Positions 1 through 59,829 of a stretch of 59,829 bases of DNA are shown piece by piece (position 1 is the first letter of the stretch; each line of letters begins with the position of its first letter). The notes under the pieces are model-generated. The model was not told the origin of the DNA. It did not search any database and saw only the letters and a list, made by a program, of their open reading frames with translations. Position numbers and translations under genes: made by a program. Origin of the DNA: Hysterium pulicare CBS 123377. Its lineage: Eukaryota; Ascomycota; Dothideomycetes; Hysteriales; Hysteriaceae. Location: positions 1 to 59,829 of the forward strand of contig AJFK01000749.1 of assembly GCA_000467715.1 (NCBI GenBank). Direction: 5' to 3'.

Positions 1-732
1 AAGGTCCGCGAACTTGCGAGAAAACAGCCAGCTGTGTTTTCGGTGAAATTCGGGCATACGGAGATCTTGAACCAGCCTCCACAGGAACTCTACCCAGATA
101 CTGCCTATCTGTGGAAGGAGCATGAGTTCACAGCGGAGTACTTAGTTCACGACGTAGATCCCAGAGATACCAATCGTTACATTGCCACGTACGGTGAACG
201 CCACCGCGAGCATGTAGAAGCTCGAACACGCAAGGAGGCAGAAATTAGGAGTGCCGTTGACCAGTTGTTGGCATATATCCGAGACTGGAAGGAGGAGTTG
301 AGTCGTCCGCAAGTTTCTCCAGACCCAGACGAGACGATTTCTCCGGACGTGATCTCGGCTACGGCTCGCTGGGCTGGCGCAGCGGAGTCAGCGGTCGGGC
401 CTCAGGGACCGAGCAAGCGAAAGAGACGTGAGCATACTCATTCATCGACTGTTCGGGATGATCGTGTTCCGAAGCGAGTTAGAGGACCTTCTATCCCGAA
501 TGAGGCCCCTACATCTCAGCCAGTTTACCTACCTCAATGGATGAGGGAAGTACAGCAAAGACACGGATACTTTGGTGAACAAGTATCACAGGATATGCAG
601 CAGACCAACTACGGCCACCGTCCGCAGACGAGCGCTTCACAGTCATCGACCAAGCGGGGTAGAGATGAGGATGAAGTTCCAATCCAGAACCCTCACCCGT
701 TCAAGCGGACAAAGGGCGAGGGATTCAAGTGA
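1..732 (+). CDS. 3' end of an unrecognised gene (partial, cut by window edge)
   Basis: The reading frame is open from base 1 and ends with TGA at 730-732, giving about 243 residues of a protein whose start lies outside the window. The first part (about residues 1-100 of the fragment) is charged and probably helical, with a run rich in Glu, Arg and Lys (EARTRKEAEIR). The rest is polar and low in complexity. It contains basic clusters (KRKRRE; KRGR followed by acidic residues; PFKRTK) that resemble nuclear localisation signals. No catalytic motif or known domain was recognised. The length of uninterrupted frame and its biased composition argue that it is coding. A nuclear, largely disordered C-terminus is a guess. 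Confidence 0.5.
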   Translation, partial: KVRELARKQPAVFSVKFGHTEILNQPPQELYPDTAYLWKEHEFTAEYLVHDVDPRDTNRYIATYGERHREHVEARTRKEAEIRSAVDQLLAYIRDWKEELSRPQVSPDPDETISPDVISATARWAGAAESAVGPQGPSKRKRREHTHSSTVRDDRVPKRVRGPSIPNEAPTSQPVYLPQWMREVQQRHGYFGEQVSQDMQQTNYGHRPQTSASQSSTKRGRDEDEVPIQNPHPFKRTKGEGFK

Positions 733-2173
733 ACATTGAACGGGGCTGAGAGTGGGAAAGTGTCAAGTACGCCTAAGTCTTGAACAAGAGAGTCTGAGAA
801 TGGGTTGTAATTGATAAAACCACGTATCTTATACATTCAGTTTCAAGTGAATCATCAACAATGATGACCAGATTCAAGAATAAGAGCAACATCCACTATG
901 CAGTCAAGGGAGGAAAGACCATTAGCTCCTTCTGCCGAGGTAAATCGTGTTCTGTAGATTATGTTCACAGTCCTATTGAATTCAGATTTGGCCTTTGTGG
1001 ACGATCCCGTGCTTCACATACGCTGGTTCGAGTGATGCAAGTCTGCTTTCTAGTTGGTTTTTCCTTTATCCGCTCGATTTGGACTCCAATTTGGCCAGAC
1101 TATTTCCATCATCGAGATCTTGCTACTCCGGATCATGACTGAAGAAAACGCAGCATGGTTGAGAGCGCAAACAGCGAGCATAAAATATTAAGTAGGACTA
1201 GATAGGAGGATTCAATCATCTATTTTCCCCTCAAAAACCAGCGATTTGTGAAAGTACTAACCAAAAATTGCCAAAGCATCTCGATGGAAGGCAGAACAGC
1301 GACCACCTAGCCATCGGACTAAGCTAAACAGATGTAAAGCGAGACATGCTGCTCAATGAGTGAATGGAGATGGCGTTGTGATTGACTGTGGAGATGGAAG
1401 ATGTTGTCGGACGCGTGCGGAATTGAATTGCCACCATGCTTTGTTGGGACTAGTCAAATCATTTGTACGACCATTCTACCACCTAGATAGACTCCAGGTT
1501 CCAAGAGCAATAGGAGCAGAAGAACCCTCGGACATCAACAAATACACGGCACGACAGAGCAACACAAGCAAGTCGATGGCTACGGCCTCCCTTCGCCCAT
1601 TGTTTCCAGCGATCCCAAGTGGCTTTTCGCAGATGCACGGAGTGGAGTATCAAGCCAAGCGTCTGCTCACGGTCTTCTCTCTATGCGTGCCATGTATTTA
1701 TGTATGCGAGTTGGTAAGTGGATTCCGAGGTATCAACATTCACCTCCTGGCATACATTCCCAAGAGCAGGATCTATGAAGTACCACGACGAGATGCGTGA
1801 TCTTCTCGCACAATCACGTCCGGAATCTTTCCAGAACACTTTCTTTCCCCACCACTGGCAATGATACCTTAAAGCAGCTTGAGCAAGATGCACCGTTCGC
1901 ACATTATACACAGTACAAAATCACTCGAGCCTTGAGAGCAGACCCAAGGTGTTCGCCACCGATGATCAACCCAGACTGTTTCTCCGAGGATCCCAAGCCT
2001 TATCGAGACTCCCGTCGCTTATCTGGAGTCCAGCCCAATCGTCTTATCTTTGGTCGTCCTGGCTCAGTGCCGACAACCTGCGCTCGGAGTAGTCAAGTTG
2101 ATAAAAGCTTCATATTCAACCCAAGCCGTTATGGATTCCACCTCTTACGTCTACACAGCGGGTATGATACACC
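733..2173. other. Intergenic region, no supported gene
   Basis: About 1.4 kb between the partial left-edge gene and the old-yellow-enzyme gene. Only short unrelated frames are present (for example 861-1142 and 1360-1800), with no recognisable protein and no consistent splicing. It should contain the promoter of the downstream oxidoreductase. I see no repeat or RNA gene in it. Confidence 0.5.
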
Positions 2174-3677
2174 ATGTCTGCGACAGCGACCCGAGAAAAG
2201 ACGACGTCCAATGCCGCCTCTCTCGAGACGATTGAAACCATTGAGACGCCACTGAAGTTGCCATGCGGCTTGGTGTTGCCTAATAGACTTGTCAAATGCC
2301 CCATGCAAGAGACTCTTGCTCAGCAGCCCTTCTTCGATCCACCAGTCGCCACCTTCTCCAACCTCTACTCGAAATGGGCCAACGCAAAGTATGGTCTGCT
2401 CATCACAGGCCAAGTGCAAGTCGACATTCGGTTTCTCTCTGTCCCAGGTGATGTTGTCACCCATGAGAAGTCCCTTGAGTCACCACACATCGAGAAATGG
2501 AAGCAGTGGGCAGCCGTCGGTAAGGCCCAGGGTACCCCGTGCATCGTCCAACTTGCCCATCCTGGCCGCATGAGTCCCGCCGGAGCAGGCATGCGACCTG
2601 CCGATATGCCCACCATGTGTCCATCTTCAGTACCCGTGAAGCTTGGCGATAGCTGGCTCGACAAGCTCGTAAGTTCTCACGTGATACTACCACACTCAGA
2701 CTACCTAACCAATACAGGCTCTATCCAAACTCCTCGGCATGCCCAAAGAGATGACTATCGCCGAGATCGACACCGTCGTTTCTCTCTTCAAACACGCTGC
2801 GCTTGTCGCCAGAACCGCCGGCTTCGATGGCATCCAGCTCCACGCCGCGCACGGCTTCCTCCTCTCCCAGTTCCTCTCCCCCTACACCAATCGCCGCACC
2901 GATGACTACGGTGGCACTCCCGCCAAACGAATGAAGTTGCTGCAGCGCCTCGTCGCCGAAATCCGTGCAGAGCATCCCCAGCCTTTCTGCCTCTCCGTAA
3001 AGCTGAATTCAGCCGACTATATGCCCAAATCCGGCGGAGGTCTGGAGACAGACGAAGGCCTCGAGCAGGTGCGCTGGCTGGTTACTTGCGGCATGGTTGA
3101 TTTTGTTGAGATCAGCGGAGGCAATGCCGAGCAGACAAGCTCTAAACTCCACGGCAGCTTTGGCACCAAGACGATGGAGAAGGCCCCCGAGCGCTCGTCT
3201 ACGACCCGAATCCGCGAAGCCTATTTTACGGATTTTGCGGAGCGCGTCCAAAAGCTTGATAGCGGCGTACCGATTCAGCTGAGTGGGGGGTTTAGGAGCC
3301 GTAATGGAATGGCAGATGCTCTGGATAGTGGGGTGTGCCAGCTTATTGGGTTGGGAAGGGCTGCTGTACTGGAGCCGGAGTTGCCACGAGAGGTGCTACT
3401 CAATAAAGAGGTGAAGGATGATGAGGCTATGGCGAAATCACATATTGTGCGAGGGCAGTGGTTTGCGAATATGATCCCCGTAAAGGTTGTCGGTAGTGGA
3501 TTGAGTATCCAATTCTTTTATCACAATATGCGAAGGCTGGGGAAGGGATTGAGGAGTGAGCCGAATTTGAGTATCTTGGGTATGCTATGGGCAGAGACAG
3601 TGGAGATGGTGAGGGCAGGTTTCGGAAGTGTTGTGGGAAGAATTTTGCAGAGTTCAAAACTCTACAAACAAGAGTAG
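2174..3677 (+). CDS. NADH:flavin oxidoreductase, old yellow enzyme family
   Basis: Two exons, 2174-2668 and 2718-3677, separated by a 49-nt intron (GTAAGT...ACAG), give 484 residues. It is an FMN-dependent TIM-barrel enzyme of the OYE family, which reduces activated C=C bonds with NAD(P)H. Visible family features are an N-terminal PLKLPCGLVLPNRLVKCPM segment (start of the barrel), QLAHPGR, the flavin/substrate His pair in HAAHG (H207 and H210) and, directly after it, the signature LSPYTNRRTDDYGG. VEISGGN follows near residue 300. The chosen ATG sits in a good context (caccATG) and directly precedes the barrel. The C-terminal ~80 residues after the barrel are common in fungal members. The gene converges with the cellobiohydrolase gene. 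No pathway partner is adjacent, so the physiological substrate is unknown. Confidence 0.9.
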
Positions 3678-4345
3678 ATTTGGGGAGGTGAGTGTCCCTT
3701 CAGCTTAGCACGGTGTTAGGATGATTAGGTTCGATTTAGTTCACTAAGCTTTGGATGTAGGCTTGCTCTGGGGTTGTAGTTGAAGTGTGTTTGTTCTGAT
3801 GTTGGCTCTATCTACATAGTGCTGTCGAAGCTCTTCCATCTATGGTATTGCTCCATATTTTGCACGCTTTCCGTAACAACATCCACATGTCGATTCTCTT
3901 TATGCAGCACTGGTTTTGGCTACCCAATACACCTTTTTAGGCTCACCGGATTTCTGATGAGTAAGGCTACACGCATCCTGACTACTATGTACTACAATCT
4001 GGCTTGAATTGATTCCAGATCGGCAGAACCAAATCTCCTATTCGTGCGACATGCACCTGCACTATAAGTCTAGAAAGTACCAATTTCATGTAATACTGTC
4101 TAAATAGCCTCAATCATATTTCACGCCTGGTACGACCCGCCCCCGAAATCATCGATCTATGATACTCCGTGCGATGCATGGGTCAAGATGATCACTTATT
4201 TCAATGGAAAGGCACCTCACAGGATACTGGTTTTTAACGAACGGCACATATATGCAATAGAGCATACGCATTCAATCTCTACCACTTTTTTGAGCACTGC
4301 CACCTCTCACACCACATATGATATATCCAGCAAGTGATTATTTAT
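3678..4345. other. Convergent intergenic region, no gene seen
   Basis: About 670 bp between the 3' ends of the oxidoreductase (+) and the cellobiohydrolase (-). It is AT-richer than the flanking genes and presumably carries both 3' untranslated regions. The small frame 3780-4007 has no recognisable features. No repeat was noticed. Confidence 0.5.
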
Positions 4346-5817
4346 TTATTTACCAGCGCTGAAGGTGGAGTTGATGGGGCCACTCTTGATGTTGGAATAG
4401 ATGACGGTAGCGCTGGCCGACTTAGACTCAACATCAGCGGGGACGCCAGAGCTGGTCTCGCAGGTACCACGGCCAATTCCGGGGGTAGAGGCGTCCTTGT
4501 CGGTAGGATAGGTTGAGTCGAGCCAGAGCATATTGGAGTAGTGGTCGTCCCAGAGCGACATAACCAAAACCATACCCTTGTCAAGAGCGGATGCCATACC
4601 GGCCATGCCACCCTTCTCCTTGAAGGTATATCTGTCACCAAACACTTGTTTCTGAGCATCGCAGAATGCGGTGGTGATGGAGTTGCCAGTGACGCCAGCA
4701 ATCTTGGACTGCGAGTTGGGAATGACCTTTCCGCCTTGAACATAGAAACGTTTAATCTCCATGTCGGCGCCGGTGCCGATGAATTGGGTCACGACGGTGA
4801 ATTTCTTGCTGGTGTCCACAGTCTTTCCCTTGCCGTAGAAATCGTGGTCACCCATGCGGTAGGAGTTAAAATCACAGCCATCAGGGTCGCAAACACCGGC
4901 GTATCGATCAGCGGAGTAGGTTCCACCGCATCCGTCGCCATCACATCGCGATTGCTCAATCGTGGTGCACGAATGAGGGGTGACTGCAGCAGAAACGGAG
5001 TTGGCCTCCCAGATGTCCATCTCGGCGCAGCATGAGCCGTGGCCACCAACACCTGCGTTCGGATCGTTGGAAGACGCCTTCCAGTTTTCCATATTGCCCT
5101 AAATAGAAGCCCAGTGAGCGTTGATTCGAATGGCATGATCAATGCACCATTGCTTACCTCTCCGTTGATAAACTTGAGATCACGGGGGCACTGCGCATCA
5201 CAGTATCCGGTTCCGTACTTCGCACCAGCCTTGTTGGTCGAGTATTTCTTCATGCCACCATCAGCATCCATGGACACAAAGTAGAGAGCTCCGTTCAATC
5301 CACAAGGGAGATTGGAGACATCCACATCGAAGGTAAATTCTTGATTCGTGAGCTTGAACATCTGGTAGCTAGAATCATCTGCCATAAGGTAGGTACGGGA
5401 TCCAATGTTGGTGGCGTAAGAACCCTTTGTTACGAAGGTCAACGTCAAAGCGTTACCGCTAGTTGTGATACCATATGTAGCCTTGTAGTCTGCTCCATCA
5501 ACAGCGCAGTTCGTGGCACAGGCCTTGTTGTCGGCGCAGATAGTTGAGTTCCACGTGTTTCCAGTGTAGCAATTGGTATAGCTTTTCTCAATTAGTGAGT
5601 GGGCCACAGCATAGCAATATACCACTTACCCAGTCTTGGTGTGCAACCAACGCCAATTGGCATCAATGGTAACCTTCCCTTGCTTCGTTGTGCAACTGCC
5701 TGAACCACTGCATTGTTGAAATGACATGGAAGGGTGGGTCTCGGTCTGCTGTGTTCCGACCAATTGGCCTTGAGCCACAGCAAGAAGCGACGAGGCGATA
5801 GCAAGAGCTCGATACAT
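4346..5817 (-). CDS. GH7 cellobiohydrolase (CBH I type, no cellulose-binding module)
   Basis: Three exons on the minus strand, 5817-5630, 5581-5158 and 5098-4346, with introns of 48 and 59 nt, give 454 residues. The enzyme is secreted and cleaves cellobiose from the reducing ends of cellulose with retention of configuration. A signal peptide ([17 protein letters not shown]) is followed by a mature N-terminus beginning [12 protein letters not shown], as usual for GH7. The catalytic motif EMDIWEAN gives nucleophile E230, D232 and acid/base E235. NWRWLH, TNCYTGN, the many Cys residues and the tunnel segment [19 protein letters not shown] all fit the family. The protein stops soon after the catalytic domain ([10 protein letters not shown]), so linker and CBM1 are absent, which is a common variant. 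The start is fixed by the signal peptide. Confidence 0.96.
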
Positions 5818-5875
5818 GATGATTTCTCGGCGATCGTTTGACTGATGGAATTCGAACGGAAACGGAGCGCATTGA

Positions 5876-6163
5876 AATCTTATATGTAGCCTCTCTGCCA
5901 CAGCGTGGCGCTGTTCCGATATCCAATCTACCAATCCCTCTTTGGATGCGGGGCTAGGCCATCTGCATCGGTGGGAGTTTGATGGGCAGACGGATCGACG
6001 GGAAAATGTATTTAATGACCGTTGTCGATGTGTCCAGCACTAGGTCATACTGGAGAGTAGTATTATGGGCTTAATTTTGTGATTTTCTGAGATGACCAGT
6101 ATTCGGCACAAAGAATTTGCGCGGCGATCTCCCCCGGTATTGCTTTTACGTCTTGCCGCGGGG
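5876..6163 (-). promoter_or_regulatory. Putative cellobiohydrolase promoter with TATA box and carbon-control sites
   Basis: Upstream of the minus-strand ATG at 5817 there is a TATA-like ATATAAG at about 5879-5885, roughly 65 bp before the start codon. Further upstream are a GGCTAG (5952-5957, matching the XlnR/Xyr1-type GGCTAR core) overlapping a GCGGGG (5948-5953). CCCCGG (6132-6137) and GCGGGG (6158-6163) are also present. The last three match the SYGGRG consensus of the carbon-repressor CreA. Such short sites arise often by chance. Their clustering before a cellulase gene makes induction on plant polymers and glucose repression likely but unproven. Confidence 0.4.
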
Positions 6164-8990
6164 ATCTACCGGGAGGTGATTTAGGGACACCGTTAGAGCC
6201 ATCCAGGAGATTATCATGTCTAAGATGTCAATAGGCAGGTGATATCTGAACCTGAAAACTTTGATTCCCATGGGAACAACCAGCGGTTGATTGGAGACGT
6301 CAGATCGATTGAAATGAATCTTGATGAAAGCCAAGCCAGATTTGCATAAAAGGCAAATTGTACCCAAGAGGAAGTATGAAAATCCTCGACAGAGGGCACA
6401 TGCAGGCGCGTCATAATCTTTGCGATACAAAGTAGGGATCCGTGGTCATATCGGTTGAGGCGGAAAGAGATCCTTTGCGAAAGGGGGTAAAGTCAGGTAC
6501 CGACAGGAATGCAGAGGAACATCTGATCTTACCATTCTCAATACCCGGTGCTTTTCAGTTTCACAACATGATGCACGAGCCGCCCAGATGGTATCGGATT
6601 GCATTTGGCAAGGATACATGGGGACTTCGGTCTATCATTGGTGATAATCCTCGTATGGACTTGCTGATAGGACGGGTGACGAGAAATTTGTGCTCGCAAA
6701 GACATTATTTGTGCAGCCAAAGCGTATGCATCGAATTATCATCGGGAGACAAGTTTCTGGAAGAATTCCATGAGCATGATTGTTGTTTCAGACAGGAAGG
6801 CGGAATAAAGCATCTACTCAGCGAGTCAGATGTCGTGTTCTTTGACCTACTTCGTCAAACATATGTAGGAATAAATTGAAGGCCGTCGTTCCATATGGAG
6901 ACTTTAGAAACCGTTAGATGAAAGTTAGTCAGGGTGCTAGGTGTGACATTGTGCGATAGGTTGGGGTTGATTCAGGCTTACCCTCAGCACTATATATATG
7001 CGGGGGAAACAAGCATTCTCCACATTCTTCCCCAGCGCACCACGGAAAAAACATGCCGCATGCATCCGCGTGGCTTCGACTTCGATAGACTTAGAATGTT
7101 CGCTCATGCTTCTCTTGCAGAGTGCGGATCCACCAAAGCATCACTGGTCTGAGGAGGAATTTTCGAAGTGGTCGTAGGTTATGCGACACGAAGCCGTACC
7201 AGATCGCCGATGGTGATGACAAGAGTGAAATCGTCAGGATGAATATCCTAATTCGCGTAGATTGAGGGGTGCGACATGTATCCCGAAAGCCCTAGGCGAC
7301 GTCCCCAGATGTTCGTAGAGAGTTTAGACGGCGCCCGCAACGGTAAATGGAGTGTGGTGACACCAGCAGGGCAGGCCATGATTGCATGATATCGGCGAAC
7401 GATATCAGAATTAACCAGCCAATAGCCAAGAGCGTTAGTGTCGATAATGTAAGACGGGTCCACCTAGGTCCTGGTCTCTAGACGATGGAATCTGTCGTTG
7501 AAGTCACACAGGAGTTATGCCGGGACCAGAGAGTCGAAATGCGAGAGGTGGAATCCAGAGAGTTGAAGAGGCGGGGTCGCTCGAGAGATGCATCGTGACT
7601 AGCCCTCCGGCCAAACTCCAAGGATAGAGTTGCATTGATGACCAGCCGCGTAACGGGATCTCCGACTAGATCTTGGAGAGATCTCGAGTGAGGCTCTTTC
7701 GACCCAAAAAATGCGACTTCACTCCATCTTAAGTAAGGCACTCAGCCCGTCGAGGGCAACAGTCTCAGTGCAACTGTAGCGGCTCTGCGGAGCGGCTAAA
7801 AGCAAATCGGCTTGGCGGCCATGTTCATCAAAGCGGATTCTCATTCAGAAGTCGAAGAAAGAGACGCTTTGATCGTGTTGCTCAAGCATTGCATAGTATG
7901 TTCAACCTAGGTACTGGATGGCGATAAATTTGATAGAAAAAGCACCTGTGTGGTGTGGAGAAGCCGAGCACAGATCTTATAAGGTATAACTGAGCTCTAT
8001 TAAGACGAATGCGCCTGGATAGACAAATCATCAGCGGTTGCATTATATGTGCGTTTGGTTTAGCCACACAGAGCGTGGCTTTGGTTCTTGGAACTGGCGA
8101 TGGAAGATGAATGGAAGTTTTTAGATGGTCTTGGCGTGTTCCATCATTAGAGGCATCGCGGAAGGGTAAACCGGGTAAGTATGCAGATCAATCTCAAGCT
8201 GCTGTTGGTCAAGCATGTCGTACAGCCAAGAAGAGCATACAAGACGTTCCGGGCTCGATGTGTACAAGTATGATGTACTGAAGTAATCAATTTGCGGCGC
8301 GATGATGCCGGTGGAAAGGGGAGCGTAGGTTGCCATTGATGAAATAGAATGCGTATTCTGCAAACTTTGGGACTATCCGTCGATGCAAAGCCCTCGATGT
8401 AAAGGGGCGAGAGTGAGGTATTCTTCGAAACATTGAGAAGAATGTGGATGACTGGGGAGCGGGAGGGAGGGAGCTTTAGACGCAGCTATCCGAGGAGGTA
8501 GATCCACCTGGACACTGGACCGACGACTGCGACACGTGATTGAGGCCGAAAAGTGGAAATCCATATTGATGAATTGTCTATCTGCTTCCCAACTACAGGT
8601 CCAACTGTTAGATCGATTTCCTTATAGTACACGTTTGGAGGTAGCGTAAAAGTTTGCCGTTCCTGCGTCTTCAACGTATTAAATCCTAGGTACATGCATA
8701 CACAACTATGCACAACGCGTGTTCCTTGAAGATGCCGCTATGGACATCTTCACCTTCGCCGTACCTTTGAAGTGTCATCCCGATCTCCTCGGATGTATAA
8801 TCAGACCAAACTCGACCAGAGGCTGATGATCGTAATGGCTTACGTACACTCCGGTCTTACCCCCGACCTCCGTGTCAGATGTCCGATCCGTCCTCAGACG
8901 TTATCATCTCCGTCTTGTCCAACGTACAGCACCGCCTTGTCCGGCCTGCAACCCCAAAGCCGCTTTCTTTGTCAATAACATCCGTACGAC
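6164..8990. other. Large intergenic region, no supported gene
   Basis: Nearly 3 kb between the divergent cellobiohydrolase and Zn2Cys6 regulator genes. Several frames of 60-145 codons occur on both strands (the longest at 6442-6879, +). None shows a recognisable domain, signal peptide or splice-joined continuation. A diverged pseudogene cannot be excluded. No repeat structure was obvious. Confidence 0.45.
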
Positions 8991-11712
8991 ATGTCCACCA
9001 GGAGTGCTGAGTCCAGGTCTAATTCCCCCGATGCGTCGCCCGAGAAGCGGGCGAGTAAGAAGCGTAAGGTCCTCTCCTGCTATGCCTGTCGCAATAGAAA
9101 GATGAAATGTGATCGCGTCTATCCGGTATGCGGTCGCTGTCAAAGAACCGGACGAGCAGATACCTGCACCTACGATCCGAGGCTTCTTGAGCCCGTCAGT
9201 GGTGATGGAGCTACCGAGTCGGGTGGTGGAACTGCGGCTAGGGGCTTGCATCTACAGAGCGAACAACCCATCCAAAACGGGGCAATGCTTTCAAATTTAC
9301 CGGGCTCCAGCATTCCAGATTCGGTCACGTGGAAGATGCGGATGCAAGAAAGGCGCATTGAATTACTCGAAAAGAAGCTCGCCGCTTCGAACCAGGGGAG
9401 AAACGGTCTCTATCTCATTCCTCCATCCTCGCGTCTCGAAGACACCGACCTCGGGGACAATGAACCTGTAATGAAAGAAGCTATGGCTTTCAGGGGTAAA
9501 AGTTTCAAGACTCGATTCCACGGGTCCACAAGCCCTTTTGCCTTTATTGGCCAGGTATGTTTCGATTTCTCACCCGCATCCAAGGGGCCATGGAGACAAG
9601 ATTTTGCAGAAAGGCAAATCAGTATCAGAAGCTCCCGGCAACCGCATACAATACAACTTGTATCAACCGAAGTGGTCATGAAGTCTGACTATTTACTAGT
9701 TCCCCGAGCTGCAAGAGTTCACCCGACAAGCTGTGCTCATCGACTCGTCCATGGCACGCATAAGATCTGACTTCAAATCCTTCCGCTGGCGGCGCAAAGG
9801 CGCCAAGGACAAAGCACTTGCAGTCAGCGACGCCGATATTCTGGCTTTGATCCCGGAAAAGCCTATCGTCGATGAGCGGGTGACACTCTACTTCCAGATG
9901 TGCGAGACTACCTATCGCATCTTGCACGCTCCGTCCTTCTGGAAACAGTACCAAGAATTCTGGACAGACCGCGAAAATGCGCCACCGAGTTTCTATGTTA
10001 CCATACTTCTCGTTAACGCGATCGCGAGAAATCTTTCTCCGAACGGGGAAGCGAGTTTCGTTGGCGATAGCTCCTCTGGACGGGAGGCTGCAGCGGCATG
10101 GATTGATGTCTGCGATGCGTGGAGTCAGCGCCAAAGCCGCAAGCATCTCACCCTTGGATTCTTCCAAGTACAGTGCTTATCGCTGATTGCTAAACGAGTG
10201 AACAATGCCAAGATGAAACAGGACTGGGTTTACGCTGGCGACCTCATTAGGTTGGCCATGGCGGCTGGTATGCATCGCGATCCATCTTTCCTCGCAATGC
10301 GAAGGACTTCGGAGTTTTCGAAGGAGATGAGACGACGCATATGGGCTACCATCATGGAGTTGGAACTCCAAAGCTCCATAGATATTGGGTTACCATCAAC
10401 GATATGCGGACTGGACTACGACTGTCCACCACCTGCAAATGTGGACGACGAAGCATTCACCAAAGAGTCTGAGGAAGCTCCCCAAGCGAAACCGGTAGAC
10501 CATTTCACGTCGACGTCGTACCTCTTTTACAGCCAAAGGAGTCTGGCTCTTCGCTCCCACCTAATGTACCTCATCAACAGCCCGACCTCCCAGTTAAACT
10601 ATTCCGACGTCCTACATTACGACTCCCAGATCACCTCTCTCCTAGCCGAGATACCTCCCTGGGACGATGCCGCCATGCTTCCTCGCGCCTTTCTAGACCT
10701 CCAACTCCGGCAATTCCTCCTGATTATCCACCGCCCGTTTGCCAAACTGGCTGCTACAAATCAACGCTACAGCTACTCATTCACAGCCTGCATCAGCGCC
10801 GCAAGCACGATGGTCTCTCTCCACGACAGCCTAGTCACCTCAGGAATCCACATCCTAAACCTCACACGCACCGACATGTTCCGCATCTCTCTCGCGATTG
10901 CCCAGGCTGTCTACACGAATTCAACTCCGAGCATAGAACCTGGGCCCCAAGCCGCGGCAAATCCGAGTTTGAACGCACTTCCATTTGATCATCACGATCA
11001 TCACGATCATCACGATCATCACGATCATCACGACCACCATGATCATCATGAGCACCATAAACATCACGACCATCGTGAATGTCATGACCGTCAAGGGCCC
11101 CGAAACATGCTCAAATTTCCTTTTGTACCCACAGGCGTAACACTTCATCTGGCCCGGATCCCACAAGGCGACATCCTCTTAACAGCCCTTGGGACCGCCT
11201 CCCTCGCCCTCCTCGAAAAAGCTCTCGCGCTCCAAGAAGACAAGATGATGCGATTAGGGACGGGCTACATGGAGTACTGGCTCATGGCCGCCGCTATAGG
11301 GATCATGCCATCAGCCTCGATCTCCGTCACCGAAGCCGACGAGATGAAGTCCAGAGGCCACATAGCAATCGATCGCTTGACACGCCTCTGTTTCAAGGTC
11401 CTCGCGCTACAGGAAGAGCAGACTGGAGACTTTGCGGAGAAATTGAGAAACGGATTGAGTGCGATGAATACGCCTCGTGACCTTCCCACGCCCGGGCTAT
11501 CGGCGTCGGGGGCAACGGGCTCGACACCGGCCATGGGGACGCAGGATATTCCAATGCATACCGAGGGTTCGACTGGGTTTACGCCGTTTACTTTGCCGGA
11601 TGGAGGTGGGATGCAGATGGGGCAGGAAGGCTTTGCCGGGTTTGGAGATGTGGATCTGAGTGGGTGGACTTTCCCGGACTTTTGGGCTTTTGATATTGGT
11701 GGAGATACATGA
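8991..11712 (+). CDS. Zn2Cys6 transcription factor with fungal-specific TF domain and His/Asp repeat
   Basis: Two exons, 8991-9554 and 9700-11712, joined across a 145-nt intron (GTATGT...ACTAG), give 858 residues. The N-terminal binuclear zinc cluster has Cys30, 33, 40, 47, 50 and 59 with the usual 2-6-6-2-8 spacing and basic residues before it (KKRK). A short coiled-coil-like linker (RMQERRIELLEKKLA) follows at about residue 120. The central part is the fungal-specific regulatory domain (around residues 225-420), including EMRRRIWATIMELELQ and a DIGLPS segment. Unusually, about residues 618-647 are almost purely Asp and His, encoded by a GATCATCAC repeat. The C-terminus is Pro/Gly rich and may be the activation region. 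The start codon precedes the zinc cluster closely. Its target genes are unknown, and a role in cellulase control is only suggested by the divergent GH7 neighbour 3.2 kb away. Confidence 0.92.
10987..11076 (+). repeat. In-frame GATCATCAC microsatellite coding a His/Asp tract
   Basis: Five perfect copies of the 9-mer GATCATCAC (10987-11031) are followed by degraded copies to about 11076. They lie inside the regulator's second exon and encode (Asp-His-His)n. The unit length is a multiple of three, so copy-number change would keep the frame. Confidence 0.95.
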
Positions 11713-11932
11713 TGAAGAAGCAGTTGACCGTGTTCACCTTCTGATAGGCTAGATGGCGTGGTTGGTGACCAAATCGCAATATCAATTGCTTGAAGTTGTA
11801 ATGTAGGCTCTCGGATAGATAATGTTTGATGGTCAACCAAATACATGGTAGATCCTACTGTGAAAGATGCAAAATGAATATCCCAGCCTTTAGCACGTTC
11901 CTACACAGCATATAGGTATGCCGCCTTTTCGC

Positions 11933-13306
11933 TCACCTCCCCCGCTTAAGTCTCTCATCATACCTCTTCACGACATCGTTAGCACCTGCCAGTTCGTCTC
12001 TGGAGAGCCAGTCTTCCGCCTCATCATATCCCTGCCACTTGACCAGATAATATCTCACGCCCTCGGAATCATAATGTTGAAGTATTTTCTCTACGACATA
12101 AACATCTTCGTCTTCATCTCCGTCTCCGTCTCCGCCCTCTTCCTCTCCGGATGGTTCGCCAATGAAATTCATGACTCCCGCGTCGTCAGATCGATCTTCC
12201 GCAACATCGATGTTACTTGCACTGGATTGGTCTTGGGAGCGGGGTTGGCGAGATGTGACGGAGCGGAACTGGGAGAGGGAGACTGGAGGTGACTCGGAGG
12301 TTTTTTGGCGTTTGTGGCGGTGGGTGTGGTCGCCTTCGGAAGAAGAATCTGCGTGTTTTAGTGGCAGAGAGGTTAATTTGAAGGTTTCTGTGTGCAGTTG
12401 TCTGGAAGCGGTAGAAGAGGACGAAGATGCAGTGTCGCTGTCTTGAACTTCTCGGGCTCGCTGGGAGAGGGTTGTGGAGGGGAGGGCGCTATTGGCGACG
12501 AAGCTCGACTTCATGAGGTTGGGCGATGGGTGGCCATCCGAGTCTGATTCCAGGCTCGAATCCTCGACTTGTTGCTCCGTGGACTCGATCCCGAGCTGTT
12601 TGGAAAGTTTCTTCGGCCGTCCAACCGCCCTGCGACCAGGAATAACATGCCGAGCCGTGGCCGGTCCCACCTCCTCGCTCTCACTACCAAAAGTCCCAGG
12701 TATCCTGTCAACCATTGTGTGAGATCGCGGCGGCCGACCACGACCCCTGCCAGAGCCTCGCCCTCTTGATGGCCGCCCCCTCGCGGCGCTCCCTCTCACG
12801 ACAGGCCTTCGCAATATCTCCACTCTACGTTGTCGCAGCAACTCTGCCTCTTCCCTCTCCAACCTCAGTTCTTCTTCCCTTTCTCGACGAAACTCGGCGT
12901 TCTCGAATTGCTCCAGTTGCATCGGGCTCACGTAGCTAAGAATAGCCGAAACATCCACCTCCTCCATCTCCTCTCTGGGCGCATTGCAATGTCCGGCGCC
13001 ATCCTCGGGACACGGCCCCTTCCCGTCAGTGGTCGCATCGTCAAGATACTCGACTCGGACGCGGTAGGTGGGGCGGAATTTGCCGTCGTCGCTTTCGTAG
13101 CGGGCGAGGATGGAGGTGCGCGCATGTGGGATGGGACAGGTGGAGGAGGGCGTGGGGGTTATTGGGGCGATGTCCTTCTTCGGGAGGTACAGGTGAAGGT
13201 CTGGAGGCTTCGGCCGCTGTTGTTGTTCAGCTTGCGAAACTGTGTAGCTGCGTTTGGATGGCAGGAAGGGGAGGCAGGGTACCTCTCTCAAGGATGAAAG
13301 AGTCAT
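11933..13306 (-). CDS. Chromodomain protein with AT-hook-like region
   Basis: A single uninterrupted frame of 457 residues. The C-terminal ~55 residues form a chromodomain: VYVVEKILQHYDSEG, then YYLVKWQGY and EDWLS, with the aromatic residues expected for methyl-lysine binding. Before it lies a long low-complexity region with acidic runs (GEEEGGDGDGDEDED) and Ser-rich stretches. Near residues 175-200 there is a Gly/Arg-rich segment (SRGRGSGRGRGRPPR) resembling AT-hooks, and around 140-165 a Glu/Arg-rich helix (EEELRLEREEAELLRQR). It is therefore probably a chromatin-associated protein. HP1-type proteins usually have a chromoshadow domain, which is not seen here. The start is the first Met of the frame, and an upstream exon cannot be ruled out. 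Confidence 0.8.
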   Translation of the reverse strand: MTLSSLREVPCLPFLPSKRSYTVSQAEQQQRPKPPDLHLYLPKKDIAPITPTPSSTCPIPHARTSILARYESDDGKFRPTYRVRVEYLDDATTDGKGPCPEDGAGHCNAPREEMEEVDVSAILSYVSPMQLEQFENAEFRREREEELRLEREEAELLRQRRVEILRRPVVRGSAARGRPSRGRGSGRGRGRPPRSHTMVDRIPGTFGSESEEVGPATARHVIPGRRAVGRPKKLSKQLGIESTEQQVEDSSLESDSDGHPSPNLMKSSFVANSALPSTTLSQRAREVQDSDTASSSSSTASRQLHTETFKLTSLPLKHADSSSEGDHTHRHKRQKTSESPPVSLSQFRSVTSRQPRSQDQSSASNIDVAEDRSDDAGVMNFIGEPSGEEEGGDGDGDEDEDVYVVEKILQHYDSEGVRYYLVKWQGYDEAEDWLSRDELAGANDVVKRYDERLKRGR

Positions 13307-14308
13307 CTTGGCGATGACTGCAGGGCTGGAGAGGGGAGAAGGCGCCCAAGGAACAAGCTTAGAGGCACAAGTACTGAGCGAGGGTCATCGGGATGCAAAG
13401 TGAGGGTCAATGGTGGCGGCAACATGTTGGCGTGGGAGGAGGGAGGCAGGGTTGCAGGCAAGGGAGTGGGAGATGGTGGAGGCCTGCCATCAAGCAAGCG
13501 TCTCCGGCCGCTTTGCCAAGCCTTCCATCCAAAATCAATGGATTGCTATTCCCCAACACGTGATTATTTAATTCGTATCCAGAGTTACATCGCTGACAGT
13601 TTGCACGCATAGGACTGCTTTCCATTCCTCTCGTCTTGTTTGGTATACATAGCTTCCAACGGTTCGGAAGCTCGGCTCAGCAGTGGGAATGCTCACCCAA
13701 ACTCCACTCAGAAGCCGCTACGCCCGCAGGTCGTTATAATGAACGGAATAGTGGTACATATTCATGATCAAACACGCCATCACCATCGTAGTGCTCATCC
13801 AGCCTCAGGCCCGCTTCTTTTCATCGCCGAGTCCATCGCGTGGATCCTACTACTGATTAGCTGAGGCGTCGGGGAGGGAAGATGTTACTGCCTACCATAC
13901 TCTACCGTGCGCTGTAGTCCAGTACTACAAAGACTTCACCACTGGTTGGAGGCGAGCCAGAATGGAAGAAGAACAGGAAAAGGAGGAGAAGAATGAGAAA
14001 GACGAGTCGAAGGGGCTGGTGAAGGTAAGAAGCCTATGTTCTCTATAGGAAAAACAGACCCCACTAAAGTCTATTTCCGCTTTTGCACCTGAGCAAACAA
14101 TGGAAGGGTTTAAATCTAAGCAGTAACTAAGAAACCTAAGCTTGTGGCGGTGCAATCTAACTGGTGTCCCAGATCCAGGCCATTCGTGTGCCGTAGCAGC
14201 AGGGGCTTGTCTCGTGCCCGTGACCTCCTTTACTATTGACGGCTAGAATCCCAACTACCCAGCGACCATCCGTTGCTGTCATGCAACAGTGTATCGATTG
14301 TCCACTGT
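13307..14308. other. Intergenic region, no gene seen
   Basis: About 1 kb between the 5' end of the chromodomain gene (-) and the 3' end of the tRNA synthetase gene (-). It should hold the chromodomain promoter. Frames such as 13400-13612 and 13640-13864 have no recognisable features. A stretch around 13960-14010 is purine-rich (GAAGAAGAAC-like). Confidence 0.45.
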
Positions 14309-16106
14309 TTAAGGCAGTACTCGATTCGGATCGCGTGGGAATAAGGAAGCCATCCGAATGTTAGGAAGACCGAGATAGAATTGTACAATCCGCTCTAAGC
14401 CAATTCCGCCTCCACCATGGGGAGGACATCCAAATTTGAAGCCTTCAACATAGTCGCGCAGACCATCCGCGTCTGGACTCATTCCATGTTCTCGGATCCT
14501 CTCGATGAGGAGATCGTGGTTATGAATACGTTGCGCGCCAGAGAGAATCTCCTGTCCACGCATAAACATATCATAAGAGTTTGAGTAGCTCTTGTTCTTC
14601 TTGGAAGGCATAGTATAGAAAGGACGGACAGCAGTGGGAAACTGGTCGAGAGTATAGAAGTCGGAATTATACTAGTAGCTTGTGAGCTGGACAGTCTATA
14701 GGTTGTATCTGTATAGAGTTTACCTTCTCCAGAATAAGTTGACCCAGTTTCTTCTCCTGAGGAGTTGTGAGGTCGTCATAATCACCCAGAGTTTCACCAG
14801 CCTCCCGCAGCATCTTAACACCCTGGGAAAAATCGATTCGGGGGATATTCGAAATTGCTGGAAGCTTGAATGGTTCTACGGCGTAGACCTTCCGTATAAG
14901 CTCAGTTTCCTTGCCGTACCTCTCGTTTAAGCCGTTGAATATGAAAAGCATAAGCTTCTCGAGTATGTCAACCACCTCATGGTAATCCTCTAGGATTTCC
15001 ATTTCCATGTCGAGGCCAGTAAACTCTGTTGCCCAGTCAGTTTGGATCCTCGCAGCCTCGTCGACGTGTCATCAAAGCTGCTTCTGAGGATCAGCGCATA
15101 ATACTTACCAGTCAAATGTCTAACTGTGTTAGAGTTCTCCGCGCGAAAGACCGGACCTATCTCCATCACCCTCGGGAACCGACTCTGGATAGCCATCTGT
15201 TTGGCCAGTTGCGGACTCTGAGCGAGATAAGCATTTCTATTGAAATAGTCGAGACGAAACACGCTGCTTCCCCCTAGCTGAGTTAGTTGTGTCAGGTTTA
15301 CAAGCTGAAAGCTCACCTTCGGTCGGCGCGCCCATTATCTTGGGGGTATGGATCCGGAGAAAGCCATGAGAGCGGAGGAATTCTTGAAATAAACAATCAA
15401 CGCCATCTTTAATGAGGAAGATACAGTGGTTGAGTTTGGCTCGCAAGTCAAGTACACGATTATTTAGTCTCGTATTCAGTGACACCAGAGGTTGGGCTTG
15501 GCTGACTTCCGTAGTAGGATCCTTGGCTTCTGAAGGCAGCGGGCCTTCTGAGTCCGCGGGCTGTAATGGTAGCGGCAACTGTGCTTTAGAAACGATGTAG
15601 ATTCTCCTCGCGTGAAGTTCGAAATCTTGAATGGATGTACTCTGAATCTTTTCGCTCGTTCTCTTCACGACGCCAAAAACAGTACAAATTGACTCGGGGG
15701 GGATGTTGACGGCGAATTTGATCATGGGCCTAGAAACAGATCCGGGAGCCTCCGCGACAACCATCTGAATGGACTCCAGGCCTTGACTCAGGGTAAGGAA
15801 TGCAAGCTTTGCGGATTGTGAGCGGGTGTTGGCCACGGCAACCCGGAAGACACACTCTCGGTCTTGGTGCTCTTCGATACTGCGAAGCGGGATCCATTTG
15901 TCGACAGCAGTGTGCGGATAGAATATGTCGCCTTCACCGTAGTTCTCAGCGGCAGAATCATCGACTGCAGCTTGTTGTCGGAGCTCGAGTTCTTGCTGCT
16001 CTAGAAGGGCACTTCTCTCCGCCTTCTTCCTGGCTTTTTCGGCTTCCTTTGCGGCTTTTTTGAGCGCGTTTTTGCTTGGTTGCGACGAAGGTTCTGCTTC
16101 TGCCAT
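14309..16106 (-). CDS. Aspartyl-tRNA synthetase-like class II synthetase (cytosolic type)
   Basis: Four exons on the minus strand, 16106-15317, 15273-15109, 15025-14724 and 14671-14309, with introns of 43, 83 and 52 nt, give 539 residues. It would charge tRNA-Asp using ATP. The N-terminus is a Lys/Ala/Glu-rich extension (residues ~10-45) as in eukaryotic cytosolic enzymes, followed by an OB-fold anticodon domain (~70-190) and the class II catalytic core. Visible landmarks are [28 protein letters not shown], motif 2 FRAENSN starting at F306, [10 protein letters not shown], and motif 3 [10 protein letters not shown] with R513. It ends [10 protein letters not shown] as usual. Motif 2 reads NTVRHL where the family normally has NTHRHL (V314). 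The sequence is generally more diverged than expected for the essential copy. No DUF2156 fusion (ErdS type) is present. Confidence 0.9.
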
Positions 16107-17309
16107 GTTGGAGTTGGAGCAGCGTCTCACTCACAAAGCGTTGGGGGTGTGGAAGGTGGAGGAGTGAAGGTGAGTCGACGATGTGCAAAATTCGCTGTGT
16201 GCGGGGTAGTCAAGTCACGTGTCACCATGGCATCGCTCGACAGCGGCTTGCTTGAACCCCATCGTCAACGAGTGTTGGGGATGCCATCTACGAACAGCTA
16301 CGAGTCCTGAGTTCTCTCGAGCCTGTCGGATTCCTGCCATCGTCTATCCCCTCTCATGTCTCTCGTGGCTAGCCTGGACAGCTCCCTTCTCCCACAAGGC
16401 TGAGCCGAAGAGACTCTTCGCACTCTCACCCTTTTATTTCCTCAAGGCGATCGCGACACTCGGAAGTGGCTTTCAGGTGTATGCTTCTTTTCGTCATTAG
16501 GAGGGCGAGATGTGGTTTAGATACCCATATCTTTTTCCGAACATCGATTTACGAAAGTGGTGTTCACGGCGTCGATGCAAGTGACACAAGTATTCACAGG
16601 GGTGTCAGGAGGGCCCGCATTATCATCTTCTTTGTCACCACCTGGGTAGTCTACATACCGGCTTAGACTGGGTACAATGCCCTTTAGAAAGCTGCCGTCC
16701 TCATGCTTATTTGGAGTAAGCAGACTTTAGCGGCCATGGAAGTCAGCACTGTGACAAGCAATGCAACCACTGCGGTCCATCAATGGTAATGAAAGATGGC
16801 TTTTCCCGTGAATCTTTTGATGTTTAATACTTGTAGTTCGCGGCAGATTCTATTTGCGGCAATTTGGGCTTGAGGTTCACAAGCTCTGGACGGTGTTTAG
16901 TAATCCACAGCTTGGCTCAGTCAGCCTGATGACTGATAATACTAGGTAGAGCCATCATGATCGAGCGGAAATGTATCTATTCCTCCCTTCTCAACCAAGT
17001 TTTGTAGCCTGTTGCCATCTGCCTGCTTTTGCTGTTCCATACAAACTACCTAATCCGAACCCGAGATACGTAACAAGAACCGGCACTTGGCATTTCCTAT
17101 CTACTCTACAAACCGTCTACAGATCAACCCAAGCTTAGCGTCGTCTTAGGCATCCTACCTGATTAACAACTCACTAAATCCCCGGGTTTCCAACTCCACT
17201 AGCTGAAACCTTCAGACGACACAGCTAAAGGCCAAGACGGGGAGGTTTAAAGGGCATCCACGCCGCGGAAAGTCGAAGCTCGGAACCGTGAACGCCCAAA
17301 TCCATCTCC
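16107..17309. other. Divergent promoter region, no gene seen
   Basis: About 1.2 kb between the divergent synthetase (-) and SNG1-like (+) genes, which must contain both promoters. No frame inside it (for example 16219-16500) shows a recognisable protein, and no repeat was noticed. Confidence 0.45.
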
Positions 17310-19093
17310 ATGTCGCTTGGTTGTCAGATTGCTCCGGATTACGAACATGCCGACGAATCCTCCTCTTCGTCTTCAGCGTATTCGAGTGGTGATGGAGAGG
17401 ATCAAATAGAATCGCAATCGAATTCTCAGCAGCAACCAACCATCGAGCAAATAGAAACTGCACGGGACAAGCTACCTCCAAGTCGACCAGCTTCTTTACA
17501 GCAAGGACGAACGAAGAGTTCAAGAAGTGCAAAGAGTACTCGGAGTCAGCCGCCTCCCCTGAATCCAGTTGGTTTCTGGCATTATGAGATGAATGGGGTT
17601 CGCCTTCATGTAATAAAGTTATGGGCCAAGACAAGTCAGTCAAGACCACATGAAGGCTATGTTCAGTGATGCTCATGATAGGCAGATCTCATACTTTCCG
17701 TCGCAATCATGATATTCTTGTGCATTTATTGGGGAGCTTTATTCAACCAGAATAAACTCGCTCCATCCCTAGGTGTCTGGGTCGTCGATTTCGACGGTCG
17801 AGTCGCTCCCTATTCCAATGACAGTCCACTTGTCGGCCCATTCGTTACTGAAGTAGTCCGTCAAATGGCGGAAGCACCGGGAGTACATCCAGGTTATTCC
17901 ATTCACTCTCCGGTAGATTTTGACAACGATCCTATTAAAGTGCGCGACAGTGTGTACGATTTCAAGGCATATGCAGCTGTGATCATTAATCCAAATGCCA
18001 CTGCTCTTCTCAGAGCAGCAGTGGAGCAAGGAAATTCCACTTACGATCCTAAAGGTGTATGCCAGTTGATCTACAACTCGGCCAGAGATTCCACGAGTAC
18101 ATCGACATACATCATTCCATCGTTTACGGTGCTTCAGAACAAGGTTACTACTGGATTCGCCTTGTCTTGGGTTCCATCAGTTCTTCGAAATTCATCAATT
18201 GCAGGGGAGAACCTCGAAAGAGTACCCCAAGCCATTTCACCGGCCATAGGGTTTACTTCATACGATCTTCGCCCGTTTGGTCCACCAGTCGCAACTCCAG
18301 CAATCAGTGTCGGACTCATTTATTTAATCATTCTGTCGTTCTTCAGCTTCACGTTCTTCTTACCGATCCACATGAAATACACCATCCCGAAAGGCCATCC
18401 ACCACTCCACTTCCGCCAGCTCATAGTCTGGAGATACGTAGCAACGGTAGTATCATACTTCCTTCTGTCTCTAGTCTACTCACTTGTATCTCTTGCGTTC
18501 CTAATGCCAATGTCTAACCCACCAGCTTCACATGTCGACCCCGCAATCAACCCCAACGCATATCATCGTGTGACGTTTGTCGTGTTCTGGATGCTCAACT
18601 TCGTAGCCATGACTGCATTTGGCCTTGCGTGCGAGAATATGGCAATGCTGTTGGGGACTCCGTGGGCGGCGCTCTGGCTCGTCTTCTGGGTGATTACGAA
18701 TGTGTCAACTGGATTCTATACCATTGCGCTGGAGTCGAGATTCTATCGATGGGGCTACGCTTGGCCGATGCATAATCGTAGGTCTTCGAGAATAAACCCT
18801 ACTCATCTCCTATACCTTCCTAACCTTTTCACACAGTGGTTGAAGCAACTCGATCCATTCTTTTTGATCTCCATCCACGCATTGGCCTGAACTTCGGCGT
18901 TCTCTTTGCGTGGTGCGCAGTGGATACAATTCTCTTCCCATTCGCTTGTTATTACATGCGATGGATGACGATACAAACGAAAAAGAAGAAGGCTGAAGAA
19001 GAGGCGAAATGGCAAGCGAAGATGCAAAAAGAGAAGGATGAGCCTGGGTTGTTCACGAGGGTTACGACGAGGAGTAGTCGACCTGCGAAATAG
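17310..19093 (+). CDS. SNG1/DUF3533 family multi-pass membrane protein
   Basis: Three exons, 17310-17634, 17686-18777 and 18837-19093, with introns of 51 and 59 nt, give 557 residues. The family (DUF3533) includes yeast SNG1, linked to nitrosoguanidine resistance and plasma-membrane lipid asymmetry. Residues 1-100 are Ser/Gln-rich and cytoplasmic. A first membrane helix (LILSVAIMIFLCIYWGALF, 110-128) is followed by a large outside domain (~130-335) containing VDFDGRV. About five membrane helices follow, including FWMLNFVAMTAFGLACENMA and LNFGVLFAWCAVDTILFPF. The second splice joins YAWPMHN to LVEATRSILFDLHP, a conserved stretch, confirming the intron. The C-terminus ends in a Lys/Glu-rich cytoplasmic tail. 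Transport substrate or lipid role is unknown for this member. Confidence 0.9.
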
Positions 19094-19487
19094 TCGACAT
19101 CCCAAGGCCAGGCTCGATCTGAAAGGGATAGAGACTCAGATGGCGCTTGGCAGGTGGTGGAACTTCGTATCATATTCTTCTCGTAGGCCTGCACGTGAGA
19201 GCGCGAATGATGCGCGATCGCACTGTCTACTGACGTTTGCACGAGAAACAAAAGTGCAAAGGAACACGGCGTCGATAGCGAACGCAAAGCTCCATCAATA
19301 TGACATACCGTCTCGTTCACCAACAAATGGTGGTTCTATCAACTTCGTGATGCCCGCATGGCCGTTAGGTGGTGTTGCGGGGAGTTGTTTGGCGCTTTGA
19401 CTTGTTCCCCAGCTGTTCATCCCCTTTCATCACCACTCCGTCTCTCTCGAATCTACCAATCCATCCACCTTTCCACACCCGCCCATC
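19094..19487. other. Short intergenic region, no gene seen
   Basis: About 390 bp between two co-directional genes. It carries the SNG1-like 3' end and the promoter of the next gene. A CT-rich stretch (tccatccacctttccacacccgcc) lies just before the ATG at 19488, as is common in fungal promoters. Confidence 0.45.
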
Positions 19488-21119
19488 ATGTCTTCAGACT
19501 ACGGGTCAGAAGGCGACATCGAAATCTTCGAGACTATCGACGATTCGCACCTCATCGCGCCTCCAACCATCCCCGACCGAGTCCATCGCGCCCCCCTGAA
19601 AGAACGGTCAGCCAATGCGCTATGCACACCTCCAGCATCGCAATCACAAGAATCGCAATCATTCGCGCCCTCGAGCTCTCGGAACAACATACCTCAACCG
19701 AAGAACCCTTCCTTGTCTACTCCTGCACCCGCGATGCCGGTGGACAATGGACGGCCGGCAGATGTGGAAGGACCGTACCGATTTACATTCGGGAAGCACC
19801 AAGGGAAGACAATCGATGAGGTTCCCGGCTCTTATATTGGATTCCTTAAACTTAAGGGATTTCCTGGAAGAATGCCTGCTTTGAAAGCTGCATTGGAAGA
19901 GACAGAGAAGAGGAGGGCTCAGGCGCAAGCAGATACCATCCGAACTACATCCTCATCGCAAAGCATGCCATCGTCGCAGAATGCACCCTTATCACAGTCA
20001 TTGCCTCCGCAGGAACCACCGTTATATCGATTTCCATTCGGAATACACAAGGGCAAAACACTGCATGAAGTACCTGTGGGCTATCTCGCCTTCGTCAAAG
20101 TCCAGGGTCTCGTGCAGGATATGCCTGGGCTGCAAGACGCGTTAGATGCCTTTGAGCGTGGAGAGGCACCAGTCGCTAGGGCACCAGCTTGTGCTCCTTC
20201 ATCAAGCCTTCCTCCGCCATCGAGTATGCCTCATCCGATGAGTGCCCCTCAATCCGCGGATCATATACCTTCATCGAGCCAGCCTGCTTCATCTCAGCCA
20301 TCTCAGATGGTCCGCAGCCTTCCTTGGGCCACCGCTCCCACTCTATCACAAACGTACTCTGCTACGAATAGCATACCACCTTCGAGCATGCCTCCTTCCT
20401 CGAGCGCGCCTCCGTTATCAAGCGCGATGCCTTCAGCCACGCAAGTAGAATATCGCTTCGATTTTGGAATGCACATTGGAAAAACGCTTGCAGAAGTCCC
20501 TAAAGATTACATCGAGTTCCTGAAGAAGCGGGGCATAATCGAGGAAAAACCAACCCTTGCAGCAGCGGTGGCTATATTCGAAAGAGATAATGCTCCGGAC
20601 CCGTCGGATTATGTTTTAACATTTGGGAAATATGAAGGCAAGCGTCTGAGTGCTGTACCGCCTGACTACCTGCAATTTCTCAAAGATGAGGGTATTGTAG
20701 CTAAGTTCCCTGATCTAGCCACTGCCGTGGAATATTATGAGAAAACCTTCAAACCGCCCATAAAGCGCTCGAAGTCGCACACATCTAGCTCTTCTTTCAC
20801 TCCCCCCTCCAACGATACATCCGAGTCCCGCTTTTTGCGCAATGGCAACCAGATGTGGATCTCCATTGCCGAAGCCCACGAGTACTTCGGCGTTTCGTCT
20901 CGCGGATTGGAATCAGTTGGCATTCGTCCCAAGACGAACGGCAAGGCGTGTGGTCCGAAGTATCGGCTTCATCAAGTGTTCTACTACTCGAAGCACTTCC
21001 GTACTTATGATAAGGCGCCTTCGAATGCTTTGAGGAAGTTCAAGGCGAAGAATAAGGCCCATACTAAGGAGTATCCGGGTTCTGGGAGGCGTTATAACAG
21101 AGGGATGCGGATATGGTGA
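19488..21119 (+). CDS. Protein with four FGKHxGKT-type modules (DUF3820-like repeats)
   Basis: A single uninterrupted frame of 543 residues. Four copies of a ~45-residue module occur at about 97-140, 180-223, 322-365 and 375-418. Each reads YRFxFGKHxGKTLxEVPxxY, then FLKxxG, then a Pro and a helix ending in FE/YE. The FGKHxGKT and EVP core resembles short bacterial DUF3820-type proteins, which are small nucleic-acid-associated domains of unclear role. The linkers are very rich in Ser, Pro and Gln. A separate C-terminal block (residues ~445-520) starts with RFLRNGNQMWISIAEAHEYF. It is basic and ends in many Lys/Arg, so it could bind nucleic acid. The start is the first Met. Function is unknown, and nuclear location is only inferred from composition. 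Confidence 0.75.
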   Translation: MSSDYGSEGDIEIFETIDDSHLIAPPTIPDRVHRAPLKERSANALCTPPASQSQESQSFAPSSSRNNIPQPKNPSLSTPAPAMPVDNGRPADVEGPYRFTFGKHQGKTIDEVPGSYIGFLKLKGFPGRMPALKAALEETEKRRAQAQADTIRTTSSSQSMPSSQNAPLSQSLPPQEPPLYRFPFGIHKGKTLHEVPVGYLAFVKVQGLVQDMPGLQDALDAFERGEAPVARAPACAPSSSLPPPSSMPHPMSAPQSADHIPSSSQPASSQPSQMVRSLPWATAPTLSQTYSATNSIPPSSMPPSSSAPPLSSAMPSATQVEYRFDFGMHIGKTLAEVPKDYIEFLKKRGIIEEKPTLAAAVAIFERDNAPDPSDYVLTFGKYEGKRLSAVPPDYLQFLKDEGIVAKFPDLATAVEYYEKTFKPPIKRSKSHTSSSSFTPPSNDTSESRFLRNGNQMWISIAEAHEYFGVSSRGLESVGIRPKTNGKACGPKYRLHQVFYYSKHFRTYDKAPSNALRKFKAKNKAHTKEYPGSGRRYNRGMRIW

Positions 21120-21824
21120 TGAGAAGATCTCTTATGATCTACAGATATTGGTTTCTCAACATATCGGCGTAGTATTTGCGAGACCTCTGGGATCCGTAGT
21201 GTTCTCGGCGTCACTCTAGGAACTGTCTAGTAGCACAAGCGCAGAACAACAGCCACGAAGCACCAAGCCATATGCTCCACTCTACCAAATTCGGTCCCGC
21301 CGCCGTACCCTGGCACTTCGGACTCCGCGACAAGCTTCAAAGTCAGTTGCCATCTTGAGGCTGACCTGGAAAGTAGCAAAGTCTGAATGTCTAGTCTTTG
21401 GAAGTAGAAAACAGCCTCGCGTTTGTAAGCCCGTGACTTCAATAGTCCGCTGTAAGCCTTCCGTCAAGCGAGCCTCAGCGTGGGGTTGCCAAAGATAGAG
21501 AACATGGCAAAGGGAGCTGAGGAGACCTCCAATCTGAATCTGTTCGCATTCTTGATTCGAAACCTAGGTAACATTTACTAGTTGCTGATCCTGTTATTGG
21601 GACGCTTGTCTGCTTGTGGAGCTTGGGGAGCTTGGATAGTGTCTATTATGGCCCGTATCACCCAGACATACTTTTCGAGGTAATTTCAAAATGGAACCGT
21701 GAGAAAGTTGCAAATGTACATGGTTGCATAGGATATATCTATAAGGAATTGAAGAAAGCATCGCCTATCCCTATCCTGGAGACCCTTTTCATTGGAAACT
21801 CCACCAAAAGCCAACCCAGATCCC
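21120..21824. other. Convergent intergenic region, no gene seen
   Basis: About 700 bp between the 3' ends of the repeat-module gene (+) and the ferric reductase gene (-). No convincing frame or repeat is seen. Confidence 0.45.
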
Positions 21825-23999
21825 TTATCCGAAGCCCTCAGTAAACATCTCCACGCCCCTTTCCCGTTTCCCAAACGCATAATCAAAATTCATTTTCGCC
21901 ACCAAAGTCCGCGTTCGGTTCATCAGAGCGCGATTCGCACATATGCCTACCATAGTCGAGCTAGCGTCTTTAGTAGAAGCGGTAGAGGAGAGGATGGAGG
22001 AGATGTTGGGGCGGGAGCCGTAAGTTCGATTGATGGGTGATGTGGAATGGGTTGACAAGGACGGGGAAGGAGGAGGGTTCGTTTGTGATCGGATTTCATG
22101 GCAATTGCATGTTCTTGTGGTGCCTGAAGAGGTAGTCATCAATCCGACGGTCTCTTCAATCTCCCCGGTCTCCTCCGCGTTCGAGGCATAAGGGGATTCT
22201 GGATTTGATGGCGAGGAAAGAGATCGTAGGGTGATATCATCATTTCCCTCGGCATGACTCCAGACGGGCTGGTTTTCCTCCGCGGCATCTTCAGTGCAGG
22301 TCTCATCTTGTGCTGGGTGTTCCGAGTGCGGACAGGTGGTGTAAAACTCAACAGATACCTCAACACCAGCATCCTTCAACCGCTCGACATGCCTTTGTAA
22401 CATTTCAGATACGGCTACATCAAACCCATGATTCAGATGCCTCACGATCCAAACGAAGTGAATCCGCCGAACATGCAGCCTCTGAGCTAAAGGAAGTACG
22501 CGACTCGATGCGACCTTTGCGAGATGGTCCATGATAGATAGAGTAAAGGTGACTCCAGTGGAAGTCGAAATCAGAAGCAGGTTTTCGTAGCTTGTCCATG
22601 AAGGTACGAAGCCATACGGCCCATCTATGATTGCGGTGAGTCGCAATGGTGGAGTGTCAGTGTTCACCCTCCGGGAAGCCAGCCATTTCAGATAGTGGCG
22701 GGATAGGCGCTGGGTGAGGCCGGTGTGGGAACGGATAAGAAGGACCATTTCGTCCACATCCTGCTCTATTGGTTTGCTCTTGTTGGTATCGGATTCGACA
22801 TCGTCCAAGCTCGGCGCACTCGGTGCTCCTAATGATGGACATGTGGCAGGCGTGAACGGATGTTGCTCAAACCACCCAACCTTAGGCATATACAACCTGA
22901 TGTGCTGACCTGGTTCCCAACGAAACGGGAGGCCTCGTATCCGCAATATGGTAGTGGTTTCGTCAGGTATGGGTAGGTTTCCAGTTTGGTTAGCTGATAT
23001 GCTGTTGGCAGAAGCTTCGATCTCAACGCTGTGTCCGATGGGGCAGCGCGGAGCAGTCGAAGTCAATGATGATTCATCCTTGGAAACCCAGGAGTACTGT
23101 CCCTTCCATTTGGAGGTCGATATGTTGCTGCGGACGATGATGAAGCAGCAAATGAATTTATCCATCAACACGAATGTGATGGCCATGTAAATATTATAAC
23201 GTGCATATACTGGAACATGCTTCAAAGCGAACCACAGAAATGCCATGGTAGATAGAAGATGGTTGATGTAGAACCATCTATATCCGCGATGCCTCAGAGG
23301 TAGAAGGCTAGTCAGGGCAATCCACCACAGGAGGCCATAAGCGCATAGCGCGCCTCTTACCAGTCTCCATGATCCAATGAAGGATGACATATGAGTTGTA
23401 GCCGAGAGGAGAAGAATGCGGCCAGCCCAACGGTGAATCCAGTTGATCCGTTCGTAAGATACTCCGGCGAGAAAGTTGATCGGACCTCGTTTTGTGGCCA
23501 GGAAATAGAGGAGAGGCACCTGGCTCACAGTCATCCATGCTGCGCGGAAGCCAATGTAGTCGCGGAAGTAAATGGAGGAGACGGGTTTTGTCACCGAGGC
23601 AATTTGTAGGAAAATGATGACTGCGTAAGTTGCAATGGCGAACAACTGGCCGAGTGAGAGGACGGAAAGCTTGGGAAAGGAGAGCAGATAAAGAGCTCTC
23701 ATGACAGCTGCGAACCGGTCGAGCAGGTTATTAGAATAGGCATATTCGGAAGGCGATCTCCAAGTAGTTCGACTGAGCCTTTGAGTCCTGCATAAAATCT
23801 TGTTAGTGCATCCTCACGGGGTTAGAATGTCCATGCCTTACATCCGCTGGTTTTGGCACCAGGAATATGTTCTTGCAACGAATCTGGCGAGTACGATTGA
23901 GGCAATGAGGCACCAAAACATGCGTGCCTGCGACTTGTCCACCTCGAGTCTAGCCACACCCTCATTCAATCGTGGCGATATCATGGTCGTCTCCGTCAT
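21825..23999 (-). CDS. Ferric/cupric-chelate reductase (FRE family flavocytochrome b)
   Basis: Two exons on the minus strand, 23999-23842 and 23787-21825, with a 54-nt intron, give 706 residues. It is a plasma-membrane enzyme that moves electrons from NADPH through FAD and two hemes to extracellular Fe(III) or Cu(II). The ferric-reductase transmembrane domain has two bis-His pairs, each with 13 residues between them: H171/H185 and H229/H243. The FAD-binding motif HPFT is at H362, preceded by WEPGQHIRLYMP. The NAD-binding part includes LLLISTSTGVTFTLS. The C-terminal region carries a long Ser/Thr/Glu-rich insertion (around 535-640), unlike compact members. The short first exon supplies the first membrane helix (FWCLIASIVLARFVARTY). 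There is no siderophore or iron-uptake neighbour. Confidence 0.92.
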
Positions 24000-25184
24000 A
24001 TTTTGAGGTCTAAGAAAGGGTGTCCACGAGGCATGCTATGAGATGAGACTTAGAAATGGAGGTCTTTCCATATGCATTGGGTTATTCGCCGATAAAGAGA
24101 GGGTATGGGAGTATAGGCGTTGGTATTGAGATCCTGAAAGGGCTTAGCCTCTTTGGGTGACCGTCGCACGCCGTACAAAGGATGGCGGAAAGAGGTGCCT
24201 CTAACAGACACGGATCCTGTCTTCTTATGAAGCAGCATCCACCATTTGTTACGCATTGGCATAGGTCGAAACCGCTAAGAGTTGACCTCCGAAGGGCTCC
24301 CTGTAACGCGAGTTCTCCACCTCAGGCACCGAGGCGTCAAGCCCGTATTGTAGGAAGGCGGATGTTTTAGCGGGATCAGAATGTTGCCAGTAATATCTAC
24401 GGACGAAGAATCTGATACATGCGTGAAGTTGCATAGTCTCAAAGTAGCTGTTTCGAGATTGTTTGGTGGTAGCCATCGCGAAACGCCAACGTTTCGAAGG
24501 CGACACGGTGCCGATAGCCGTCCTAATTCAGCGGCAGCGACCTGATTCTCAAAAGCAACTGTCAATAGACAATGAGATATGAAGCAGCACAGTGATGATA
24601 CTGTGGACGGATGGGTAAAGTGTGGAGGTGGAAGGTTGAATGTTACATCTTGACGGAGAAGATTCGTGATCGTCTCAGAATTGGACCGAGGGCGCGAAAA
24701 CTTGCGAGGAATCACCACAGACAAAACCTTGGAACTTGCTCAATCATGCGCATTTGCTGACCACGACTCCAGCAGAGACATCCAAGCTCTTCTCGAGAAA
24801 TCAATAAGGACTCATTTGATAAGGAAAGAATATTCTGAGGTGACGACCTTGGCCGAGGGCGTCAGAATACGAGAACACGTGCATCCATGTTCCGTTCCTT
24901 TAGCCGCAAATATGGAGTGGACGTCGCTTCACGTCTCGAGAGCTCTCCCTACACTCCGTGTGTTGTGTGTAGACTCTGGTTCAAGGCAAGAAGCATCTAC
25001 ATGTTCGGCCTCTATGTCCCTCCTATGCGCCCACGAGTCATGGAGCGAGAATCAGCCGTGTTCTATGGCGTCGAACTCAGCCTCGCTGGCAAGCCCGTAA
25101 TTCAAAAGCCCAGTAGATCCTTCTTCTTCTTCTCTTTCTTCTTCTTCTTCTTCTCCACGACACGGCTCCTCTCTCGCTCTCGCC
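24000..25184. other. Divergent promoter region with polypyrimidine tract
   Basis: About 1.2 kb between the divergent ferric reductase (-) and small membrane protein (+) genes. Frames such as 24275-24724 have no recognisable features. The notable element is a TTC-rich tract at about 25110-25157, ending about 27 bp before the ATG at 25185. CT-rich tracts near the transcription start are common in fungal promoters. Confidence 0.5.
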
Positions 25185-25875
25185 ATGAAAAGTCTTGACG
25201 TCTTCTCCCTCGCTGCCAACGTAGTCGGCATCCTAGCATTCACTCTCGCCATCGGCGCCTCTATAACCGCATTTTACGCACTCACAGCCCACGCCCTAGA
25301 AGAAATCGACACGATTCAATCGGAATGGAACAACGCCGACGACGAAATCTCCCTTCTTTTCAAGTACTGGCTATCGGAGAAATCTCGAAATGCTATCGAG
25401 CTTCAGGAGTATTTACGTGTGATGCAATCCTCCATGAACGCCTTGGCCGACTCAGCAATTGCCATATCACGTGAGCTGGAAGAGATGAATCCGGAAGATC
25501 GAAAGACATCATTCCTTGGGTTTGAGGTGAGGAGGAGGATATGGTGGGCTTGCAGAAGGAAGGGACTATTGGAGAAGATGGCGGAATTCTCAAGACGGAG
25601 ACAGGGTTTGATTCATATGCAGTTGGGTCTGCTTCTAAGGTATGTATGTGACTTCGACTTGGGGGCCGGGCTGACGACGATACAGGAAGACAATTTCTCA
25701 GGAAAACGAGGCCAAGACACAGAAGGACTTACTTCGCAGCATCACACTGTTGCCGGACTCCCTGTCTGCCGCGGCATTCAAACTATCTCAACAGAGTAAT
25801 ACTCTTGTACCTACTTCCTGTGTAGAAAATGCCATGAGAAAGAGAGGCTTCGAAGAGTCAGAAGCTATAGATTGA
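25185..25875 (+). CDS. Unrecognised small membrane-anchored protein
   Basis: Two exons, 25185-25639 and 25686-25875, with a 46-nt intron (GTATGT...TACAG), give 214 residues. An N-terminal hydrophobic helix (VFSLAANVVGILAFTLAIGA, about 5-24, continuing to 32) is followed by predicted helical, charged sequence with Leu periodicity, including RRRIWWACRRKGLLEKM near 123-139. There is no cleavage site typical of secretion, so it is probably membrane-anchored. The N-terminus vaguely resembles the start of fungal STAND-associated proteins, but this is not enough for a call. The intron is supported because splicing restores a long frame that would otherwise shift. Function unknown. Confidence 0.6.
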
Positions 25876-26604
25876 TCTTCTTTCGTAGAGCAACTAAGAA
25901 CCAGTTCCCAGGCCACGAAGACCCGAAGGAAGAACCCATGCAGCAGGTGCCCTAAAGGTGCTCGAGCAGAAAGCGCGTTGGCATTTCGACCATGCTCAGA
26001 CTCGCCGCTACTAAAGAGAGCTCATACCACCAAGTAGACGAATGTCCGAAGTGACTTGCGGCCTTGAAACCGCGTTCGGATGTGAAGGCATGTCAGACGG
26101 ACCATAAGGCTGACTCCTGCCGTGAAGACTTGTCAGCGCAAAGTATCCAATTCTGCCCGACGAAAACTATCACAAATCCTTCGCTTGTTGTTGTGATGTA
26201 ATAGGTTGGTCGGACGCCATATCTGCGTCTGTCTGACCATGCAGAAGGTGTGCCGGTAGCTGATTGGTCCCCAATGCAGCCATCATTAGTAGCCCCTTCA
26301 AAAGCCATGTCGAAAGGCAGTCTGCAAGGCTCAACACGCAACTCGGCAATTGCATCCAAGCATGCTCTTACGGTACTTCTATGGGTGGGCCTGGCTACAC
26401 GGTACGGGCCGCGGCTCCACTTGCCACGCAAACCGGGTCATTGGTCCCAAAGCGGGCGATCGCTGTTGGTATCCGGCGTCAAGGAAGCATCATGAATCGA
26501 GACCACAGTAAGCGGAGCATATTCAAACCCGTTCGACCCGGACATACACCTGCTTCACCAGTCAACTCCCTTTCTCTTCATCCAGTTTCAATTCTTTCCC
26601 GAAA
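25876..26604. other. Intergenic region, no gene seen
   Basis: About 730 bp between two plus-strand genes. It should contain the promoter of the rhodopsin-domain protein. Overlapping frames at 26093-26495 lack recognisable features. Confidence 0.45.
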
Positions 26605-28027
26605 ATGGACGATGTATCAGGTATTCCCAAGTCAATGTGGGCTCAGTTGCAGAATACCACAATAGCAGAGCCACCTCCTGTAAGTTATATCCGGGGAGTC
26701 TTTATGGTTATATCGTGTCACTGACCCGGATACAAAGGGCATTGTCGCCAACATTGCGCATCCACATTTCCACGGACAACCGGTAACGATAGCAGCATCG
26801 ATCTGTCTGCCACTGGTGGTAGCGTTTGCCTGCATACGAGTATATGCAAAATGTCGCATCATGCGGAAATGGGCGTTAGATGATTGTAAGCATCGATTCT
26901 TAGCTGGATATAATGATCTAATTGAACGTAGATGTGTTTTTGCTAGGTCTAGTATGTGCCCACGAATCGAACTTAGTGGACGCGTTCTGACATTAGATAC
27001 CTCTTTCAGTCGGCTGGAATTATTTGGATTGCTCTCATCGTTAAGCGTAAATCATCATCACAAGCCCCCATGACTGGAAAGTCTTTCTGACTCCTCCTCA
27101 GAGATGACCGGAGGTGCCCACGGGTACCACACTTGGGACCTCACTATAAGAGACCTAACAAAAGCTGTACTAATGGTAGTTAATTCCCAGGACTTCCCTG
27201 CGTCTTGTTATTGTTTGCTTATTAGTTTGAAAGCGTTCCTTCGTTGTCCAAGTTTTCACAAGCCCCATAACCGGGTTGATCAAATTGACCCTGTTTTGCT
27301 TTTACTTGACGGTTTTCCACCCTCTCGTATGGCTACGGCGACTTTCGGACGCTGGCATTGTCGTCTCCGGGATATTCTACACCTCAGCCGCAATCGTCCT
27401 GGCCGTTGTTTGCGCTCCGCGCGGAGGAGCGGACCAACAAGCTTACGTGGCGGGCATGGGTGGTAGGCAGTGCGCAAGTACTTCTGGTATCGTACAAAAT
27501 TACGACATTGTGATTGGGGTCTTCAATGTCCTCAGCGATCTTTATATCCTCATAATCCCTTTACCGGCTATAGCAAAGCTCAATCTGCCGCAAGGGAACA
27601 AATTTGGCGTATTCATGATCTTCCTGACGGGTGCTAGGTAAGGATTTCGGATTTCTTCGAGCTTTTCAAGGCTAACTATATTGACTTAGAGCATGCATTA
27701 TGAGCATACTGTCCTTGGTCTATCGGTGCCGACTGTATAGATCCAAGGATGACTTCTACGATGAGATTCCGCTGCTGACCGTTACGTATGTGCCGGGGTC
27801 TCAATATGTATCCATGTATACGCGCTGACCTGATATGAAGAACAATTGAGATATCCGTGGGTATCATTATACCTTGCGTGCCGTCTTTCGCGAAAGCATT
27901 CCATCAAGCGTCCGAGCATACGAAGTCATACCTGAATAGCCGATTCGGATCGTCGCGAGGAACAACCGATTTCGCAACAAAAGGGACTACTAAGAATGAG
28001 GATGAGCTGAATATACTTGATGGGTGA
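26605..28027 (+). CDS. Rhodopsin-domain (PTH11/SAT4-like) seven-helix membrane protein, first copy
   Basis: Eight exons read by eye: 26605-26679, 26738-26885, 26932-26951, 27010-27039, 27104-27175, 27234-27637, 27690-27785 and 27841-28027, totalling 343 residues. All introns are 46-64 nt and keep frame. The exons of 20 and 30 nt are the least certain. Family features are ITIAAS-type first helix (TIAASICLPLVVAFACIRVYAK), KWALDDYVFLL (the conserved Asp-Asp before helix 2), VVQVFTSPITGLIKLTLFCFY, NVLSDLYILIIPLPAI and VTTIEISVGIIIPCVPSF-like end. Such fungal integral membrane proteins of the rhodopsin fold are poorly understood; some (PTH11) act in surface sensing. A polar tail of about 45 residues ends the protein. 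Role here unknown. Confidence 0.75.
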
Positions 28028-30710
28028 ATGTTGGCACACGCAGGAAAGCAGTCACCAAGTGCTTCCGATGATGAGATACTTACAGCGCTGCCTGCTTGTA
28101 CAAACAAAAAGGCCATATTTTTATCGCAGGAGGAGTGGAGGTCTCTAGATGAGACCTATGAGCTGAGTGAGACGGATCATTGGCACCAAGGAGGCAATGG
28201 ATGATGCTGTGGGATTCCAAGCTTGACATTGTGAATTTTTGTGGACCGGGTTTGCGGTCAGACGGAAAAGCCAACGAAAGCTCATGTTGTTGCTCTGGTC
28301 CATGCTTGTGAAGCTAGGAGGAGAGGATTGTTCGGTAGATAATTCCATCCTTTTTCAGTAGGAGAGCCTCGAATGGGTGAGCCGAAAGCGTCCGAATTTA
28401 CTTCTGAAGATAAGTTTATTGCCGGTCTCCGAGATGCCATCATAATTTGAACTCATGGAGGACTAAGGGGAGCGTCCTCTGAGAATTTGTCATCTCTTTT
28501 CAATGTTACATCTTAGTAGTTTGGCTCTACCAGCTCAGCCTTTCTGGGAATCCGATCAACGCTAACCTCGGTCGAACTCACATAAATCCCTTACCCAAAC
28601 CCACACGGGCTATATTTCAAAGACAACAGTTCTTGATCCGAAGTGTTAATAAGCTACCCGCTTCCCATTCCTCGGCTGTGGTAAACTTCGCGGGGATGCC
28701 GTGCGGTGGGCATGACTCGTCGCTTTTGGAGGATGCTGCCAGCAATTTTACCATCAGCCTGCAAAGAAGACTCTGGCTCTGGGAGAAGCGTGAAAGCCAG
28801 TTGACATCCTTGAGGTTGTTGGGAAAGTATCATAAGGAATAGGTACTCTCTGGACTTATACAGCCATGGGAGGCAGTACCGGCCGTGCACGGTCGTACAC
28901 AAGTCTAATGAGCCACAGCCCGTTACACAACATGTACGGGAAGGGAAACGGGAACACAGCATGACGGCAGCGAACACTCGTGCCCTCAAACCAACTTGAT
29001 GACTATGCGGATCTCAAAGAAATGCCGTTCTTATATTCAGTGTCTCTGGGTTGGGAAAGCGCTTAGAAAAGGATCGTGGAGCACGTGATGACTTCTGTCA
29101 CCTGAATTAGAAGTAGGTAATAGTCAGAGAAAGTGGAGTCCCAGCACTTATGCCAAAAACGTCTGTATGTCGACGCCGGTGGAGAGTTTGGATGAATGGG
29201 GAGCAAAGGGCGGATACCGCGATAGACGGCTGAAAGCTGCAGAACAACACACGTCGGACTGCCTTGCAGTAGTCGCCCAACACGAGGAAATCAATGCAAA
29301 ATGCCACGAGCTCGAGTTTCTAACTTCTTTCACCTACCAATCTTTTGCGACCCCCGGAGAAGTGCGAAAAAAGATCAACAGTGGGAAGGGCTTGGTTGAG
29401 TTAGAGTGGGAGTCTGGCTACGTACCTGGGACTTGTGTCGCCCCTCGTTCCCTTCGTTCACCATGCAGTAGCGAAAAGTTTAAACATCAGAACGTGGCCT
29501 GCTGGGGGCACCTAAGCTATCTACTAAACAACGATGGCGTGGAGCTTGATATAGCCTGTTTATCACCCACCAGGCCACCAACTCGCATGCTCAGAGCCTG
29601 ATTTGTGAAGCTACGTCAGCGTCAATGAGGTTGTCAATATTGATGCGCCTTGCAGAAGAGCGAAAATCATCGCTGAGGACGTCGGTTAAGGGTACGCATG
29701 AAAGGCCCCAAAAGTGTGGTAAGTTTCGAGGTGTAGGTTCTTCTATGCAAAGGCGTTGCTCTTCGCGGGTGGCGCCCACGTCGTTTGTGCGGCCGCTGCC
29801 CGAGTTGGTCTTGCTTCCTCGCATTGCATCATCTCTCTGAACTAGATGTGCATTCTACGTGTTGATCTGCCCGCCACGGTCGCCGAGTTTAGAAGCTCCA
29901 CGTGGGCGGTGATCTTGGTGTACTCTTAGTGAAGTTGGAAATTGAGTTCACGCCGCTGCTTCATCCCTTTTGCAGCCACCGTTTGAAACTCGATGTGGCC
30001 ATGCTGACTCCACCAACAAGAACTGTAGTGGTGTAGTCACTTGCCAACGTACCGATGTAAAAAAGATAATCATTGTACTTGTTTGCAAGGTCGCTTTACT
30101 AGCTATAGTATCTCTGCCCATAGCCCGGTTCGCATCCCAAGTGCCAGGAACGTCATTCCTGCAGTCCTCTCCCCGATCCGTGATTATCAATACGGCTCTA
30201 ATCGACGGCCAGTCAATCTCTCAGCGACGCACCCCGCAACGTTACGATGAGCGGGAGCCACTTCTACAGACATGGATATCAGGACATGCAACTCCAATGT
30301 GGAGTATGCAGAACGTAGAGTATGCAGAACACAGAGTAATAATGCTCACGGGACATTTATCGCCATGGATTTATGAATGGTAGCGATGTTCGACACAGGC
30401 GTAGTCATGCAGAAGTCGCAGTGTAGGCTTTCGCGGAGAGTACAGAGGACGAAACTGCCAAGCCAATTTTTAATCTGCTTACAATGATATACGTACATTC
30501 TGCTAGGTAAGAATTGGTATAATTTACAGCGGTGACCATTTTTATTAATATGTAGTACTATACATTGAAAGAACGTCCCGAGCAACCAGTGATATTTCTA
30601 GACCCCTCTATGCATGATTTTTCCGACGATTGAGCTTCCCATGTATTATTTCAACGAGACGGTCGGAGCAGGACGAAAGAAAGCCGATGCAGCAGTAATC
30701 ATAGATAACA
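28028..30710. other. Gene-empty region between two rhodopsin-domain genes
   Basis: About 2.7 kb between the convergent 3' ends of two rhodopsin-domain genes. Frames at 28633-28842, 29167-29601 and 29970-30383 (+) were examined. None has a recognisable domain or spliced continuation. A decayed gene is possible. No transposon terminal repeats were noticed. Confidence 0.4.
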
Positions 30711-32223
30711 TTATACAGTCATTCGTGGAAGGGCGGTTGGAGTCGGTGATGATTGACTGGATCGAGTGTCGTATCCTGCATTGATATCTGTCTGGGCAAT
30801 GATCTTGCCGTAATTTGGAGCAGTCCCGTCATCGTTATCCGACTTGGGTTCGCTTCCGTGGCGCTCGGCAATAATGAAATCGTTGTCGGTGACTATTCTT
30901 CGTTTAGCCATGCTAGGCTGACTGCCATGGTATCTAGCTCGGAGGACGGAAAAACGCGAGCTGAACGTTCCAGGGAACTGTTTCGCAAGCAAGGCCCGTA
31001 ATGTAGGAAGGGAAGCGCAAATGACACCAATGTTCAATTCCATGGAAGACCAGGTTGCTGTGCCAGGGTTATCCCAAGTGATATCACGGCTTATAGAGAC
31101 AACATGAAGAGCATGAAGGCGCAAACATGATGCTATACTAGCACTATTCATGGCAAATCGTATCAGTAATCGGTAGCGCGATGCAAGAATGAGATACTAC
31201 TTACAATCCGCCAAGCCCAAGGATGATAATCAAGCTGATTTTCTCACGCCGGGGTAGGATCAGCTTCTTCAAGATGAAAATCGGGAGAATAAGGATCCAG
31301 AGATCCGTAAATATATTAACTGCAGCATTCGCAAACCAGAGAGCTGGTTTATTCATGCAGCGACCGGAGATTGTATCGTCCCAAAATTTTGCAACTGGGT
31401 AGCAGGTGAAGATCCCAGTGAGAAAGGTCTCGACGCAAATGACAACGATCATAGCCATAAAAGCAAAACAGGCGTAGCGCACTTGCTTGGCAATAGTGAT
31501 CCGAAGAAATTGTAGTACGATTGACATCTTGATCGATGTTAAGCTGAAATTGTACATGATGATGCTTACGAAGAGAGCCTATGACTATTAGCAATAACAT
31601 TCTCTGAAATGCTAAGTGAAGCACATCGGACGTAGCAATTCGCTGGATTTCGGGCTGCGCATCAATGTCTTGATAACTCTTCTTGCCTTCTGCGTATATC
31701 GTTTGACTATAGTAATGAGATTTTAGAGGCGCATCTAGGCCTCAGCAGACGCTAGAAATATCCATTATACGGCTTTTTATCGTTGGATATAGAGGAAAAT
31801 GAAGCCTGGATCTGATGAGGATTATAACCAATAGTAAAAGAGTACCTTGAGTGATCCAATTCCTTGCAGTGGAGTAAGGGTTGCGCCGTGTCTCCCCATG
31901 CCATAATATACTTCTGTTGCGAAGAGTCAGGAACCGTGCTTTCAAAGTGCTTAGTGCAGAAGACGTACGGAAACCTTGACATATCGATGTTGCGATGGCA
32001 AACATCTATCAGGCGTTAAAACGTTTCGAGGCCCAATCTGATAAGACGAATGGACCAACGCTAATACAATGACAAAATCTTCAGCTGCTACGTTATTCAC
32101 AATCTTGAACCGTGTATAGAGTCGTAGTAGAACTGTGATTGTGGCGAGACAGGGGAAGGTGATAATGATGGCCAATATTTGCGGCCCTTTGTTGGCATGT
32201 AAGCCGCCTGGGTAGGATTCCAT
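30711..32223 (-). CDS. Rhodopsin-domain (PTH11/SAT4-like) membrane protein, second copy
   Basis: Five exons on the minus strand: 32223-32056, 32005-31975, 31913-31846, 31578-31205 and 31143-30711, giving 357 residues. Introns are 50, 61, 267 and 61 nt. The 267-nt one is unusually long for this window, but LK|ALFVSIIMYNFSLTSIKMS across it is continuous and family-like. Conserved parts are the first helix ILAIIITFPCLATITVLLRL, AAEDFVIVLAL, VYYGMGRH (the Gly-Met-Gly-Arg-His loop), the Cys in TCYPVAKFW, NIFTDLWILILPIFILKKL and NIGVICASLPTLRALL. A polar ~80-residue tail follows. It belongs to the same family as the proteins at 26605-28027 and 50208-51334. Ligand and role are unknown. Confidence 0.82.
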
Positions 32224-34973
32224 GAAGGGTAGAGCTTAGGTCTCCGGTATAATGTGTGAGTGTAGAATGCTCCGTAGACCAAGCTACTGAACGTCAGACA
32301 GGATTGATACGAGTATAATCGAGGAAGCCTGTGGGTATTAAAGCTTTGCGAGGACCTGAAACATCGTTTCGATCGACACTCCCTAAGAAGCAGCCAGTTC
32401 AACATGGTGGAAGGGCATAAACGACGATCACCTAGGTGGTGGCCATACGTCTCCAAGGGGCATTCAATGGTCTTTGCCATTTGAAGGTAAAAGTCGGAAT
32501 ACTCGCGACGCTAGGCCTTACTTAGGAAGCATCTGGAAGGAATTGGCAATTGTCGAGCAATACACGAGAGAAATAAGTCAGTAGAGCGCCTTACCGTGAA
32601 CGATGTAGTGCGAGGATGCCACCATGTAGCGTAGCGTGGTGCCACGAGATGTCGTAGGTCAGCCTTACACCGAGGGTGCGGGGAAGCGAGAAGAAGGGTG
32701 CTATTCATGCGAGAGTCGTCACAGAGCAGAAAATCACCGTACTTACTTTTAACCGTCCATTTAGCCTTGGATCGAACGCAGGATGCAACTCTTCAAAGCT
32801 TATCTGCCACCTCCACTTGACTATCCGAAAGACGAAATTCCTGCCATGTTGTACCCTGTTTCCAAAGATCATAGACTGAGCCACAAAAGGGTTTGGTTTC
32901 ATAGGAATTTTCCACCATAATAGCAGCGTGGGCATTCGTCTCCCATGGCGCCAAAAGCACTTCGGTGGAGTTCATTTTCTTGAGATGCATCACAGACATT
33001 GGACACTATTTTTGAGGACGTGTAGTCGCTCACTTCCCCAAGTTTCGATAGAGAATTTTGCAGCTTAGACAATCCAGAAGAGAGGAAGCGGTCGTTGGAC
33101 GCTCCGCAGACCAAACACTTCGACTAATGTGCCAATCGCGAGGATTTTCATCACATCTTATTGTGCGTTCACAATATAGGTTTCTGCAATTCCTCAGATG
33201 AGCAGCGCTGCCATCAACGTGGTACGTTCTTTGAAGGATTGCAAAACTCCTCGCTCGACTGTACTCGCGTTCATGTCCAACTTCATATTCTTCCAGTCAC
33301 TAAATCGTGCTGAGCGGACACCTTCAGAAGGGCTCTGAACATGGATTGCACCCGAAGGCCATTAGTCGAACGTGTACTCAAATCGCATACCGAGCCTCCA
33401 AGGAACCATAGTTTTGCAAGGACGCGAGAAAATGACGGTGGCGATAGAATGATGACAGTATGCATATGCAAGTGTCTTGAATGATTGCATAATGGCCGAT
33501 ATATCATGATCTGGTGCAATATCCACCTTATGTCAAACGGGGGATTCGTTAGCCGTCATGAAGCGCATCTCTTTCATGCCTTGGAATAGCCTGACCCGGT
33601 TAGCAAGCAAAGAGCGTACGTGAACTACTCAGAGTCAAGACAACACGAATGTAAATATGTCGCCTCCATGTGCCCATTTAAGTCCTTCAGCGAGTGCCTC
33701 GTTGTGGAGAGCGCCTTACACTCGGAATCATAATATTGGTAGAAGCTGATGATCAATTAGAAAGGTCCTCATCTGCAAGGTCTGATTTTTCTTTGGCATA
33801 ATAAATGGCTTCACTTTGAGAATGAAACCGAGGATCCTTCTGATGGCGCTTAAAAAAAACTGCCATCGCGTTAACTTTTGGTGGCGCCCACATACTCTTC
33901 TGGCTGCAGCGAAGCACGAAGTTGCCTCCACGCTGACGGCTTGACGGTTTGATATGGCCACCGTTAGGATGAAAGAATAAGCGCAGATAGATAGAAGCGC
34001 AAGATGACGAACCAAGGGGGCGTTGGGGAAGAGAAGGGAATGCGGTCAGGCAACGGTGAAAATCCTAACCGAGAGTTCGCTTAGAACTTATCGTTCTCAT
34101 GTGCTTTCAAGAAACATTTTCAATCCAAGAGCTTGCTGGGATGGGAGAAACATCAATTGATAGTTGGCACTGGCTTTAAATTGAAGGTACTTTGCATGGT
34201 AATTGCACGTGCACTCATGCTTGGAGCAGGTCACGTGCATGGCTATCTTCGACACTCTATCGACTTTCTACTCTTGTTGTTAGTGCACAATGCCTACGCT
34301 CTCTTCTCGAAAACGAGATGTGAGTCGACCCCTAGAAAAGATTTTTCCGAATGAGACGTAAATGAGGATATGATAATAGAAACCTGATGGTGAGGCCTCC
34401 GGAAGAGGAAATAGTTTGATAAGTAATGCAAAAGCCAATTCAACTACGCTGAAGAAGATAAATAGGGTAAATTTGTAACAACGAAGTTGATTGAAGGCCA
34501 GTGTACAAGTCCGGAGGAAGGGCACCCAGAGCATGAGCCAATCCCTGATCCCACTCGCGTCACTCGCGCCAACAAGCGACCCTAGTCTGCGAATTATTTC
34601 TATTTAAGAACCCCATGTTGCCAATGCTGGCCAAACGGAATGATTGCAAGAACATTGGCCAGATATTTGGAAAGGGGAAAGCAGCATGGATACTGCATCT
34701 ATTGGGCATTGATCCATCTACAAGCTGACGGTGGTAGAGGCTGGTTCGTGAACCTTTGGGTAGGAATGATGATGGCTTCGAGGAAGAGAATCACATTGTA
34801 ATCTTTCTTTGAAGGCATGAGGATAATTTGGCCCACTCTCGTAGTGTTGGGATGTTGGCAAAACTAGATAGTGTGGAACGGTTGAGTATTATTGCATCAT
34901 CACTTTCAATTCTTTAGTAATCTCCGTTCGTCAAATTCATCCATCAAATCTACACTTCCCACAATACTCCAAT
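32224..34973. other. Gene-empty region
   Basis: About 2.75 kb upstream of the second rhodopsin-domain gene and the phospholipase gene, which are divergent. Only frames shorter than about 130 codons occur, with none recognisable. It is comparatively AT-rich and contains several near-identical short words but no clear repeat. It may hold regulatory sequence or decayed genes. Confidence 0.4.
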
Positions 34974-35471
34974 ATGAAGCTCACGCAACTCATCGCTCTT
35001 GCGATCCTGCCTCTCTCGCTTGTCTATCCAGCTCCGGCGGATGATCGTCTTGCTCTCCGGAACACCATCGAGCAGATTACGGATACTCTTCTCTTCACCA
35101 ACACAACAGCCCAATTTGAAGCTGCCCAAGATGCCAAGAACCCACCAAATCTCGACTGGTCTTCGGACGAGTGCTCCGATTCCCCCGACAATCCGCTCGG
35201 CTTCGAATTCACCCCTAGCTACCAACGCCACGATTTTGGATATCGAAATTATAAAGCTCAAGGTCGCTTTACCTCTACGGCCAAGGAGAGGATAGATAAG
35301 AACTTCAAAACCGACATGGACAACTACTGCGACACCGTGAGCTCGATTTTGGAGGGCCCATGTAAGACTTTGGCTACGGTGTACTACGAGGCCGCTAAGG
35401 TGTTCGGATGGGAGAGGGAAGTTAGGAGAGAAGATGGAACGTGGGTTCATTCGGGGCTGGGCGAGGAGTGA
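34974..35471 (+). CDS. Secreted fungal phospholipase A2 (prokaryotic/fungal PLA2 family)
   Basis: A single exon of 165 residues. A signal peptide (MKLTQLIALAILPLSLVYPA) is followed by a short propeptide-like region and a compact helical domain. The active-site helix QRHDFGYRN has the His86-Asp87 pair typical of this secreted family, and CSDSPDNPLGFEF precedes it as in bacterial and fungal members. The enzyme would release the sn-2 fatty acid from phospholipids outside the cell, with Ca2+. Known members have two disulfides. Here Cys119 and Cys130 can form the second. The expected Cys just before the active-site helix is Tyr83 (codon TAC), leaving Cys67 unpaired. It lies 1.3 kb outside the inferred cluster border and on the opposite strand from its neighbours. 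Confidence 0.88.
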   Translation: MKLTQLIALAILPLSLVYPAPADDRLALRNTIEQITDTLLFTNTTAQFEAAQDAKNPPNLDWSSDECSDSPDNPLGFEFTPSYQRHDFGYRNYKAQGRFTSTAKERIDKNFKTDMDNYCDTVSSILEGPCKTLATVYYEAAKVFGWEREVRREDGTWVHSGLGEE

Positions 35472-35628
35472 AGAAAGGAGTCTCTTTTGACGTCGCTGAC
35501 TCGCATCGCGTCCCTGGGTAATGGTAGTATAATTAATCTATAAGAAAGGCATTCGCCTATCAGACGAAAGGACATATACACTCTGAAGAGATTGGAAGAA
35601 AGCACGTGACAGTTCGTTATACACTTGA

Positions 35629-36777
35629 TCAAATCCTTGCTACTGTTTTGACGAGTTCAAGGCTCAACGGGATACTCGCATGCTTTGCAAGACTCCAGGC
35701 TGTCCTCAGCATATTTTTAATCTCACGCCCATTAATATCAAAGTCTCGGGCTAGAAGTGTGAATCCCTCATCATTGAGTGACTCCTCTTTCTTCACGTTC
35801 GCTACCAGATGCTTCCAGATGCGAGCCCGACGTTCGAGATCCAGGGGTTTGTAGTCGATGATGAGATTGATCCTGGATAAGAAGGCAGGATCGAAATCAG
35901 ATGCTCGGTTGGTGATTAAGAAGAGGATGCCTTCTGTGAGCCAGTTAGTCATGTCTCATGGCCCGAGCACCGCACACTAGGTGTAATAAATCTTGGAGTG
36001 CTGCGCATCAACCTTGTGATGGCTCTTCCTGCTGTCTCCAAAGGAGTAGCTAATCTTTAGCGGACGTCGGATCGTAATCCGCATACCATTCTCTTGTTAA
36101 ATGCGTAGGAACACTGAAGCCTGAATCCAACGATACATTACACCGATCAGGATAGATGAGACTTACGGTAGTATTCCATCAACCGTAAGAATACAGACAC
36201 GAAAGCGTTCTTCTCTAAGTTATCGGCCGATCGTTTGCTCATGAAGACGTTCGCCTCGTCTAAGAGAAGGATTGTGTTCCATGCTTTCGCAATGCGGAAA
36301 GCCTTCTGAAGCTGTTTCCATGTCGCTCACTGTCGTGCCAAGTTCGCCGGAGGAGATCGTGTAAAGCGGTTTCTTCGGCTGTTCTGCTACGCTTTCTGGG
36401 GGGCATTTGGTCAATGCATGTTTCGAATCATCGAGTTTAGAAACTTCTTACCAGCAGTGAGAGTTTTCCCCAAGCCAGGAGGTCCTTGAAGTGAGAAGAC
36501 AAGACCAAGGCCCTTTCCGGCAATTATGTCATCGAACTCAGGAGTCTCCACCGCGGAGTGTTTTCTATGCGAGTCAACTAGCGCCTGTAAAACTGATTTG
36601 GTGCTCTCATCCATCTCGAGACGTTGGTACGTCTCGGTATTCCATTCGATCTCCTTCAGCCGGTCAATGCGAAATTCGGCCCAAATCTTATCCTGGAGAG
36701 CGAAACCCTGCCTGAAGCCAGGGCATAGCCTTAATCCAATCCACCAAAACCTCAGCTCCACTTGGCTTGCTCTAGTA
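35629..36777 (-). pseudogene. Broken AAA-ATPase gene (5' truncated, frameshifted)
   Basis: The minus-strand remnant has three coding blocks, about 36777-36452, 36395-36177 and 35933-35629, with splice-like junctions between them. It matches the C-terminal part of large fungal AAA-family ATPases. Walker A is GPPGLGKT, then TAESVAEQPKKPLYTISSGELG, Walker B LLLDEA, and after the second junction YYQGILFLITNR with the arginine region FDPAFLSRI. Two defects are visible. All sequence upstream of GFALQDKIWAEF (normally several hundred residues) is missing, and the PKS-NRPS stop codon lies only about 40-60 bp away. In addition, the frame shifts by a net one base near 36313-36317 (short A run after SDME), since KAFRIAKAWNTILLLDEA is only readable in another frame. 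A functional product is unlikely. Confidence 0.8.
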
Positions 36778-36816
36778 GCTCCACTCCATTGCGAGCACTG
36801 GATGTTATAACTCTAC

Positions 36817-39800
36817 TTACTTTGATGCAACGAGTTTAGGAAACACGCGAACTCCCGATATGCCAGCATTTTCTACCCAATGAACGATTTCTGGGGCTAA
36901 GCCGAGGGAACCTGCCCTAGCTGCCCAGTTATGTGCTGGTAGGTTTTCAAACCCTACACCCGCCAAGTTCCCTATCGACGAGCTACCGAGACCGCCGAGT
37001 GCTGTAAGGAGATCGGACTTGTTGAGGTCATCCAGCCGAGCTGGCTCGCCCTTATTCATATAGTGTCTGAATTGTAATCCTGCCGCTGGTAGAGCATGTG
37101 CTCTATTTCCCTTCTTCTCCAGCTCTTGTATCGTAGAGATTATTCCTGATACAACCGTTTTTAAGTCCACAGTATTTAGGTATCCTCGGTAATTATCCAA
37201 TAACGGTCTTGCACTCATTATTGAAGAGAATCTGGCTATGTTGTGCACAATGCTCTGTCCAGGACTATCAGGACGTAGTATGAGTGATGGACGATGGACG
37301 TAGATGGGCCATTCGCCATTAGGCTCGGCACTGAGTCGCTCGAGAAAGCGCTCTGCTGCCCATTTGGTCGCTGTATACCCGTCTGTGCCGTCGGTTGGTG
37401 GTGTACAATGCGCGATAGATACCTCTGGGAACTTGTCCTGTCCTGTATGCGCCGAATAGATAATGCCAACCTGAGAGGTAGACACATAGTGTAAGGGAAT
37501 CCGCCTTGGAAGACTCATTGCAACCAGTTGCTTCAGAGATTCCAGGTTTGCGGCGCGTAGCGAGTGATAGGCACGTCGGTGGGAGATATCAGCAGCGGCA
37601 TGTATGATGCAGTTAGCGCGCCCGAAGATCCTCGATGCGACTTCGTCTGCTAACCCGAGAGATGCCAGTCTGATATCGCCCTTGTGGAGAAATACCTTCT
37701 CATGCCCTGCTAGTTGAGCGTGTCTGTCGATGTTACGGACACCGATGCAGTGCACTTCGCTCACGCCTTCGTCTGCAAGCAGGGCATCTAGGATCGCGCG
37801 ACCTAGAAGTCCCGTTGCGCCCGTAAGCACAACTATGCGCCGACTTGCAGGGACAGCTAAGAACGGCGCAGCCAGTCGCGTCTTTATGTTGTCGTTCAAT
37901 GCGGTCTCTGCCTCCCAGTCGATTGGCTCCGGCTCCCAATTTTTGTCGAGTAGTAAAGACATGCTTCCCAACATGCTCGCCTTCAACAACTTGGCAAGTT
38001 GGACCTTAACTCCGAGTTTCTTCTTCAACTCAGCTTGCAGCTGCACCAAGAGAAGAGAAGTACCACCAACGTGAAAGAAATCCGTAGTTGGTACTATAGG
38101 CTCCTGGGGCGTGATAGGGATGACGGATAGCCAAATATCCCGCAGCTGTCGTTGCGCCTCAGTCAGCTCGACATTTGCGCCTTGGGCTCCATGAATTGAG
38201 CCTGGTAAGGGAAGGACTGCAACGGCTCGGCGATCGAGCTTAGACGACGTAGTCCTAGGGAATTCATCGACTGGAAGGACCGCCAAAGGAAGCATGTAAT
38301 GGGGAAGTGGGAGCAAAGAGGGTAGAGATCTCAGTAGCTGCGCCCTATCTTCCGAGCCTACTGGTGGATCGACTTTGACGTGTGCCACGAGGAATTCTGG
38401 GCTGTTGAGGGAAGAGCAGCGAACCGAGACAACAGCCTCAGAGATGGATCCGGCTGCGGCCTCGATGATTGCATGCTCAACGTCTCGCAAGTCAAACCGG
38501 AAGCCCCGCAATTTGACCTGACTGTCATCGCCTGTGCGGCCTTCGATGACAAGGGTACCATCCCGATTCCAGCGGCCACTGTCTCCCGTTCGGTGCATCA
38601 TTGTCCATCCCTTGGTCGTTAGATGCCGAGGCGCGAATGTATCTCTCTTGAAGCGCTCTGAGTTCAGAATTGGATCTTTGAGATAGCCTGCTGCGACACC
38701 TGGTCCACCGACGTATATCTCCCCAGATATGCCAGGTGGCACAGGCCTGAGGTCTCCATCGACCAGATAAACGGAGTAATTGGGCAAGACATTTCCAGCG
38801 GAAATCCCACTTTCTTGAATTGTCACCTTGCCGTGCAGTAATTCTCCGCTCGTAACCCCCCATGTTGTCTCCGTCGGGCCGTACGAATTAAACACGCGAA
38901 GGACAGACAGGTCTAATTGTTGAAATTGCTGAAGCAGAGACGCTCGAACGTGTTCTCCTCCAGAGATGGCAGTCTGCCATTGCGAATTTCGCATCAAGTC
39001 AGCATTGCCATATCTTAACCAGCTCGAATACTCCGTAGGCGTCGCATTGGTGAATGTTACTCCTTCACGGGCAATGATCTCAGTGATGGCAAGGGGGTCA
39101 CCGCGAAGATCTGGTGGGAGGAGAACCACGCTGCCACCGTGGCCAAGCGACATGAACATCTGCGCGTAACACATGTCGAACGTTGCTGCACTCTGCTGTA
39201 GTGCACATGTCATTTCGTCGAGATTGTAAACATGTCCAACTGATTCGATCAAGTTCAAAATCCCCTCATGTCGCAAGATGATACCTTTTGGAGTGCTGGT
39301 TGAGCCACTTGTGTATAAGACCATAGCATAGTCTTCGGGGATGAACGGCTCCACACGCCGATGTTGCCCTGTATACTGTACCGACACATTGATAGTGTTA
39401 ATGTCTAGGCATCCGATCGCCTCGAATCTAGCCTTGGAGTTGTTGTCAACTAGGATCCATCGAGCCTGGCAGCTGTTGAGTGTAGCACCAAGGCGCTCCA
39501 CCGCCATGGACAGATCCAATGGAACGTAGATGGATCCGACTTTCATAATCGCTAGTATGGACGCTATCCAAGCAGCTGTAGGCTCTTGAAGTGTGACTAC
39601 CAGTGTGCCAGGCGTGACACCAGAGTCCATGAGTCTGGCTGCAATTTCATTTGACATGCTTGTAAGTTCTGAATACGTAGCACTCTTTCCTTGACTGGAT
39701 TTGACCGCGACCGCGTCAGGTGTCGCCCTCGCAATCTCCTCAATTCTCCGTTCGATGGTACCCTTCCAATGAAGACGCTGCGAGGGGCCTGGTAATAGTG

Positions 39801-42800
39801 TTAAATAGGGGTACTGGGGCACAGGGTACATCAACTGACCTGAGCCAAATCTAAGGGCTGTGACTACATCCTCTTGGTCGTAGATGTTCGGTTCCGCAGT
39901 AGCCGCATCTGGCTTAAGAGAGAATTCATATACTAGTTTCTTGTACATGTCGAGGAGTGTGTTTGCTTCGGTGGTCGAGTATATGTCGTTATTCACAGCC
40001 AGAGTGAGCAGACAGTCTTGCTCCGCGTCATCCACTACGTCAAGGCTCAGATCATAACCGGTGTTGGAGACTTCCAGCGACACTAGATCGACTTTCAAGT
40101 CTCCCCAGCTTTCTGCTTTACGTTGCCCGGGCCGGTAGTTTACCAAGCATTGAAATATGGGCGTCGACGAAGCTGACCTTGGTGGCTTCAGCCTGTGCGA
40201 TGCTAGTCAATGTGATGATAAACGAGCACAGATACGGAATGGTGATTAGCTACCTGTTTATAAGACTTTGGAAGGGTACACCAGAATTGCTAAGAGCTTC
40301 AAGGGCTATTTTGCGAGTCTCTTGTAGCGCTTGCTCGAAATTATTGGTAGTATTAGAGCGAAAGCGAAGGGGGAGCACGTTAGCGTAAACGCCCAAACTT
40401 CCCACGTTGTCGTCATTTCTACCTGCGTCGACAGTGCCAATAGCGATATCGTCGACGTCGGAGAACCGCGATATTAGCACCCTAAAAACTGTGAGGTAGA
40501 AGTGAAATGGAGTAACCCTGCACTGACGGCAAATAGAAGAGACACGTTGCTTTGTGTCCAGACCGATTTGTGCCTCCAAAGTGGCACTTTTGAAAGACTC
40601 CAAGGTGGGCCGCATGGTGGCTCTCGAAACACATAAAATCGGCAGTGGAGACGGGAAGCTGGGGTACTGTGCCTGCCAGAATTTGAGTTCATGGTCTAGT
40701 CTGCCAGCCTCGAATTCGACTTGTCTCGCTTCTGCGTATTCTCTGAATTGTACGGTTGGGTGGCGCGGTAGCTGCCGGTGGTAATGCCGAAATAGGTCGA
40801 CAAGGAATATGCGAACAGAGATCCCATCCATACAGAGGTGGCTGGCCCCGAAGACAAGGAAATGGTTTGTAGGCGTGGTAGAGACCAAAAGAAGCTTGAC
40901 CAACTCGCCGCGTTCAGCGTTATATCTGTGCTGCTTGACCCGTTCCACCTTTTGTTTGATCAAAACTTGGTCGTCAACCCACTCATGCTCAAGTCTTAGA
41001 GCACTCTCCTTCATGATGCCCTGCGATAGAACCCCGTCACGATTCAAGAAACAAGTCCTCAGAGCTTCGTGTTGTTGTCCAAGATTCCAGAGTGCTCCTT
41101 CCAATCGGTCGATATCTACACGACCGTCAACCCTAAATAAAGCCGAGAAATTGAGACTAGTCTTGTCTTCGAATAGTGTCAATGCAGACCAAAACATTAT
41201 CTGGGTAGGAGACAACCCCGATGTTGTCAGAATCGCAGAGTTAGGCTCATGATGTTCAGCTGACACTGATAGCGTTGTGAGCGACGATGTCTCCGACGCG
41301 GCTCCAGCACCACTGCTTGAGGAGGCAAGGAATTGCTCTTTCAAGCGCGTGTGGTAGGAAGACGACCCTTCCACTGACCCAGACAGGTTGGGGGCAGAGT
41401 CTTCCGCCAAAGATAGTTCGCTTTGAGGAACCAAACCAGCATCAATGCCATCTACTGACGCTGACACAAGTTCCTCGATTGTGATGCCGCTGAGGATTTT
41501 CAGAACAGAGTAGTTGAAATGAAGGTTCTCCATCAGCCATGCCCGAATTTCAAGTGCAAGGATGGAGTCGATGCCAAGCTCATCTAGACGCGTGCTGGGA
41601 CTAAGTGATTCCATCATTTCCGAATTGAGCTGCAATAGGTCTCCTAGAGCTTTGCATAGAGCATTCTGTACGAGTGTGTGGACCTTGCTGAGGCTTTCAG
41701 CTTCCAGGAGTTGAGATTTGAGAGAGGCTTCTAAAGTCACTCCCCTTGAGCGTTCTGTGTTATCTGCGGTGTTGACAATGAGGTGAGCCATCATGGGGTT
41801 GGATGCCCATTTTGGCTGCAGTGACTCGTGCCGTGCGAATGGCTCAATGCCGGCGTTTATCTCGGTACTGTTTTCCTGGCCATCGGCCATGACAGCTTCA
41901 GCAAATAGTTGATGAAAGTCGCTCACCGATAGTTTTGTGAAACCCATAGCCATCTTCGTTGTTGAAGTGTCCAGGCTCATTTTAGAAATGTATCCAGCTC
42001 CTATAACTGCTCCAATGTTGATGACCGACGCCGCGAGACCTCGCTGCCTCCTTCTCTCAGCTAGAGCCGTCATGAACATGTTGGCAGCAGCGTATGCCGA
42101 CTGGCCTGGGATACCAATGATCGAAGAGATGGACGAGAAGAAGACAAAGAAATCCAGATTGTGGTCCTGAAAAATCTGATCTAAGTGTAGGCTCCCTTGA
42201 ACCTTTGGCAGAGTGACTTGAGAAAATGAGTCGTAGTCCATGTCGCTCATGTTAGCATCTCTGAGGACCACTAAGAAAGTTTTTAGTGTGACAAGCACCG
42301 GATTCATGAATTATTGACGAGCTTACTGGCGCCCTGAGCAACCCCAGCAATTGGAGGTAAATCTGCACAGATTTCATTGTATAGGTTGATCACATCGCTT
42401 GCCACTGAGATATCACTGGAAAAAGTTAGCGAAGATTCAGAACACGGGGTATGGTATTCAGATAGTACCAAGAGCGAATCCAAACAGTAGCCCCTAGGTT
42501 GCTCATTTCCTCCTGCCAACGGTTTTCTACTTTCGGTGCACGGCTAGACAGAACCACGTAACGAGCTCCATGATGAATCATCCATTCGCACAAGGAGATT
42601 CCAAGACTTCCAGTAAGTCCGACAAGCCAGTAAGTCTTACTCGGAGAGAACAAGTTTGATGAGTCAACAGGCCTAACCTGGACCGCGACTTTATCGTTAC
42701 CAGACCAGTGAACGATGGACCTTGGCTTGATGTCTCGACTGGTATCACAAATATCCTCAAGGGAGACTTGATTGAAGCTCGTGTAATCGCTTGGCGCCTG

Positions 42801-45800
42801 CGATAATAACTTAGATGTTTGGGTGGCTATCTTTTCAAGCTCGCGGCAAAGACGAGGAGTTACTCTGAGTTCTGACTTGGCCGTCGCAGACTGGCTCCGA
42901 TAACTCTCAGCATGAAATGATGCGTACCTACACCAATGCGGGACGATAGACAGTAATCTAGCTACCAGCCTTTCATTTTGTTTCCTTGTCGAGAAATCCA
43001 TGAACACTGTTACAGAGAAAAGATCCAGGGCTTCCAATTCCCGATTCGGCGCGCAGGGGTGAAGAGCACAAGAGCCAGGCAAGCTCTTGGCCTGACTTGT
43101 AATGAAAGTAAGCCTAAGGCCCTTTTCTTGGGCTATTGGGCTTAAACACCTAATCAGGGCACTGGAAGGTTCCAAGACGAGTAAGTGATCACCCTCCTCG
43201 AGTCCTCTCAGATTGTCGTAGGCAAAACAGACCTGGCTAGCCAGCGTGAGGAATTCGGCCTCGCGACCATCCGTCACCTTCACAGGATATATCAAGGCCC
43301 TGTCTGCTGTCACCAAAGACGTGTGGCGATCGGACAGAGCAAGGAATTGGCCTGAATCCTCTTCTCGACCCATAGCTAGAAACAGGTTCTGACCGGAGAC
43401 AAGTATAGGGGTCAACAGAGAGTGCGAGATTTGTCTGTGCGCCCCGCCATTATCACTCTTCCCCTTGTGATTCCAACCCTCTTGAAGAATGTATCCGCTT
43501 TGTGTTAAAGATAGACTGATCTCTGACTCTCGTACGTCAGTGAGCCTATTAATAGTCCGACGGGAAGAATTGTAGCGATCATTCATTGCTCCATCGGGTA
43601 TCAGGCGTTGCACTAGGACTTGACCTCCCGACGACACAATCAATTCGCGCTCGATTTGAGCGAAAGCCATATCAGTCTGCTCTTGTTGCCATGATATGGA
43701 GGCTCGGAAACGAAGAAGGAAAGCTTCAAGTAGGGCGCTGTTCAGCTGGTCTCTGTCCTCAATGTCGAGAAATTGTAGATTCAGGCCGAGCGTCTCGTTT
43801 TTGGCGATCCTGGCCGCACCTGCAAGCATGTTTGCGTAAGGTTCGCTGGCGCGACGGCCGCTGGTAACCCACATGATGGAGCGCGGGCCCTGGAAGAGAA
43901 GCTTTAGTTGTTCCCACTCCGTTGCGCTCATATCACGGAATATTGGACGATCGAGCTCGATGAGGCTGAGTACGGTGCTCGTTGTTAAGAGTGCAATCGA
44001 GCCAAGCTCTTCAAGGGTCCGCGCGGTCTTGAGAGTCTTCCATTGTCTCCGGAACCGAATGTCCAACTGATCGACAAGTTCTGAAACCTCACCATGGCTA
44101 CCTCCAAGTACGACCAAGTCGTTTGATGAGTCACTGAAGCCTAAGGAATGCATACTGCCCAGACACGAAAGCGGATCGCGGAGAAAATTGACCCTTTCAT
44201 CCATTGCTTGAGAGACAAAAACCGTTAGAGGTTGGGTGAAGGTGTCGATATCGGGGGTAACGGTATCGCAACCAGAGAACCCGCACTGGCGAAGTAGAGT
44301 ATGCCACTCCTCGACGTCTATGCAGGGTGACAGGCGGCGGCCATCATCCGAGCCGATCCACCACCCAGGGAAGCATCCGAACATAGCAGTCCAACGGACG
44401 GGTAGATCCTTGTGTAGTTCAAGCACGATAAGATACCCACCTGGCTTCAGAAGCTGTCGAATATTTTTGAGACTTTGGCGGAGAGAAAATGTAGTGTGCA
44501 GTACCAAGGAAGCGATGACCACGTCATACGAATGATTCGCAAACCCTTGCTGACCCGGGTCAATGTTGACGTCCAGCGTTTTATAGATCATCTGGACAGG
44601 GGTCTCTTTGAATAGAGTTTCCGCAGAACTAAAAAACCCTGAGGAGATATCGGTAAACGTGTACGACAGAAATGACTGTTTTGCTTCCTGGAAGATTGCT
44701 CGTGTGGCACCACCTGTACCAGCCCCGATCTCAAGGCATTGAAGATGCGGAAGGCGAAATGCAATTTGGGCGACGACGCGGGCTAAGTACGTAGTATATT
44801 CTGCAGTCCCGAGACCATGCTGATAGTAATTGCCCAGAATGTTACCTTGCATCGCGACCTCAATCGCCACCAGATCCCCCGTGACGATGTTCACAATACT
44901 TTCTCCTAGGGTACGGAGGAGTTTAAAGTCAGCCACATCTGGATTTTGGTCACATAAAGCTTTGATGTCTTGCGTTGTGTCTTTCTCCCAGTGCGCATGC
45001 CACCATGGTTGCCTGCGAGCCTCGCGTCTTAAACGCGCATGAGATACAAATTCGAAGAGTGCCACATAAGGGCCTTGATGGCGAGAAGGATGTTCCTTGG
45101 GTACTTCGCTCTCGAGCATACGGAGATAAAACCATGATACCCTTTCCAATTGGCAGGCGGTGCGGTATTGAGCTTGGGAAGTTTTTTCTTCGAATGTGAC
45201 TATCTCAGCATTGGGTAACAGCGGCCCCCAGACAGTCCTGGAAAATAGCAGTTTGTCGTCGGCTTGCGACGTAGAAGCCAGGGGTTGGCAGCATAGACTC
45301 TCGACCTGCATAATGATGCGGTCAGTCTTCGAATCAATGATATCAACGTCGCCAGAGACGGAATTGTCCTTTGCTTGAGAGGCATCGAAAGCAAATTGGT
45401 CTCTCTGCTGCGCGCGAAGGCACATCTTTACGTCAAAGGCGAGATGTCGGACGCTGATGGGCAAGTGGATTGATGTCAGTCGGCCGTCCCCGGGAGCCGA
45501 AGCTGTGAGCAGGACGCTTTGAAAGGCCGCATCAATGGTGGCAGGGTGTATCAAAAAGTCTGATTGTGGGACATAGGAGATCAAGCCAGTTGCAGCACCG
45601 AGTTTTCGGTGAAGATTTACTAGCGCCACAAATGGTCCTGCGTAGTCTGCGTGATCAAGAATCAGAGGCTGCAGGCCAACTAATGAAGGATGATTTCTTG
45701 CCAGAGAGAGTGTTCACAAGAACGACTTACGATAACCGAGTTCTGATAGCGCGTCATAGAACCCGCTGCTTTGGACCCTCATCAAGTTCGTTGCCTGCTT

Positions 45801-48800
45801 GCTCCTAGCCGGTAAAGACATTGACGAGCTCGCCCCCAGCCAAATTTGAATGCTTCCAGAGGCCAGCGACTCAAGCATATCACTCTTACTTCTAGCTGCG
45901 TTGAAACTGAAGTTGGCTTTGACATATGTTCCCCCAAGTCTCTGGATGTCTGTCAGGTAGGTGACAACTTCCATCTCAGATTCGGTGCTATCGAATACTA
46001 ATGCTCGACTGAAGGTGATATGAGATATTTGTACTGAAGATACCGAATCATTTTCAACTGTCTTCAAAGACGCCTCAATTGCGGCAGTGACATAGCCGGC
46101 GGCTGGAAACACCATCTGGCCCTGGATACGATGGCCTTCTAACCATCGCAATTCTTTGGGTCGAAGTATGTTCCGCCAGCTCATATTCTCATTGGTGGAA
46201 TTCGGACATAAGTGACCGAGGAGCATGTGGACACTATCTGGTCGCTGAAGAACGGCCCTGGTCTTACGTGACTCGAACCAGTACTCATACTCGTGATTCC
46301 AAGCGTACGGGGGGAGTTCCAGACGTAGAGGCAGCACAGGAGCACCAGTCATGAAGGTATCAAAAGATTGGAAATCAACAGATTCTCTGCCAAGGTGTGC
46401 TGCGATATACCCGAAGCAATCAGCAAGTGCCTCCAGATCACTCGATCCTCGCCGGAGAAGACTAGTGTACGGTATATTCTGGCCGCAAAACTCGTGGACA
46501 TTTTGAAGAAACGGAGCCTTCAGTGCCGGGTGCGGTCCGATCTCAATGGCCAAATCAAACGCGCCATTGGTTTCGCATGCGTAGCGCACAGCTTGCATGA
46601 ATTGTACAGGTTTTTGCAGGTTAAGATCCCAGTAAGGACCAGCGAGAGATGTAGCCGGACCATCAAATGCACCACCGTAGGTGCTGGACGACCATGTTGT
46701 GGGCAAAACCGTTGGAGTTGTGATGTTGAGCAAGGCCATAGATTGAAGGTAGGCAGACGAGCAATCTAGCATGAGATCAGAGTGATAAGCCTGGTCAACT
46801 TTGAGGATTCGCGCGAATTTCTGCTCGTCTTTCAATACCGCCTGAATTTCGTGAATAGCGTCCACGCGACCAGACACCGTCACACTATTCGATGAGTTGA
46901 CCGCAGCGATGCAGGCCCGATCGACGAATTCAGGTTCCTCTAGAAGCTCCTGAATATCATCCTGTGAGCTTCCCACGGCCAACATAGCGCCAGTCCTTCG
47001 AGCAAGCCGAGTGTGAAATCCTCTATAGTACGCAATGCAAATTGCATTCTCGGCAGAAATGATCCCTTGGGCGTAGGCAGCTGCGATTTCTCCTGACGAA
47101 TGCCCTACTGCAGCGGTGATTGGAACGCGCGCACTTCGCATGATTTCCAGAAGCAGGATCTGGATTGCGGTGCAGAGCGGCTGCGATAATTCTGCTTGAT
47201 TGACGCGAGATGATAATTCGTCGCGCTCCAGCTCCTCCACCAAAGACCACGAGGGAGGCTCCGGAAGACGCGCCAGGCGAGCATCTAGCTTTTCGAGAAG
47301 TGAACGGGAAGATGCAGACTTTGCCAGTAGATCAGCGCCCATGCGTGCCCATTGTGCGCCTTGCCCCGTGAAAACGCATATCACCTTTGGAGAACGGCTA
47401 CCTGTAGTCATGCTCGGCCGCGAGCCCGAAGAATCTGTGACAGGTCGTTGTGTTGAGTCCAGCGAGCTTTCGATTCTAGAAGAAAGCTCCTGAGTCGTAG
47501 ATGCCGAGAAAGATGCTACAATGGGAAGCCGGGTGCGCCGTGAATGCAAAGTATGAGCCAGTTGTCGCATGTTGATTGAGGCGCCTTTGCGTTGAAGGAA
47601 ATCGTGAAATCGTTGAAGATTGCGAAATAGCGATAGCTCGTTGGTTGCTGAAAAAATGAATGGAGAGAAAACCAGGGTATCAATTGTGCAAGTATCGCGC
47701 CCTGTAGGCGCCCGGTAAGTCTCAAGAATTGCATGTGCATTAGCACCGCCAAAACCAAAGCTGTAATCGATCAAGTCAGTACGTGATCAAGATGCAGAGA
47801 AAGGTTTTAAGGTATGCCGCACCTGTTGACGCTGGCTCTGCGAGGCGCACCATCAGGAACAGACGGCCAAGCAGATGCAACTGTTGGAATACGCAAATGA
47901 CGATAGAACGGTTCGATTGAGGGATTCAGTTGTTGAAACAGCAGATTTGGCGGAATAACTGCGTTCTGCAGAGCGAGAGAAGCTTTCAAGATTCCTGCGA
48001 GGCCCGCTGTGCCTTCAGTGTGCCCCATGACAGTCTTGATGCTGCCAACAAAAAGAGGGATGTCCTCGTCGCTCCTGCTATCGGAGAAAACAGAACTAAT
48101 GGCCTCCGCTTCGGTCGGATCACCTGTAGGAGTTCCTGTACCATGCGCTTCGAAATACTGCGGGTGATCACTGGCTTTACGAGTATCGAGACCTGCTCGC
48201 TGGTAACAGGTACTAATGAGTTTGGATTGTGCTTGAGCGCTCGGGCTAGAATTTCTCAGAGTCAATTTCTGTGATTGTAAGGTAGGCTTCGGCGTTGACT
48301 TACACGGTGATGCCTCTTGTTCGTCCGTCTTGGTTGACGGCTGTCTCTCTGATGACGCATTGAATGTGATCTCCATCCTTCTCCGCCTGCGCAACCGTTT
48401 TCAGTACGACAGCCGCGACACCCTCCCCACGCGCATAACCGTCCGCCCGAGAATCCCACATCCGACTCCTTCCAGTTGGACTAAGCATTTGAAGCTTACT
48501 TTCGCCGATGTATCCCACAGGATCCAGTAAGAGATTAGACCCTGTGGCAATTGCAACCTGAGAGGCACCTGACCGCAGCTGCTGAACTGCATAGTGAACG
48601 GCGTAGAGACTCGAGCTACAGGCGGTATCGATGGTCAGAGAAGGTCCATGCCAGTCGAAGAAATAGGAAATCCGATTTGACATCAGCGATCGGGCTGTTC
48701 CTGTGATGTGGTGGTTGGGAATTGTGTCCTCGTCGCGACTCATCATATGTTCGTAATCAGAAATCATCATTCCCGAGAATACAGCGGTTTCGGAGCCTCG

Positions 48801-49154
48801 AAGACTCTCCATCGGCTGGCCACCATCCTCCAGTGCCTCGAACACGGTCTCGAGAAGTAGGCGAACTTGCGGGTCAAGGCTTTTGGCTTCGAGGGGCGGA
48901 ACGCCGAAAAACTGGGCATCGAATCGCCTCACATTATTATCGTCCGACAGCAGGTAAGACTTGTCCACGTTTGTGTGTCCATGGTATTGTCCGTTCTTGT
49001 GATAGAATCCTTGGCTGCTGAACCGATTCTTAGGTATGAAGGAGAGAATGTCCTTAGGATTGACTAGTGAGTCCCATAAGCTCGAAGGCGAGTTGACATT
49101 TCCTGGGAATCGACACGCGCTCCCCACGATTGCGATAGATTCCGTGGGCCCCAT
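36817..49154 (-). CDS. Hybrid highly reducing PKS-NRPS synthase (KS-AT-DH-MT-ER0-KR-ACP-C-A-T-R)
   Basis: Seven exons on the minus strand: 49154-48304, 48245-47823, 47760-45731, 45646-42469, 42415-42327, 42270-40254 and 40192-36817 (introns 53-84 nt), giving 3987 residues. The iterative polyketide synthase part has KS (Cys179 in DTACSSSL, His318, His359), AT (GHSSG, Ser646), DH (His968 in [10 protein letters not shown], Asp1140 in DAAFQ), C-methyltransferase (LEIGAGTGG from ~1406), a degenerate ER region, KR (GLTGSLG from ~2111, Tyr2250) and ACP (GIDSI, Ser2426). The NRPS part has C (SHLCMDG, His2668), A ([12 protein letters not shown] at ~3155-3166, Asp3202, Lys3514), T (GGTS, Ser3575) and a terminal SDR-type R domain (GATGLLG at ~3654, YTATK with Tyr3802 and Lys3806). 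It would fuse a methylated reduced polyketide to one amino acid and release it as an aldehyde or tetramic acid. The start Met directly precedes the KS. The enoyl reductase at 58538 supplies the missing ER. Confidence 0.97.
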
Positions 49155-50207
49155 TTAAGCCCTCAATCGGAACCGGTCGAACCCAGACGAATATTAACGA
49201 GGCACTCAACCAAGTGAAGGTGAAGGTTAAAGTGCCTTTTATAACTTTTGCAGAACGCGAAGGTAGTGCTACTAGTAAGTGCTAGTGGAAAGATATGGTA
49301 GTCGGAAACAATATGCCCTCTATGTAAATATGATGAAATTTGGCAGACATACGATGCTGCTCGGTGTTGCGAATGTTTTCGATTGGTCCAAGATAGATTT
49401 CTGGAAGTCATATAAGCCATTCGTTCCATTTCAGAAAGGCTTCATTGCACCCCCACAGCTGTAGCATACGCAACGGGCATTGTAGCTTGATTCAGTCAAT
49501 GGACTACGGACCTCCGTAATGAACGATGACTTGACCCGTTTCTACGACGCACACAAGGTTCTTGAAACTGACAAGGGGCACTATACATGGGCTAAGTCCG
49601 CCTGTCTAAGGCCGCCGGGATATACTCCAGCAGCCCATATTGCACTCACTACACAGGGTAAGTGTGAATGCGGCGTCGCTGCATCCTCTTCCATCTAAGG
49701 CTGAGTATGAATGCGGCGTGAGTCGATGCCGATGCGCATGGAGGATTGGCGGCAGTTTAGTCCTTCTCGACGCCATCGGTGATCAAGAAGACGTTGAGGC
49801 ACTGTGATCATCATGGCCAGCGCATTAATAGATCCTGTAGCCGTACATGCGATGTGGTGGTGAGTGAGGTGGGGCCTTTGCCTTGTGGAGATGCGCAGGG
49901 TGGGGTGCAGAGCCGGTCGTTGCGTCGCTTAGTCATGTGAACACCAATCACAAATCTTGACAGCGAATACGCACTTGTTGCCTTAACGCCGCTGATTGAA
50001 GGCAGCCAAGAGCGAAGTACATCCAACGAGAGCTTTCATCATGGGTGCAGATCCCTTGACCTGAGTCCCGATCAACAATCAATATGAGGAAGGCGCGGTC
50101 ATATGTTACATGATACAAAATTCATTAAGACGCCTATTTCAAAGCAGCCAATATTATGGGCCCCCTCTTGGAGCCGGAGCACGATGCCAGATATCGATCG
50201 TATCCTC
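49155..50207 (-). promoter_or_regulatory. PKS-NRPS upstream region with repeated AATGCGGCG element
   Basis: About 1.05 kb between the PKS-NRPS start and the stop of the next minus-strand gene. Two copies of AGTRTGAATGCGGCG lie at 49661-49675 and 49704-49718, about 500-560 bp upstream of the ATG. The TGCGGC core recurs in the other cluster promoters. Around 49265-49287 there is AGTGCTA-CTAGTA-AGTGCTA, a small direct repeat around a palindrome. No gene is supported here. Regulatory function is inferred only from position and repetition. Confidence 0.4.
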
Positions 50208-51334
50208 CTACGCCACTTCGGACCTGTACGTGTCGAGAGCAACACAATCGCTCCTATCGTCAACCCTGATCCAAGTCAAGTCCTTGCTATTCTGTGCCGT
50301 TGCAGATCGCGGTGGTCCATGTGCGTGTCTCCAGCTCAACGACATCGATGCCTTGGAGGTAAGATTGGAAGTGAAGATACTGACTTTTGTGAGTAGTGGT
50401 TTGAAAGTGATCACGCAGCAGCAGATGATGCTGAGTCCCATCTGAACGCTAGCCCATACACCCATGATGTATTGATTGCCAACAGCAACGCCGGCTCTCA
50501 GGCTTGTGCCGATCTTGACGAAGCCAATGACACCAGCAAGGCCGCCAATCGTGAAGACAATTGACAGTCTCCATCTTGTCTTCTTGTCCGTCTGTAGGCC
50601 CCGCAGCATGATCACCGCTTGTATCGCCAGAACAAAGTCTATAAGAGAGTTGGCTGACTCGTTGACGGCAAGGAAAGGGCCGTAGTGGATGCAGTGGCCT
50701 TCGATTTGAGGTGTCCAGAATTTGCTGATAGGTACGCACTGAAAGATGTTGACAAAGACGTTCTCGATCGTATGAATTATCTGTAAGGCTCCGACAGCCT
50801 TGATCCAGAACGCGTATGTATGGAATACGCCGAAGATCCGGTAGTATAGGAACAAGATGCTCATCTTGGCGCAAAGTTGATTGAGAGGAAACATGAGACT
50901 TGCAACGAACAACATCTGATTGACTTGTATGAGTGCATGGTCGATTGAGCTTAAATTTCCGCAAAAGGGGATGGTTGTACACTGGATGATGCGACGGGAA
51001 CTCACCTTGTTTACAGCAGCAATCTCTTCAGGTGTAGACCCTGATCCGTCTGGTGCTGTCCGAACATTGCTGGACACTGTCAAGGTGAGCCTTGTTCAAT
51101 ATTCCGACGTTTTCAGAGCAATTGTATACTGGACTTACTCAAACTGAGGAAGACAACCCAGAGAAGAAGGCAAATGAGTGCCCCCAAGGCGAGCCAATCT
51201 TCCATGGCAACACGACGCTTGGTCAATCTTGTAGCGTAGAAGCGTAGTCCCGTGACGATGATGCAGATCGGAGTAAAGACAACAAGAACTGCAAAGCCAG
51301 CTTGCAGTACTGGGTCGGCGAAAAGTCCTGGCAT
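50208..51334 (-). CDS. Rhodopsin-domain (PTH11/SAT4-like) membrane protein inside the cluster
   Basis: Three exons on the minus strand, 51334-51139, 51076-51006 and 50915-50208, with introns of 62 and 90 nt, give 324 residues. Seven hydrophobic helices with family motifs are visible: FAVLVVFTPICIIVTGLRFY, AMEDWLALGALICLLLWVVF, MFPLNQLCAKMSILFLYYRIF, FQCVPISKFWTPQIEGHC, SANSLIDFVLAIQAVIML and VGNQYIMGVWASVQMGLSII. The loop after helix 2 is polar (APDGSGSTPEE). The tail of about 50 residues is basic and Ser/Thr-rich. It lies between the PKS-NRPS and the P450, divergent from the P450 with a shared ~1 kb promoter. It is therefore probably part of the cluster, although no catalytic role of the family in biosynthesis is known to me. 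It may transport, sense or simply be a bystander. Confidence 0.88.
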
Positions 51335-52324
51335 CTCGGAAGTATACAGCCCATATAATTCTCAGTTCAGCCAGTGCCGTTTGAGCTATTGTTCTAGGTA
51401 TAACAAGAGCGTTATGAAGCCGCTGAAGGTAATCACTTAGAGCGAACGCGATCCCGGAGGACTTTGGAGGGGCATACAGGCGTTTAACAGACTTCTAACC
51501 TCGAATATCTAGAAGCTGACTTCGGTGTCCGAATGGACTGCCCAGGACGGATAACAATCTCATTCTTCTGATCCTATGGAGTACAGTGTTTCAGGGGTAA
51601 GTTTCACCAGTAGATACTGTAGTAGACCTGTGACGTAGGAGGAAAGAGAGACCATGATTTGGCTACTTATGGCACGCGAAAGGCCACTGTCCAGTCAAAC
51701 GAGAGTGGCACAGTGCAAACGCCAGACTTCCCTGGTAAATATACCCCTACACCACTGTACACGACCGTCGCCCTGAGAGCTTACATGGACTGACTGGGGA
51801 CTGAACTCGTTGCCAAACGAGAATGTCTGCACCAATCATTAAGAAGCTTAGCACCGCAAGTCAGCGCTAGCCGTCGAACGCAATACGGTCGTTGCCTGGT
51901 CATCTTGAAGGTGTTGTGTATTGACCCTATCAAATTCATTGCGGCACAGCGCCTGCTCTTCGCTCCGGACAATATCGGAGGGTTCAAGTCGATGCAAATT
52001 GATGCAGGTTAACGGCTGACCGGTCAATATCGGTGGGTTCAGGTTGATGCAGGTCTATGCAAATTAACAACTGACCGTTCAGCAGCTCATGCATGCGAGG
52101 CACTTCCGAAACAGCCCATGCAGGTGGCACGGAATGTGTGACATCAGGTGTCAACCGTGCGAGTGGACTCTACTTGCCTAGATAGTTCTACCACCACAAC
52201 ATGCTAAGCTGCAGAGCCCCACTTGCCCTTTCGCAGTAGATGCATTGCCCATCGTTTGGAACGATCGAGGTATAACACGACCAACAAAACCCTCACTCTG
52301 TACAGAAACGAGACTTTCCGCAGT
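51335..52324. promoter_or_regulatory. Bidirectional promoter region of rhodopsin-domain and P450 genes
   Basis: About 990 bp separate the two divergent start codons. It contains an ATTGCGGCACAGC word (51938-51950) that also occurs twice in the enoyl reductase promoter. Next to it is a 55-bp tandem duplication (51970-52079). No gene is supported within it. Shared regulation of the two genes is an inference from the layout. Confidence 0.5.
51970..52079 (+). repeat. Imperfect 55-bp tandem duplication in the bidirectional promoter
   Basis: Copy 1 is 51970-52024 and copy 2 is 52025-52079. Both start CAATATCGG(A/T)GGGTTCA and end GACCG(G/T)T, each holding GATGCA and ATGCAAATT words in different order. 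The copies lie about 250-350 bp upstream of the P450 ATG. The internal TCGG and CGG words could be Zn2Cys6 half-sites. Confidence 0.85.
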
Positions 52325-54325
52325 ATGGAGAACCTTCTTGCACCGTGGCTGGCTACCTTCACCCACTGGCGATTCGAGACTGCGCTAGGTGCTGTTAGTA
52401 CTTCCACCATCATCTTCCGCGTGACAATCTGACGACGCAGGTGTTTGCGTACATCATATCACGATACATCTACCTAACGCATTTTCACCCGGCTTCCAAG
52501 TATCACGGGCCGCGCCTGGCTTCCATATCTAATCTCTGGCTCTCATACTACCGGTACGTAGGCGGTTTCTAATGAGAACAGGATCAATAACATACCTTTA
52601 ACTTATCTCACGTAGATTCACTGGGAGATATCCATGGGCAGTCGAGGATGCGCTTAAAAAATACGGTAAGCTCGGTATTGGTCTTGGTTCTCCGTTCAAT
52701 CGCTAAAAAGACTGAGGCGACGTCGTTCGGATTGCGCCAAACGAGCTGGTCTTCATCACTCCACAGGCAGAATCTGGTAGAAGCCACCACGAGGAAGTGA
52801 AATACATCCACAGCGTATATCTGACATCCTTGGCATTCTAGATATCTACACGTCGCATACCAAGAACCAAGAGCACTTCCGCAAAGTCGACTCTGGAATT
52901 CCGCTGCCAGATGATGGTATCTCTTTCGAGAGAGATCCGGCGAAGCATCGACAATTGGCCAAAAAGCTAACAGGAGCATGGAGTGCTAAGTCTCTGAAAA
53001 CCATGGAGCCGACCATGCATTCGTACATCGACTTGTTCATACAGAAGCTGAAAGAAGTTGGGGATAGTGAGGACGGCATAGATCTCCAAGCTGTAAGTGC
53101 GGTCTCCCACCGTTCCGACCATCAATCAGCGAACATACCCATGATAACAGTCAAGCTACCACTCAGTGGACGGACAGACTTGCCATGGACATGTCAGCCG
53201 AATTGGCGTACGGCCGCAAGATGCGTCAACTTGAAAAAGGTAATTGTCTTCTTGCGCATCTTTCTGCAGCGGGACATTCGCTGAGTATCAAACCCAGGCG
53301 AAAATGCGCCTCTATTGGATACCTTCTGGCAGTTGAACTTCTTCATCACCATTAACAGGATTGGCAACATGTTTCCTTTCCTCAGTCCCGTGAAATATTT
53401 CTTTGTGCCGCTCAAGGTGCTGCTCAGCCATTTTCGCATCGAACAATTGAATCGCGAAGCAGTTGAAGACCGTGTCGCGCGTCGACATGAGCCTCATCCG
53501 TTGGACCACTTCGATAGCATGCTCCCACCGGAAGCGCCTGTTCCCGTGGGGCGCGAAAAGGTGCATTTTGAAATACTTGCAGGCCACCTCCTTGTTGGCG
53601 GGTTCGAATCAGTCTCTGGTCAATATCATTGCGCACTCATGTTCTTGCTGCTCCAGCCTGAGTTGCTACAAGCTTTAGTCGACGAAGTCAGGACGACATT
53701 TGATAAATTCGAGCACATCGACGCGGATTCCTTAGTCTCCTTGCCGTTTCTGAACGCAGTTATGAACGAAACGCTTCGAATGACGGTGAACGTGGCGGCA
53801 ATCATTCCACGCGAAAGCCCAGGTGCTACAGTGGACGGAAACTACATACCGAAAGGAGTACGTAGACATTGTACTAGCTACCATAGCGACTCTCTTGATA
53901 AACTAATGCTTTGATCATCGCTAGATCATCGTTCACTTTGCCCATTTTTCCTTCACTCGCAGCCCGCGCTACTTCTATGATGGCCGATCGTTCCGGCCTC
54001 AGCGTTGGCTCCCCAGAGAGCATCCCCTGTACGAGGCGGTCTTTGAAAACGATGCCACTGAGGCTTTTCATCCATTTGGACACGGCCCGAGATCTGTGAG
54101 TAGCGTCACCTTGAGCTATCCAATTTTGGCTAATCAATTTCGTAGTGCATTGCCATGGCACAGGGATTGCGGCAGCTAAGACTCTACTTGGCCAAGGTAC
54201 CTTGGGCGCTGGACGTAGAGCTAGTACCCGGCCAAGATCTCAACTTCGAACGAGACTCACGACTCTATGCGATGTGGGAGAAACCCGGGATGCGCGTGCG
54301 GTTCCATCCCGCGGATCAGGGCTGA
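52325..54325 (+). CDS. Cytochrome P450 monooxygenase of the cluster
   Basis: Nine exons: 52325-52393, 52441-52553, 52616-52665, 52717-52776, 52842-53092, 53167-53239, 53298-53857, 53925-54095 and 54146-54325 (introns 47-74 nt), giving 508 residues. It is a heme monooxygenase, anchored in the ER membrane by its N-terminal hydrophobic segment (ALGAVFAYIISRYIYL). Landmarks are the Pro-rich hinge region KYHGPRLA, VVRIAPNELVF, the I-helix GGFES (306-310, a variant of A/GGxE/DT), the K-helix ExxR E363-R366, FRPQRWL, and the heme-binding FGHGPRSCIA with Cys450. It resembles the P450 group often found in fungal polyketide clusters. It most likely hydroxylates, epoxidises or rearranges the PKS-NRPS product. 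The site of oxidation cannot be read from sequence. The start was chosen because it splices into the membrane anchor. Confidence 0.9.
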
Positions 54326-55348
54326 ACATAATCAATATATAATTGCTGAAAAAGGGCAATTATGATTCCAGGAGTTAAATTCAAATAATCTATGCTTTAG
54401 TGCGTATTTATCTAGAAGCCCCTTTTTATATTTTTCAGGTTCTACTAATATTTTCTACGAAATACTGAGTCTAAAATTAAAAATCTTTACATTAATGTTT
54501 ACTTATAAAGTCCCCTTGGCAGTCTAAGCATCTCAGAATATAATGACTATGTGCAGCCCTGCCACGAATGCTTAGAAACTGAGTCATGCTCGAAATAAGA
54601 AGTGACCATCCTTTGCAGCTCACGCATGCACAGCCGGACAAGGTACATGCATGGGGATAATCACGGGTGGAAGTAGGGGATGATGTAAGTGATAGTATAG
54701 CGATACTTTCAGCGCTCATGGTCGGTGTATGTGCGGGAAGGCAACTCTCAGACCAAAGATCCCCTTCTGGACTGCAATTATATTAGCTTTTTATAGAGCC
54801 GTCATCTCGGATACAGCCCCGTACAAGAGCAAGAGCTGAGGATAGGGTCATAGGTGTCCCCGCAGCCTTTTCATGTTCAACATTGTCACCTTGCCAGGGT
54901 ATGCTATTTCTTTCACGTTCACGTTCCCGTTCGCCCGGGGCCAAAGCGGTGCCCCTGGGCTTTGGCGTGGGCGAAGGATGGATTGGATCCACGTTGGATC
55001 CAATTCACTGATCTTGATATTTCAATATTATAACTGTAAATTGTCTCACTGCATCGGGGTCCGACGGGTGGCGTCGAAGTAAGACGAACCATCCGGCTGG
55101 GGTTCAGAATTTTAGCCTGCTTCTTCGATATCCAGCCTGCAAGTGTGCATGGTTGAACATGACTGAATGAATCAGTTCAGAGGTCGATCTGGCTGACAGC
55201 GGTGACGCCCTTGTGGAACTCATGGGTAAAGTATCGGCACGCCAGGCTTGGAATATATCCCGCGCGGACAAGTAGTGACTTCTATCGAGGCTGCTGCCGA
55301 GTGCCACTACCCTTCTACTGACCATCACAGCGACTATAATAAGCAAAG
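54326..55348. other. Intergenic region with AT-rich block
   Basis: About 1 kb between the P450 and MFS genes, both on the plus strand. The first ~180 bp (54340-54520) is strikingly AT-rich compared with its surroundings. This could be the P450 3' untranslated region or a decayed, RIP-like fragment. The rest should be the MFS promoter. No gene is supported. Confidence 0.45.
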
Positions 55349-57411
55349 ATGCAGTCCATACAATCAAGCACCCATACACGTAACGCTGACGGTCATGACA
55401 ACGACCGGCAAGTCATAGAGGGCCACCCTTCAACACCTCCACCATCGCGCGTCGAGAGCAACAAGGAAAAGACCTTAAACGATGCGCCGCCAGCCAAATC
55501 CCCCGATTTTCAACGAGGCATCCGATTCTGGTGCATCATTGTAGGGCTCTCCGTGTCGTCGCTGCAAAGTTCTCTCGAAAACAGCGTCATTGTTACTGCT
55601 GGGCCCGCTATCGTGAAGGATCTTGCGATGGGAGAAGAGTACATCTGGATCACCAATGCATTTTTTCTCTGCTGGTACGTGTCATGTTGTGTCATGTTGT
55701 GTCTCCGTTGGGTTTGTTTGAAAGCTCACTCTTCTCTCCATCTTGCAGTGCTGCTGTCCAGCCTTTATACGGCCAATTGTGTAATATCTTTGGCCGCCGT
55801 TGGCTCATGTTGGGTGCAACGGCGCTGTTTACCCTCGGATCAGGCATTTGTGGTGGAGCGATCAATAGCAGTATGCTGATAGCTGGCCGCGGGATTCAGG
55901 GCGCAGGGTCAGGCGGCATGGTCATGATTTCCGGTTCGTTCTAGTCATTTAATACCTTCGATCGATTGAGCGACAATTCACTGACCAGAATCCACTTTTA
56001 GGCATCATCATTGGAGATCTGGTGCCACTACGTCAACGAGGCTACTACCTTGCAATCGTAATGATATCATATACAGTGGGTATGACGGCAGGGCCAATTG
56101 TCGGGGGTGCTGTTGTTGATTCAGGTTCCTGGAGATGGGTACGTCAAGCCGCCCAAGCACATGCGTCACTTCCCACGGCTTGGTGCTTTCGCAGAATGAA
56201 TACTGACATGGCGCCCAAATCAGGTCTTCTACCTCAACGTTCCCATCGGCGGACTCGCACTGATGGTTCTTTTCTTATACCTGCACGTTAGCTACGACAA
56301 AGAGATGAAGTTATCACAAAAGATGAAACGGATCGACTACGTTGGCAACGGTCTCCTGATGGCTGGGACAATCTCCATGCTCTACGCCCTAACCTACGCC
56401 GGTGTCAAGAGCTCTTGGGGAACTTGGACGACTCTCGTGCCTTTCTGCCTGGGACTGTTCGGCCTCCTGTTGTTCGCATTCTGGGAGTCTTATGGCATAG
56501 CACCAGAGCCAGTAATGCCACCGCGACTATTTCGCAACCGTACCTCCAAGATTATCGCCGTCAATACGTTCCTCCACTGGATGCTGACCTACTGGGGCAT
56601 GTACTTCCTGCCGCTCTACTTCCAGGCCGTGCTCTTGTACGCGGCGCGACATACGGGTGTCGCCCTCCTCCCCATGACCATCTTGTCCATCCCGAGCTGC
56701 GCCATTGCAGCCACACTGGTCTCCTACTGGGGCCGCTTCAAATGGCTCCTGACGGCCGGCGAAGTCGTCTTCACGCTGGGCCTTGGTCTTTTGTCCATGC
56801 AGCGGCAAAGCAGCACGACGGCAGAATGGGCGACCTTCCAGTGCGTCTGCGCTATCGGTGCTGGAGTCGTTCTCGAGACCCTGCTGCCGGGCTTCCAGGC
56901 ACCTGTCGACGAGGAGGACCAGGCTGCTGCCACTTCAACATGGGCATTCATCCGCACCGTAGGTGGCATTTGGGGCGTCGCTGTACCCGCTACAATCCTG
57001 AACAACCGCATACAGGCCCTGTCCTCGACTATCTCAGATCCTTCCGCACGCGAAGTCTTCCGCGCAGGTGGAGCGTACGAACACGCATCCGCCGCATTCA
57101 TCCACAGGTTTCCTGAACCCATCATCAGCGAAATCAGACACATATACAAAGAAGCTCTGCGTGTCACCTTTCTGGTCGCTGTTGGCATAGGCTGTTTTGC
57201 GTGCGTGCTTTTCCTATGTCAGCAGGACGTCCCGCTGAGACAGCATCTCGAGACCAAGTACGGGTTGGCTGACGAAGTCGAAGCAACTCAAATGAAGCTC
57301 AAGAAGGAGAAGAAGACGGAAGTGGATCGTGCTGCTGCTGCTGAAAGGGAACGTGGGTCGCTCGGAGAAGATGGAAACAGTGCTGTGAATGAGGGTGTGG
57401 TGGAGGTCTGA
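55349..57411 (+). CDS. MFS multidrug-type exporter (DHA14-like, 14 helices)
   Basis: Four exons, 55349-55674, 55749-55933, 56002-56138 and 56224-57411, with introns of 74, 68 and 85 nt, give 611 residues. A polar N-terminal tail of ~65 residues leads into the transporter. Motif A appears as [10 protein letters not shown] and motif C-like as [17 protein letters not shown], followed by [16 protein letters not shown], the strongly conserved start of the central region of drug:H+ antiporters. The number of hydrophobic segments fits the 14-helix class. The C-terminus is a long Lys/Glu-rich tail. Within this cluster it most probably exports the metabolite and so gives self-protection. The substrate itself cannot be deduced. 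Confidence 0.93.
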
Positions 57412-58537
57412 GAGAAGTATTTCTTCTGGATTGTTTGGTACTTAATCATTGTGATTGTCTTGTCTACCTATGTATCGATGATGCTCAGTCATAGATTGCC
57501 TAACTTCCGTCATACAACATCTCCATGTCCCAACCGTCCGCTTGCACAGGATCGACCAAGCAGAACTGTCTCAAACGCCCATACACATTTGCAAAAGACT
57601 ATTCGTACCAGCACCTCATCACAAGGAATCCCATCGTAGTCAACAGGTACGTCGGAACAGCCTCGATTCGGTTTCACTAGGCAACTCCAGGTTACTCCTT
57701 GTGTGTATGCCTGTCCTCACTCGTACTTCTGACCAGGGGGCTCACCGACCGAGTGCGAGTGAATATCTGTTTTGCCGTGATACCCACGGAACAAAGCCAT
57801 TGCACCGTTGCGCTCGCCCCTACCTCTGGGTCTCACTCCATAGATCCTGGAGATGTCTGAACTGTGCTAACCATCAATGAAACGAGTACTTACTGCAGTA
57901 TTCCAAGTCCGACGAGGCACCAAGAACAAGGCATAAATTACGTGTAGATCAGGAATACCTTCCCGAGGTCCTAATATAGGTTGTTTCACGAGTATGGGCC
58001 AATGACGTCCAAAGACTAGGTCGTGCTTGTAAGGCTTAATTAAAACACCCCTATCGGACGTGAAGAACTGCAGTAATATAGGAAGGAAAAGCCCGATTTA
58101 AGATAAGTATGCAAAGTCCCGCAGCCTTCTGGCGCCATAAAGACTTAGCCATATTGCGGCACAGCCCTGGGAACCGTTTTGCGTACCACCATTGGACGTG
58201 AAAAACTGCAGTAATATGGGAAGGCAAAGCCCAACTTGAGATAATTATACAAGCCCTGTAGCCGTCTGGAGCTTTTTATAAATAGCCGATATCCTGCAGA
58301 ACTGCATGCATTGAGAACATTTTGGCCTCATAAAGACTTAGCTATATTGCGGCACAGCACTGCGAACCGTTTTGCGTTGAACTGGCGAGAGGGCTGGATC
58401 CAGTAGTGTGGAGCGAGTACATCATCGCATTATGTGAAGCTATCTCTGATGCCTTGATAACGTTTCGTCTTAAGTGCCCAGGGCCAAGAAAATTTGTAGG
58501 ACTGTCATAGTATTCTTGCAGCTCGGCGTCATCGAAA
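57412..58537. promoter_or_regulatory. Upstream region of the enoyl reductase with interleaved repeats
   Basis: About 1.1 kb between the MFS stop and the enoyl reductase start. Frames at 57451-57880 have no recognisable features. The right half contains two pairs of interleaved direct repeats, described separately. TATA-like TTTTTATAAATAG at about 58272-58284 lies far (about 250 bp) from the ATG. It may be a core promoter if the leader is long or has an intron. Confidence 0.4.
58054..58377 (+). repeat. Interleaved direct repeats A-B-A'-B' upstream of the enoyl reductase
   Basis: Element A (58054-58132) recurs as A' (58192-58269); both begin TYGGACGTGAARAACTGCAG and end with GCCKTCTGG. Element B (58136-58184) recurs as B' (58329-58377) with only a few mismatches. 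It contains CATAAAGACTTAGC, ATTGCGGCACAGC and GAACCGTTTTGCGT. The order points to one duplication of a ~130-bp unit, later separated by an extra ~60 bp between A' and B'. The repeats may be regulatory or a remnant of a small mobile element. Confidence 0.88.
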
Positions 58538-59703
58538 ATGGTCACCTCCATCTCGTTATCAGCAAATGTACAGATTCCAGCTACACACAGTGCAGTGGTC
58601 GAGGATGCAAACGGCAAGCCTACCATATTGGCCAACGTTCCAGTGCCAGAGGTGCGACCAGGAACCGTCCTCGTCAGGACTTTGGCCGTGGCACTCATGC
58701 CAGCAGACTACAAAATGGGTCTTGCGTTCCCAACGCCAGGTGCGGGCGTTGGTATGGACTTTGTTGGTCGTGTCGTGAAGCATGGAAGTGAGGAAAACGA
58801 CAGATTCCATGTAGGCGACACAGTCTGTGGTACCGTCCCAGGCTCTTTTCCGCACCAACCATGGAGCGGCGCATTTGCAACATATGTGCTGGCGCCCGCC
58901 GATTTGATCTGCCGCGTTCCTGACCATATGTCGCCTCTCAACGCGGTGAGCATTGGGACGCCTCTGCTTACCTGCTCTATGGCCTTATGGGGCTCCCTGA
59001 GTTCGCTTGGTTTGAAGGGAACACCATCGAGTCCGGCGGCTCCAGGGGACTCAAAATTCGTGCTCGTCTATGGCGGCAGCTCTACCTGTGGAACTATGGC
59101 GATTCAGCTGCTCAAACTGTAGGTTTTCCTACAGTCGTCTCAACCTACTCCTAACATTTCGATAGTTCTGGCCATCAGCCCATCGCTACTTGCTCGCCAA
59201 AGAACTTCGACCTAGTAAAGTCCTTCGGGTCAGTCAACACGTTTGACTATTCAACTCCCGGGATCGGAAATACAATCAGAAAACACACAGATGGCAAGCT
59301 TCGACACGCGCTGGACTGTGTGACCGACAAAGCTTCAGTCCGCTGCTGTTACGAAGCCCTGGGCCGGCCTGGTGGACAGTATGTCAGTCTGGAAGATTGT
59401 CCAGACGACTGGAAGACGAGAACTGTGATCAAGACGAACTTCGTCATGGCTATCGAGGCATTCGGTATCGAGTGTCGCCTGGATGGCCCATATTATCGTC
59501 CAGAAAGCGCAGCAAAACATCAGAAAGCTATCGAACTGCACCAGATGTACCAGAACTGTTTAGATATGAAACAGATAAAGACACACCCACTAGAAGTAGT
59601 AGGGCACACGTTGGGCAGCATTTTGGATGGATTGGACCGGTTGAAAACAGGAGTTGTGTCTGGAAAAAGACTAGCTATAGTATTGCTAGAAGAGAATTGT
59701 TAG
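58538..59703 (+). CDS. Trans-acting enoyl reductase (LovC/ApdC/TenC type)
   Basis: Two exons, 58538-59118 and 59166-59703, with a 47-nt intron, give 372 residues. It is a medium-chain dehydrogenase/reductase without the structural zinc site. Features are an N-terminal GroES-like fold (AVVEDANGKP, VPEVRPGTVLVRTLAVALMP, DYKMG), GMDFVGRVV, GDTVCGTVPGS and the NADPH-binding loop VYGGSSTCGTMAIQLLKLSG across the splice. HALDCVTD follows. Enzymes of this type dock with a highly reducing PKS lacking an active ER and reduce the enoyl intermediates in chosen cycles. The PKS-NRPS here has such an inactive ER region, so the pairing is very likely. The splice is confirmed by continuity of the Rossmann segment. 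The gene is fully inside the window, ending 126 bp before the edge. Confidence 0.94.
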
Positions 59704-59829
59704 AGCTTGCACCCTAATGTATGCGGTAGGAATATATAATAAATGTTAGGCCTTAGAGCGCGCTTTTGTTAGAGAAAGCTATAGACTACTCTAAGTAAAC
59801 CTAGTAGTACTTCTATATATAGCTTATAA
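59704..59829. other. AT-rich right edge
   Basis: The last ~125 bp are rich in TA dinucleotides (for example TATATATAGCTTATAA) and short CTAGTA-like words. This composition resembles the beginning of a RIP-affected, repeat-derived block, but the piece is too short to say more. Confidence 0.3.

What the first reader, a model, noticed from the sequence alone, without database searches (positions are those of the whole stretch)
36817..59703. A compact PKS-NRPS gene cluster that may make an undescribed amino-acid/polyketide metabolite
Five adjacent genes form a coherent pathway: a 3987-residue PKS-NRPS, a rhodopsin-domain protein, a P450, an MFS exporter and a trans-acting enoyl reductase. All essential residues that I could locate are kept, so the system looks functional. 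I recognise no hydrolase, Diels-Alderase-like protein or second oxidase, which separates it from the cytochalasan-type sets I know. The gene set could continue beyond 59829.
Basis: partly seen in the sequence, partly recalled or inferred. Interest (0 to 1): 0.85.

Follow-up and report, generated by a model that had tools for sequence, protein, structure and literature searches.

The report
Truncated fungal polyketide-peptide gene cluster
This is a real and intact-looking set of fungal genes for joining a polyketide chain to an amino acid, of a well-known kind, but the DNA piece stops right at its edge, so its missing enzymes and its product cannot be judged from this sequence.

Summary
Five genes lie at 36817-59703: a PKS-NRPS (seven exons, 3987 aa, KS-AT-DH-MT-inactive ER-KR-ACP-C-A-T-R, catalytic motifs kept), a fungal-rhodopsin membrane protein, a P450, an MFS exporter and a LovC-type trans-enoyl reductase. 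An in-frame stop at 45714-45716 lies inside an 84-nt intron. The inference from missing genes does not hold as argued: the window is the whole contig, which ends 126 bases after the reductase stop codon. Genome-wide, the Diels-Alderase family was found at two loci, one in another PKS-NRPS cluster and one beside glycoside hydrolases. That weakly disfavours a cytochalasan pathway, although the adenylation pocket, read by hand, resembles CcsA and Syn2. Best reading: an orphan member of the known HR-PKS-NRPS plus trans-ER kind, making a methylated, partly reduced polyketide-amino-acid amide that is released by the R domain, oxidised by the P450 and exported. Release mode, amino acid and product are unresolved. 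No fungal cluster database was available, so chemical novelty was not tested. Ordinary; interest is low.

The parts
36817..49154 (-). PKS-NRPS, 3987 aa, exons 49154-48304, 48245-47823, 47760-45731, 45646-42469, 42415-42327, 42270-40254, 40192-36817; KS-AT-DH-MT-psiER-KR-ACP-C-A-T-R
   Evidence: spliced frame without stops; Pfam domains; catalytic motifs
45647..45730 (-). 84-nt intron in the DH region that contains the in-frame stop 45714-45716
   Evidence: GTAAGT..GCAG borders; joined frame reads GYHYAGPF, typical of a DH stretch by recall
50208..51334 (-). Fung_rhodopsin (PF20684) membrane protein, 324 aa, exons 51334-51139, 51076-51006, 50915-50208; role in the pathway unproven
   Evidence: Pfam 1e-33 on the longest frame; splice model
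52325..54325 (+). cytochrome P450, 508 aa, nine exons
   Evidence: splice model; Pfam 1.2e-44
55349..57411 (+). MFS exporter, 611 aa, four exons
   Evidence: MFS_1 4.7e-38 and TRI12 5.8e-17
58538..59703 (+). LovC-type trans-acting enoyl reductase, 372 aa, two exons
   Evidence: ADH_N and ADH_zinc_N; LovC E 1.5e-61 over residues 18-366
59769..59828 (.). AT-rich sequence at the contig end, 90% identical to the last 60 bases of contig C321: the likely cause of the assembly break (inference)

Best explanation
It is the sequenced part of an orphan fungal biosynthetic cluster of the known HR-PKS-NRPS plus trans-ER kind. The iterative PKS builds a C-methylated chain; its own ER domain is degenerate and the LovC-like partner supplies enoyl reduction. 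The NRPS module joins the chain to one amino acid as an amide, and the terminal R domain releases it. I think reductive release to an aldehyde is somewhat more likely than Dieckmann cyclisation; the aldehyde would then close to a pyrrolinone if a hydrolase exists beyond the contig end, or be reduced to an alcohol if not. The P450 oxidises the product and the MFS protein exports it. Shown: genes, domain order, motifs, degenerate ER plus trans-ER. Inferred from family knowledge: the reactions. Not known: amino acid, chain length, release mode, product, and whether the rhodopsin-domain gene belongs.
For: Domain order and intact motifs. No ADH_N or zinc-dehydrogenase match between MT and KR of the synthase at E<=0.01, and a separate LovC-like ER. 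The end of C and the A-T-R part are best matched in the PDB by the PKS-NRPS PsoA (E 3.8e-158). KS residues 1-283 are best matched by LovB (370 bits), then by a 'putative polyketide synthase' chain with two KS matches (332 bits, their sum), then by PsoA (323 bits). Literature model (PMC5667575, passages): ACE1 with its trans-ER RAP1, and CcsA with CcsC, gave linear amides at the alcohol oxidation state when expressed without the rest of their clusters, and an intact Ser-Tyr-Lys triad was used there to argue for reductive release; the window's R domain has a Ser (STS), Y3802 and K3806.
Against: The triad does not settle the release mode: the R domain of the genome's other PKS-NRPS (C210), which sits in a cluster with a Diels-Alderase gene and may be a Dieckmann cyclase (inference), also keeps Ser, Tyr and Lys, and PMC7421883 (parts 1-3 of 6 read) reports finding no residue specific to Dieckmann domains. 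No Knoevenagel-type hydrolase was seen next to the cluster. No expression or product data. The placement of the KS within its group is unresolved.
Confidence: 0.75

Rival explanations
1. A tetramate, 2-pyridone or acyltetronate type cluster: the terminal domain is a Dieckmann cyclase and no hydrolase is needed, so the visible gene set could be close to complete.
For: In PMC7421883 (parts 1-3 of 6 read) the named sets with trans-ER and a P450 but no hydrolase and no Diels-Alderase are tenellin-type (Ia-D-1), burnettramic-type (Ib-A) and acyltetronic-type (III-B, which also has an alpha-KG enzyme); most unassigned clade III synthases are said there to be related to CaaA. No hydrolase is seen here.
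Against: R-domain Ser-Tyr-Lys intact, though not diagnostic. No alpha-ketoglutarate oxygenase matched in the frames scanned and one P450 in the cluster. The adenylation code resembles CcsA and Syn2; no tetramate codes were available to compare, so this is weak.
Confidence: 0.3
2. A cytochalasan-type cluster cut by the contig end, with hydrolase and Diels-Alderase on an unlinked contig or in a gap.
For: [quoted passage not shown] trans-ER and reductase-like R domain present; contig ends 126 bases after the ER stop.
Against: DA_N was found at two loci of the assembly: C210, within its own PKS-NRPS cluster, and C108, an AsqO-like gene near GH35 and GH20 genes. An assembly gap could still hide a third. 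PMC4994942 reports that exchanging the two differing code residues did not switch specificity, so code resemblance is weak evidence.
Confidence: 0.15
3. A genuinely complete five-gene pathway without any ring-closing enzyme, whose end product is a linear N-acyl amino aldehyde or alcohol, or a spontaneously closed ring, after one P450 step.
For: Next to the synthase on the left lie a degenerate ATPase-like stretch and a phospholipase A2 gene, not pathway-like genes. ACE1/RAP1 and CcsA/CcsC show that linear alcohols form without a hydrolase (PMC5667575, passages), though there as shunt products.
Against: The right edge is an assembly break, so completeness is untested. Not all frames of the left flank were scanned; those scanned include a fungal transcription-factor domain at 9700-11709 and an FMN oxidoreductase at 2709-3674, 25 kb or more away.
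Confidence: 0.15

Closest known systems
ACE1/RAP1 (Magnaporthe) and CcsA/CcsC (cytochalasin E/K) PKS-NRPS plus trans-ER pairs
   Same: PKS-NRPS with inactive ER served by a trans-ER, and an R domain with Ser-Tyr-Lys (PMC5667575, passages); similar adenylation-code pattern to CcsA (PMC4994942, passages)
   Different: Cytochalasin-type sets carry a hydrolase and a Diels-Alderase (PMC7421883 Table 1); none seen here, but the contig is cut. Neither sequence was available for direct alignment
PsoA (pseurotin PKS-NRPS, PDB 9x29)
   Same: Best PDB match for the end of C and A-T-R (E 3.8e-158)
   Different: Pseurotin clade II-D, listed without trans-ER in PMC7421883; different adenylation code, read by hand from the alignment (DAYTMAAICK); its KS matches less well than LovB's
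LovB/LovC (lovastatin nonaketide synthase and trans-ER)
   Same: Best PDB matches for KS and ER; same division of labour
   Different: LovB has no A-T-R module (recalled)
PKS-NRPS cluster on contig C210 of the same genome
   Same: PKS-NRPS plus LovC-like ER (38% to this ER)
   Different: Has Diels-Alderase, FAD monooxygenase and Zn2Cys6 gene; synthase pieces 26-55% identical

Membership tests
Fungal HR-PKS-NRPS hybrid with trans-ER | KS-AT-DH-MT-ER0-KR-ACP fused to C-A-T-R in one reading frame | tested here: met
   (predicted splicing)
Fungal HR-PKS-NRPS hybrid with trans-ER | LovC-like stand-alone ER in the cluster and degenerate ER in the synthase | tested here: met
Cytochalasan-type cluster (III-A, III-D) | type II-beta Diels-Alderase in the cluster | tested here: inconclusive
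   no such match in the frames scanned; DA_N at two loci genome-wide (3 of 3 candidates scored), neither attributable to this cluster; contig truncated
Cytochalasan-type cluster (III-A, III-D) | alpha/beta-hydrolase (Knoevenagelase) | tested here: inconclusive
   no match in the cluster frames scanned; PF06500 gives two loci, C42 and C110 (2 of 2 candidates); that PF06500 covers these hydrolases is recalled, not tested
2-pyridone (Ia-D) / burnettramic (Ib-A) | ring-expanding P450 or chain-hydroxylating P450 of the clade | not testable with these tools
   one P450 present; its PDB matches are distant (best 4.7e-21, CYP3A4) and clade references were not available
Acyltetronic acid (III-B, CaaA) | trans-ER, P450 and alpha-KG oxygenase, no hydrolase | tested here: inconclusive
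   trans-ER and P450 met; no alpha-KG oxygenase matched among the frames scanned, which are not all frames; contig truncated
Dieckmann (DKC) versus reductive (R) release | Ser-Tyr-Lys triad intact for reduction | tested here: inconclusive
   intact here, but also kept in C210

The most novel reading that the evidence does not exclude
A self-contained PKS-NRPS/trans-ER/P450 pathway that ends at the reductive-release stage without hydrolase or cyclase, so that the linear amino aldehyde or alcohol regarded elsewhere as a shunt product is the real metabolite, possibly with a fungal rhodopsin-domain protein as a dedicated accessory.
Probability: 0.1. Interest if true: 0.45.

Novelty: new member of a known kind. 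Interest (0 to 1): 0.2.

Why it matters
It adds one intact-looking, unassigned PKS-NRPS locus to a large known class in which PMC7421883 left 26% of 884 clusters unclassified. If the compact gene set were shown to be complete, it would test whether reductive release alone can end such a pathway. As it stands the value is mainly a clean gene model and a warning that the absence of enzymes here may be an effect of the assembly break.

Tried and rejected
Nonsense mutation in the PKS-NRPS: the stop at 45714-45716 was considered and rejected because it lies in an 84-nt GT-AG intron whose removal keeps the frame.

Continuation on a neighbouring contig: of C496 (37657 bases) I saw the first 10 kb, 13 frames of at least 110 aa, and recognised no pathway gene by reading them (no family search). 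Stretches of C494, C497 and C493 and all of C321 were fetched but not analysed. The contig-end sequence matches itself and the end of C321 only, in the same orientation, so it gives no join.

Species: the 5.8S search gave no match (39 of 1289 candidates scored); '596 contigs' plus 'fung' listed nine papers, none describing this genome by title. An Alt a 1 family match (46 bits) fits a pleosporalean or related ascomycete, weakly and by recall.

Triticone/curvupallide type: PMC6915911 (passages) describes a 20-gene cluster whose synthase is listed without MT and ER; no sequence to compare.

Promoter repeats as a shared element or transposon: duplicated 58-68 bp units at 58047-58377 and a 55-bp tandem at 51965-52081; for 57880-58500 the search found only the window's own copy (1 of 1 candidate).

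KS tree: the window joins LovB, PsoA, C23, C51, C210 and C476 (97/96) but nothing inside that group is resolved. By a fault of my overlap filter the C210 row kept only 104 residues.

Paper searches (10 of 10; open PMC papers). One search (PKS-NRPS, 'rhodopsin domain' and three other terms) found no paper with all five. None can show that the product is undescribed. Opened besides those cited: PMC12278603, PMC6854747, PMC9701702, PMC10967133, passages only; they gave no cluster or adenylation code to compare with.

Not run: the search for related loci, search_dna_similar, structure prediction and fold search; the first two reach bacteria, archaea, phages, plasmids and viral contigs (metagenome scans were capped at 0).

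Full report
What was checked. The window is the whole of contig C495 (59829 bases) of an unnamed 37.2-Mb, 596-contig genome, fungal by its gene content and introns. I derived splice models by hand from GT-AG borders and domain continuity. The PKS-NRPS comes out at exactly 3987 aa with six introns of 53-84 nt. The one in-frame stop between 47786 and 42429, at 45714-45716, lies in a multiple-of-three intron; a naive reading would call it a nonsense mutation. The remaining genes are a rhodopsin-domain membrane protein (324 aa), a P450 (508 aa), an MFS exporter (611 aa) and an enoyl reductase (372 aa).

Is the machinery intact? Pfam assigns KS, AT, DH, MT, KR, ACP, C, A, T and R, and the motif scan finds the catalytic residues. 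No enoyl-reductase or zinc-dehydrogenase family matches the region between MT and KR at E<=0.01, so that ER looks degenerate, and the cluster supplies a LovC-like ER (E 1.5e-61 to LovC). This is the standard arrangement for this kind of synthase (PMC7421883, parts 1-3 of 6 read; PMC5667575, passages). One departure is SHxxxDG in place of HHxxxDG in the C domain; the second His and the Asp, described as essential in PMC3202784 (passages), are kept.

What it is closest to. Among solved structures the end of C and the A-T-R part are closest to PsoA; the first 283 residues of KS match LovB best (370 bits), then a chain with two KS matches (332 bits as their sum), then PsoA (323 bits). In the genome the best-matching synthase KS pieces are the remnant on C476 (57-65%), an HR-PKS with a terminal reductase on C23 (58-59%), C51 (55-56%) and the C210 PKS-NRPS (48-55%). 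The adenylation code, which I read by hand against the GrsA positions (positions recalled), is DMANIGSWGK. PMC4994942 (passages) gives DMSEVGCFCK for CcsA and DMSSVGGFCK for Syn2, and also reports that exchanging the two differing residues did not switch substrates. I therefore do not predict the amino acid.

What the absence of genes means. The reductase stop codon ends at 59703 and the contig at 59829, in sequence that also ends contig C321. Absence of a hydrolase, Diels-Alderase or second oxidase in the window is thus not evidence. At genome scale the Diels-Alderase N-terminal family gives three match rows at two loci (3 of 3 candidates scored). C210 has its own PKS-NRPS, ER, MFS, FAD monooxygenase and Zn2Cys6 gene. 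C108 carries an AsqO-like gene near GH35 and GH20 genes. This lowers the chance of a cytochalasan-type pathway without excluding it. FrsA-like hydrolases also give two loci (2 of 2 candidates). Whether that family covers the Knoevenagel hydrolases is recalled, and from recall these two read like pigment-pathway hydrolases of the Ayg1 type, so this test is inconclusive. To the left, the frames scanned (not all frames) show no gene that belongs to such a pathway close to the synthase.

Mechanism. The most likely course is: iterative chain building with optional C-methylation and trans enoyl reduction; amide formation with one amino acid; release by the R domain; oxidation by the P450; export by the MFS protein. 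Reductive release is favoured by the intact Ser-Tyr-Lys triad and by the ACE1/RAP1 precedent, in which the synthase and its ER alone gave an amide at the alcohol level. But the triad is also kept in the C210 synthase, and PMC7421883 found no diagnostic residue, so Dieckmann release stays a serious rival.

Novelty. The kind is well known. Whether the product is known could not be tested: the collections open to scanning hold bacteria, archaea, phages, plasmids and viral contigs, I did not scan them, and the paper library cannot be searched by sequence. The rhodopsin-domain gene is a neighbour on the same strand as the synthase; nothing shows that it takes part.

Verdict.

Noticed in passing
L044 (C476:3442-6647, minus strand): A broken PKS-NRPS remnant: KS and AT pieces (44-63% identical to the window synthase) followed by a T-R piece (36%), with about 2650 residues between AT and T missing and stops in the KS.
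   Followed up: partly
C23:205682-214892 (L040, L041): An HR-PKS whose reductase domain follows the ACP, with no A-domain match between them, beside a P450 and a Zn2Cys6 gene.
   Followed up: partly
C210 (L021-L023): A second, complete-looking PKS-NRPS cluster with Diels-Alderase, trans-ER, FAD monooxygenase, MFS and Zn2Cys6 gene.
   Followed up: partly
window 36200-36812, minus strand: Degenerate ATPase-like stretch just downstream of the PKS-NRPS, with GPPGLGKT and LLDEAN motifs in one frame and stops between them; no Pfam match for the longest frame.
   Followed up: partly
window 58047-58377 and 51965-52081: Interleaved 58-68 bp duplications upstream of the ER gene and a 55-bp tandem upstream of the P450 gene; no other genomic copy of the former found.
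   Followed up: partly
window 34872-35471: Phospholipase A2 family gene (Phospholip_A2_3, 7.4e-42) left of the cluster.
   Followed up: no
window 19401-21116: Frame whose only Pfam matches (QSregVF_b, ExoX-like_C) have best stretches of 28 and 14 residues, none passing on its own, and look spurious.
   Followed up: no
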